Shown here piece after piece: positions 1 to 64,000 of a stretch of 64,000 nt of DNA. This stretch comes from Ecdyonurus torrentis. Its lineage: Eukaryota > Arthropoda > Insecta > Ephemeroptera > Heptageniidae. The notes under the pieces were generated by a model, which ran no database searches, was not told where the DNA came from, and saw nothing but the letters and a program-made list of their open reading frames with translations. The number at the start of each line of letters is the position of its first letter. The stretch's first letter is position 1. The position numbers and the translations under genes are program-made. Where the stretch lies: the NCBI GenBank assembly GCA_949318235.1, contig OX439131.1:45764859-45828858 (forward strand), given 5' to 3'.

Positions 1-146
1 CCTTGTGTGTACCTCTGGTACCCTTGGTTGCAGGTCCTCATGCTTTTTTTTAACTTTCCATCACAAAATTAAGGCAAAATAACACTTTTCTATTCTATAT
101 GTGGTATTATACATCAGTATTAAAAGTGTGTTAATTTTTTTTTACA

Positions 147-220
<74 letters not shown>

Positions 221-416
221 TATATAATATTAAATATAAATAATTAAAAAAAAATACAGAGAGAGAGAGAGAGAGAAAATGAAAAAAAAAATTTAATACT
301 GATGTAATACCACATATAGAATAAAAAAGAGTTTTTTCTTGCCTTAATTTTGTGATGGAAAGTTAAAAAAAAAGCATGAGGACCTGCAACCAAGGGTACC
401 AGAGGTACACACAAGG
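1..416. repeat. Fold-back element with (CT)n/(TA)n in the loop
   Basis: Bases 1-43 (CCTTGTGTGTACCTCTGGTA…) return inverted at 374-416; the complementarity extends inward to about 115/297 across the CATATATGTGGTATTA part. The loop holds (CT)n and (TA)n. The left end may be cut by the window edge. Confidence 0.75.
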
Positions 417-1966
417 TCAAGGTCGCATGAGATGTACATCTCACAGATCGACGTAGTGGTCTCCTGCATGGTCATGCAGGAAGATTACATCGTGATACTC
501 CTCAGAGATGCACGAGTTCTTCAACCACCAACTCAACGTTCAATGGCCAACAAGTCACTGATATATTTTACTTTAATCCATTTGAGTTAACTCACTCAGT
601 TCTGAGGAACTGAGATCAGAACCCCTAAGTCCAATAGCACACTCACAAGGAGTGATGTATCAATGCAGCTGTACGCTCACAGAGTCCGAATGTCCACACT
701 TAGCATGAACATAAAGCGCTCTGTAATTACGTACAACCTTCACGCAAAGATAGTCCTCCATGATGGTACAGAAAATTTGAACTCCTAAGTCACTGTCCTA
801 ACTGGACAATTGTGATCGACTACCAGGAAACACACCAACGAGGTATGCTCTGAAGTATGTCGCAGGGGGGCGCAGTCTTGTCAGATGTCGAGCTTTGTCG
901 AGCTCCACACGTTGTAGTCAAAGGTTACTACCCCCATTGTTGCATAAAGTCAGCATCATCAATGCACTGCACTGGCAAGAGACATTTTCATCTGCTTTAT
1001 GCATGTCCATCTTATTATTGTTACTAAAAGTTAGATTGATACATTAGTTATTAATTATTATAATTTAATGTTTCTTATTATTTAATTAATTAATCAACAA
1101 TATAAATAAAAATTTTCATATTTTTAATTTGTATTCACTGAACTTTTATGCATATGCTATAATGGAGTTTATTGCTTTAGCGCGCTGGGAAATTTAAAAG
1201 GGTCCTCTAATATAACATTACGCTTAGTGACTAATAAAGGAACAAATGTTTTGAGGCTGACTTTAAGCAATTTCTCTTACATCAGCTTTGGTTTTGACGT
1301 ACTGCACTTGCGTTTTTATGAATTAATGATTTTCACAAACTATAATTCTCCATGTATACAAGTATAGGAGATAGGAGCCAAAATAATTTTGACTATCATC
1401 AGATACGTGATCTAACAGCAAAAAGGAAAATAAACAAAAATAAATACAAAATCAACGTGTTGGTGTCTAATCCATGGATAATAAGATATGGTAATTATCA
1501 ATCTAGTATTCTAAACGATATAAAAGGTAAGTTGACAAGGGCTTTAAGTGGGATAGTTATAATTTTAATGATATTTTATAATTATTTTCAAAATAATTAA
1601 AATAGCTGAATGGTAGCAAAGAAAATAAATAAAACGAACAAATGTATAGGTTAAATATCAATTTATTATTATTTGTAAATGCTTTTTTTTTCTCTTTATA
1701 ATTAGTATACAATACCATCAAGCAAGCTGCAAAAACATTGTGTATTGTAATCACAAAATATTTAGACTTCATAGTAATATTTTTATATATCGTAGCACAG
1801 AGAAATTATAACTATTACACTTTAACTGAACTACAATAAAAATTTGTAATAAGCCAAACATCATTATATCAAAATATAAATGAAATTAACATGCAGGTTT
1901 TAAATTATTATTCTGATCACAGTTTTTAGACCTGGTAAATATATATATTTTTAATTACATATTATT
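417..1966. other. No gene seen
   Basis: AT-rich except for an ordinary-composition patch at about 420-960 in which no exon or RNA gene could be recognised. At 1226-1320 there is half of the fold-back family also seen at 40408-40564 (GACTAATAAAGGAACAAATG, GACTTTAAGCAATTTC). A small 82-codon frame at 1352-1600 has no protein-like features. Confidence 0.4.
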
Positions 1967-2113
1967 ACAGTCAACCAAGGGTAAAATTGAATATGTATGG
2001 TAAAATGTAAACTCCAATCATGTGCAAGCTTTCATTTTTACCTATCTCACTAGACACAGAGCACTTTGAAAGCTGGTCTGTGATTGGATTTCAATTTCAC
2101 CTTAGTTGACTGT
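1967..2113. repeat. Short fold-back MITE
   Basis: ACAGTCAACCAAGGGTAAAA at the left pairs with TTTCACCTTAGTTGACTGT at the right; about 147 bp in total. Confidence 0.6.
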
Positions 2114-2564
2114 ATATTAATATTTATATTTTAATTATTTGTTTAAACATGGAAATGATAATATAACCTTTTTTTTTTTTTTTTAAATACTTGAAATAAG
2201 CATAATATTATAATAATTATTTGATCAGGGCAAAGGCGTTATTGTCTTGCTGGAAGAATTAAGCATATTTTTGATGTGGGAAAACAATTTTTTTTTTTTT
2301 TTTTTTTTTTTTAAAGTCTTATACTTGACAGGCAATCTTCATTTACGAGAAATGCAACTTACAAGATGCTGAATCAATAAATTTATTGATTAAAAGATAT
2401 TGCAAAGCATATTGTAAATCAAATTGTTCAAATATCTAATTCCTGCGACTGCAAATGCATACATCATTTAATATAAGGACGAAATTTACCTAACTTTAAC
2501 TAATTTAGCTTGTAAGTTTGCACTGGTCAATATAATTATGTGTGTTAAAGATTGTCTGCTCAAC

Positions 2565-3023
2565 GAGGAAGTCTACACAAAGTTAACCTCTAGGTTTGAA
2601 AACGTCATTTGAAAGAGAAAAAGTTGTAGATAAACTGGAAAATTGATGTTTTATTTAATAAAAGAAGAAATAAGAAATGTCAATTCCCAACCCTTTGCCG
2701 ACTATGACGTCATTTGTTTACATTCGATTTTCAATTGTCGTCTGGATTTCATGCAACTGCTACAAATTCAAAAAAATTAACGACCAACGGCTGTCTTTCA
2801 ACAATATATGGGATCGTTTGAAATCCAGAAGACAATTGAAAATCAGATGTAAACAAATGACGTCATAGTCGGCAAAGGGTTGGGAATTGAATTTTTTTAT
2901 TTCTTCTTTTATTAAATAAAACGTCAATTTTGCAGGTAATTGCCTACGTCAAGTTTAACTACTACTTTTTCTCTTTCAAATGACGTATTCAAACCTAGGG
3001 GTTAACTTTGTGTAGACTTCCTC
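2565..3023. repeat. Large palindromic element, about 460 bp
   Basis: GAGGAAGTCTACACAAAGTT … CCCAACCCTTTGCCGACTAT pairs along nearly its whole length with ATAGTCGGCAAAGGGTTGGG … AACTTTGTGTAGACTTCCTC. The small frame at 2677-2868 is a by-product of the palindrome. Confidence 0.8.
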
Positions 3024-3310
3024 ATTACTCTATTTTTCCATTTCTCAACTAAGAATTACTATATTTCTGTGGACATCATCAATGTAAGACACTTTTTTTT
3101 TATGGTCTTTCCTTTTATGAGACAGACATTCTTTAAAAACAAAAATATTACAGATTGCTTACAAGTATAAGACTTTGGTTTTTAGACATTAAAGAAAATA
3201 TATCAAATTTTAAAATTAATTACTCGCTATATATAACCAATTAAAAAAAAAAATAGATATATTAAGGAAAATAAACCATTGTGGTTATAGGTATGTTAAA
3301 TTTGAAAGAA

Positions 3311-3651
3311 AAGGATAGGAGTAACTAGAGCCTTACCATAGTGAAGAGAGTCACACAGTTTGGTGAAAATCTTACTAACATAGAATATTTCGGCAATAAA
3401 CGTCATGAGAGATGGAGTATGTTTTTGCCTTCATCCGTCCTTACAGACTCATTTATAATGAATGATCATTCATGGTTTTTCTCTGAGTTTGTAAGGACTG
3501 GTGAAGGTAAAACACATTCCATCACATTTGATGTTTATTGCCAAAATATATCCAGTGTGTTAGTTTTTTTATCTCTGTGCTAGCAAGATTTTCACCGAAC
3601 TATGGAACTTTCTTCTTCTTCTCTTCTTTTTGCTGATTTCTCCTATCTTTA
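3311..3651. repeat. Fold-back element, GGATAGGAG-arm family
   Basis: Left arm AAAGGATAGGAGTAAC … GGTGAAAATCTTACTAAC, right arm GCTAGCAAGATTTTCACCG … TTTCTCCTATC; arms diverged. The frame at 3341-3583 has no protein features. Confidence 0.5.
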
Positions 3652-3884
3652 ATTTTCAAATTTATAATAGCTAAATGCAATGGTTTATTTTCCTTAATAT
3701 CTCAACTTTAAAACAATGACATTTTAATTTAATGCAAAAATTTTGATCTAATTAATATAACAAACACAATTTCAGAATTAATTCAATCAAGTTAAATACA
3801 GGCACTTTATTTAGTATTTTTATTATTATAATTTTAGTCATAGACTTTGATTTTCCATTGCAACATTATTGTGCAATATAATAC

Positions 3885-4642
3885 CAGAGTCCCCTCCACC
3901 TTTCAGGTCTGAGACAAGCTCCGCGTCAGCTGTGAAACAAATGAGTGAGCGAACCTACCGATTTAAAATTGTGCGTTAATCAAATGGGCACTTCCGAGGG
4001 TTTTAAAAATAGAAATAAATGGATTTCTAAGAATATTTTTTGCTCCTCCAAATATCTAAGTGATACTCTCTGGGCTAAATACAATTTTTTTAATATTTGA
4101 GTGCTGGAAAGGGAAGAAAATTGAGGCTAAACTTGAATGGCGGGAAGGAAAGTCACGGAAAGTGACTACTACGTCACTTTATAAATTTTCCTTCAACGTA
4201 TTATTGTTTAATTTCTAAATCATCATAAACCTATCTGAAATTATTGTTCTATTACATGTTTGCTTAATGAAATTTTTTAAAAATAATATTAAGTAGTAAA
4301 ACAACGAAAATATAATTGTGACGTCATCAAAATCACTCACTTTTCGTATGACTCAGACTTAAAAGTATGAGTTTTCAGAGGCATTTTTCTCATTGTTAGA
4401 ATACTTCTAGGACTTAAAAAATTTAATCAGTGCATAGAATGGTTCTTTAGCTTTGTATTGAGTACATAAAAATAACTCCAAGTACTCATGAGTGCCTGAA
4501 TGAAGAGTTTTCCCGAAAGCTTCAGGATGGCTTGCCGCCATAAGAAAAGCACAGAGAAGGCCATTTCGCGGGCTTTCGCTCGGTTCTGCCAGCTAGCTAG
4601 TGGAGGGGGGTAGCTCAGACCTGTTAGGTGGAGGGGACTCTG
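3885..4642. repeat. Element of about 760 bp with inverted ends
   Basis: CCAGAGTCCCCTCCACCTTTCAGGTCTGAG at the left and its inverted version CTCAGACCTGTTAGGTGGAGGGGACTCTG at the right, about 30 bases each, with an unrelated interior. No transposase. The longer strings are described by position: left 3885-3914, right 4614-4642. Confidence 0.6.
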
Positions 4643-4982
4643 AATACACACACTGTGCAGCAAACTATAAAATATATATCAGTACAATTATGTGTATTGT
4701 GTGTGTACAAACAAGTTTAAAATCATGTGACTAGCAGTTATTTAAAATATAATTTCTGAAAAACCAACAAATTTGTGCCTTTTTCTTTAATTAATATAAA
4801 AAATGGTGGAAAAAATAAGTCTTATAGGACAGATTTAAGTACATTAAAAGTGCAGAATATTATTTAAAAAGACAGTGGTCATAACTTTAACATAATTAGG
4901 AACAGAATAGAAATTTACTGGCCATACAGAAAAATGTATAGTAATGGAACAAAAATGTAAAGTTGTAAAAAACAAACATATT

Positions 4983-5116
4983 GGATAGAATTACCAGCAA
5001 GGGCCTTAACACAGTAGAAGATATATGGAGAGTTTGAGGTATCATGTGCAATGTGAAACCTCAACCTCTCCATAGAACTTCTACTATGGTAAGGCCCTTG
5101 TTGGTAATTCTATCCT
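4983..5116. repeat. Small palindrome, ACCAGCAAGG family
   Basis: GGATAGAATTACCAGCAAGG … TATGGAGAG pairs with CTCTCCATAGAACTTCTACT … GGTAATTCTATCC. Same family as 24328-24680. Confidence 0.7.
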
Positions 5117-5430
5117 TTTCTTTATTATTGATCCTAAACTGCGATGTTTTTTTTCCTTAAATTGATAGAAAACATATCGGGTGATATTTTAATTGGTAAC
5201 CTCAGCAATTGAGTTACACTCTGTATAATGCCTTATTGATAGGTAGAGATCATAATATCTGGGATGTATAGTCTCATATAGATCTAATAATGATCCAAAA
5301 TATCACCATTTGAAACTAGAATCAAATAAATCAATTGAAAATAATCACCATTTTTATAAAGGGTATTTAAAACTTTATAGAAAAACTTTCATTTTTGTTC
5401 CATGATACATTTTTCTGCATCAAAAAGTTA

Positions 5431-5754
5431 AAGGCGTAGAACACCTTGAAAAAAAAGTTGCGTAATATCCTAACAAACCTGAAAATCAACGTTGATTTGG
5501 CCGGAGTCATTGATTTCTAATTTATTTTCCATTCACAAAATGCCGCTGACGGTCACTGACGTCACAGCTCGCCTGGTCCACGCACAAGTAAACGCACAAG
5601 TAAACCGGGCGAGCTGTGACTTCAGTGACCGGCAGCGCCATTTTGTGAATGGAAAATAAATTAGAAATCAATGACTCCGGCCAAATCAACGTTGATTTTC
5701 AGGTTTGTTAGGATATTACACAACTTTTTTGTACACTGTGTTCTACGCCTTTAA
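5431..5754. repeat. Palindromic element, GGCGTAGAAC family
   Basis: AAAGGCGTAGAACACCTTGA … GACGTCACAGCTCGCC pairs with GGCGAGCTGTGAC … TTCTACGCCTTT. Diverged or partial copies lie at 32009-32290 and 34510-34640 inside the serpin array. Confidence 0.75.
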
Positions 5755-5771
5755 CCACAGTAGATGGTACA

Positions 5772-5956
5772 GTAGTCCATCTCCTATAGCGGGAATGTCA
5801 GATCGAATGCGCGCCATAATTCCGACTGGGTGAAGGTGGCAGAACTAGAAGCCGTAATTTGAAGTAATGTTACGTGTAGTTCTGACAACTTCACCCAGTC
5901 GGAATTATGGCGCGCATTTGATCTGACATTCCCGCTATAGGAGATGGACTACTGTA
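5772..5956. repeat. Palindrome of about 185 bp
   Basis: GTAGTCCATCTCCTATAGCG … CCGACTGGGTGAAG pairs with CTTCACCCAGTCGG … CGCTATAGGAGATGGACTAC; arms almost perfect. Confidence 0.75.
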
Positions 5957-6274
5957 TAATATACTGTGGCCTTTAACATAATAGAATATTTAACAAAGTA
6001 ATACAATTAAAAATGTTGCAAAAGAAATATATACTGAACAGAATCAGAATAAAAAATTGAAATTTATGATGTTAAAAAATTATTATTACTATTATTAATT
6101 TTAACATCAATTATTGAATTCTGTTTTAACATTATATATATTTTTTCTTCAATGAAATGCATATTTTAACAATATTATGATGTGAATATTGACATAATAT
6201 TTTAACAATATTGTGATGTGAAAATTGTAAAGTAGGCACTGTCTTCATCTTCACACAAACACAGATAAGAGTGT

Positions 6275-6411
6275 TTAATTTTGTGGCTTTAAGAAGCTTC
6301 CAGCAAATAGATTAATGCGAGGAGTTCTATGACTTAAAAAGAATAAGAAAGGATGCTGTACGTTGACAATTGGTGGTGGAGCTAACATCATTCTTGTTGC
6401 CATGATCATAC
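6275..6411 (-). CDS. Serpin variable exon 8.24, Arg-Met bait; most distal exon found
   Basis: Acceptor GTCGTGCTTGCAG, phase 1; 45 codons. Loop GMIMATRMMLAPPPIV places Arg at P1 and Met at P1'. s4B NVQHPFLFFLSHRTPRIN, s5B LFAGSFLKPQN, TAA. Too short for ordinary ORF detection; found by its H-P-F motif and acceptor. No consensus donor or AATAAA was seen close downstream, so the end of the transcript is unresolved. Confidence 0.9.
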
Positions 6412-6711
6412 CTGCAAGCACGACACATTATTGTAGTTTATACTTTCTAATTGTTACACTAGTAATAATAATAATAACATTGTGAGCCAGCAGCAGCATG
6501 CAAGTAAATAAACACATTTAACAGAAAACATAGAAAAATAAACTTTAATATTTGTTATATTGAACTTTAAGAAAATTGAGTGCAATTAAATAGTCTTATC
6601 AAAATAAATTAACTGATTTCTGAATGTAAATATTGAATCTTATATTGTTAAGAATTTAAAAGTAAAAATATAGAGAAAACTATAGTTGTATGAAGTAAAG
6701 TTCTATAGTTT

Positions 6712-6748
<37 letters not shown>

Positions 6749-6837
6749 AGCACAGATAATTATAAAAGATTTGATATAAAAACACATAGATATATTAGTA
6801 AAAATTGGGGAATGGGAGATAGTATGAGCTTACACTT

Positions 6838-7185
6838 ACAGGGATGCAAGGCAGAGAAAATATTCTAACCCAGGCCAAAATTAAATTTATAAAAAGCGTA
6901 TGTAAGTGGCTCATATTGCTTTGTAGAAAGTGAGCTCTAGCCTGGGTAAGAATATTTTCTCTACCTTGTGTCCCTGTATGTCCAATATAAGAAGAGAGGT
7001 TATTACAACCGGATGCACCCCTTTTTCTGACACAATTTTCCCCAAATAAACACCAAAATTTTACAGGTGATCAATGTAATATTGAAGTTAATACGTGTTA
7101 AATTTTATTTCTATAACTTAATTACAATCCGAGAAAAGGGGATGCATCCGGTTGTACTAACCTCTCTTCTTATATTGGGTGGTGT
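6838..7185. repeat. Two adjacent palindromes just upstream of exon 8.24
   Basis: One has arms at about 6838-6880 and 6937-6975 (CAGGGATGCAAGGCAGAGAA versus TTCTCTACCTTGTGTCCCTG). The second has arms at about 6989-7030 and 7139-7183 (ATAAGAAGAGAGGTTATTAC versus GTACTAACCTCTCTTCTTAT). Confidence 0.65.
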
Positions 7186-7803
7186 ATGTGTTTTTCTATC
7201 AAATTTTTTATAATTATCAACCATCGCATAGACGTTTTTTTCCTAATATTTATTATTTTACTAACACAAAGATAAGAAAGAACACATCAGATTTACAAAT
7301 ACTGTTTGAGGTTGACTTTAAGTGATTTCCATAACACCTTGCTTCCATTTCAATGTACTACTCAAGCACACTACATTGAAACTGATGCAGATGTTAGCAA
7401 AATTGATTAAAGTCAACTTCAAAGCAGTTGCTTCTTTATTAGTCAAAAGACCTTTTTGTAAAATACAAAAAAAAAAAAAAAAAATAATAATAATAATAAT
7501 AAAAAAACATTGTGTATTTTAATTAGTAGTGTACCTAAAGAAACTACATAATTATGGCCAGTCTGCAAGGACTGACAAAGGCACACACACATGTTTCTTT
7601 TATATGTGTAGCCTTTTGTGCCAAAAGCTTTTAAATGTGTTCTTTATTATCCCCATGCTAGCCAGATTTTGCAGCAAAATTTAAGACCACCTCTTCACAA
7701 CAGCTAGTTTTCTCTCTCCTTTACTTTTCATTAATTACAAATACACATTCTATAATACATTATTATAATCTATTTTATAAATATAAAAATAATTCTGTAA
7801 ATT

Positions 7804-7916
7804 TTAACATACTTCACAATTAGTACAAAAGAAGGGTTCACAGTTTACCCCCCAAAATAGCAATGGTTTCACCCTAATCAAAAACATATAGAAAACACAC
7901 AGAACTACAAATACAG
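7804..7916 (-). pseudogene. Possible relic of a serpin variable exon
   Basis: An array-like acceptor (TTACTTTATAG) opens an in-phase frame AVFVVLCVFYMFLIRVK then PLLFWGVNCEP and a stop at 7804. The start resembles a loop with Cys at residue 7 and the end resembles s5B, but the middle (rest of loop and H-P-F) is missing. It may be an exon with an internal deletion, or chance. Confidence 0.25.
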
Positions 7917-8329
7917 CTATAAAGTAAAGAATATAAAGAGCAGATGCAAATAAAGTAAAAGACCTCACAGGAACAAATAGCGTAAGTGTCACATGACCTT
8001 CAAATACAAAGTTTGCAATCATAGAAATAATAATAATACGATATAACTCTCTCTATTCTCTCACACCAAACTCAATTTATATTTTACAGTTTATTTGAAT
8101 AACAATACAACTTTTTTTTTTTTTACATTGGATGTTACCCCAGCATATCAAAATTTTACACTTGCATATTAACTTCCTCTAGTCCATACTGTATAATATT
8201 TTTATTTTAGGTTGAAAATGAGATTGCACAGTGATTTGACTAAAACTGAAAGGGCACAAATAACGTGTATACAAGTAAAGTAAAATTAATTACAAATGTT
8301 TAAACCGTTTCGGTATGAATATTTAATCA

Positions 8330-9643
8330 ACGAAAGGATAGGAGAAACCAACAAGTGCTTTACCACGATGAGGTCTTGAGTGAGTCTTGATGGCACAGGT
8401 TACACAAATATTTACAAGCAACTGAAGAAGATTATTTTTATTATATATAAATGACCTCCCATTACATGTTGACAATTCTGTACATACAATCGGATATGCA
8501 GATGACTCTAATTTTAAAGTAACAGCCCCCAATAATGAAATATTATCTACTAAAATAAAAGTTCTTATATCTAAAGTCAAAAATTATTTTAACCAAAATG
8601 GATTAAAATTAAATGTAGATAAGACTGAAATTGTTCAGTTTCAAAACATCAAAAATAAAAATGACAGGATAAATAACATAGATTTCGATTTAGACTCAAT
8701 CATCTTAGCCAAACAAACAAAATTTTTGGGGATTATAATTGATAATAATTTGAGATGGTGTGAACATATTGATTATATCTCTAAAAAATTAGCTTCTACT
8801 ATTTTTGCTATAAAGGAGTTAAAACATGAAAGCCAAATAGACTGTCTAATCACAATGTATTATGCTAATTTTCATTGCCATGTAAAATATGGTATTGTAT
8901 GTTGGGGTAATTCAGTGGATGCAATTAGAGTTTTCAGATTGCAAAAGAAAGTTATAAGAATAATATGTGGAGCTAAATATAGATCCGAGTGTAGAGAATT
9001 GTACAAAATATTAACTGTTTTAACTGTTCCCTGTGTTTATATACTTGAATGTGCCATGAAAGTCAAATTAAACCTCCCATTTTTTACTAATCATGAAATT
9101 AAACATTGTCATAACACAAGAAATAGTAAAATGCAAATACAAAATATTTATAAAAGAACTGAAATGTATAATAGAGGTCCCTTTTGTGGTTGTTTGAAAA
9201 TATATAACAGTTTGCCTTTAGAATTAAAAAAACAAAACGACCCAACTAGTTTTAAAAAAGCGCTTAAAATCTTACTATTAAATAAACAATATTACTCAGA
9301 GGATGAATATTTACAGGACCAACTCTAATATTTTTTTGTATCTAATATTTTCTTTAATATGTTGTGTAATGTTTGAATGTGTTTTATTGACAATCATTTC
9401 TAATTGTGTTTATATATATGTATATATAATGTACAATAACCTAAGCGGATACACTTTTGTGTATTTTGATTGTAGGATGAAAGAAATGAATAAATATATT
9501 TTGAATTTTGAAGAAGGCTATTGCCCTCGTAACATCTTAGTAAACTTTTAAATATGTATTTGTGTAACCTGTGCCATCAAGACTTTCACCAAGCTACGGA
9601 CCTCATCATGGTAAGGCACTGCTTGTCGGTTTCTCCTATCCTT
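8330..9643. repeat. Fold-back element arms flanking a LINE fragment
   Basis: The arm at 8334-8412 (AAGGATAGGAGAAACCAAC … GATGGCACAGGTTACACAAA) is matched in inverted orientation at about 9548-9643 (TTTGTGTAACCTGTGCCATC … GTTTCTCCTATCCTTT). Arms of about 80-95 bases with the LINE piece in the loop. Related arms with GGATAG ends occur at 3311-3651, 4983-5116 and 24328-24680. Confidence 0.7.
8415..9535 (+). mobile_element. Truncated CR1/Jockey-type LINE fragment (reverse transcriptase C-terminal part)
   Basis: From 8426 a frame runs to 9328: LFLLYINDLPLHVDNSVHTI, then GYADDS with the catalytic YADD at 8495-8506, later FLGIIIDNNLRW, the HNTRN block and KIYNSLPLELK. These are the last RT motifs and C-terminal region of CR1/Jockey-like ORF2; everything before the F-L-L-Y-I-N-D box is missing. 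The 3' end carries AATGAATAAATA-type sequence and short TTTTGAA repeats. It sits inside a fold-back element (8330-9643). Confidence 0.8.
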
Positions 9644-10020
9644 TCTTTGATTACACACACATACCCATGTATACAAGTAAAAAAAAAAAGGGGGGTCATT
9701 AGGGGGAATTGAGATGATTATTATTATTTAATATGACCCCATAAGGCCTCATGTTGAGTTCAATAATAATTTTCTCTCTTATCTGTTACCTACAGATCCT
9801 GAAGATTTTATGATATATGCTATTATTTAAATGACGTTAAAAACAGAGGCACCAACTTTAAAATTAAGACATTCCAAATTCAACCCTTCAACATACTTTT
9901 TTGTCATATAAAAGGCACATGGGTTTCAACTGTGCAATGGCATTTAAACTTTAATATTTTTACATGACAAAATTGTGTCAACATAAAAATATTTAACAAA
10001 GTAAACTACACATAAAAAGA

Positions 10021-10059
<39 letters not shown>

Positions 10060-10486
10060 TGTTATAAATTATGAGATGCAACCATTATATAAACACACAT
10101 TATATCTCTTAACCCTTCTTTACTCTCACAAACTGGGGAGTAAACTTTTAAAGTAGTTAACCCACTTTCTATTGTAGACCCAGAATTCATGACATCATGA
10201 ATTCCTAAAGTTGCCTACTTCAACAATTTTTTAACCCCAGTTTGTGAGGCTACAGATGGATTAAGAACCATAATAGATGTATAAATGAGGGTCCCATCTC
10301 ATAAATTATATGTTTTTCATTTAATGTTCTGATGCCAGTGTAAGTATTGTATTACAGCACCGATATCATTTATAAAATACACACTTTTACGTGTTTTAAT
10401 TTAGCAAAAAAATATACTTAAATTTCTATGCCATGGTAACATCCAAATACTCATAAATATGTACATATATATCTCACTATCACACA
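9644..10486. other. Interval between LINE fold-back and exon 8.23
   Basis: Holds a repeat C copy, a poly-A run of about 33 bases (10025-10057) and a fold-back at about 10108-10262 (TACTCTCACAAACTGGG versus AACCCCAGTTTGTGAGG) whose relative occurs at 14221-14345. No exon seen. Confidence 0.4.
9690..9930. repeat. Repeat family C (copies at about 9.69-9.93, 24.89-25.27 and 38.12-38.42 kb)
   Basis: Three diverged copies share a CCCATAAGAGCCCATGTTAATTTC-like centre, a following TTCAATAAT and TCTCTCTTATCTG tract, and a TTTAAAATTAAGA-like stretch. No ends with clear inverted repeats and no coding frame. Class unknown. Each copy is within the serpin gene. Confidence 0.45.
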
Positions 10487-10650
10487 CTAAAGTTCATCCT
10501 TAGGTTTGAGGGCAGCTGAGGGTAAAGATAATTTTCCAGAGAACAAGGTGAAATCCCGGAGTGCAACCAAATGGAAGAGGAAAGGATGATCAGCAATAAT
10601 TATAATTCTCTCCTGGATCATGGCAGAGCGTTTCATTCTGACCACAGCCC
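10487..10650 (-). CDS. Serpin variable exon 8.23: furin-type bait and KDEL ER-retention signal
   Basis: Acceptor TTTTGTGTAG, phase 1; 54 codons. Loop GAVVRMKRSAMIQERI contains R-M-K-R|S, the R-x-K/R-R consensus cut by furin-like proprotein convertases, with Arg at P1 if the loop is one residue longer than in the sister exons. s4B IIADHPFLFHLVALRDF, s5B TLFSGKLSLPSAAL, and the chain ends KPKDEL then TAG. With the constant signal peptide this predicts an ER-retained convertase inhibitor, the counterpart of the Spn4A form of Drosophila Spn42Da (RRKR bait, HDEL end) and of an amphioxus KDEL serpin. A donor GTGAGA follows the stop by nine bases. Confidence 0.94.
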
Positions 10651-12768
10651 CTACACAAAACACATACATACATTATAGAACAAACACCATATTTTAGCAC
10701 AGAATACTTCCATTGCAACTTTCACAGAAAACAAATTCCATCACACAAAGATAATACCCAAGCACATCACAAAAACCAAACACATTGCCGTATATAGAAA
10801 AGACATACCAACAAAAAGAGGATAAACATTTGTAACTCAATATACCATCTATATTTAATTAAGTTTTGATTCAATTGCATATTTTAAGTCAGATTTGCAT
10901 ATTATTGAATTTGGCTTGATCGTTTTATTAAAAATACCACAAAATGTAAAATGAAAAATTTTTATAATCAGGTAGAAGGAAACTTAAATAAATTTTGGCC
11001 GTTATTTATGTTTTTAGTTAAATTTTATAAAAGTTAAAAATTAAATACACAAACTTAAAATGAATGCAATAATTAAGATATCTTATGGGGAAAAAATTGA
11101 ATGGAAAAACACAGACAGATTGGAAAAAAATTGGGGAATGGGAGACAATGGTACACCTTATGAAATAAAATAAAAGGAATAAAATAATTATTTTCTCTCT
11201 CATAAAAGGCTCAATGATCACATTTCCCCAATTTTTATAACCTATGTGCTTTTTTCATGCCATCAAATATTTTCTATGCAAGTCAATAAAGAAAAGTTTT
11301 AAAGTGAATTTATTCTTTTGTAAACATGAAAAATTTTATGTCCATGGAGTTAAAGGAGAATTTAATCAAAAGGTAGAAAAAACATAAAAGTCCTGTAATA
11401 AAACAAAAGTTAAAGTTTGCAAGAATTCATACAAAAACCTGTATATTAATTATACATTATTTGACAGTCAAAGGACAGCCAGTTATAATATTTTCTTGAA
11501 AGTTACGTCCCTGCAATAAAGAACACAACAGTTGGCACCACAGAATACAGAATAACAACAATTCTCTTAGGAAATAAAATAAAAACATTCAAAGAACATC
11601 AACCCTCTGTGTCAACCTACAACATAGAAGGAAGAAAATAACCAGAAAATTAAATATGAGGTCATTGATTTGTGTAAGTTTTTAAGATATGAGAATAATT
11701 TAAAAATACACATTCGTTAGAAATACATCCCTGTAAACACAACTTTCTAGGGGGGGGGGGGGGGGGGGGATGTTTGAAATTGCAATACCTGTGCTTTTAT
11801 GTGTCACTCTATAGCAAGAGCTTGCCCTACACTTGCAAGGTACAAGAAAATGAGTATTATGTCATGTACGCTGGTCACGACTGGGGAAACTTTAACACAA
11901 TCAGTCAGATTTATTCAGGACCATAGTGTACAGTTTCAGACAAATGAAAGGTATAACCATTTAAACATGTTTTTATTGTGTGCGCCTCATATTGTAAGTG
12001 GAAATGATATTGTTACGTCATATTCATGTGTTTTGATGCGTGCTCAGATGTAGTGTTATCTATTAGGTGAGCTGCTTTTTAGCCAGCAAGCCAAACACGC
12101 CTCGTGATGCACGGGTATATAATATAATAAATATAGTTTCCACATAAAGTTTGAGACACACAAAAAAGCAGCAAGTTTAAATGGTTACCTTTCATTTGTC
12201 TGAAACTGTACATGCCCAGTATGTGGGACTTGAAAAAAAAAAAAAAAAAAAAGTTATAAAAATATAACTGATAAGTACTTGACCCTGAGTGACATAAAAA
12301 CATAAAGGTCAGGTATGTTGGGGAAAAAAATTGCACTGAACATGTACACATGATTGTGATAATATATTTTACCATTTAAATTCAGCACCTAATTCTCTTA
12401 AAAGAATAACATTGCCATGGACCACTTGCAATGAACAAACTATTTAAAATATTCTTAATTCATTTGAGTCTACTAGTTCCAAAAACAGCTTCTTTCGTTT
12501 TCAACAAAGGTGATATCTTACCTGATAGTGATAATAAACTCACCTTTATTGAAAATGGAAGAAGCATGTTTTGGAACTAGTAGATTCATTTCTTATGGAA
12601 AAATCAATACAGATAGTTGAAGATTAAATTAAATACTCATTGTTATCTTAAAACACTACAATTAAAAAAATATATATATACTGGGGCCCATTTGTGTGCA
12701 AGATTTGAGATGGTCAAATATATAATCACAATTGTGTGTACATGACAAGTACACTGATGTTTGCTGGG

Positions 12769-12805
<37 letters not shown>

Positions 12806-13931
12806 TACAGATTACAATCATGCAGACATCAGAACACTTGCCAACTAAATATAGCTGCAGACTTCATGCTAGGACAAAGACGACTCCCAGACAACAAAAT
12901 ATAATTCTGACAAACGAAGTTGAGGAACAATACCTTCCCAAGAGCGTGACATTTTCTGTTATACAGACCAATAGGATACTTTATTGAGACCAAATTAAAA
13001 TAATAATATTTCAGAATAAACTTCTGATAAAACTTATAACTGATAAACTTAAATAAATATTCTATTTTATTCTATTTTATTTTAATTGAGTTTAATTGAT
13101 TTTTAATTTAATATTAATAATCTTATTGTAAACATCTTGACCAAAGATATGTGATATTCATAAATAATTTTAATAACAATATTATTTATTGTGTAAAAAA
13201 GTGGCATTTTTTAAAATGCGTTAGTATGTAAGTTTGACTATCATTTCTCAGTGTCTATATTTTTTTGTAGATGTTTAACCTTGGCAGATGTATTGTTTTT
13301 GTATACTGATTGTAGGAGAAAGAAATGAATAAAGAATTTTGAATTGAATTTGAATTGAACTCCCTTCATATTATGGAATCTCTTAGCATACCATACAAAT
13401 TATAATATTTCAATTAAAATTGAACCAATAACATAAAATATTATATTTCTTGTAAACAAAAAAAATAATAAATAAAATAAATAAAAAGGCTCAAGTTTGC
13501 ACAATTAATCTTAAGTGAATTTTAATGAAACTTCTTTATTATAATTTTTTAGTATTTGTATATTTTAATGGCCCTTTAGTAATAAATAATATCAGTTATC
13601 ATATCACTCATATTGCAAAGACAACATTTTAGCTATAACAAATACATAGCCCAGGAGGGAAAAAAACACACAAAATTTTCATTTTAAACAAAAAGTCACA
13701 TGATTACTTTAAATTAAATCCTCAAAGTTTCTGAATCATTCAACAGAAAAAAAAAACTATTTTTTCTCCTATCCTGGACAATGTAATTACAATCACAAAG
13801 CTGGCTGCCAAGCAAACAAAAGTGCAAGAGGTCTGCACTGAGATGTTAATATCAAGAATCCTGAGTTCATATTTCTTATCCTATACATAGATAGAAGAAA
13901 AAGCAAAAGCCAAATCACCTCTAAACTACAA
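10651..13931. other. Long interval between exons 8.22 and 8.23 without a recognised exon
   Basis: Contains a (G)19 run (11751-11769), a fold-back at about 12415-12595 (GAACTAGTAGA arms), a GA tract (12774-12800) and the LINE 3' fragment at 13.24-13.36 kb. Minus-strand acceptor-like sites exist (for example TTCTTTATTGCAG at about 11510) but no serpin motif follows; a shared 3'UTR exon could hide here or below. Confidence 0.35.
13240..13362 (+). mobile_element. 3' end fragment of the same LINE family
   Basis: GTATACTGATTGTAGGAGAA then AGAAATGAATAAAG and GAATTGAATTTGAATTGA-type repeats match the 3' end of the LINE at 9.44-9.52 kb. Only the untranslated end is recognisable; AT-rich sequence to the left may also belong to it. 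Confidence 0.55.
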
Positions 13932-14065
13932 CTACTGAGCAGGCGTGATAAATCTGCCCCAGAAAAGCACCATTCTGTGGGTCTCCGCAGGATGCACAAC
14001 CAAGGCAAACATGAAGGGATGTTCTAGGACTAACTCTTCACATACTGAGCGGCAAAATAACGCAG
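13932..14065 (-). CDS. Serpin variable exon 8.22
   Basis: Acceptor TGTTTATTTCTAG. Loop AALFCRSVCEELV: by count P1 is Ser with Arg at P2, but a loop one residue shorter would give an Arg-Ser bond, which seems more likely. s4B LEHPFMFALVVHPAETHR, s5B MVLFWGRFITPAQ, TAG, with GTGATT as a weak donor twelve bases on (exon end 13919). 44 codons. Confidence 0.88.
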
Positions 14066-14884
14066 CTAGAAATAAACATCATACCCTTGCATGACACATA
14101 TGTAAATCTGGATCCCATAACTTCATTACAAGGAGTTTTACGATTTAAAAATATAAAGGTATCCTGGCCTTAAAAATTAAATTAAAAATGTAACAGGACC
14201 ATTTTTCGTACACATATTACGTCCCTCAGTCCTTCTGTATCCTCAAAAACTGGAGTTAACTGGGTCTACAATAGAAATTGTAAAGTGGGTTGCCTACTTT
14301 ACAAGTTTTCTCCCAAGATTATGAGAGTACAGAAGGGTTTAAGTGACATAATATGTCTATGCTTACCCGTCGAAGTGAACGTACTACACTTTACAAATTT
14401 TGTGAAAAATGAACGATCTACACTTTACAAATTCCAAGTTCAGCCACCTAGTTCTCAAGTTAAAACATGTAGAAGCGCCAAACGCAGATCGCTCATTTTT
14501 AGTGAAATTTGTAAAGTGTAGTGCGTTGACTTTGGTGGGTAAACATCAATGTGTATGTAAGATACTCCCATCTTTTTTTTTTTTTTTTTTTTTCCGGCCA
14601 GTATCTCTTTAAGCATAAATGTTCACTCACATCTCAAGTTATCAAAAACATATTTTGTTTTGAATTACTAATAGTACAAAAGGAAACACATATAAAAACT
14701 GTGGCAGCAGACAGGAAATGAAACACTGCAAAATTAAAAAGCAACATTAATGTAAAAATACATGAAATAATAAAGGTCGATGCAAATGATCTATAATGAG
14801 TCAACAATAATTGCTTATGTCAATGCAAAGAAGATAGATACACACAGTCTCTATAAAATCACATTCATACCCACTGGCTCAATC

Positions 14885-14928
<44 letters not shown>

Positions 14929-17161
14929 TTTACCATTATATTTATTATGACCAAGTCCTATGATGCTGGTATTAGATAACTGCCTCCAAATGCAATCATT
15001 TTAGTTTGACGATGTATCAACCTGAATAAAAATTGACGTTCTATAACTATGCTTTGAGTATACAATATACCATCCACACATATGCCTAGAAACAAATAAA
15101 ATACTATAAGAACTTTATTTATAACATATTATATTGTTGAGTTGAAGATTTTATTTATGGACAAGCAAATTTATTATGCATGTAAGCTCGAAAGGGACCA
15201 AACTTAATACTTAATAATATGACTATACATTTGTTTTATTTGCCTCTGACCAAATGAGTTGTAGTCACCTAATCCAAGCACTCTATACATCAGACACTTG
15301 CAGCATCACACAAAACAATTAACACAAGAAATGAATAATAACAATGAATTGAAGCTTATATTGGTGGAATGCATTAGCTAATCAAAGACGAAGCAGGAAA
15401 AGTAATGAGACCTCTTAAAGCCACATGAATAAACATGAAATGCGATCTTCAAAAGTGATGACAATTTTTACCAGAATAATAACGTAGCCCCATGAGAGAG
15501 CGTGAACATACTGTAAAGTATGTAATTTGAGTGAATATTCATGTTTATGACGTCAGAAACATGCAAAAATTAGTATGAAAAAAAAAAAAAAATGTTGTGA
15601 GGGTTGCATAAATTGAAATTTTCTGATCACTGCTTCGGAGCTACAGTTGGGTTTTGAGAGTTATTTATGTAACTCCCATCAAGTGTTTTGTGATATAAAA
15701 GCTTAAGTTTTTGTCTGGTCTATTCCTTTAAGTTGTTATTCTTGGCATTAAGTAAAGATGTCTTGTTAGTAAGAGATATTTTCAGTGTTTAAAACTAATA
15801 AACAAACTCTTCATCTTTGGTCACACTCATTCTAGTGTAGTTGTATGGAAAATTGAGACAGAAAAAAAAATTGTATTTGTTGTAAGGATTGGGAAATATT
15901 GGCTTTAGAACAAGACCTTGAAAAGTAAAACTTATTGACATGTTTTGCTTAAACCATTTGTTAGGAGAAAAAGTCAAGACTTTACTTGTCAATATTTAAT
16001 GTACAATAAGTCATAAAAGTAGCAATTAAAGAGGAAGTTCAGGGGTTACAACATGGCTTCTTCAATGTTAGATAATAAGAAGAACTGTTCATAAACTTAC
16101 ATATGAGAACCTAAAGCCCTTCCGTAGTCCCATGATAACCCCTTAAACTTACGCTCATCCTGCGAGATATGCAACCAGCTACAACCTTTTCTATAGTAAA
16201 GCCGTAACTATGACGTACAAGATACGGGAAAAGTTGCATATCTCACAGGATGATCACGAGTTTGCAGGGCTTTGGGTCGTCATATATGAGTTTATGAACA
16301 GTTTTTCTCATTATCTATCATTGAAGAAGCCATGTTGTAACCCCTGAACTTTCTCTTGAAGTGTTATTCAGTCTACGGAAGTTATGTTATTTTCTGTATA
16401 TTTTAGAAAGAAATAATAAAATTCTTGTAGTTAAATAGTATGTATAGCAAAAGGAAACATTTCAACAACTAACAAACATTATAGAAAAATAAATCAAATT
16501 GGCAGAAAAGAAAAGAAAAGAAAAAAATACCATCAATTGTAACAATAATAAAAAACGAGGTTAAAAGCTGGAATGAAATAATAATAGTAACTGTGGTAGC
16601 TTGAGTCTGATATTAGTCGTTGATCAGAGCTCTCATGCAGTGTGGAAGTACGCACTATAGCATTGCCTTCACAAAACAGATGGCTGAGAGAAACCATGCA
16701 CATAATACGCCTAATAATAGCACAATTTATTCTCAAGGCACTACAAAAGCAGTAGCAGGAATACAAAAGTTCACTTCAACTGAGAGAAAAGGTAGTGACA
16801 ACGCAATGTTTAAAGTTGCTTATTCAACTGGATAAATCCACGTTTCTGATTGGCTAATATCTGAAAATATCTGATAATCAGTTGATATAACAATAGAAAA
16901 TATCAGCTGAACATCAGTTGTATAAGCAACTTAAGTTAAATCATGATAACCAAAAAGTCGCTACGATGCGAGTACAAAGGTGAATATTATATTTAAAAAA
17001 TGATAACAACGGGTGAATTAACTATCCAGGTAGTGCTCCAGAAGTGATTATTATTATATTTACCTGGATTGATTAACAAAGGTATTGATTAACTCTATAT
17101 ATGTGTAGAAAACATATCAGGTACTATAAGCTACTAGAAAACACACTCACAAACATTTAAG
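14066..17161. other. Interval between exons 8.21 and 8.22: repeats only
   Basis: Contains a fold-back at 14221-14345, a (TA)n at 14889-14920, MITE-A copy 1 and a 330-bp palindrome at 16030-16362 (GAAGTTCAGGGGTTACAACA versus TGTTGTAACCCCTGAACTTT). Small frames here do not look like proteins. Confidence 0.4.
15415..15731 (+). mobile_element. MITE-A copy 1
   Basis: Family of about 340 bp, bounded by TTAA and inverted ends of the type TTAAAGNNATAGACCA. Shared inner landmarks: GTAGCCCCACGAGAGAGCGT, TTCATGTTTATGACGTCAGA, and GGTTGCATAAATTGAA. This copy lies between exons 8.21 and 8.22; its left end is slightly diverged. Confidence 0.7.
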
Positions 17162-17301
17162 TTACTCCTGAGGTGGGGTCTGAAGTCTGCCACCGAAAAG
17201 CACGACCTGATTTGTTCTCTGAGTCAAGTAAAACAAGAATGGACGGTTGACTTCAACGATTTGAGGACGTAATGGCATCATTCTGCACATCATGACGACG
17301 G
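17162..17301 (-). CDS. Serpin variable exon 8.21, Arg-Met bait
   Basis: Acceptor ACTATGTTATAG. Loop AVVMMCRMMPLRPQIV with Arg at P1 and Met at P1'. s4B EVNRPFLFYLTQRTNQ, s5B VVLFGGRLQTPPQE, TAA, donor GTGAGT eleven bases later (exon end 17151). The loop resembles 8.24 (R-M-M after P2). Confidence 0.93.
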
Positions 17302-18308
17302 CTATAACATAGTGTAATATGCTTCCTTATTAATCACAACTTTCATTATAAGTAGAGTGATATATAAGTGTGCACAGATAATATAACAGGAAAATAAAAA
17401 CCTACAAAATAAGTCAATAAGAATCAGGATAATAATGTATTTAATATTTTGTCATTTTGTTGTTTGTGTGTTTAAGCACATAGAATAGAGAGTAGAACAA
17501 CCTTATATAGTTTTGAAACAATACATCTAAGCACATGCTATTAGCAATTAATGTAACTTGAGGGTGTTGTTTGAACTGGGATTACTGGTAACAGAATTGT
17601 GTTAGCCAAGCACAGGAGGTGAGGGAAAATTACCCCTCTTTAATCGTATAAATTCCAGAAATTTCACATTATTTTTATTTTATTTTTTTGGCATTATATA
17701 AGATGTACACACAGGTACTAGACAAGTGTGTTAAGTCTTCCTCAATTTGTATTCTACTACATACTGTGAAAACATATTTGAATCTGCCTGGCTGAGGCTG
17801 TTTCATAAGGTTTACAAAATGATACTCTTACCTTATTGCATGTATGAAGAAATTTGTACTCTGTTAACTTAAAAAGTGTCCATCATAACACAATCAAAAT
17901 TTCAGGATCAGTTAAAATTGATTCAAACTATATGCATGCCAAATTTTATTGTGCTCAAAAGATTGAGATTTTTTTTTCTTTTTTAATCCAACATGGGATA
18001 AGGTAGGAGTTTTTGAATATCCTATTCTACCCCATGCTATTTTTAATCAGCTTCTAATCCGTTTAAAATTTAGTATGCAATGAAATAAAGACATTTTCAA
18101 CTTTACATTGAAAATTTGATTGTGATATAAGAAACGCACTATTTAAGATATTAACTATTGATATAAGCCTTGAATAAGGGATACTAGACAAACTTGAACT
18201 TGTTTTAAAGCTATTAAATATTTATCCCCGCAGGCAACTTTCATTCTCACCAACAACTGAGCTCACATTAATCGAAAGTTATGAGAAGACTCACACGTAT
18301 ATAAGACT

Positions 18309-18451
18309 CTAGAATATGTGTCGTGGGTACACAAATCTGCCATGGAAGAGAACTGATGATACTACTCCTTGGTGAGTAAGATAAAATAAAAAAGGATGAT
18401 TTATCTCCACAACTTGAGGTATCATCAGACACTTGATAATCAACACAGCCC
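18309..18451 (-). CDS. Serpin variable exon 8.20, Lys-Cys bait
   Basis: Acceptor AATTTTAG, phase 1. Loop GAVLIIKCLMIPQVV gives Lys at P1 and Cys at P1', predicting trypsin- or plasmin-like targets. s4B EINHPFLFYLTHQGVVSS, s5B VLFHGRFVYPRHIF, TAG, donor GTGAGT about fourteen bases later (exon end 18295). 47 codons including the stop. Confidence 0.92.
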
Positions 18452-19042
18452 CTAAAATTTGTAAATTTCAATCAGCAAAATTTAATAGATAATTCTTTTG
18501 ATGTTGCATTATAAGGTTCTATAATTATTTCAAATTATTTTATAATTGTTTTACTGCTTCTTTATAAAAGAGCTTAATTTTTTATATCAATTTTAGAGTC
18601 TTGGTTGTTATATAGTTTGGAAGTGGCAAGTGGCAACAGTTAAAAAATAAAAAATATATAGTAATGAAATATTTATAAAAAAAGGAAAACCAAACGTAAC
18701 ATGATATAAGTTATATGCACACCTACAAAGTGCTAAATTATCACCAACTTTGTCTTAGTCTTGACTGCACAAAATAAAAGTAAACATACAGCAATCTAAA
18801 ACAAATTGTATAATGAAAAAACAAAGCGCTTTCAGAAAATACAATTAAAATATTTTAAAGTATGTTATATTTTTTTCTCTTCTAATACATCGCAAAAATT
18901 GAGTTTGATGCAAGCTGAATATACTTATAGATATGAGTATAGTTAAGGAAGAAAGTAAGCAGAACAGCCGTATAATAATCAAGCCAACAATACATTCAGA
19001 GAGAATAACAACAAGACCCTGTAGCAAAGTATTACCAAGGTA

Positions 19043-19188
19043 TTACAAGGAGGCAAGTCTGCCTGAGAACAAAGTCAAGTTTGTAGTCCTACGACGTCCA
19101 AGTTTGAGGACAAAAAGAAAAGCATGGTCGACGATTACATCGAATGGCGGCGGTCTACTTCCCAGACTGTCTGTACACATCACTAATC
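19043..19188 (-). CDS. Serpin variable exon 8.19, Asp-Ser bait
   Basis: Acceptor TTTGTGTCCTTGCAG, phase 1. Loop GLVMCTDSLGSRPPPF places Asp at P1 and Ser at P1'. Acidic P1 residues are rare in serpins and known mainly from inhibitors of Asp-cutting proteases (caspases, granzyme B). s4B DVIVDHAFLFVLKLGRRR, s5B TNLTLFSGRLASL, TAA, with GTAATA as a possible donor seven bases later. No defects. Confidence 0.9.
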
Positions 19189-19283
19189 CTGCAAGGACAC
19201 AAAAATACTAGCATGTTAATTACTGTTCTGCTATAACGAGGAAAATATTAGCTGTCTCATCAACTTGAACACCATTTAACAGG

Positions 19284-19286
<3 letters not shown>

Positions 19287-19377
<91 letters not shown>
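19287..19377. repeat. (GA)n microsatellite
   Basis: An uninterrupted run of about 45 AG units about 100 bases upstream of the exon 8.19 acceptor; on the transcribed strand it is (CU)n, a potential polypyrimidine-tract protein binding site. Confidence 0.85.
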
Positions 19378-19380
<3 letters not shown>

Positions 19381-19943
19381 AAAACTATACTAAACATAAG
19401 GTTTAACATATCATAAAAAGCTGATATTGTTTTCAAATCCCGAGTATTTGTGCAGATTTTTCTTTTTTATCCTTTTACAAAAGTTTTATTAGTATATATT
19501 AGATTCCTAGCATGTAAAATTATATCAAATCAAAAATATCACCTAATAATTGAACCATATAGAATGGGGAAAGAGCTTTTAACTAAAGAAAAAAAGAGCA
19601 TTAAACCTAATATTTAGTTGTTTCAATAGGACTTGAGGAGAATAAAATAAAACAAAGACCGTTGCTGGCATTTAAAACCAAAATAGAGACATGTAGCTAT
19701 ATAGTAACCAGCTGCCAAGTAAACCAAGTGACCACTCCCAATGGGAAATACACATTTTGTTCAGAGTAAATTATTCATTTACATATAACTGAAACTGGGA
19801 GGCACTTCTCGACAGGTAAGTATAGCTCCTAAACCAATATTACTAAAATAAACAAAAATCAAATACAGATACACTGAAGTATATAAAAAGTACATAGCTG
19901 CTGCTGGCATATGATGAAGCTCTTTACAAATCTAACTTACATG

Positions 19944-20086
19944 TTAAGGTAATGTTAACAGTCGGCCAATAAACATAACAAAGTTGTCTGTCTTTGGAAT
20001 ACTGGACACCAAGTAGAAGACAAATGGATGATCTATTTCGATGACTGGGGTAGGTGGTGGGATGGACTGGAAAAAGCACCTTATAC
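19944..20086 (-). CDS. Serpin variable exon 8.18, Gln-Ser bait
   Basis: Acceptor TTTTTTTCCCTCTAG. Loop GIRCFFQSIPPPTPV gives Gln at P1 (Phe at P2 and P3) and Ser at P1'. s4B IEIDHPFVFYLVSSIPKT, s5B NFVMFIGRLLTLP, TAA, CAT, donor GTAAGT (exon end 19941). Outside the loop it is almost the same as 8.17, while the loop differs at nearly every position, as expected if selection acts on the bait. Confidence 0.92.
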
Positions 20087-20248
20087 CTAGAGGGAAAAAA
20101 ACTCTGCACTATACATATGATAAGTAGCTCCTAAACCAATAATACTAAAATAAAAAATAATAATAAAGGTAAAGCGCAAACTGAAGTATGCAAAGCACAG
20201 TGCTGCTGCTGGCACACAGTTCAACACGTCACAAACAAGACTTACATG

Positions 20249-20394
20249 TTAAGGCAATGTAAACAGCCGCCCAGTAAACAAAACAAAGTTGTCTGTCTCT
20301 GGAGTACTGGACACCAAGTAGAAAACAAATGGATGATCTATTTCGATGACTAGGGGACGCTGGCGGATGGCACAGCGCTGTCTCATAATTACAA
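20249..20394 (-). CDS. Serpin variable exon 8.17, Arg-Cys bait
   Basis: Acceptor TTTTTTCCCCCCTCTAG. Loop VVIMRQRCAIRQRPLV: Arg at P1, Cys at P1', Arg also at P3, a basic bait for trypsin-like enzymes; the R-C bond recalls human SERPINB6. s4B IEIDHPFVFYLVSSTPET, s5B NFVLFTGRLFTLP, TAA, CAT, donor GTAAGT (exon end 20246). Confidence 0.92.
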
Positions 20395-20538
20395 CTAGAG
20401 GGGGGAAAAAAACTCTATACCATACCCCTTAAACCAATATTACTAACATAAATAATAATAAAATATGGTTACAATGAAGTACACAAAGCACAGAGCTGCT
20501 GGCACACAAGTCAACACATCACAAACAAGACTTACATG

Positions 20539-20690
20539 TTAAGCTAGAGTTACCAGCCGCCCAGTAAACAAAACAAGCTTGCCCATCTCTGGCGTATCAT
20601 GTACCAAGTAGAACACAAATTGATGATCTATTTCGATGACTGGGATAGGCTCCTCAAACATCATGGCACAGCATGCAGTCATCATTACAA
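20539..20690 (-). CDS. Serpin variable exon 8.16, Cys-P1
   Basis: Acceptor TTTCCCCTCTAG. Loop VVMMTACCAMMFEEPIPV with Cys at P1 and P1'. s4B IEIDHQFVFYLVHDTPEM, s5B GKLVLFTGRLVTLA, TAA, CAT, donor GTAAGT (exon end 20536). Fifty codons. Flanks nearly identical in plan to 8.17 and 8.18. Confidence 0.92.
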
Positions 20691-20756
20691 CTAGAGGGGA
20701 AACAATTTTGTACCATACTTCTTAAACCAATATTACATAATAAAATAAAGCAAGCA

Positions 20757-23075
20757 TACATACATACATACATACATATCATGACGCTATAAATCCCTTT
20801 CGGGGTAAGCCAACAACACAGATGTTTTATCCTGACCCAGTGATAGACCTCCACAACTTCCTATCCTGACATACTTCACTTGCTTCCGCCAGTCTCATAC
20901 CTTGTTTCATACATTTCCTTTTGCATTTCATACTGCGTACATTCTTATTTTTCAAACATCTTCCAACCACCTCAGACCATGATGTTTTAGGTCTGCCTCT
21001 ATCTCTCCTTCCATCCACTCTACTATGAAATACCTGCTTTGCTATTCTTTCGTCACCCATTCTCTCAACATGACCAAACCACCGTAATACACTGTTCTCA
21101 TACTTCTCAGTCACAGTTTCTTTTACTCCACATTTCTCCAACACCCAAGTATTCCTTACCCTATCTAATCTTGTTTTACCACACATACTTCTGAGAAAAC
21201 TCATACCAACAGCATTCACCCTACTCATATGCCTACTCTGACATACCCATGATTCAGAACCATATAAGATAGTTGGGAGTAAGACAGAATTGTACACTGT
21301 AAGTTTTGCTTTGTTTGATAAAGCATCACTCTTGGCCAATCCTGCCATGCTGCCAACTACTTTCCTACCTGCCGCCACTCTCCTCTCAATCTCCCCATCT
21401 ATACTTCCATTCTCTTGATATAATCTTCCCAAATATACAAACTCTTTCACTCTTTCCAGCTTTTCTCCATTCAGTGTGAATTCATTTCCATCATCCTTTT
21501 CTCCACCAAATACCATTACTTTAGTTTTCCCAACATTTATTCTCAGATCCATTTGTTCTGTGCTTTCTTCCAACCTATCAATCATCTCTTGCAATTCTTC
21601 CTCACTCTCAGCCACCATCAACGCATCATCAGCGTACAACAACATCCACACCATTAATAAACCTACGTTTACTCCACTTCCATACTTTTCAGCCAACTTT
21701 ATACATTTATCCATGAAAATATTGAATAACCACGGCGACATCACACATCCTTGCCTAACGCCTCTACCCACTTTAAACCACTCACTCAACTTTCCGTTTA
21801 CTCTCACACATGCCTTACTACCTGCATACATGGCTTTCACACCCTCAAGTAACTTCCCTCTCACCCCATATTCATCTAATACACTCCACATCATACTTCT
21901 GTTCACTCGATCATATGCTTTCTCTAGATCTACAAACACAGCAAATACTTTCTTTCTTGCGTCCATACATTTCTCAATCAACTGCTGCACAGTGAAAATC
22001 TGATCAGTGCAGCCCCTGCCGGGCATAAAACCACATTGCACTTCTGAGATATGACCCTGTGTAACCTTTTGCACCTTATCAATCACCATCCCCCCGTACA
22101 TTTTACCAGGTATACTTAACAAACTAATTCCACGATGATTTTTACAGTCATACTTATCCCCTTTCCCCTTATATAACGGAACAATCACAGCACACACCCA
22201 GTCTTCAGGTACTCTACCACATTTGTAACACATATTAAATAACTGTAACATTTTTACTTCCAGAGACGCTCCTCCATACTTTACCATTTCACTTGTTACT
22301 CCATCTACTCCAGCTGCCTTGCCATTTTTTAACTTTTTTACAGTATTCTTTAAATCATTCAATCGAAACTCAATCATCTCCTCCTTTACTCCGTTTGATT
22401 CATTCTCCTTTTCCTCCTCCATTCTTTCTTCCCTTTCCCCTCCATCCAAAAACAGATTCATAAAATACTTTCGCCAACATTCTCTCCCCTTCTCTTCATC
22501 CCACACAATTTCTCCTCTTTCATTCTTTACTCCGCCTGCACTTTTACTATTACTTCCTTTTCTCACTTGATTCACCATCTTCCAGTACATTTTTCTATTA
22601 CCCATAAATTCACTTTGCATTTTCTCTTCAAATTCTCTCCTTGCATTCAACTTACTCTCTAGCACACTCTTTTTTGCATTCATTCTTTTCTTTTTATACA
22701 CTATAAATAACTCCTTTTTTTCTAATTCATTTTTTGCATCAATCATCTTCAAATATGCTCTCTTTTTCTCCTCAATAGCCTCTCGTACCTCATCATTCCA
22801 CCATGCATCCCCAGCTATACGACCAACCACAGCCTCACCACATACTTTCCTTGCAGTCTCCACACAAGCTTCTTTAATTACCTTATACCCCCATTCAACA
22901 TCATAGTCAGTCATAACCTTTTTCTCCCACTCTTTTGTTACCAGAAATAACCTCTCGTTCATCCCCTTTGTGTACATCCTTCTCTCCTCCACCTCCTGTA
23001 ATTTTTCCACTTTTATTCTCTTTTGTACCACTTTTACCTTCTTATGCTCAATCCATTTATTTCCTAGAGAGCTGC
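20757..23075 (-). mobile_element. RTE-like non-LTR retrotransposon, 5'-truncated, reverse transcriptase frame open
   Basis: An uninterrupted frame (20827-23088) encodes the reverse transcriptase: KNGKAAGVDGVTSEM (about residues 254-268), FVDLEKAYDRV (385-395), GRGVRQGCVMSPWLFNIF (441-458), catalytic YADD (485-488), and the C-terminal RWFGHVERM … DRGRPKTSW block common in RTE-clade elements. No endonuclease domain precedes it, so the copy is 5'-truncated; the first eight residues or so of the frame come from host DNA at the junction. The 3' end is a (CATA)n tail at 20757-20780, as expected for an RTE-type tail. Lack of stops implies a recent insertion, in the same orientation as the serpin gene, between exons 8.15 and 8.16. 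Confidence 0.9.
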
Positions 23076-23121
23076 TGCTGGCACACAATTCAACACATCA
23101 CAAACCTAACTTACATATTTA

Positions 23122-23264
23122 TTAAGGTAGTGTACACAGCCGCCCAGAAAACAAAACAACGTCTACCTCTGGAGTACTAGACATTAAGTAGAATACAAAT
23201 GGATGATCTGCATTGAGGATTGGAGGAGATTCAAGAGCCATACAGCAGTACTCAAAACTTAGAG
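23122..23264 (-). CDS. Serpin variable exon 8.15, Cys-P1
   Basis: Acceptor GTTTCCCAG. Loop ALSFEYCCMALESPPIL puts Cys at P1 and P1'. s4B NADHPFVFYLMSSTPEVD, s5B VVLFSGRLCTLP, TAA, donor GTAAGT seven bases later (exon end 23115). The RTE-like element begins only about 40 bases downstream of this donor; its insertion separates this exon from 8.16. Confidence 0.9.
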
Positions 23265-23310
23265 CTGGGAAACAATGAAATGCACTTCTTTATCACAGAC
23301 AAAGTTGCAC

Positions 23311-23652
23311 TTAAAGCCATAGACCACATAAAACAACATGTGCTTTTTAATGAATAAACACAAAATGGGATATTCAAAATTGTTGACAACTTTTAACAGA
23401 ATGTTAATGTAGCCCCACGAGAGAGTGTGAAAATACTGTCAAGTATGCAATTTCCTTGACTATTCATGTTTATGACTTCAGAAACATACAAAAATTAGTA
23501 TGAAATTGCTGTGCCGGTTGCATAAATTGAAATTTCTGATCACTGCAATGGAGCTACAGTTGGTTTTTGAGACAAACTAAAGTTATTTATGTAAGTCCTA
23601 TCAAGTGTTTTGTGATATAAATGCTTATTTTCTCTCTGGTCTATGCATTTAT
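23311..23652 (+). mobile_element. MITE-A copy 2
   Basis: Same landmarks as copy 1, with the complete left end TTAAAGCCATAGACCACATA. It lies between exons 8.14 and 8.15. Confidence 0.75.
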
Positions 23653-23746
23653 GGTAAACAGCACACCAATACAAACAACCTAAGAAACACAATAAGAGCT
23701 TTACTGATGCTGCTCACTATAAAACCACGTAACAAAGACTTACATT

Positions 23747-23892
23747 CTACACTGGAGTTACCAGGTGTCCTGTAAACAAAACCATCGTGCCTACTCCTGG
23801 GGTACGTTGTACCAAGTAAAATTTAAATGGATGGTCTACGATGAGGATTGGGGAACGAACCATGGGCATGCCACACATTTTCATCAGCATGC
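23747..23892 (-). CDS. Serpin variable exon 8.14, Cys-P1
   Basis: Acceptor CATTTCCTAG. Loop GMLMKMCGMPMVRSPIL with Cys at P1 and Gly at P1'. s4B IVDHPFKFYLVQRTPGVG, s5B TMVLFTGHLVTPV, TAG, donor GTAAGT three bases later (exon end 23744). 48 codons including the stop. Its flanks are shared with the neighbouring exons. Confidence 0.92.
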
Positions 23893-24046
23893 CTAGGAAA
23901 TGGTAAAATTATCTACAAACATTTCAATTACAACAATTTTTTAGAAAAAATGGAAATTAGACATAATTTATGTAAAGCAAAGCAAGGAGTTTAGCTGCTG
24001 GTACACAAAAACCACACAACACATACAAGACTTACATTTGCTAACC

Positions 24047-24201
24047 TTAAGCTGGGGTTATTACGTGCCCTGTAAATAAAGTAAAAGTGCTGGTCCCCTT
24101 TAACGAAGGTAGGGTACGATGTACTAAGTAGAATGAAAAGGGATGATTCACGTTGATTAGTTGAGGCATCATGGCCATGGAGTAGCCCATTATCATCACG
24201 A
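24047..24201 (-). CDS. Serpin variable exon 8.13, Tyr-Ser bait
   Basis: Acceptor GTGTTTCCCAG, phase 1. Loop VVMIMGYSMAMMPQLI places Tyr at P1 and Ser at P1', pointing to chymotrypsin-like proteases; the P4-P2 context I-M-G equals that of 8.12 with only P1 changed. s4B NVNHPFSFYLVHRTLPSL, s5B TFTLFTGHVITPA, TAA, donor GTAAGT eleven bases on (exon end 24036). First of the 8.13-8.18 tandem subgroup. Confidence 0.92.
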
Positions 24202-24327
24202 CTGGGAAACACACATATTGAGCCTCTTTATAATAATTATGTATCTGTACTATCTATATATTATTATCTTCACATTATTAATTTTAGGAAATAAACAGGG
24301 CAGTTTAGGATCAATATTAAAGAAAAA

Positions 24328-24680
24328 TATAGAAATACCAGCAAGGCCTCACTTACCACAGTAGAAGTTATATGGAGATCTAGCGTGTCACAGAGTTATA
24401 ATGTTGATACAACTGAGAGCATTTGTCATTGCAATGACATTTTCAATCAAAGAAGATATTACTTGAGCACATCACAGAGTAGTGTGTAGCCCAGAATACA
24501 AGTACAGGACTACACGCTACTCTGTGATGTGCTAAAGTAATTTTTTTCATTGATTGATAAAGTCATTATGATGATGAAAGCTCTCAGTTATATAAACATT
24601 ATAACTATAACTCTGTGCCACCTCGACCTCTCCAAAGAACTTCTACTGTGGTAAGGTCCTTGCTGGTATTTCTATCCTTT
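24328..24680. repeat. Palindromic element, ACCAGCAAGG family
   Basis: Arms ATACCAGCAAGG…TATGGAGA (24336-24377) and TCTCCAAAGAAC…CTTGCTGGTAT (24632-24670), with a second inner inverted repeat around ACTCTGTGATGTGCT. Lies between exons 8.12 and 8.13. Confidence 0.7.
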
Positions 24681-25599
24681 ACTTTAATATAAATTTCCAA
24701 ATATTTCATTAATACAGGCTTACTAACATTAGAGTCAGATGCCACTCAGGTAAAACATGCAAACTTTACCCAGTTTATAAAATACACAAATATAAAATAA
24801 TTCAGGTGATCAAAGGTGGGGGTTCTCTATCACCTAATAGCTTCTATTTGCATATTTCAAGCATAGTACTTGAGTGACAAGTTTACCTGATTGATAACCA
24901 AGAAATTCTTAAGGCGGGAAATCAACTACCGCGGGATTTGACTAAAAAATTGTAACGATAGAAAAATCTGAAATTTTGCCCAGTGATACATTAGGATAAA
25001 GTATCTTCAAAAATGTAAAAAAATTGAGAGGTCACCATGCTAGATTTTAAATTATGATTTTTTAAAGTCTTAGTCCCATAAGAGCCCATGTTAATTTCAA
25101 TAATTATTGTCTCTCTTATCTGATGGTCACGGGTTCTGAAAATTTTATTATAGGTAGCTGTTACTATTAACTTTTAAATGGCATCATAAAGTTTCAAAGT
25201 TTTCTTTTTAGATTTTGAGATACAAGACATCTGTATACAACCCTTAACTTGGCCCACCTTTAAGAGATCTGATGGCGTGGTTACGAGAGTGAAAATGACT
25301 TTGTTTACATTTGCCAGTATTTGTAACAAAAACAAATAATATAAATCCTCAATAAAGCAGCACTGCACATTCAAAAGTTTGTTATTTTATTGAACCATGT
25401 TGGGCCAATGTCCTGCCTAAAAAGTCCACTCAAATACATGAACCCGACATAGAACATACAAAAAACAATTAAAAGGAACCAGTTAACGTGATGTACCATG
25501 CAGTGAAGAAGCAATAATAATGGGAAAGTTAGCAAGAAATGCAAAAGCTAGCACTATAGCAATGCAACATGAAAGCACACACGCTGAGTTGCAACTTAC

Positions 25600-25718
25600 A
25601 TTAAAAGTGACAACATGTCCCACAAACATGGGAGATGTCCCTTCAAACATCAACATGAAGACAAAGGGATGGTCCACTTTCACTATACAGCATCCTGATC
25701 TACCCATTATAACTGCTG
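25600..25718 (-). CDS. Serpin variable exon 8.12, antithrombin-like Arg-Ser bait, donor before stop
   Basis: Loop AAVIMGRSGCCIV has Arg at P1 and Ser at P1' preceded by I-M-G; antithrombin carries V-I-A-G-R|S at the same place, so trypsin/thrombin-like targets are likely. s4B KVDHPFVFMLMFEGTS, s5B PMFVGHVVTFN, then a strong GTAAGT donor while the frame is still open, unlike the other exons. If spliced, the stop codon must come from the next exon; if not, the frame continues into a hydrophobic segment and stops at 25483. The acceptor TTATAGCAGCAG offers tandem NAG choices differing by one residue. Confidence 0.88.
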
Positions 25719-25914
25719 CTATAAGCAATAACACAGTGCAACTTTCAGATTTTGATAGAGGACACCTTCAAGTTTTCAAGATAAAATAATAATAATAATA
25801 AAACTGCGTTTGATAAAGCAATCTTGTACAAGTGAATGAGAGGAGAGGCAGATTAATTATAGCATCATGGTCTGAGGTGGTTGAAAATAAAGAATATATG
25901 AGCATATGTAATGC

Positions 25915-26226
25915 TATAGGGTCTATGCATTCATGTTAAAGTTGACACCATGTTGGATAACTCAATAGGAAAATAACTCATTTTGCCAAGTTAAAAAATA
26001 CTTGGCATTATTTTTGAGCGCATTGATGCTGTTAATATGTTGAATTAGTATCTCAAGTATGTTAGAAAAATAACAGCAACAAAAAATTAATCGATTTTTC
26101 AAAGAAAATAGCCAAAATGAAGAAAATGAAGAAATGAAGTTTGTCTTATGCTGAGCAATGTTATTCAATACTCCAGTTTGGCCTCCAAGCGCACTAAATA
26201 TGACGTCATGCGCATACACCCTATAG
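25915..26226 (-). mobile_element. MITE-B copy 1
   Basis: Family of about 310 bp with inverted ends of the type TATAGGGTNTATGCATTCATG and inner GCTCAGCATAGGACAAAC and CTTGAGATACTAATTCAACA. A minus-strand frame of 128 codons over this copy is not conserved among copies and is not a gene. Confidence 0.7.
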
Positions 26227-26358
26227 TGTAATTTATGAAGTATATGATGAGTATGGTTATAACAAGTTAAGTATGCCAGTAAAGAAAGGTGTAGTGGATC
26301 ACAGAGAAATGCAGTCAGGTTTGCCCTAACAAGGACGTAAAGCATCATATCTAATCAT

Positions 26359-26696
26359 TTAAAGCCACATAAAACAACATGTGCTTTTTAATGAATAAAC
26401 ACAAAATGGGATATTCAAAATTGTTGACAATTTTTACCAGAATGTTAATGTAGCCCCACGAGAGAGCGTGAAAAAACTGTGAAGTATGCAATTTACATGA
26501 AAATTCATGTTTATGACATCAGAAACATGCAAAAATGAGTATGAAAATGTTGTGCGGGTTGCATAAATTGGATTTTCTGAACACTGCTACGGGGCTTCAG
26601 TTGGGTTTTGAGATAAACTATAAAGTTATTTATGTAAATCCCATCAAGTGTTTTGTGACATAAATGCTTATGTTTTTCTCTGGTCTATTCCTTTAA
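26359..26696 (+). mobile_element. MITE-A copy 3
   Basis: Near full length, TTAA at both ends; adjoins a MITE-B copy (25915-26226) in the interval between exons 8.11 and 8.12. Confidence 0.75.
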
Positions 26697-26832
26697 GCTT
26701 ATCAACAATTTTAGACACACAACCTTTTAGTTACGTTTGTCTTTAATATCCTACTCTGTAAACATTAAATAAGTTAATTTACTTATCAGTTCTTATGCAA
26801 CATCCATTTTAGATCATTACAAAAATTTGCAG

Positions 26833-27000
26833 CACATTAAAATTAGTTCATATATAGATCAGTATTTTTACTGTGCAGAGTACCACGAGTGTGGTAACTC
26901 ATGTAAATGTAAATTGTGTGGTGATCAATGTGATCAATATCATTTGCTGAAATGTACTAATCGTAGCATTAGTCTAACGGCATATTATGCTCAAGAATAA
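26833..27000 (+). CDS. Unrecognised Cys-rich terminal exon or transposon fragment
   Basis: After TTTGCAG a frame without stops reads HIKISSYIDQYFYCAEYHEC, then GNSCKCKLCGDQCDQYHLLK and CTNRSISLTAYYAQE to a TAA at 27000; AATAAA follows some 70 bases later. Eight cysteines in about 30 residues suggest a small zinc-binding or disulfide-rich module. There is no ATG, and it lies on the strand opposite to the serpin, inside its array. Could be the 3' end of a decayed transposase gene. I do not recognise it. Confidence 0.3.
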   Translation, partial: HIKISSYIDQYFYCAEYHECGNSCKCKLCGDQCDQYHLLKCTNRSISLTAYYAQE

Positions 27001-27665
27001 TGTTTAATGTATTTAATTTAATACTCTTATTTTGTAAATTTATGTTATGTTGTACATCCATGAGTGTTTATTGAATAAAATAATAATTAAAAATATTGCT
27101 CCATGTTAACCAGACTTAACGGTATAAATTACTTAATAGTAAATAAAAAGCTGGATAAAGTTTGGACAACACATATAAGGAAAAAGGGAAAAAATAAAAT
27201 AAACAAGCGCCTTTGCACAGAATAAATATTAATGAAGATTTGACTCTGCGATAATAGATAATAAAGCAAATAGATTATGTACACAGGAAATATGTTAAAG
27301 TAAACTCTCAATTTTTGTGAAATCACAAGGGACCCAGAAAATGGCCTTTTCACAAAATGGAGAGCTTTAACATTGGCATGCTTATATTGAAGTCTGCTGC
27401 GGAACTAGCTGAACATTTCGAGAAAGTCAATTGAAAAAGTCACAGAATTGAACTTTACAAAATCAAGAGTTTATTGCATCTATTTAGCATGCTATTCCCA
27501 TTCCCCCAATAATTGTTCATTCAGTACCTCTTTTACCATATGACTCTCCCCTTACAGTTTACACACACTCAAATAAGAAGAACAAATACATTACAACAGT
27601 AAACAAGCCATAATAAATAAATTGCTGCTGGCTGATTAAATATTAAATACTTACAGAGTAAATAC

Positions 27666-27814
27666 TCAGACAGAGGGATTGTAACAGCCACCCTCAAACA
27701 AAACCATTGTTTTGGCATTGGAGTAATGTTGATGAATCAAGAAGAATACAAAGGGATGTTGTACCTCGATGACAGGGTTTTTGGTCACGAAACAACAGTC
27801 GCTCATTACTATTG
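27666..27814 (-). CDS. Serpin variable exon 8.11, Cys-P1
   Basis: Acceptor TATGCTCTATAG, phase 1. Loop AIVMSDCCFVTKNPVI, with Cys at P1 and P1'. s4B EVQHPFVFFLIHQHYSNA, s5B KTMVLFEGGCYNPSV, TGA, then twelve bases later a strong donor GTAAGT. Asp at P2 is unusual. A CAGCAGC motif (minus strand) lies about 25 bases downstream of the donor, as in the following exons. Confidence 0.92.
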
Positions 27815-28125
27815 CTATAGAGCATAAGTTTGTTAAGTTAGATAACTTGATGATTTGACACTGATTATCTAGCATAAAGGATAAGTAAAAATAACAAGAA
27901 CTATTATTACGTATGTAATTTATAAAGCCAAAACTAAGCATTATATAAAATATACAGGAAAAACAAACAAAAACAAAACAATTTATAGGGAAGTGTAACT
28001 ATATTATGTAGAATAAATTAAAAGGAAGCGGTACAGGAAACTAGTGAGATTTCCTATTGACTAGTGAAAATCTTGCTAGCATAGAAATAATAATAATGTG
28101 CTTATTATCTCTGTGCTATAGCTAC

Positions 28126-28157
<32 letters not shown>

Positions 28158-28286
28158 AAATTATGACAAGTTCTATTTACCTCATTTCTGGTTCCCTCCA
28201 TTACTTTTCTTTAAATTTTATCATATTCAACAGTGATATTCTACTTTCCTTGATTTAACTCATTCACAAAGCTTACAAATAAAACC

Positions 28287-28324
<38 letters not shown>

Positions 28325-28849
28325 TCCTAGGGCACTATTAGCTTTGCTACTAAACAAACAAATGCACCCCCAGAAGACCAAATAAAAGATGAAGAAGTTC
28401 TCTACATCTATCTTTGCTAAATGCCCGAATACAACATAATCACACTTCCTATAGCCAAACATAATACATATGTGAACACAATCAACAATAGAACTTCAAC
28501 GTCATTGTATTTTTTATATATACATATAATACTACATTTTTTTTGTTTTAATAGTTGCATAACATAAAGCAAGTCAAGTTTTGTGTCAAGTTTGTCTCCT
28601 TTTCCTACAATCATAACACAATAAAATCACAGCAGCTTTTTCAATTTATTATTATTATTATTATTATTATTTGCTCTAAAGTTTGATTTTAATAAATTAT
28701 TTTAAAATAAACACAAGCCAGTATCGATATAGTATTAAGAAGCATTTGAAGCAAAATAAACACGACAAACTCAAGAGTTAATTAAGAGAAAGGAAGAGGC
28801 AAAGACTTTGTGCTGCCAGCTCAGTGTGGTATTCTAGCACACACCTCAC

Positions 28850-28989
28850 TCAGGTGCTAGGAGCCACCAGCTTGCCACTAAACAAACATGTACGTCGTCT
28901 GTACAGCAAGTGAAACATGAAGGGATGATCCACTCGTACCACTGGAGGGGTGGGAGGTACCATCGTCAGCATCATGTTCATCACTATTG
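28850..28989 (-). CDS. Serpin variable exon 8.10, Met-P1
   Basis: Acceptor TATTTTCTTAG, phase 1. Loop AIVMNMMLTMVPPTPPVV gives Met at P1 and Leu at P1', suggesting elastase- or chymotrypsin-like targets (alpha-1-antitrypsin also has Met P1). s4B VRVDHPFMFHLLYRRR, s5B TCLFSGKLVAPST, TGA immediately followed by donor GTGAGG. Forty-six codons; no defects seen. Confidence 0.92.
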
Positions 28990-29168
28990 CTAAGAAAATA
29001 AATCAACCAAAAGCCACCATTTTATGTCTCAGTTTAGATATAATTGTAAAATTATATACAGTAATTACTACTATGCAACCCTTATTATAAGACCCGTTGT
29101 TGCATAGGTAGCTTAAATTTGTGAAAATACACTTCTCTCCTTACAATATTCACTATATTTACAATATT

Positions 29169-29287
29169 AGGTACTATTGGATTTATAAGCTGCCTTGAGA
29201 AAAGAACACCAAATAGAACAAGAACTGAAGAACAAGAAAGAAAGATTCCATTAATCATCACAATATTCTTCCATGTACAGACTGCTG
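29169..29287 (-). pseudogene. Serpin variable exon 8.9, decayed
   Basis: A TTTTATATAG acceptor is followed by sequence that aligns with 8.8 at FLFYLV (CAGTTCTTGTTCTATTTGGTG on the minus strand), but the s4B and s5B-like LFSRQLINPIV parts fall in different frames and there is no clear loop. Third member of the 8.7/8.8 subfamily, not functional. Confidence 0.5.
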
Positions 29288-29526
29288 CTATATAAAATTT
29301 TATTCTTACTCCGAGGCTAAAAATAATTTTTTATACAGCAGAGAATGTACAAATCTAAATGAAATAAAAGCAAGCATGTAGGAAATTTGCTCACAAACAT
29401 CTCATATAATAATCTTGCATAAAGAAAGGACATCTAGCATTTGACGGCAAAAACATGATGCAATGTTAGGTTAAGTTTGTGCTGCTGACTTGACAAACGA
29501 CAAGCTAACACACACACAAACACACC

Positions 29527-29651
29527 TTACGCTAAACTGGGATGGACCAGTATCCCCGAGAAAAACACCAGCTGAGAACTGTGCACCAAATAAAACAAGA
29601 ACTGGTGATCAATGCGGATGTAGGGATCCTCACAACGTAGATATGAGATTG
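29527..29651 (-). CDS. Serpin variable exon 8.8; acceptor tract supplied by a MITE end
   Basis: Loop AISYLRCEDPYIR puts Cys at P1 (Arg at P2); s4B IDHQFLFYLVHSSQ, s5B LVFFSGILVHPSLA, TAA, then AG|GTGTGT as possible donor. At 41 codons it is the shortest complete exon. The pyrimidine-rich stretch before its CAG acceptor (TTTTTCTCTGGTCTATTCCTTTAA on the minus strand) is the terminal inverted repeat of a MITE-A copy (29655-29997), inserted one codon's distance upstream, so the splice site now depends on transposon DNA. Confidence 0.85.
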
Positions 29652-29654
29652 CTG

Positions 29655-29997
29655 TTAAAGGAATAGACCAGAGAAAAACATAAGCATTTACATTACAAAA
29701 CACTTGATGGGATTTATATAAATAATATTAGTTTGTCTCAAAACCCAACAGTAGCCCCGTAGCAGTGATCAGAAAATTCAATTTATGCAACCCGCAAAAA
29801 CATTTTCATACTAATTTTTGCATGTTTCTGACATCATAAACATGAATTTTTACGCAGATTGCATACTTTACATTATTTCACGCTCTCTCGTGGGGCTGCA
29901 TTAACATTCTGGTAAAAATTGTCATCAGTTTTTAAGATCCCATTTCGTGTTTATTAATTAAAAAGAACGTGCTGTTTTATGTGGTCTATGGCTTTAA
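29655..29997 (-). mobile_element. MITE-A copy 4, abutting exon 8.8
   Basis: Inverted copy. Its end TTCTCTGGTCTATTCCTTTAA on the minus strand runs directly into the CAG acceptor of exon 8.8, leaving only three bases between the TTAA and the exon. Confidence 0.8.
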
Positions 29998-30907
29998 ATG
30001 AAATAAAAGCAAATACGTAAGAAGTTTGACAGGAAATATTGCACAAATAATGTTCATGCAGTATATTTTTTTTTAAATGCAAACCAGCTCATTTACAAGA
30101 CAGGAAAAACAAATTGTAAATACATTAGGAAACAATAGAGAGTGTAGGTACATCCATCTATCGTCATTGTTTTATTTCCTTGGAATTAAAGCTTCAATTA
30201 CTTTTATTATTATTGATTTTTTAAATGCACTTTTCTAAGATGACAGCGCGTTAACTCAGGGTTGTGAGAGGAGGAAATTCCACGACTAAAAGAGGAATTT
30301 TAAGCCCTTTCCAATAATATTTTCAAAATAAATTACCTAACTATACTTACGGATTAGGTCCTAAATATGACCTGACCAACATACATAATATCAATAGGTT
30401 CGAAAAATACTGTATAATCAAATTAGATGATGCCTTTGAGGTTTGGTCTTTATTATTATTATTATTTTAATTAACTCTACATATATGATGCAACACTGTA
30501 ATAAAATAATACCTATACATCAAGAAAACACTAGTGACATAGCAAAGTTAAGTTAATTCACAAAGAAACAGCTGCTATGTTGAGAATAAGTCTTATGAAA
30601 AATGTACACATGCTTTGTGTTTAATAAATGAATAACAAAAATTATGATAAATTATAGCAGCTATTCAGTTAGTGCGCCAAATGTTCACCACAAGTTGGTA
30701 CCTGCATCGTTCTGCATAGATACTAGCTGGATATTGAGTTCTCTTGGCGTGAAACTTTGTTCACCCATGCTCTCTACAGTGAGTTAATTTTATTGGTGAG
30801 GGAAGGGGGGAAAGATGAAAAAAAAAAAAAAAAGTGGCATTTTGATGAGAAAACTACTTTGATTTCGTAAATTTGACTTGCCAAATTACAAGCTAACACA
30901 GATATAC
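29998..30907. other. No exon seen between MITE-A copy 4 and decayed exon 8.7
   Basis: AT-rich, with short A and T runs; no H-P-F or F-x-G motif in phase with an acceptor was found on the minus strand. Confidence 0.4.
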
Positions 30908-31019
30908 GTTACACTTGAATGTACCAGTCTCCCTGGGAGGAGCAACACCTTAGTATACCAAATAAAACAAGAACAGACAATCTTATTGTTAGTATTAGAC
31001 AGGTGTCCATTCCACAACA
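30908..31019 (-). pseudogene. Serpin variable exon 8.7, decayed
   Basis: Relative of exon 8.8: the DNA around FLFYLV and the end LVHSSV is recognisable, but a deletion of about seven bases between s4B and s5B puts the two halves in different frames, with a stop (TAC TAA) just after FLFYLVY. The acceptor is weak (CGGAG). Judged a dead exon. Confidence 0.6.
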
Positions 31020-31732
31020 CTCCGTTTTAAATATTATTGCTTTAAAAAAAAAAGGCTTAAATTAATTCCTCACAAAACATTAACTTCTAACACCAAACAC
31101 ACATAGCAAGAAAGCAGTGCCACCAACTCACATTCATATATAAAAAGCAGGAATCATAAAACTGTAGTTATTAAACGCACAAATAAATCATAATATTAGA
31201 ACAATATGAATTTTCCTTAGGAGTGATCCAATATCTTGCCACACTTAGATAATATTTTACCATTAATGTTAGTATTGTTTTAAAGCTTTTAAAAGCTAGC
31301 TCTGTTAAACTTTTAGGGACAAAAATTTGACTAACGCTCTCTTAATTAAGTTAGTTTTTGTTATGTTATTGAAAGAAGTGGATCAGAAGGTTAAAAACAT
31401 CTATGTATAATAGAATTGAAAATAAAATAATGAATAATGAATATAATGATACATAACATAAGCCACATAAAAAAAATGAGAGTAATTCTGATTTACCCCT
31501 GAAAAAACGATTGTGATAATTATGATAGTTGTTTTCGTTAGCTTTCAATGCTTTTTAACAATAATAGTAGCAATAAAAAAAATAAAAAATAAAACACAAA
31601 AAAAAACACGCACTTTATAAAATACCCTACCCCAATCACAATTACAATATAATTTTTGTTAGATTCCTGAACTATAGAAACTGCCGACTCAATACATTGA
31701 AAATGAAAAGACAATTAACCACTCACGTAGTC

Positions 31733-31878
31733 TTAATAAGTTGGTTGAGAGAAGTGTCCATAGAAGAGTGCAATTGTGCCTGAACTTGAGCGCTGAATTA
31801 AGTGAAACACAAACCCATGGTTCACTCTAACTACAGGTATCGGAGTTGGGATGAAGGCACACAATGCTATACCCATTG
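31733..31878 (-). CDS. Serpin variable exon 8.6, Cys-P1
   Basis: Acceptor TATGTTGATGCAG, phase 1; 48 codons including the stop. Loop AMGIALCAFIPTPIPVV places Cys at P1 and Ala at P1'. s4B VRVNHGFVFHLIQRSSSG, s5B TIALFYGHFSQPTY then TAA. A good donor (GTGAGT) follows the stop by nine bases, so this behaves as an internal, mutually exclusive exon that would splice on to a downstream 3'UTR exon. Confidence 0.9.
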
Positions 31879-32030
31879 CTGCATCAACATAACACATTAT
31901 TAAAATGTACGTTACATAATGCAAATACTGTACAATGAGATGAGTTAATTATGATGATGAGTTTTATACTACAGCAGGATAAAGAAGCAACGGTTTTAAG
32001 GCAGACTTTAAAGGCGTAGAACGCCTTGAA

Positions 32031-32073
<43 letters not shown>

Positions 32074-32875
32074 CTAATATCTTAACATACCTAAATATCA
32101 ATATTGATTTAGCTGGAGTTATTGATTTCTAATTTATTTTCCATTCATGAAAATGGCTTATGACGTCACAGCTCGCGTGGACCAGTGAGCTGTGACATCA
32201 TTAAACCCGCATCTGCCATTTTGTAAATGGAAGAGAAATTAGAAATTTATGACATGTTGATATTAGGATATTAGGCAAGTTTTTCGTTCAAGGTTGAGCA
32301 ATGTCAATCATATCCGCTTCTGTTTATAAACGTACTTCGCATGTCATTGAAATGGAAGCAGAGTAGATGTGATCGAAATCGCTTTACAGAGTGTGACATT
32401 TAAAAAATGAAATGAATAGGAAAGGAAAGGATTTTGTAGCACCTCTGACTTGATATTGGAACATTGATAGGACTTTTTGGAGACATGAAAAAAATCTAAA
32501 CACTTAGCTCTTGTAATGATTTGTTAAAAGTACAACATATTGGCATACAATATGTCTTGAAGGAGGGTTTCTTTGAAGCACAATTGAGGGAATGATTAAT
32601 GGTTATAAAAGTAACAAGCTAGAAAACAGCTACGGTTAGTTCTATTCTATAAAGTATAGAAAAACAACATACATATTGGTTGTACAAATTAGGATTTTAG
32701 TTATTTGATAATAAAATGTAGAAATTGTCTTTGAAAATAATAACCATACAGCAATAAAATTCACAAAGCATCATGAGAAATGTGTTCTTTCTTTATCTTA
32801 CCGCACATAGTGTTCTTCTCTAATATTTAGCTTCTTAATGCTTTTCACATGCCGACCGCTGCTGATATTGATGAT

Positions 32876-33009
32876 TCACAAGGTGAGAAGGACTAATGCA
32901 CACTTCTTCTGTGGACCTTTAATGACATGTTTGCACAGCCCACCAAACATTATTGTTGAGAATTTTACAACTTTAAGATTATTTGGGAGATTCAACAACT
33001 TGTAATAAA
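32876..33009 (-). pseudogene. Possible degenerate serpin variable exon (s5B only)
   Basis: A strong acceptor (a CT-rich microsatellite, then TTTCCTCCCCAG) opens an in-phase frame VYYKLLNLPNNLKVVKFSTI followed by MFGGLCKHVIKG. The KFSTIMFGGL part resembles s5B, and the duplicate at about 34.75 kb keeps KFSTILFRGL in frame. There is no D/N-H-P-F s4B motif and the loop is some 16 residues too short, so if this is a serpin exon it has lost its middle. The resemblance could be chance. Confidence 0.25.
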
Positions 33010-33564
33010 CTGGGGAGGAAAGAAAAGAAAAAAAGAAGAAAAAAAAGAGAGGGAGAGAGGGAGAGAGAGAGAGAGAGAGAGAAAAGAAAAAAGTTTAAGC
33101 CTTAGATTATTTTTCTGTACAAATTAAAAGTTGGATGCATTATTATTATCTTTTTTTATTGTTAACCAGAAATGCAGATATAAATGCATTTTTACCGTGA
33201 CAACATTTGGAAAGAAAAAAATGAATTAAAACTATTTTTCAATACCGCCTTATATTATGAAGATAATGATTTATGTTCATAAAAATATGTCAAAAGAAAA
33301 AGAAAATAATATCCAAACTTTTTTCCCCAGCTAAGCCATAGCCTAACTAAATTTTCTCAAAAAAGTTAAAACCACACAAAACTTTATTTATTATTTTTTT
33401 TATATATAAAACAAATAAATGCAATATAATTTCACAAGCAAAATGGTTACTTTATTTTTAACAGCATCCAACTTTTGATAACAAACTATTTTAATTAAAC
33501 GCAATAATTGAGAAAATTATGAGATCATGTCAAAACATAAATTAGATACAAATTATTAACAAAA

Positions 33565-33842
33565 TTAAAAATAATAATCAGAATCCACAGCTTCAGTATC
33601 TTCAGCTTCCGAATTTTCCCAGAAATAGTCAACATCACTGTCGTCATGATCACCCCAGCTAAAAGTAGTGGGTTGCTCTCTGGGTATGGGGACCATTGCA
33701 GGGGTGAGCTTCTTGAGCTTGCCTTCAAACACAACAAAGACTCCCTTCTCTCTCTTGATTACCATTAACATGAACGGGTGGTCAACATCAACTTTAGGGG
33801 GACGGACAAGAGGAGGGCGGGCACATCCAACAAAATGATGTA
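33565..33842 (-). CDS. Serpin variable exon 8.5, Cys-P1 loop with acidic tail
   Basis: Acceptor TTTTTATTTCAG, phase 1. Loop VHHFVGCARPPLVRPPK places Cys at P1 and Ala at P1'. s4B reads VDVDHPFMLMVIKREKGV, s5B FVVFEGKLKKLTPAMV. The tail is strongly acidic and aromatic (DDSDVDYFWENSEAEDTE … VDSDYYF), with several Tyr flanked by Asp. Intact counterpart of 8.3; 8.4 and 8.5 were duplicated together as a block. No consensus donor was seen after the TAA. Confidence 0.87.
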
Positions 33843-33972
33843 CTGAAATAAAAACATTAACACATGATGCCTTCCATAAAATCAAGGAAGCCTTGTAGAT
33901 CACAGATGAAAAATATGACAGCAAATTAAATATTGAAATTAAAATGAAAATTATTTGTTAACAGTACAATAT

Positions 33973-33978
33973 TTTATT
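33973..33978 (-). terminator. Polyadenylation signal overlapping the stop of exon 8.4
   Basis: AATAAA begins at the last base of the TAA stop codon of exon 8.4. The same hexamer sits at the equivalent place in duplicate exon 8.2 (35858-35863). Together with the absence of a consensus donor just downstream this suggests that the proximal exons end transcripts themselves. No downstream GU-rich element was verified. Confidence 0.45.
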
Positions 33979-34318
33979 TAATCTGAGTCAGTAACAATGT
34001 TATAGAGAGCTTGCTCTTCATCAGACTCGTCCCCCTCTTCCTCTGACGACTCTGACCCCTCGAGATCCAGTCTAGGAAACTTGGGTAAGCACGGATTGTC
34101 TTCGTAATTAGGCTCTAGCTCTCGTCCGCCATCTGAACGCACTCGACCAGAGAACAACACAACAACGTTTCTTACTGAAGTCCTTGCTCGTTGCGATACT
34201 CGTTTCATGGCCAGCACATGGGCGTGTCCTCGCACTACACGGAATGAGAATGGACGTTCTACTATCAACTTCTTAACTCGAGGAGGTGGCGAGCAATCTT
34301 GACTTGTTAATATACCAT
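33978..34318 (-). CDS. Serpin variable exon 8.4, with acidic tail
   Basis: Acceptor CCGTTGTAATACAG, phase 1. Loop DGILTSQDCSPPPRVKK gives Gln at P1 and Asp at P1' by count. s4B is LIVERPFSFRVVRGHAHV and s5B VVVLFSGRVRSDGGRE. A roughly 45-residue acidic tail follows (ESSEEEGDESDEEQALYN, ending IVTDSD). The stop codon overlaps AATAAA (33973-33978), so this may be a true 3'-terminal exon with its own polyadenylation. It is the intact partner of damaged exon 8.2. Confidence 0.87.
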
Positions 34319-34830
34319 CTGTATTACAACGGAAATACAAAACTATAATGTGACATGTCTCAAGTCTCCACAGACTACAAAGTGTAAATACAAAGTTACT
34401 CAAAGGATCTCATTGAAAGAGACAGAATGTACAATGCAGAGCATCAAGACTGCTCAGAGGACAACCCGCAGTGCTAGTCTCAAATCTCCAGACTGGATCT
34501 ACAAGTGTGAAAACAAGTGAGATGTGACGTCATTCTCTGCATCTGCCATTTTGTGAATGGAAAATAAATTAGAAATCAATGATTCTGGCCAAATCAACGT
34601 TGATATTTAGGGATTTTAGAATATTCGACAAGTTTTTTGACCAACGTGTTTAATTCTTTTATCCCATGTCAACCAACTGCTGGTATTGACAAGTTGAGAG
34701 AAAATAATGCTCACTTGTCCTGACCTGTTTTTACAAGCCACGAAACAGTATTGTTGAGAATTTTCCATCCTGAAGATTATTTGGGAGATTCAACAACTTC
34801 TAATAACCACAGGGAAAAAAAGTGACCAGA

Positions 34831-34862
<32 letters not shown>

Positions 34863-35415
34863 TTGAACACAATAAAAGATGAATATATAATTTTTTTTAA
34901 CATGCCCAACCAAATATGTAACTATAAATATATTTTTACTAATAATGTTCGTAAACCTTTTTTTTGTGTGTCCCAAACCACAAAAAAATGACGATCATCT
35001 AATGCTTTTTATATGGAATTGCGCATTTTTTTTGTAACAAGGGGACAGGGTTTACAAACATCATTACTGTGACAAAATTTGAAAAAAAGAAAGAAAAAAC
35101 TTGAATTAAAGTTATTTTTTAATTATTAAGTTTCCTTTCAAGATAATAAATTATTTTCATAAAAACGTATAATATTAGTAGTAAAAGCAGACCCTTCCCC
35201 ACAGCTATTAAGATTAGTGTATTTAAATTCTCTCAAGGAACTTAAACATACACAAAACTTAAATCAAAATTTAATACTTTTGTAAAACAAAAATAAATAC
35301 AATGCAATAATTTAAGATTCAAAAGCTTTACTTTATTTATCATCATCAGACTTGAAAACAAAGTATTTTAATTGAATGCAATAATGGAGACAATGATGAG
35401 ATCATGTTAAAACAA

Positions 35416-35741
35416 TTATAGGAACAACATACTAACAAAACTATACATGATTAAGATTGCAAGGATCTGAAACTTTGTCAACTTCTGAGAATTCAATGTC
35501 AAAGTCACAATCAAATGCTGACTCATCACTGCTCTGTCATTATCACCACAGCCATGAGTCAAGGGGTGCAGGACTCTGACTGGGGGGACCATTGCAGGGG
35601 TGAGCTTCTTGAGCTTGCCTTCAAACACAACAAAGACCGCCTTCTTTCTCTTGATAAAAAAAAACATAAACGGGTGGTCGACTTCAATTTTAGGGAGAGG
35701 GTAAGGAGTAGAGCGACCACATCCAATACAAGAACCCCACA
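35416..35741 (-). CDS. Serpin variable exon 8.3, tail frameshifted duplicate of 8.5
   Basis: Acceptor TTTTTATTTCTAG, phase 1. Loop VWGSCIGCGRSTPYPLPK, then IEVDHPFMFFFIKRKKAV and FVVFEGKLKKLTPAMV. The serpin core is intact and aligns almost residue by residue with 8.5. P1 is unclear: residue 7 is Gly and residue 8 Cys, so the loop may be one residue longer with Cys at P1. After LTPAMV the frame differs from 8.5; an acidic tail (DESAFDCDFDIEFSEVDK) is readable in another frame, so an indel has replaced it with an unrelated 50-residue end. Confidence 0.7.
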
Positions 35742-35858
35742 CTAGAAATAAAAATATTAAAAAATGATGCCTTGCATGGAATTAAGAAAGTCTTGTAGAT
35801 CACAGATGAAAAATGTGACAGCAAGTTAAATATTAATTATTTGTAAACCAGTAATATT

Positions 35859-36151
35859 TTATTTAATCTGAGTCAGTGTCAATGTTATAGGGAGCTTGAT
35901 TATCATCAGACTCGACCCCCTCTTCCTCTGACCCCTCGAGATCCAGTGTAGGAAACTTGGGCAAGACTGGATAGGCTCCAGCTCTTGTCTGCCGTCTGAA
36001 CATACTCTGCCAGAGAACAACACGACAACTTCTTTCACTGAAGTCCTTGCACATTGCGATACTTGTGTCATGGCCGGCACATGGGCATGACCTTGCACTA
36101 CATGTAACGAGAATGGACGATCTACTTTCAACTTCTTAATTGGCGTGCAAA
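35859..36151 (-). pseudogene. Serpin variable exon 8.2, damaged duplicate of 8.4
   Basis: Clearly homologous to exon 8.4 (KKLKVDRPFSLHVVQGHAHV; VVVLFSGRV), but where 8.4 has its CAG acceptor this copy reads CAC, leaving only a weak AG 20 bases further in and a much shortened loop. After s5B a net loss of 13 bases relative to 8.4 shifts the frame, so the acidic tail (still visible in the other frame, ending DNQAPYNIDTDSD) becomes a basic/neutral one that stops at 35859. An AATAAA overlaps the old stop (35858-35863). Probably non-functional. Confidence 0.75.
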
Positions 36152-36591
36152 CTCCACCAACGTGTATTAGAACAGGAATACAAAACTATATCGTGGCATG
36201 TCTCAAGTCTCCACAGACTACAAAGTGTAAATACAAAGTAACTCTAAGGATCTCATTGAAATGGACAGAATACAAAACGAGGACAGTTGCATCAAGACTG
36301 CTTATGGGACAACCCGCAGACTGGATCTTCAAGTGTCAGAGCAAGATGGGAACGAGCTAGAGCAGATCAAGTTTATAAACGACAATGATGTGATGACATA
36401 GAAAAAAAATCATTGCAGCACGTACAAGATACTGTCACAATTAATATACTTGCACACAGTCACTATCAACTCAATCTTCAACTACCACTTAATTAAATAT
36501 TGCCTGAACAAATTAATTATTATTTATAAGATAAGCTGGAAATTGATTTACAGCTTGATTTTTTTCTTGTGAATTTGTTTACACACCCTTA

Positions 36592-36962
36592 TCAGTCGCT
36601 CTCTGATGATGGTGATGTTGAGGAGTAATAGTCAGCAGAATCGTTGTCCATGTCATAGTCAGGGTCACTGCTGGAATCACTGCTGTCTTCTAACAGAGCC
36701 ACAGCCTGAGTCTGTTTTGTCCGTGGTCGCAGAGTATAACCATGACTCATAGCTGCACTACACTCAGGTATTCTCACTACATGTGGGGACAACACCTCTG
36801 GCTTTGTCACGGTGGTATGCAGTCTTCCTCTGAACATGACCGTCATTTGTTTACGTGAAGGTTTCTTCACATGTTCTTGCATCACGTAGAACACAAAGCC
36901 ACGGTCTACATGTAGCACACAAGCTGGGGCGCGTCCTGGCCCTTGACGCCTGGCATGGTGGC
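36592..36962 (-). CDS. Serpin variable exon 8.1, with long acidic tail
   Basis: Acceptor TTAATTTAG, phase 1. The loop begins GHHARRQGPGRAPACV, placing Gln at P1 by count with Arg at P2/P3; a shifted bond after one of the two Arg is equally possible. s4B reads LHVDRGFVFYVMQEHVKK and s5B MTVMFRGRL. Unusually the protein runs on about 75 residues past s5B and ends in an Asp/Ser-rich tail with Tyr in acidic context (DPDYDMDNDSADYYSS), a plausible tyrosine-sulfation site in a secreted protein. No strong donor follows the TGA within the first bases, so it may be a terminal exon. Confidence 0.85.
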
Positions 36963-37585
36963 CTAAATTAACATACAACAGTCTGCTCGTCTACTCAAAA
37001 ACCAAGTGTTACAGACAGACGAGTTCACATTTACGTTGCTGCTTTGTGAAGATATTGCTGTGTGAGTTATTACAGAAATATATACATTTAACATAATATG
37101 GTAATAGATATAATTATATTACAATGGTTATATGTTATATTACAATGGGGTTTGCCACTGGAGTGTGGCAGCCAATCACAGGTGGCACAGGAAAAGGTAA
37201 GGATCGCTATAGGACCATGGTTTTTATCATTATTAAATGAGGGATTATGAAGACACTTTCTTACAAGTTGTAAGACTGAAATATTTTTGACGAAAATTTT
37301 AATTACCGACAATGTCCACTGCAGAGGGTCTATGTACTAGTAAAAAATTATTAGCAGTTTTCACCTAATTGCTGACAACAATACATATGTATAAAATGAT
37401 GGAGCTTGGGTAGCAAAAGAGTGGTGGCAGCACAATAAAAAAGCAAATATGCAGCAAGCTAAAGTGAAGAGCAAGCACAAAGAAGAGAGCATGATAGTTT
37501 TATTGTGAGTGAGTTATTTTGCTTATCCATATGAGAAACTGTTTCAGTGTCAAGTTGCAATGAGAGCAAGTGAGTGAGACCCTAC
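36963..37585. other. Intron between hinge exon 7 and exon 8.1
   Basis: Only 623 bases separate the hub donor from the first alternative acceptor. AT-rich; a short near-palindromic ATATTACAATGG repeat at about 37110-37150 is the only structure seen. This is where signals deciding between proximal and distal exons would be expected. Confidence 0.4.
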
Positions 37586-37724
37586 CTGTTGCAGACGCAG
37601 CCTCAGTGCCTTCCTCGCTGACCTCAATGAACGTCTTCTGGAGCACCTGAGATACTTGGAGGGTATCAGACGAAGACATACCGCTGAAGTCGGCCATTGT
37701 CGTGAACATTTTCCCCATGCCCAT
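37586..37724 (-). CDS. Serpin constant exon 7: s5A and reactive-loop hinge; splice hub
   Basis: Starts [20 protein letters not shown] after a TTGTGTTTCAG acceptor and ends with [12 protein letters not shown] plus one base at donor [16 protein letters not shown] is the P17-P8 hinge typical of inhibitory serpins (small residues at P12-P9 allow loop insertion). The exon ends in phase 1 at P8/P7, so residue 1 of every variable exon is P7 and residue 7 is normally P1. This counting reproduces known bonds in human SERPINB1 (Cys P1) and puts Arg or Tyr before Ser in exons 8.12 and 8.13. This is the common donor for all alternative exons. Confidence 0.96.
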
Positions 37725-37805
37725 CTGAAACACAAATCATTTCAGATTTATCAAAATCCAGTCAAGTCTTTTTAGATCTACAAAATAAGAGTACCAACAT
37801 TTTTT

Positions 37806-37950
37806 GCAATAATGGACCACTTGCAAGGAAATGTTTTTAATTGGTGCACTGTGTAAGTGAAAACGAATTTTCTATAAGAAATGTAATAGAATTAAGAATA
37901 TTACCAATTATTTTAAAAAGTTTGTTCATTACAAGTGGCCCATTGATGAC
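37806..37950. repeat. Short fold-back next to exon 7
   Basis: ATGGACCACTTGCAAGGAAA at the left and TTCATTACAAGTGGCCCAT at the right, starting about 85 bases upstream of the exon 7 acceptor. The related GGACCACTTGCAATGAACAA motif occurs at 12418. Confidence 0.5.
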
Positions 37951-38479
37951 TCTCATTAGACATTTTTTCATTGTTGCGAACTTTTAAAGATCTAAGGGCT
38001 GTAAGCTGCAACCTCTAGTTAAACCTTAGTTATCTTTTTTTAATTGTTGCAACAATCAAAATAACAACTTAACTACGGTTTAACTAGTTAGTTAGCGTTG
38101 CAACTTACGGGGGTAATTTATTTTTTGTTAAGGGAGTAGGGGACCGACGTCGGCCATTAGACTCAAACTTTTCTCGTCAAAAAAATCTGAAATTTTGCAC
38201 AACTATATAAAAATTTTGGGGGGTCACCGTGCAAGTTAATTTTATATGATTTTCTGAAATTTTAAGCCCATAAAGCCCAATGTTAATTTCAATAATTTTT
38301 TTCTTTTTTTTTGGGACGGTCAAACATCTTGATATTTTTATCACGGTTAGGTGTGACCTAAATTTGGAACCAAAACACTTTTAGTTTTTGAGATATAAGG
38401 TCGGTACCCCACTCCCTTAAAGCAGTAGTCAACATTTTTTTTTTTTTAACAGTGATCAGGATTAGTGATCACTCTGATC

Positions 38480-38994
38480 CAGGGTCGGACTGGTCATTTA
38501 AGTTGGTCAGGGATTCCTGGCCAGCCCCCCCCCCCGGTCTGGGGGCCCCTTGCTAGCTTGTAAAAAAAAAAAAAAAAAAATTTAAAATGTAAAATAACAT
38601 TTTCATTACGTTCTGACATAATTTTAAACCAATTATAATTTTTTTCCGATTTTTTTTTTAAACTGTTATTGTATTGTAGTTTGTTATTTGTTTTTAACAT
38701 TTTTTTACTCTAAATTGGACATAGAAAGTCAAAATATACTACCAGATCAATAATACGTGAATGGTGTGTTTGCGATTTGTTGTTTACTTCATTTATGGCC
38801 AAAGAACTATTTAAAATAAAACTACTCTACAGTATTATCTCAACACCTTCACAAACCTATAGATTAAATTGTTTTCAAGCATTCAATCTTACTGAAAATC
38901 ACTGAAAATTTAGATTTCTTTTTAAAGCTATGATCAAGCATATTATGCAAAATTAACCAAAGTATTTAATTCATGCAAAAAAAAAATGAAGTGT

Positions 38995-39037
<43 letters not shown>

Positions 39038-39884
39038 ATACATTATAGCAGAAGAAAATATTCAGCAGGTCGTTACCGCTATTACAGAACAATGAGGAAT
39101 AACAACAAATTTTAAATGGTACTTTTATTAAAAATGTTATGTATAAAAGAGACCATAAATTTAATTTTATATCGTCTTGAATCGATAGATGTGGGAATTT
39201 TTTTATTTTTAAGTTCGTTCAGTATTTTTAATTAATTATTGAATGTCGCAAATTAACCTCGTGGTCGGCAGCTTTTCCTGTGCCCACATATAAGTTACCA
39301 AACGTGACATAATTCTTTGATGTTGCAAAAATTAATAAAAAATACTTAATGGATTAAAAAAAATCACAGATCAATAGATTCGGGGCAATGTTTTCTTTTA
39401 GAATATAAAATAAAATTACCCCCTTCATTTAGTCATTGCCTCATTAATGTTGCTATAATTAAAAAAAAAAAGTAAATTATGATTGATTTTAAAGATTAAC
39501 GCTTTATGGATCCAAATTAATTTCAAAGTATCATAAAATATGTTCATCTTTAAGCAGTGCATGTGATATTATTTATTATAACTATTTCAGTTAAAAATAA
39601 AAGTTACACGCAATAATTGTAAATTAATATATTTTTGATTAAATAAATGAAATATTACGATACAATATAATTTAAATTTAAGTAAAATATTTGGCATTCA
39701 GTAAGTTAGATAATATTTCTTTCTTTTATAAATATATATAGTATGTGATTTTTTTTTTGATAATTAACCTATATACAAAAGTTTTTTTTTTTTTTTTTTT
39801 TTACATTTCTTTGCTGAAAAAAGTATCATTTCTTAGCAAAACAAAGAAGTAATAAAAGTGCTCAATTTAAGTGCTTTTTTGCAA

Positions 39885-39916
<32 letters not shown>

Positions 39917-40059
39917 GGCGTGGCTAAAAAATTTCCGGGGGCGAAGCCCCCCGGCCCCCCTTTATACGGGGGGGGCTACGCCCCCCCCCCCCATACCCCC
40001 CCTGGTGGGCCCTCTCTGGTCTCTTCCTGAGTTGGCCTTTTCGAGCCAGTCCGACCCTG
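38480..40059. mobile_element. Non-autonomous hAT-like DNA transposon, 1580 bp
   Basis: Starts CAGGGTCGGACTGG and ends with its inverted copy CCAGTCCGACCCTG; an exact 8-bp direct repeat CTCTGATC flanks both sides (38472-38479 and 40060-40067), the target-site length of hAT elements. Internally AT-rich, without a transposase frame, with subterminal runs of C and G (38525-38545; 39907-40012) that form nested hairpins. It sits in serpin intron 6, upstream of hinge exon 7. Confidence 0.8.
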
Positions 40060-40132
40060 CTCTGATCACTGATCAATGTGTTATTAAATCTCCCAAAAAC
40101 ATGATCTCAATTTTTTAATTCTAAACACGCTA

Positions 40133-40564
40133 AGAGCAAAAGCCATTATACAGCGACCCTAAACCTATGTCACAGCTAAAACTGGCTCTCACGCTAGCTT
40201 GGCGCAAGCGGGAGTTACTCTTATTTTTGCGCTGGATACTTGACGTAAATATTAACATTTATAAAATATTTTTTTACGTCTACAGAAATACAGATACATA
40301 TTTATAATGGTGGATAGATAAAAATAAGAATAACTCCCGCTCGTGCCAAACTAGCGTGAGAGCAAGTTGTAGCTGTGACGGCTTTGCTCTCAGCGCGTTA
40401 ATTGACTGATAAAGGATCAACTGTTTTGAAGATGACTATAAGCAATTTCGTTCATATCCGCTTCCGTTTCGACTTACTGCGCATGCGTAGTAAGGAGAAA
40501 CGGAAGCGGATGTGACCGAAATCGCTTATAGTCGGCCTTAAAACTGTTGTTCCTTTATTAGTCA
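40133..40564. repeat. Two neighbouring palindromes in intron 6
   Basis: First: TAGCTTGGCGCAAGCGGGAG and inverted CTCCCGCTCGTGCCAAACTA (about 40133-40400). Second: AAGCAATTTCGTTCATATCC … inverted GGAAGCGGATGTGACCGAAATC (about 40408-40564), bounded by GACTGATAAAGGA and TCCTTTATTAGTC. Confidence 0.7.
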
Positions 40565-42810
40565 ATAATTGAGCGTTTTCGGGGTGTTTAATAACACGAT
40601 GAAAAAAAGTCATCCCGTTTAAGAATAGCGTAAACTTGATCAGAAAATTTAGCAACATAATGACATTTCAATTTGTCCGATTATTAAAGCGCTAAATTTT
40701 CCTATCCAAATAACATCTTTTTTATGTTTCAACAAAATATTTAACGCAATTTTACTTTATTATTTTTGAGTTTATTTCATTTCTTCCTTCGCAATGGCTT
40801 TTTTCTTAATTCAATATAATATCGTGTGTTTTTTCTTGATATTATGCTCCTCGTTATACTTACTGTACTTGAAAGTTTAATTATTTTGTTAAAGTTTTTC
40901 AGAAACAATCGTGAATACTATTTTGTATTGACTTGTTATAATGAAACCATTTTTGGGTTAGGTGTAAGAGTGGGCCAGACATTTGTCAGATAATCTTCGC
41001 TTTTTGTATTTTTTTTTAAATATTATTTTTTAATATGTATTAAATAATAATATATTATTGAACGAAGTCGAATATATATTATATATATTTTTTTTATTAT
41101 ATTAATTGATTTTTTTTAATTAATGTATTCACATGACGCGTAAATTGGACGTGCGTCGACAAATAAACAAAAGTTGAAACAATGTAATCAAATGGAGCCG
41201 TTCATATATATAAATCGTCATATAAAGCCGTCGCAACCATCATTACCATAATTTTTTATTCTATATCGGAACTATGTCCTGGAACAAGTTAATTGTCACC
41301 AACAATATCAGAGTAGTAAAGGTCTTTAACATTCTATAGAGTTAATAAACTTTAATTTAAGTTAATTTTTGCCAGTAATGACATTTTAGGTTGATTCCCA
41401 GTAGTCCCGAGCGTTTCATTATTGACGGTCCGGAATGTCGTTCCAGCCGTATATGTTCGGGATTTCATCTCGGGAAACAGGCAGGATCTTTATTCCGGGG
41501 CACGAAAGGCCCGTTAATGCCCTGAAACGGCCGTGAATCGGGACTAATTCGGGAACGCGCGCCGGAATGAAAACAGGAAATGTGAACAGCTCCGTTTGTT
41601 TATCCGCGCGTCGATGCACCGTAACTTTCACGTTATATGAAACTTTTTTTATTATTATTATTTTTTTGATATATATTTATAGAGTAATAATTAATAATAT
41701 ATGGTTTGTCTTTCTCAAAAATTAAGAGTACTTGATCCTTTAGTAATTTAACAATCAAAAATGTAATATCAGCTCGCTAATTTCATCTAGAATATATTTT
41801 TAAGACCATCGACCGTGCCACAAAAATCTACTTGGAGATTAAAGCACTTTAAAAAAATATTTATATAAAGTTCAATGTTATTTTTGTTGGACGAGCTTTT
41901 ACTTTCAGTTTCCATAGACATTATTATTATACTTCTATTTCTAGCTATGACTGCAGCCTCTAGTTATTACCATGACGTCATGACGAAAATCTTTACGAAC
42001 GCATATTGATCTGTACGTATTTTTAATTTTGTAGTCCGTGTGAGCATGAAGTGGTCAAGTAAAAGTCGAGATATAGACCGCGCGTCAAGAAATCAATATT
42101 GAACATGCAAACAACTCATCAGCGTCTATAAATTAAGGAAAAAATAACGTGTTATCACTAGTATTATAATCAATATCACTGTCGTGTTTGAAATAATAAA
42201 AAAATCAAACAATTTTCCTAGCGACCTTTGTCTATAGCAGTAAATATTGAGCTCCACATGTATGTGCTGTACAGTACACAATCCACTATAAAATGCAAGG
42301 TCTATCGTGTGAAACACAGTAACACAATAATTTTATCAACAAAGACTGAAAAATTTTAGGGGATAATTTTATTGCTCATTCAAAATGAGAATATCGTCTT
42401 GAATCGATAGATATGCAAATTTCTAACTTTTTAGTTTATTAATTATTTTTAATTAATTTTTGAAAGTCACAAACTGACGTCACGGTCGGTAACTTTTTCC
42501 TATTATATTTCATTTAAAAAGTCGCAGGTATAAAACTACGTCACTGGATCTACAGCAAAGCGTACATGATGAGAAAGCAGAGCGACATTTGGTGTTGTCC
42601 CCTACCATACTGTCGTAGCACTCTGTAATACGGCATCTATAATACATCTCTTCTTAAACTACCGTAATACATTCACCTGTGAACCCACGTGGAACCATGA
42701 ATGTTCACTAGTAATATTGTCGAACATCAACGATACCTCTCGATCGTGATGATTCTTCTATACATACTTTGCCACAAATATAAACAAAAAATGCGATGCT
42801 AAAATCTTAC
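40565..42810. other. Remainder of serpin intron 6, with a small GC-rich island
   Basis: AT-rich apart from 41400-41635, where composition changes sharply to CpG-rich (CGGGAACGCGCGCCGGAATG). A 70-codon minus-strand frame covers the island but shows no recognised features. The island could be part of an unknown repeat or a regulatory element. Confidence 0.35.
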
Positions 42811-42996
42811 CTTTTGCAGGGGCTCCTTGAGGTTAAGAGATACCTCCATCTTGAACTTAGGCAGGTACAGTTCCAGTTCACGATTGCCTACTTGTTGCAT
42901 CAGTTTGCTCAAGTCCTCGGTCTCCATCTTCTTTTCCAGCTCAGCCAGCCCAGTGCGCGAGTTGGGCAGCAGGATCACCAAGCTCAGTTCACGTCC
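42811..42996 (-). CDS. Serpin constant exon 6: strands s2B-s3B and helix G/H region
   Basis: Sixty-two codons, phase 0 on both sides (acceptor TGTTGCAG, donor GTAAGA). It encodes GRELSLVILLPNSRTGLAEL, matching the usual …S..I.LPN…GL..LE… pattern, and then LELYLPKFKMEVSLNLKEPL, the standard P-K-F-K-(M/I/L)-E motif. The next exon lies 5.1 kb away, with a hAT-like element in the intron. Confidence 0.95.
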
Positions 42997-45832
42997 CTGC
43001 AACACAGACAAACAATGCGTGTGTTTAGGCTGGACAATTGCAGATGACAATAACACTAGAAAAGTGCTTGTAACCTTTTTTTTTTTTTTTTTTTTCTTCC
43101 GTGCTTTAGACTACGAAAAAACGACGATCGCCTAATACTTTCGCTATTAAAAATAATAATAATAAAATGAAAAAGTGAGAAGTAGACATATATCTGGCTC
43201 ACCCTTACGGGTTGTTCACAATGACGCGTAAATTCACGTAAATTTCACGTAAGAATCCAAGTAACATTGTCGTATCTTCACGTAAGAGAAATGTGAATTT
43301 ACGTGAATTTAATTAACCCATTACACCTCAACATTTCACCTGTAAAGGTAAAGGTGAAGCACCACAGAATAAAAAAAAAATGTATATATATATACTATAC
43401 AACTCGCGACGTTTCCAAGTTAATTTTGTAAATTCTCGATCAACATTTAATTCAATTTTATAAAACTTATAACTTATATATACATGACATAAATTTAATG
43501 ATATTAAAATTTAAATTTATAATATTGAAAAAAGTTTTGTTATAATCAAGGGCAAGCAGACCCATGGGGGTTTACAAAGTATAAATAAAACATCAAAAAC
43601 ACGTCGTGGCATGATTAGCGTAATGTTTTATAAGTTCAAAATGCCATAGAAAAAAAAAGAAAAAAAAAAAAAAAAAACAAAACGCAGGAAAACAGCATAG
43701 TATCCCTTATTTGGCGAGACCATCCGATTTTTAAGAACACGTGTGCTTTAGAACCGAGAAATTAAAATAACGTATTCAATACAAACTTTAACGTGTTTCA
43801 AACTTAATCAAAATTATATGAGGGGAAAAAAAGGCATAACAATGAATTAAAGTGTACTGTATGTACGATATAGTACTTATAAATAATAATGTTTAAAATA
43901 TATATATAGGCCTATATAAAATAATAGACTGGAAAAAAGTTGCATGATTTTGCATGGTAAAAATAATAATATTATAAACTAAAAAATAGCAATAGTTAAA
44001 AACGGCTATAATTCCCTAGGAAGGCACTATAATTTGCTAGGAAGTGTAAAAACTAATTAGGTTACATCAGTGACTGATATGATAACCTTGTAATGTAGGA
44101 GTAACTAATTGAACTCCACAAACAGTAAAATATACAATCGAGTTTTCAATATATTTATGAAGCAATAAAACTCATTCATTCTATACTTTAGAATAAATTA
44201 AACAATAGAGAAATGCATTAAAATGTTCTAGGCAGTTAAATTCTTTGAGATTTTAAATGGGCTTGGATTCAATACTGTGGCTTATCTTCACTTTTATCTT
44301 TATTTACAAAGGGCGTACTCAGCTAACATAAACTTGCTTCCTATATGCACACACAGTTTCCAAGAAAAATATAAATTATCTCTAACGTTGCAAGAACTTA
44401 AATTACAAGCAGCGCTAAATAAATTTCAACATGCTTGATTGATAGCCCATATTTGAAGTAAATATATTAGGTACTTCACTACTTCATTACCTATATTATC
44501 TATACTTCATTATATAATTTTAGGTACAGGCTTCCTCTAAAACGCCATTAACTTGCCCAAATGTGCAAAATCCAATTTAAATAGCAATGGACGATCGTCA
44601 TTTTTTTTCATATTAGGTCAAAATCAACTAAATCAACTAAATCAACTTAATCAACTAAAAAATAAGAAATTCGCATATCAATGGATTCAGGACAATGTTC
44701 TCTTTTAGAGAATATGGAATAAAATTAGCCCCTAAAACTATTTTGGGTCTTTCTTATTCCGACTAACTTGTACAGATTATGATCAGTTGGAATTCAATTT
44801 CATATTCATTTGCGTGTGCTGCGTTTGTAAAAGAACACGGAGGAACACAAAAGCTTATTTTCCAAACCTACTTATGCATAATAGGCGCTACAAAACAAAC
44901 TCCAGCTCTAAAAATAAAGGCACTGGATACCAAAAAAAAAAGTTTTTATACTTCAATGGGATAAAATTTCTGATGAGTGATGACTTGTGGAAATCGCCAT
45001 CGCTCTAGCTCGCGGCATAACGGCGCATGTATAAACGCACTCGCCGTAGCCGCCACAATTCCGCGCCAGGCAGTTGTGAAGTAGCAACTGCCCAGCTCGA
45101 GCACCTTATAACCTGGGCGACCCCCTTTGAACCGACCCTGCACCCTTAGTATCCATTATAATTAACCCATCTCACTTGACAGGGAAGGCCACCTTTGAAC
45201 CCTGAAAGTTTGTAGCTCCCGATTCAACCTTTTCATCCTTGTTAGGGGATTTTAAGGTACAGGTAGTATGGCGAGTGCGTTTATTGTGCCGTGCGCCGTT
45301 ATACCACGAGCTAGAGTGATGGCGATTTCGAGTTTTTTTCATGTCTATTTAAATTTCATAGGTTCAAATGCGCAAAATTTTATAGATATAAACTAACATA
45401 CTGCACATGTGTAGCAAGTAGAAACAGAAGCGGATGTGACCAAAATTGCTTAAAGTCAGCCTCAAAACAGTTATTCCTTTATTAGTCAATATATAAAAGC
45501 CCTTCATACTAAATAATTATTATTTATAAATTTTTAGCTGTTTTCTATTCACATACCTAGCACAAGCCCCTACTCCAAATAGACCACAGCAATGAAACTG
45601 TAGGTAACATAAGGCAGTGACTGTGCATTTTGTGCGTCTACTATGAGATTTAATTCTTTATTTCCGGTATTTTTCACGTTTCGATGATGGGAAAATATTA
45701 CCCTATAATTTTTTATTTTTTGAAAGTTGAACTTTTACCGGAAATAGATCTTGCTGATCGGGCAAATTCAGAAAAAACAAACAATAACAAGAGACAAAAA
45801 AATAAAAAATAAAAATAATAAGATGAACTCAC
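42997..45832. other. Serpin intron 5: repeats only
   Basis: Contains a short cluster of repeated ACGTAAATT motifs (43228-43310), A/T runs and a fold-back at about 44990-45330 (ATCGCCATCGCTCTAGCTCG versus CGAGCTAGAGTGATGGCGAT). At 45400-45490 there is a half copy of the 40408-40564 palindrome family. No exon seen. Confidence 0.4.
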
Positions 45833-46047
45833 CTCATAGGGTAGCTCGACAAGCTGTGCGTCCAACTCGGAAAGCTTGGCATAGCCGTAATGAGCCTTTT
45901 TATACATAAAAGGAGTCTGAATCTTATTTTCCTCATCAGTGTAGAAATCACGATCTTGTGTTTGGGAGGGGTCAAAAGGATGTAACCAGGGACCCTTGAA
46001 GTAGACTGCGTTCACCAGAACTAGGCGCGTCAAATCATCAAATATTC
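45833..46047 (-). CDS. Serpin constant exon 5: strand s3A and shutter/breach core
   Basis: Preceded by a very short 58-base intron with a TTTTTGTGCAG acceptor; ends phase 0 at GTGAGT. The 71 codons contain IFDDLTRLVLVNAVYFKGPW, the most conserved serpin segment (s3A, N-A-x-Y-F-K-G-x-W), then HPFDPSQTQDRDFYTDEENK and QTPFMYKKAHYGYAKLSELD, ending AQLVELPYE. All key positions of this block are present, so the scaffold looks fully inhibitory. Confidence 0.96.
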
Positions 46048-46105
46048 CTGCACAAAAACGTAAGGTTAATTTCAAGTTCAGTTACTTCGAGCGACTGGAT
46101 CTTAC

Positions 46106-46313
46106 CATCAGGAATTAGGTCTTTGATTTTATCGTGAGTGGTTTTCTCAACCCAGGTGTTGATGTTTAGACGTGTGGCAGGGTCCAGGAAGTTCACTTTT
46201 TCAGCTGTGGAGTTGAAAGTCTCCATAGCTACCTTAACAAAATCTGCTGCCAACTCAAAGTCATGCTTGACGTACATTCTGTTAGCAATTTCCAAGATCA
46301 GCTTGTCTTTGCT
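46106..46313 (-). CDS. Serpin constant exon 4: helices D-F region
   Basis: Starts after a strong TTTCTTTCTGTTTTCAG acceptor and ends in phase 1 at GTAAGA. The 69 codons read from SKDKLILEIANRMYVKHDFE through FNSTAEKVNFLDPATRLNIN to TWVEKTTHDKIKDLIPDG. The A.R.(Y/F) strand s2A, the …VNF… s1A and IN.WV…T..KI.DLI of helix F are all classical. An N-S-T sequon in FNSTAEKVNF is a possible glycosylation site if the protein is secreted. Confidence 0.95.
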
Positions 46314-46499
46314 CTGAAAACAGAAAGAAATTATTGATCAAAACCCAGCCACTTGTGTTCTGAAATCAATACCATCACATTTGTATGCAAATGTCCAAAA
46401 AGTCTCATAGCTATTGTTTGTGGCAAAAGGTCTCATCTCTATGGAGAATGTAAGTGCAAAAAATTCTCCAAAAATTTCTATGGCTTAAAACATGTAAAA

Positions 46500-46780
46500 G
46501 TACATTTCGATTGTGTTGCAAACAATATGTGTACCGTAACTCGTATTTTGTCAGGGGAAGCAAAATGTGCAAGTCATTTTTTGGCACGCTAAGCAATATG
46601 TGTATCTTGTTGTTTGACACGCAAAGCAATATGTGTAAGTCGAGCGCCATCTCCATATCATTCGGGAACGACTTACGTATTTTGCTTCGCTTGACAAAAA
46701 TCGAGATACACATATTGCTTAGCGTGACAAGAAATGACTTACACATTTTGCTTCACCTGACAAAATACGAGTAACTTTAT
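46500..46780. repeat. Palindromic element in intron 3
   Basis: GTAACTCGTATTTTGTCAGG … TTGCTTAGCGTG-type arms at 46537-46660 return inverted at 46670-46772, ending CCTGACAAAATACGAGTAAC. Frames over it are artefacts of the internal repeats. Confidence 0.65.
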
Positions 46781-47466
46781 TGAACATTATAAAACTCATT
46801 TACAAAAATTAGTAAAAAAAATTTTTTATATATTTATTTCCTGGTATATTCTTCATCTTCTTCTTCTTCATTTTTTTTTTTTTTTTTTTTTTTTAATCAA
46901 TCAAGTATTTTTATACTTTATGACGCATAAAATGTAATTTATACTGCATTTTTTTTTACTCATTAGTGTGATGAGATCTTCAGGCATTCGAGATGAAACC
47001 TGTTGCCTGTTGGACATTTTGCAAACAATAGAGATGAGACTTTTTAGACGTATGCACTACACAAATGAGATGTGGCCTTTGGCAATAGAAATTAATTTGA
47101 GTTGAGACCTTTTGCCTCAAAACGACAATATAGATTTTAAGCTAGTTTATACATCCCCTCACCCCCCATTGATTATTACCTATATTCATTACAAACTATG
47201 TCCAAGAAAAAAGGTGTTTCGATAAAAGGTCCTACCTGTGCACACAGGTACATATAACTAGCGTGGCAGCAAGCTGCATACAGGTAGGACTTTTTTTTTT
47301 TTTCCTGCAGACCTTCTTTCTGTATACCCCTTACAATACATAATGTAATTTGAATACATATAACCCCTTCCCCCAATTAAAATTATAATAGTAATGATTA
47401 ATAGTGTAAATTTAAAATTACCAATTGCATATAATATATTCAAAGATATATCGGGCAATATATTAC

Positions 47467-47646
47467 CTTAAGTGTGGCAACGAGAGCCAGAAAACCTTGC
47501 TTAGCCAACTCACTGTCTGCAGGTAGACACAAAGCCGTGGCCATCTCGGAGGCTGTATCTCCTCGGGCTCCGAGCTGAGCCAGAGCCAGCACCAGTTGGG
47601 CACTCAAAGGAGAAGCCACTAGATTATCAGTGTGGGGTCCTAGAGC
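47467..47646 (-). CDS. Serpin constant exon 3: helices B-C
   Basis: Sixty codons between a TTTGCAG acceptor and a GTAATA donor, both phase 0. It encodes the helix B/C block with the family signature NLVASPLSAQLVLALAQLGA followed by RGDTASEMATAL, matching the canonical N-x-x-x-S-P-x-S … LGA-x-G-x-T-x-x-E/Q-M pattern. This part carries the shutter region (S-P-L-S) that lets the A-sheet open during inhibition. No frameshift or odd residue is seen. Confidence 0.95.
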
Positions 47647-47895
47647 CTGCAAATATTACATATAAATAAGTGTTATTACATGCACAAATAATAAATGAAT
47701 TTGAATATCAAATAATGTAAATATAAATTTGCATTCACATAATTCTTAAATTTGTTGTAACTTTGCGCAGCAAAATAATTTTTCCCATTTAAAACAATGC
47801 TATTTCACAATTTGCTAAATTTTTAAATACATAAAAGAGTTGAAATAAGTTTAAAAAAAATTAATTATACTTCAATTTTATTTTATCATACTTAC

Positions 47896-47990
47896 TTTGT
47901 AAAAATTCCTGCTAAACTTAGCATTCGTTTCTGCAATGGCTTTCAAAGCATCGTTCGCCATGATAGCTGGGAATATAGTTACAATGAATG
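47896..47990 (-). CDS. Serpin constant exon 2: end of signal peptide and helix A start
   Basis: The acceptor is a pyrimidine-rich stretch ending TTTGCAG; the donor is GTAAGT. The 31 codons finish the leader (FIVTIFPAIMA) and begin the mature inhibitor with NDALKAIAETNAKFSRNFYK, the usual helix A start of a serpin (…N.KFS..FYK). An in-frame ATG at 47961 falls at the predicted cleavage boundary, so a transcript starting inside intron 1 would make a cytosolic inhibitor; Drosophila Spn42Da uses alternative starts in a comparable way. The exon joins exon 1 in phase 1 and exon 3 in phase 0. Confidence 0.9.
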
Positions 47991-48595
47991 CTGCAAAGAA
48001 TAGAAAATTATTTTAATGCAACACTGGTGAGCCGCAGAGAAATACTAATTCAACAACTTCTAAAAATAACGGATGAACAAGAAGTGAACAAGGAAGAATG
48101 TTTTCAAAAAACAAAAAAGTCCAACAATGCTGTACATATGTACATAAGACTTTTTCCTCTCGTTGGCCGTTGCACAAATATTTGCAATAGGCGTCTAATC
48201 AATAATACTGAATCACACACATACATATGAAACGGTGACTGTCTTTAGTCTTATCTATACATATTACTGTATGGTTAGTTTAAAAATATTTGAAAGATAA
48301 GATAGCATCTCAACTCAAATCATACAAGCATAAAAGCAAAATGTCACAAAACCCTTCTGCCACCAAATTTATAAGTTTGTAGGACTTTTTATTAATCATC
48401 AAAAGTCATTGCATCATATTTAATATCGTGCAAGCTACATATCTGTAGCAAAAACTATAATTTCAATCAATCAAATCATATTGTTATTTATCAAAAACAA
48501 ATTATTTTAAACATGCATTGCAGATATTTTATTTCCCCGTTGCCGGTAAAACGCCATGCCTATTTTGACAACTTAGTCAAGAAAATTTACTTTAC

Positions 48596-48620
48596 CTATT
48601 AAATAAAGACTGTGTTTCAT
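48596..48620 (-). CDS. Serpin constant exon 1: start codon and first half of signal peptide
   Basis: A 25-base coding segment reads MKHSLYLI plus one base, then donor GTAAAG. Splicing to exon 2 creates Ala across the junction and continues with FIVTIFPAIMA, a textbook signal peptide: basic n-region (K2, H3), hydrophobic core, and a small-residue cleavage site (PAIMA before NDALK). The start was chosen because it is the upstream ATG whose donor phase (1) matches the exon 2 acceptor. A later Met in exon 2 (47961) could initiate a leaderless form. Confidence 0.85.
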
Positions 48621-48950
48621 TTTTGTCTACTCTTGTATGAGCTATTGTCTTTGACAAACTGTCATTAATTCATCCATAACAAAGTATTTTACCACATAAT
48701 ACGTACGTTTAGAAAAAATAGAAGCTATTACGTGTCGTATCAGCCAGTAATCAGAACAAACTCTGTAAGTGGGCGTGACGCGTGACGCTACTTGCTCGCC
48801 GTGCTCCGTGCTCGCCCTTCGCCCTGCTTCGCCCTTCGTCAGCAGCAGAACACAACACAAATGACACAACCCAAAGTGGCGCGGCGACCGAAAACCGACC
48901 CAGAACTGCAAAATAGAAATAGAATGACCGAATGACACCTCAAAAAATAT
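48621..48950 (-). promoter_or_regulatory. Probable 5'UTR and core promoter region of the serpin gene
   Basis: The only GC- and CpG-rich patch near the start codon lies at about 48770-48900, 150-280 bases upstream of the ATG, with tandem GGGCGAAG and GCACGG-type short repeats on the minus strand. The surrounding DNA is strongly AT-rich, so this looks like a transcription start region. No TATA box or initiator was assigned with confidence. A minus-strand open frame runs across this patch but shows no protein-like features, and I treat it as untranslated. Confidence 0.4.
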
Positions 48951-49518
48951 TGATAAAACGTTTATTAAATTACAAACCCTAATGCTATAAAATTAAAATA
49001 TGTATAATAAGAAAAAAATACAGAATAAGTTTACAAGTAAACAATCAAATCATAAACGATCATAAATTTAAAAACATCAGTTGTATAGAAAAAGTTCATA
49101 AAAGAGATAATAGATGGCCAATTTGAACTAAAATGAAAAAAATCTGCGCGAAAGTGCAAAACTTTTAAACTTGTTAACTTGTGCAACTTGCGGACATATG
49201 GATCATACGCTTGAAAAGCATATTATCCTTTGCTTTAAATATATAACCCGATTATTATTACCATTTGTTACGAGTTAATTATTTTAGCTCATATCGAGCC
49301 TAAAAGGTTACTGATTTTTTTTTTTTACTCAAGAATGATAATAATACGCGTAAGAATAAAAGCAAACAGTAAAATGAATTAACAAAGGCAATATACACTA
49401 ACAATTAATAAATATTAAAAATATATCATAAACAGAGAAGAATTCTAACTATAGGGATCGCAAAAAGGGTCAATTTTATTGTTATTTAATTTTAATTTAT
49501 AATTTTTTGTTAATTTAT

Positions 49519-49828
49519 TTATAGGGTGTATGCGGATGACGTCATATTTATTGCGCTTTGAGGCCATACTGGAGTAGAGCATAACATTGCTCAGCATAGG
49601 ACAAACTTCATTTAAGCCAATTTTCTTTGGGAAATCGTTTAATTTTTTGTTATCGCTATTTTTCTCACATACTTGAGATACTAATTCAACATATTTACAA
49701 CATCAATGCTCTCAAAAATATTGCATAGTGTTTTTAAACTGGCAAAATGATTTTTTTCCCTATGTCACCCATGTTATTGAGTTATCCAACATGGCGTCGA
49801 CTTTAACATGAATGCATAGACCCTATAG
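49519..49828 (+). mobile_element. MITE-B copy 2
   Basis: Full-length copy starting ATAGGGTGTATGCGGATGAC and ending GAATGCATAGACCCTATA, upstream of the serpin promoter. Confidence 0.7.
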
Positions 49829-50153
49829 CATAGCTTTATACATAGTTTCTCGATCAGATTTGCATTTCATCAAGTCTAAAATTTAAAAGTTTAATTTCCC
49901 ACATCAATTTATTATTGTTATTTTATAATTTTGGTGAAAAGAAAAAGCATTTCAAAAGTTCGAAAAGCATTATCGATGCTTTTCCAAATTTATAAGTATT
50001 TAAAATAAAAAGCATATCTTATAAGTTTTTTTTTTTCTGAATTGTTATTGTTTTTTGCTAATGATAGTAATGATCAATTAAGTTTTAAATTTGGAAAAAT
50101 AAAAATATATATTATAACTATAATAATAATAAAGTATAGGATGGTTTCATTTA

Positions 50154-50825
50154 TGTTAAGGTACTACTTTAGGGTAGCGATGTTGTCGTAAAATTTAATT
50201 TAATATCACTTTTTAGGTTCATAATGAACCAAGGAACAATTCTCTATACTCCAAAAAGTTTCGGCTCAAATCAAATCTTCCGCAAATTAGCATTAAAAGT
50301 CGTTGGGATACGCCCCCTTTAACACGCAAAACATACAAAACTTTAAGCTCCCCGTGTGCAAAATTTTTCTTGACCAACTTCTAAACAAAAAATACTAGTG
50401 TGTTCTATAGATCAAGTTTTAATGAATTTGACTTTTTAAACGATTTTTACGAGACATTTATAGAGAAAAAAATTAATGAAGATTGCATATTCACATTAAC
50501 ATGGGTCAATTTGCGATAATTTTTTTCTCGGCAGATTCGTTCTAGAAAAATCTGAAAAATCATTTTTCATTAAAAATCAACACGAAGAACAAGCTAGTAT
50601 TTTTTTTAACCGCTGAAAAAAATTTGAAGTTATTCAAAATTAGGGTCCAAATATAGATTCATTAGCATTAGGGGGCGGGGCATTTGCGATACTTTGACGC
50701 TCTGTTGCGACGCGAGTTTTTAAGATAGAATTTTTTTGATTTCATTTTTGGGTACACCAGCCTTAACTTAATTCCAAGTCATAATAAAAAAATTTCACTC
50801 CTACCCTAAAGTAGTACCTTAAAGT
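50154..50825. mobile_element. MITE with TTAA targets and about 18-bp inverted ends
   Basis: TTAA then GGTACTACTTTAGGGTAG at the left, CTACCCTAAAGTAGTACC then TTAA at the right. TTAA targets are typical of piggyBac-type insertion. About 670 bp, no coding frame; the inside is AT-rich. Confidence 0.65.
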
Positions 50826-50869
50826 CGACGTCATGTCATAAGTCATAAGTATATATATTATACTAAATA

Positions 50870-51155
50870 ACATTGACCGGTATAGGAAAATGGCACATTT
50901 TGCTTTGCCAGTTTAAAAATACTTCGCAATTTTTTTAGAGCATTGATGCTGTTAACAGGTTGAATCATAGTGCCTCAAGTATATGCAAGAAAAATAATAA
51001 TGACCAAAAAATAGCTAATTTTCCAAAGAATATAGCCAAAAACTACGTTTGTCCTATGCTGAGCCTTTTGTGCTGAACAATGTTATTCATTGCTCAAGAA
51101 GAGCATTGAAAAGCACTCAGAATGACGTCATTGTTACACACCCTTAAACATATAT
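50870..51155 (-). mobile_element. MITE-B copy 3
   Basis: Inverted copy; recognisable by AAATGGCACATTTTGC, TAGCCAAAAACTACGTTTGT and the GAATGACGTCATTGTTACAC end. Its left limit is blurred by the neighbouring TTAA MITE. Confidence 0.6.
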
Positions 51156-51689
51156 CTTTACATCTACACGGGGTTAACAGTTAGGTGGTAAAAATGTAGT
51201 CTTTAAATTAACAATGTGACCAATAAGTGCAGCCACTATTGTGAGTACAAAATGTAAATATTTTAAGGTGAAGTATATAGCTATCCAGAGCGAGCACCAC
51301 CAAAACGTTCGCCATTATATAATTATACCTGAATTAAAGTCAATAAATAATACACTAAACGTCAGATAATTATTCTCTCAGTGTAAAATTATGGTATTAA
51401 AAAAAAAAGTAAGTTTAAAAAAATGAGCTACAATTTTATTGACAATAAGCAATTAATCAGAAATTTAAAAGTGACTCGGTGATGTATGTTTGATTGCGAT
51501 CTTAAACTTTTTGAACATTACTAATAATTTCTAATGTCGAGTGAGTTGATCTTGACGGCTTTATTATTTATCAGAAGGCGATATTTCAAGGCTGCATTGT
51601 TGTAGGGATTACACGGTGATCGTATGTATCCACTCTATATGCAGTATACTTATATATGGCTGGGCAATTTTTGTGATGACGAAGAAATC

Positions 51690-51784
<95 letters not shown>

Positions 51785-53753
51785 GTCGTTTTTGTATGGG
51801 CCACTTCTTTGGGCGTCTCCCCATCACTCAAAATTTTTGCGGATCAGCATAATATATTGAATGATGTCACTATATATTATATATAATATATAATATATAT
51901 TATATATATATATATAATATGTACTCTGTCACGATCTTATTGTGTATAGATTTATAAAAATGATTAAAAGAATTTTAAAAATGTTACATGAATTTTATTT
52001 ATCAAAAGTATCTTTATATAATTTTGCGATGAAGCATAATTAGGTCATTATGTCATTTTCATGAGATAGGTAAAAATTACGAAACTAAAGATCTCATGAT
52101 CGGTCTATTGCTATTGAATTCATAACTATTTTAAAAGTAATTAATTGTGTCGGCTTCCTCTAAAAATACGTAATTCCAGGGTGTTGATATGTATTCAAAT
52201 AATAAAGGTTGATGAAAATGTTTAAACTAATATTAAACCTTTTATATGAGCGCTAAAATTAAAAATACCATAATTAAAATTTGTGTTTATTTATTTTTTG
52301 TCGGATTGATTAGGTTCCATTTGGTCCCAAAACGCCACCACTGTGCCAAAAATCATTTCCGCGTAACGATTATAATATATATTTTATAAACTAATCATTC
52401 TTTATCACATCACCCTTCGCTCTTTAATAGAATGTATGTTTTTGAATCAATTTAGTTACATGGTTTTTTACTTTGCATTTTACTTAAAATAAGATTTACT
52501 AATTTTTTTTGTCCCGCCATATATTTACTATATTTGGGAGATGAAATGTCCATATTATCATTTTTTTTTTTTTTTTTTTTTTTTTGTTTGCATGATTATT
52601 TTACACGTGACACAATTTCAAAATGTTTTCTGTAAATTGAAAAAACAAGTTAACATTTGAAAGGTTGGTGAAATATAAAACGGGAAATATTATTCATCTC
52701 ATGATAATATGAAATTATGCAAATATATTAATTTAAAAAGAATTAAAAAATATTTCAGCCTGTCAACCTTGAGAAAGTTTTACCGTAGTTAAAAAATGTT
52801 AAACTGAGTATAATTAATTGTGAACGCAGGTATATCGGAAGAAATGAAAATAATTAATTAATCATATCACGTCGTTCAATAATATTAAAATTATGCGCCC
52901 ACTTTTTTTATTATTATTATTATTATTTTTTTTTTAATTTTCATTGTTTTTCTTCATTATAACTCGATCGCTAACCGGAGAGGATGTTGCGATATCAAAA
53001 AACAAACCTCGCAACAGAAACATTAGGAGCTACATAAAATGATGAATAACTGAATTTTATTATTATTATTTTCGACTCAAAATTCATAAAAATGTATCTA
53101 CTGTATAGTATATTATCCATTATTTGAATTTTCCAAAATTGGCACTGTAAGTTAAACAATGCAATGCTAAAAAGAATAGGAAAATAGGGGTTGCTCTGTT
53201 GTTTCTGCGTCGTCTGGGCTAGCTCTCCCTATGTATATAAGTCTTATTGAAAATTTACATTTCATAAGCATAAAATACATCTCTATTTTATACTAATAAA
53301 AAGGATATAGGTCAAAATTTTAGTTGACATTGATTTGTTTCATGCATGCACAACGTAAAAAATAAATTACATCGAGTATACGTATTATACTGCATGCTGC
53401 ATTTGAACAATTATACTGTATACTGTATTGTAGATTTTATTTATTTTTTTATTTATTTATTTATTTTTGCTATTTTGTAATAACATAACATAATTGGTTA
53501 TGCTCAATATCTTAACTATTATGCTGTATGTATAGTATAATCAATAATAATATATACTCTGTATCATCATAAATATATGAAGTTTAGTTACGCATAAATA
53601 TTGCTGCATTGAGCTAGAGTACTCTACATTGAGCTAGCATAATTATTACGTAGCTATTTTTGTGTTCATATATAGAGCTTGGGAAAAAAATCGTTTAGTA
53701 TTAATTAGGATTATTTATATAATCAAATTAGTAGTTAAGAGAGAGAGAGAGAG

Positions 53754-53807
<54 letters not shown>

Positions 53808-54842
53808 TGTAAGAAGAAAGTCATCCAGTGTGTCAAGATTGTGACGTCATTATTAATTATGATACTATTAATTAATGACAAATTATTAGTTTGTTCTATT
53901 AATTATGATCTTTAAAAAAAAATGAAATTTTTTTGTACCTATTAGTGGATTACTCTTTACTGAATAAGTATATTATTAATATTTGAAATTTGGTTTATGG
54001 GTAAAATCCGCCAGATATCAATATTTTAATACAATTCGTGCAGTAAAAAGACACGTACATACAGTACGTACGCTATAAGAATGCACAAGTGTGGCATGCA
54101 AGCAAGCAAGGTGTGGTGTGGGTGCCGATGAAGCTCATGTCACTATATACTATATAGTATAGTTGTTGTTGCGCGCGGTAAAAAGATACACACGCGAGAT
54201 CACGGTCCAGAATGAGGGATGACATCACTCAAGTCAGCTTTATAGATTTCATGGACGCACCACAAAACATTGAACCAACAATAAAAGTGCTCGTTACCCA
54301 CCTTATAACAGCGACCACACCCAAAGAACTATATTATACTCTCCGTAAAGTTAGGCCAAAGGAGATACTGTGTGGACCCTATATATATATATTATGCATG
54401 GGATATCTGATATAAGTGGAGAATTTGCAGTAAAAAAAATTACTTTATAGTTTAATAAGAATAATTCGTAAAAACTATTAAATCTTTTTGCATTTTGTTC
54501 AAATGCTTGTCTTATTATTATTGTATTTTTTTTATTACGAATTTTAATTGAAGTAAATTGTAATTCCATGGTCATAAAATATAATTTTGCGTGGGATTTA
54601 TTTTTGTCCATTTTCCACCTGCTATTATTTATGTAATATAGAATTACACTGAGAGAATAGTTGGTAAAACAATCTGTAGGTTAAATAATATGACCAAAGA
54701 ATACAATGTCAAATGTCAATACAAAGAGTTTTTTTTTTTTTTTTTTTTTTTTTGTAATTACAGGTGAAGTAGCATTTTAAGTAGTGTGTGCACCAAATGT
54801 TCTCCGGATGGTATTAATGGTACTAACATATTAAACTGCATT

Positions 54843-55132
54843 GAGGGTGTATGCGCATGACGTTATACTGAATGCGCTTCGACGCCATACTGCAGTAATG
54901 AATAACATTGCTCAGCATAGGACAAACGTAGTTTTTGGCTATATTTTCTTTGGAAAAGTATTTTTTATTATTATTATTTTTCTCGCATACTGCATTCAAC
55001 ATTCCCAAAACTAATACCAAGTATTTTAAACTGGCAAAATGTGTCATTTTCCTCTACCGGCACATGTTATATTTAGTGCTTTACTTATGGCGTTAACTTT
55101 TATATGAATGCAACTACCTTAATTAAATATGG
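54843..55132 (+). mobile_element. MITE-B copy 4
   Basis: Starts GAGGGTGTATGCGCATGACG; shares the inner landmarks GCTCAGCATAGGACAAAC and AACTGGCAAAATG with the other copies. Confidence 0.65.
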
Positions 55133-55256
55133 TATAGTCGCTATATGTATAGAAATTGGCGTATAAATGATTAAAACTGCATTGTGGTATATTTCAAAGA
55201 GTTCAGAGTTCAGAGTCGGAGTGTGGAAAAAATACATAATATTTAAATAATTAATT

Positions 55257-55292
<36 letters not shown>

Positions 55293-55843
55293 GCGATCAC
55301 ACGCAGTAATATTTTGTAAGGATAAAACTAAGTGCGTAATAATAACAATACGACGAATTAAAACGTAACGTAATTTCCGCAATATTGAATATAGTAGTTT
55401 TGCTTCACAGTATACTGTAAAAGATATGCTTTAAAGCATATCTATTTATTATATGACATTCTAAAATAGCAACACATATGCTGTATACTTATATCCCATA
55501 ACTGTGGCTCAAATTACGTAATTTATTTTATCAGTGTGATAATAAACTTAAACATATTCTCCAACAAATTATGCAACTAAATTATTGCACATTTAACCAA
55601 AGTGTGAGTTGCCAATATTAATTTAAGAGCTGTGTCACGTGTGACATTATTGTCCCCAGGGTGTCCCCTTTGCTTCACGATATAGGGTGGTGGAGAGCAG
55701 CGTGACTGACTAAATCATCAAGTTGTGAGAGCACTCGCCGCCCACGCGCGTGTGCCCTGGAGCGACTTACTGTTCAAGTTAGCGAGAGTGCGCTCGCTCG
55801 CTTGCTCGCCTCAGGTCCACCACGCCCTGCCGCCCTGTACACC

Positions 55844-55884
55844 ATGTACCTGGCCCTCCTCCTCCTCTATACGATCTCCTCACT
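55844..55884 (+). CDS. Putative first coding exon (signal peptide) of a neighbouring plus-strand gene
   Basis: In a GC- and CpG-rich patch (about 55.68-55.87 kb) an ATG in good context (ACACCATGT) opens MYLALLLLYTISS plus two bases and meets donor GTAAGA. That is what a secreted protein's first exon looks like: a short hydrophobic leader ending in phase 2. No convincing second exon was found to the right; it may lie beyond the window. It points away from the serpin gene, whose start is 7.2 kb to the left. Function unknown. Confidence 0.45.
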
Positions 55885-56368
55885 GTAAGATACCAAGCTT
55901 CAGTGAACACAACAATCACGCAAAATCATATTTTCTATCACTTTATGTGTTTAATTCAACAATAAAATATTTCGCTCTACTTTTTACATCGTTTTATTTT
56001 TTTTTTCCCACACAGCAACTTTTTGGCTGAAATAGTTGTGTACCTTTATAATTGTGCTGAGTTAATTTAGGTATAGGAGAGAATTAAAGAAATAAAAGAT
56101 TAAATCTACTTCTGTCTAAATTCTTTTCTTGTTACTTGAATTGCCAAAACGATGGTTTTAAACAACTTATGATATATATAGTAATTCGTTACGTACAAAA
56201 ATAAATTATAATCGATTTGAAAATAAACACGTCAAACTTAATCATGAAATGCTCTACTGTATAGGTAATAATCTTTGCAAAATGATAAAATTTATCAATT
56301 TTAATGACGTTTAATATTATATTTTTTTCCTAACAAATTATAGAATTTTTATTGTGCAGTTTTACTAT

Positions 56369-56680
56369 ATATAGGGTGTGTACGCATGACGTCATTCTGA
56401 GTGCTTTTCGATGCTCTTCTTGAGAAATGAATAACATTTTGCTCAGCATCATTGGACTATTTTCTTTTGAAAATTAGCTATTTCTTAGTCATTATTATTT
56501 TTCTTGCATACTTGAGGTATACTAATTCAATGACAGCATCAATGCTCTCAAAAAAAAAAATTTGAGAAGTATTTTTAAACTGGCAAAATGGGCCATTTTC
56601 GGCATTTTTCCTATACCGGCCAATGTTATTTAGTACTCACTTATGACGTTGACTTTAACATGAATGAAACCACCCTATAT
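56369..56680 (+). mobile_element. MITE-B copy 5
   Basis: Starts ATAGGGTGTGTACGCATGAC and ends ATGAATGAAACCACCCTATA; inverted ends well preserved. Confidence 0.7.
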
Positions 56681-56827
56681 AATCCAAATGTTTCTGTTCT
56701 CCGTAATGTCCACTCAGATTATCAAATATCCACATGAAGCAATACGTCATAATTGTTATTACTTTTAGTACTGTACTTTGACTTTATGCACTTCATGTGA
56801 TATGTGATTGCATGTAAATTTTATTTC

Positions 56828-57156
56828 TTAAAGCCATAGACCACATAAAACAATATGTACTTTTTAATGAATGCATGAAATGGAATCTTCAAAACTGATG
56901 ACAATTTTTACCAGAATGTTAATGTAGCCCCACGAGAGAGCGTGATAAAACTGTAAAGTATGAAAATTCATGTTTATGACGTCAGAAACATGCAAAATTT
57001 AGTATGAAAATGTTATGCGGGTTGCATAAATTGAATTGTCTGATCACTGCTACGGGGCTACTGTTGGGTTTTGAGGCAAACTAATGTTATTTATGTAAAT
57101 CCCATCAAGTGTTTTGTGATATAAATACTTATGTTTTTCTCTAGTCTATTCCTTAA
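56828..57156 (+). mobile_element. MITE-A copy 5
   Basis: Same landmarks as the other copies, TTAA at both ends, a short internal deletion around 56960; lies in the region right of the 55.8-kb exon. Confidence 0.75.
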
Positions 57157-60447
<3,291 letters not shown>

Positions 60448-60791
60448 TTAAAGCCATATACCCACATATAACAACGTGTGCTTTTTAATGAATAAACACG
60501 AAATGGGATCTTCAAAACTGATGACAATTTTTGCCAGAATGTTGATGTAGCCCCACGAGATAGCGTGAAAATACTGTAAAGTATGCAATTTGCGTGAAAA
60601 TTCATGTTTATGACGTCAGAAACATGCAAAAATTAGTATGAAAATGTTGCATGAGTTGCATAAATTGAATTTTCTGATCACTGCTACGGGGCTACTGTTG
60701 GGTTTTGAGACAAACTAATGTTATTTATGTAAATCCCAACAAGTATTTTGTGATATAAATGCTTATGTTTTTCTCTGGTCTATTCCTTTAA
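60448..60791 (+). mobile_element. MITE-A copy 6
   Basis: Near full-length copy with TTAA at both ends and all shared inner landmarks. Confidence 0.75.
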
Positions 60792-62799
<2,008 letters not shown>

Positions 62800-64000
62800 T
62801 ACTCAAGAGACCGCGAAAAAACCCGTAAGAATAACATTGGAAAAGCGTTCGCTCTTGCGATTTTTTTTTTGCGAGCGAATCGCCCAAACCGACATACCGG
62901 GAGATCGGGCTCACCGAGGGGCGTCTTTTCGCTAACCGCGTGCCAAGCGCTCCGACGCGAACTTTCGGCGCAAAACGCGAAAAACACGTTTTTTGGACCC
63001 TCACGCCAAACTATATTTCGCCCGGGGTTTCGGAGCCACGGGGACCAAACTCGGCCATCGGGCAGTCGACATGTCGGGACGCAACGCCAAGTTGCATTTT
63101 TTTCGATTTCGTCTCCGTTCCGGAGATACGGCGCGCCAAACTTTTTTCGCGATTCTGGAAAAACGGAAACGGCGATTGCCGAAAAACCGCCGCGGGGAAT
63201 CGACCCTCCTTTGGCCAAAAACTGCGCCCGGGGGACCCCTACCGACGACATAGGCGGCGATCGGGGGTCTCGAAGGGCACCGCCAAGATGGCGGTTTTCC
63301 CGGTTTTTCGACTTCGGAGCCCTCTGGCGGCGGTTGTATGCGTGCCAGAGCGAAAACGAGGACACATCGCCATAGTAACTCAACCCCGTTCTATCGATTG
63401 CACCAACAATCGAAGTCGAAATCGAAGTCGAACCCGGAGAAAAAGCAACCGGAACCAGATTTTCTTATAGGACCGGAAGTCACCTGGCAACCCACAAGAC
63501 GTGGTTTTGCAAGCCCTACAAAACGTATATCTCGAAATTTTGATGAGACGGTAAAATCGGCCGTTATAAACGAAAAACGGACAAAATGCGGCGCTTACGC
63601 ATTGTTTAGATAGGGAAACTTCGACGCGCTCGCGATTTTTTTCTACGGGTCCGATGTCTTAGATATTTTGGCTACCCCCCCATAACCGACCACGGCGCAC
63701 AACTTTGCAACGGTAACCTAAGCGCTGGGTCCCATAGAAACAAGATGGCGGCAATGCGCACGTTTTTTTCGCACTTCCGGTGCTCGCAGCGCGAAAATAA
63801 AAAATGAGACTTTACCTGCATATTTTGACGAGAGGAAGACGATGGCGCAATCAGATTTACAAAATTCCGAAAATTGGCGCTTTCGTTTTTTTTTATAAAA
63901 AAATCGCGTTTTTTTGTGTTCAAACGCCCGTAGCAATTCAGGGGTGCGTCGGAGAGCTCTGAAAAAAAAATTTGAGGGAGTTCCGACGAGCCGCGGAACA
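62800..64000. repeat. Abrupt GC- and CpG-rich block, nature unknown
   Basis: Composition jumps at about 62800 from roughly 20 percent GC to more than 50 percent with many CG dinucleotides, right after a poly-A run and continuing to the window end. Long frames are open in several frames of both strands at once, which follows from composition and does not indicate genes. Phrases such as GGAGATACGGCGCGCCAAAC and AGATGGCGG suggest a repeated element. It may also be rRNA-spacer-like, a satellite or an assembly junction. Confidence 0.4.

Follow-up and report, generated by a model that had tools for sequence, protein, structure and literature searches.

A mayfly serpin gene with 23 alternative reactive-loop exons and a candidate RNA docking site for loop choice

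The window analyzed here, a stretch of 64,000 nucleotides from the mayfly Ecdyonurus torrentis, contains a gene that is quite likely of the Spn42Da/serpin-1 kind, with 23 alternative loop exons, 13 of which would be chosen via pairing with a docking site and would share the last loop exon as their end. We propose, with a probability of roughly 0.6, that the protease target is picked by competing long-range RNA pairings, in which one docking site would serve the selectors of up to 13 exons and the last loop exon (6411) would be both a loop and the common 3' end. The kind of array is already known, and the candidate mechanism of choice is what is new here. The scaffold, the reading frames, the splice signals, and the complementarity with its statistics were read directly from the DNA.

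The gene body consists of a single serpin scaffold on the minus strand (47990-37586) with a phase-1 end at the hinge. Its exons are exon 2 (47896..47990, with the ATG at 47961 and a frame that is open upstream), exons 3 to 6 (47467..47646, 46106..46313, 45833..46047 and 42811..42996, all from the joined-exon translation) and exon 7 (37586..37724), which carries the hinge and a phase-1 donor. Joining the exons from the ATG yielded 331 residues that end with the 10-residue hinge, plus one base, exactly the phase-1 end after the hinge that the first-pass annotation had described for exon 7. The donor had been placed at 37586, which is indeed the last base of the exon, but the GT itself is at 37585-37584. 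A donor one base after the hinge is a feature of insect serpins with C-terminal alternative loop exons, and in the excerpts of PMC10513286 it is given for 161 of 192 genes. The scaffold belongs to the serpin superfamily, with a PF00079 (Pfam) score of 342 bits and an inhibitory hinge, and together with loop exon 6411 the score rose to 379 bits, covering profile positions 2-370 of 370. The closest solved structure by sequence was 4p0f (Drosophila Spn42Da), with an E value of 1.2e-74. No relatives of the scaffold were confirmed in a scan of viral contigs, and Rfam gave no match at gathering thresholds.

A first exon with a signal peptide could be located at 48596..48620 (minus strand), which would encode MKHSLYLI(A), followed by FIVTIFPAIMA before NDALK. 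It is one of three candidates with an ATG and a phase-1 donor in the 16 kb upstream. Its donor score was 2.5, below those of the constant donors (3.3-7.3), on a matrix that only approximates the donor consensus. The search under a strict donor score returned nothing, and the candidates appeared only when the score was relaxed.

Behind this one scaffold lie 23 open, in-phase exons on the minus strand (36962-6275), each of which completes the loop, s4B and s5B, together with decayed remnants. The exons are named below by their higher coordinate. A profile of the family itself, seeded with 16 exons, detected 23 open minus-strand segments with a worst E value of 0.0013, while the next segment was at 0.51, and on the plus strand no segment reached a comparable score. 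For a second profile, 89 loops of other animals were used, most of them from insects, and the four mayfly proteins were excluded. The same 23 segments were again on top, 21 of them at E<0.01, and the weakest two were 36990-36595 (E 0.055) and 15128-14961 (E 0.12). Beyond the 23, the next match was at 0.31, and the best match in the reversed window was at 0.13, and thus exon 15085 has no support from the outside profile alone. The joined exons, the two profiles and the sole scaffold in the window bear out the earlier proposal of one scaffold with alternative reactive-loop exons.

The array is thus real, but the 24 segments originally counted are 23 open segments plus remnants. Decayed loop remnants were found at 29227-29195 and 28411-28343, and a further one, at about 19790-19650, was recognized by eye. 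The estimate of about 21 usable exons is reasonable, because exon 36151 is probably dead and the frame of exon 25718 runs into the donor without a stop. The canonical P1 position was occupied by nine kinds of residue in the 18 exons outside the acidic-tail family described below. The gene might have about twenty protease targets. The first-pass annotation had also put the known variants at about a dozen or fewer, which is outdated, as the excerpts of PMC10513286 contain 21 loop variants in one wasp serpin and 20 in another. With 23 exons, the present array is at the top of the range published there. The first-pass annotation had treated the exons as one class, but they fall into groups that differ in donor, tail and RNA pairing.

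The five 5'-most exons, all on the minus strand like the rest, form an acidic-tail family. The acidic tail was present in exons 36962 (36592..36962; E 0.055 in the outside profile), 34318 (33978..34318; AATAAA at the stop) and 33842 (33565..33842), and it was frame-shifted in exons 36151 (35859..36151) and 35741 (35416..35741). Exon 36151 is probably dead because, in addition to the frame-shifted tail, its homologous acceptor has been lost: where the sister exon 34318 has the acceptor CAG, exon 36151 has CAC (judged by eye). A region search for relatives of the acidic tail of exon 33842 yielded 22 candidates, none at E<=10. A weak GTGTGT follows the stop of exon 36962 at a distance of 5 nt.

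The 13 middle exons carry a donor 1-14 nt past the stop, with the exception of exon 25718 (25600..25718), which reaches its GTAAGT without a stop. The donor was GTGAGT in exons 31878 (31727..31878; 6 nt past the stop), 18451 (18295..18451; 14 nt) and 17301 (17151..17301; 11 nt). It was GTAAGT at a distance of 11 nt in exons 27814 (27655..27814) and 24201 (24036..24201), of 7 nt in exon 23264 (23115..23264), and of 3 nt in exons 23892 (23744..23892), 20690 (20536..20690), 20394 (20246..20394) and 20086 (19941..20086). Two further exons have a GTGTGT donor, 29651 (29526..29651; 1 nt) and 28989 (28845..28989; 5 nt). Overall, 11 of the 23 exons have a GTRAGT no more than 60 nt from the stop, versus 2.63% of background positions, where the place searched for exon 25718 was centered on its in-frame donor. 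When exon 25718 was joined in silico to exon 6411, the product ended with TFNV and a stop, and thus the exon acquires a stop.

Neither a GTRAGT donor nor a selector was detected for four exons near the 3' end, 19188 (19043..19188), 15085 (14958..15085; AATAAA shortly after the stop), 14065 (13932..14065) and 10650 (10487..10650), the last of which encodes a furin-type VVRMKR-S loop and a C-terminal KDEL. A weak GTGATT lies 13 nt past the stop of exon 14065. No GTRAGT donor follows the stop of the last loop exon, 6411 (6275..6411), which is proposed to be the terminal exon that the donor-bearing variants share.

The introns after the 13 middle exons have the potential to pair with one site, the proposed docking site at 6506-6477 (6477..6506, minus strand), which has the core GCTGCTGCTGG at 6497-6487 and ends 76 nt before exon 6411. 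The pairing motif was spotted by eye in tandem copies, ahead of the statistics. Along the whole minus strand of the window, the element CCAGCAGC has six copies, all located 37-48 nt past the stop of a loop exon, and its complement has only one copy on this strand, before exon 6411. The putative selectors all lie on the minus strand, in most cases 28-49 nt past the stops. They are UGAGUCGGCAGU (31680..31691; shuffle p 0.002), AGUCAGCAGCA (29480..29490; 0.016), UGAGCUGGCAGCA (28811..28823; 0.004), AGCCAGCAGCA (27623..27633; 0.001), CCAGCAGC (23994..24001; 0.056), GCCAGCAGCAGC (23071..23082; 0.001, and again at 19897..19908; 0.005), GCCAGCAGC (20495..20503; 0.012) and GCCAGCAGCAGCA (20201..20213; 0.002). 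Weak candidates are AGCAGCAU (23707..23714; shuffle p 0.18, not significant), UGUGAGCU (18260..18267; helix p 0.11, energy p 0.003) and CUAGUAGC (17130..17137; helix p 0.23, energy p 0.053). The flanks of exons 25718, 23892, 18451 and 17301 were not significant by helix, and that of 25718 was not significant by energy either. Singly, 8 of the 22 flanks were significant, four of them tandem relatives and four outside the tandem group, in per-flank shuffle tests in which a trailing newline character was left on most flanks.

Clean flanks were used for the window ranking, in which the docking site came first among 15,994 windows with each of the sets of 17, 14 and 12 flanks. Without the tandem group it was still first, but the margin was small (32.8 versus 30.0 for the next window). 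A duplex energy of -19 kcal/mol or lower was reached by 13 of the 17 flanks outside the acidic-tail family and by none of the five inside. With tandem copies counted separately, this low energy was found for 11 of 11 flanks with GTRAGT versus 2 of 11 without. The docking site is a GCT repeat, and shuffling it was not decisive, as 13 flanks compare with a mean of 8.3 and a maximum of 14 in 150 shuffles. For flanks upstream of the acceptors, no outlying docking site was found. Taken together, one site is complementary, beyond chance, to elements beside many variants, but not beside every variant. A selector was absent in nine of the 22 tested flanks (the five of the acidic-tail family and those of 19188, 15085, 14065 and 10650), and therefore 13 exons, not the whole array, are proposed to be docking/selector-like.

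In the proposed mechanism the 13 middle exons would be internal exons, i.e., exon 7 would be spliced to one of them and this one to exon 6411. Exon 6411 would encode the loop when spliced straight from exon 7, and would be an untranslated tail for the other variants. The selectors would compete for the single docking site, and the pairing would bring the donor of the chosen exon to the shared acceptor and loop out the intervening sequence. The five acidic-tail exons, and perhaps the four other exons, would be independent of pairing and probably are alternative last exons. Expression, the order of splicing, the competition and the protease targets are all what we infer from sequence features. 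The docking model covers neither the skipping of exons upstream of the chosen one nor the ends of exons 19188, 15085, 14065 and 10650.

Alternatively, every loop exon of the same array might be an alternative last exon that has a poly(A) site of its own and is chosen through proteins, poly(A) use and the strength of the splice sites. The post-stop donors and the CCAGCAGC elements would then be remains of tandem duplication, or a linear element to which proteins bind. This is rather unlikely, although the nine exons without GTRAGT donors and selectors agree with it, as do the flanks common to tandem copies and a serpin array on C17 of the same genome, which has nine loop exons, no GTRAGT after any of the nine stops and no outlying docking site. 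However, GTRAGT follows the stop (or the open frame of 25718) even in the absence of close copying, namely in the five exons 31878, 27814, 25718, 18451 and 17301, four flanks outside the tandem group pair significantly, and the sole complement sits before the last acceptor. That position, only 76 nt ahead of exon 6411, also argues against another explanation, according to which the post-stop donors are real but joined to a non-coding exon, not seen here, that lies downstream of 6275, exon 6411 is an ordinary loop exon, and the docking site is coincidental or acts otherwise. In Manduca serpin-1 the variants are reportedly followed by a common 3' exon of this kind, but the missing GTRAGT donor past the stop of 6411 and the clean end of 25718 when joined to 6411 make this explanation improbable. 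A set of independent serpin genes or degraded copies, each ending in one loop segment, was rejected as hardly credible in spite of tandem serpin gene clusters on C17, because no second scaffold was found in the window, the frames are open and in a common phase, the s4B-s5B part of the tandem pair 20394/20086 has a dN of 0.08 versus a dS of 0.22, and, among the genome-wide scaffold matches listed (best candidates only scored), the 6 of 76 inside the window are this single exon set and the others lie elsewhere with identities of at most 59%.

The docking reading can be set beside several known systems. As described in the excerpts of PMC10513286, PpSerpin-1 of Pteromalus puparum and further insect serpins with C-terminal alternative splicing likewise combine one scaffold with about 20 loop exons and a splice that follows the hinge by one base (G), and signal-peptide as well as intracellular forms are described there. 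The present gene differs from these in its 23 exons, the acidic-tail family and the candidate RNA docking system; in the same excerpts the regulation of loop choice is called complicated, and no enriched RNA-binding motif was found. Drosophila Spn42Da (Spn4) shares the furin-type loop with an ER-retention end, but has four loop exons according to the excerpts of PMC4006314 and PMC2770083, in contrast to the 23 exons here. The lancelet Spn-1 and other secretory-pathway serpins, as excerpted from PMC2556349, have an NMMKR-S loop and a KDEL end, similar to RMKR-S and KDEL in exon 10650, but here this combination is one exon of a single-gene array.

Loop arrays in insect serpins are well known, and the interest here lies in how one loop among many is chosen. 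If the proposed mechanism is true, loop choice becomes testable through a single 30-nt site serving up to 13 selectors, and the inhibitor repertoire would join the mechanistic class of Dscam. The nine-exon array on C17, lacking donor and dock signals, is a natural comparison. With a mayfly as host, to which the nearest proteins also point, both large loop arrays and the furin-type loop with ER retention would be old in winged insects. In the source cited next, 'srp' is presumably serpent and not a serpin. Many selectors and one docking site are described for Dscam, 14-3-3zeta, Mhc and MRP in the excerpts of PMC6071210, and in several of them the docking site is downstream of the cluster, as it is here. 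In contrast to those cases, the present gene, known from the sequence of one species, would use the pairing for alternative protein ends, and the exon after the docking site is itself a variant.

The window lies on contig C10 (assembly: 503 Mb, 117 contigs), and the serpin gene in it has a constant scaffold of six minus-strand exons that end in phase 1 and, counted from the ATG up to the hinge, encode 331 residues. A further, candidate exon at 48620-48596 (minus strand) is likely to encode a signal peptide and would extend the frame by MKHSLYLI-A-FIVTIFPAIMA ahead of NDALK; its donor is weak compared with the constant donors. Among proteins, the scaffold is most similar to sequences from the mayfly Ephemera danica (56% identity across 98% of the query), followed by those of cockroach, termite and stick insect (about 44% each). 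The host is probably a mayfly of another genus. By sequence, the nearest solved structure was that of Drosophila Spn4 isoform B (4p0f, E 1.2e-74). The public model of Ephemera danica B566_EDAN017863 (P0011) seems to merge two loop exons in one protein, and this apparent fusion suggests that an unrecognised loop array is present in this species, too. Upstream of the gene, a TGTC microsatellite of 34 perfect copies (58651-58787) and long open frames on both strands (62770-63470) were observed; two of these frames were tested against Pfam and had no match.

Downstream of the hinge, a profile seeded with 16 clear loop exons recovered 23 open minus-strand segments, and the E values then jumped from 0.0013 to 0.51. 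The same segments were top-ranked by a second profile, whose 89 loops came from other animals (insects for the most part), mayfly proteins being left out. With this profile 21 of the 23 had E<0.01; the exceptions, named like all loop exons by their first base, were 36962 (0.055) and 15085 (0.12), which did not stand out from the top reversed-sequence match (0.13). Two remnants (29227-29195 and 28411-28343, minus strand) were also detected, and the 20 kb past the left end of the window yielded no loop exon. The array also harbors repeats: a non-LTR-like element with a reverse transcriptase (RVT_1, E 8.7e-36) in a 756-codon frame (20827-23097, minus strand) between exons 23264 and 20690, and four copies, one inverted, of an approximately 330-base repeat scattered between loop exons (15425-15732, 23305-23651, 26355-26696, 29655-30003; 81-90% alike). 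Five stretches matching their own reverse complement at 69-89% (5427-5755, 5755-5969, 24314-24690, 16020-16366, 11927-12212) are perhaps hairpin-like mobile elements.

The exons fall into three classes and a closing exon, 6411 (6275-6411). The first class is an acidic-tail family of five exons at the 5' end, from 36962 to 33842 (33565-36962, minus strand). Within their C-terminal 30 residues, 36962, 34318 and 33842 contain 9, 13 and 12 D/E, respectively, and no K/R; 36151 and 35741, which duplicate 34318 and 33842 (block 73% identical across 1,328 bases), carry tails that differ and are frame-shifted, so that the acidic tail is intact in three of five. A search with one member, 33842, gave no relative. 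None of the five had GTRAGT within 60 nt of the stop, and 36962 had a weak GTGTGT. The second class comprises 13 exons (31878 to 17301, without 19188) with a donor, GTRAGT in 11 and GTGTGT in two, located 1-14 nt past the stop except in 25718, where no stop precedes it. GTRAGT followed 11 of 23 exons, against a background frequency of 2.63% of positions; a binomial test gives a nominal p of 4e-12, which overstates the enrichment since related copies make up six of the 11, while the remaining five are not close copies. The third class (19188, 15085, 14065, 10650) has neither GTRAGT nor a complementary element, or selector.

At P1, taken canonically as the seventh residue of the exon, the 18 exons not belonging to the acidic family varied (C in six, R in four, K in two, and one each of M, Y, Q, D, I and S). 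Mean column entropy was 2.55 bits in the loop (16 columns) versus 1.75 bits in s4B-s5B (28 columns). For the close pair 20394/20086, dN and dS were 0.08 and 0.22 in s4B-s5B, and 0.60 and 1.08 in the loop, rough values because the loop dS is also high and only 14 gapped codons were available. Among the seven other B pairs compared, loop dN/dS was above 1 in two, with few sites to judge from, and could not be calculated in three.

Candidate selectors past the donors are complementary to a single site, the proposed dock (6506-6477), ahead of exon 6411. CCAGCAGC, which was first spotted by eye, with statistics applied afterwards, has six minus-strand copies in the window, all 37-48 nt beyond loop-exon stops; its complement has a single minus-strand copy, at 6494. 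When the 30-nt dock was paired with the 70 nt past each stop, 13 of 17 non-acidic flanks and none of five acidic-family flanks reached -19 kcal/mol or lower. Compared with dinucleotide-shuffled versions of the same flank, the longest helix was significant (p <= 0.016) in eight of 22 flanks (31878, 29651, 28989, 27814, 23264, 20690, 20394, 20086), of which the last four are tandem relatives. Exon 24201 followed with 0.056; 18451 (0.11), 23892 (0.18), 17301 (0.23) and 25718 (0.29) were not significant, and the remaining nine showed no helix signal in this test. In a scan of 15,994 windows, which controls for composition because each was scored against shuffled flanks, the dock ranked first for three flank sets: 17 flanks (57.6, runner-up 43.7), 14 flanks representing each close group once (40.3, 31.7) and the 12 flanks left after removal of the tandem group (32.8, 30.0). 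It was also first among 6,395 windows scanned by energy, with GC-rich windows fairly close behind. The control, 100 nt upstream of the 23 acceptors, yielded no outlier window (42.2, 42.1, 42.0). The dock is a GCT repeat, and shuffling it was not decisive (13 flanks observed; 150 shuffles averaged 8.3 and reached at most 14). In the selectors of 31878, 28989 and 29651 all departures from the perfect complement keep G-U pairs, in a search that favors such helices. Nucleotide alignments of 23264 with its copies 20394, 20690 and 20086 begin in s4B, cross the stop and the donor, and break off at the selector; therefore, the selector was kept and the intron beyond it was not.

We propose that the selector trailing the chosen donor would pair with the dock and bring this donor to the acceptor of exon 6411. 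Joined in sequence, exon 25718 gains its only stop from 6411 (...TFNV-stop). In this model, 6411 would be both the default loop and the common end. In the other exons with a donor the stop lies 1-14 nt ahead of that donor, too near a junction for decay to be expected.

The same genome contains a second serpin array of nine loop exons (contig C17, 14838240-14823977; G000; L019, L020). GTRAGT was absent within 70 nt of the stop in all nine, the docking scan gave no outlier, and the exons are apparently alternative last exons. The survey beyond the window covered 18 serpin stretches on C12 and C17: 14 had at least one loop exon and four had none. The C17 array accounts for two of the 14 (five and four exons), L021 had two, and the others one each, the hit in L024 being at chance level.

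No report of RNA pairing in serpin splicing was found among the matches listed from the mainly open-access literature searched; there, serpins appeared beside docking, selector or mutually exclusive splicing terms once in a cancer review (by title) and in a paper on naming RNA variation. Judged by title, neither of two papers that name both mayflies and serpins dealt with this subject. Loop arrays behind one scaffold are already known. In PMC10513286, C-terminal variants are reported for 192 of 731 insect genes of the clade; in 161 of these 192 the splice falls one base past the hinge, and P. puparum and L. heterotoma have 21 and 20 loop variants. The 23 loop exons described here are at the top of the published numbers encountered. 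Ends similar to that of exon 10650 occurred in six of the 120 relatives listed, and the RMKR-S and KDEL of this exon are in keeping with the convertase-inhibiting loop described for Spn42Da and lancelet Spn-1 (PMC2556349).
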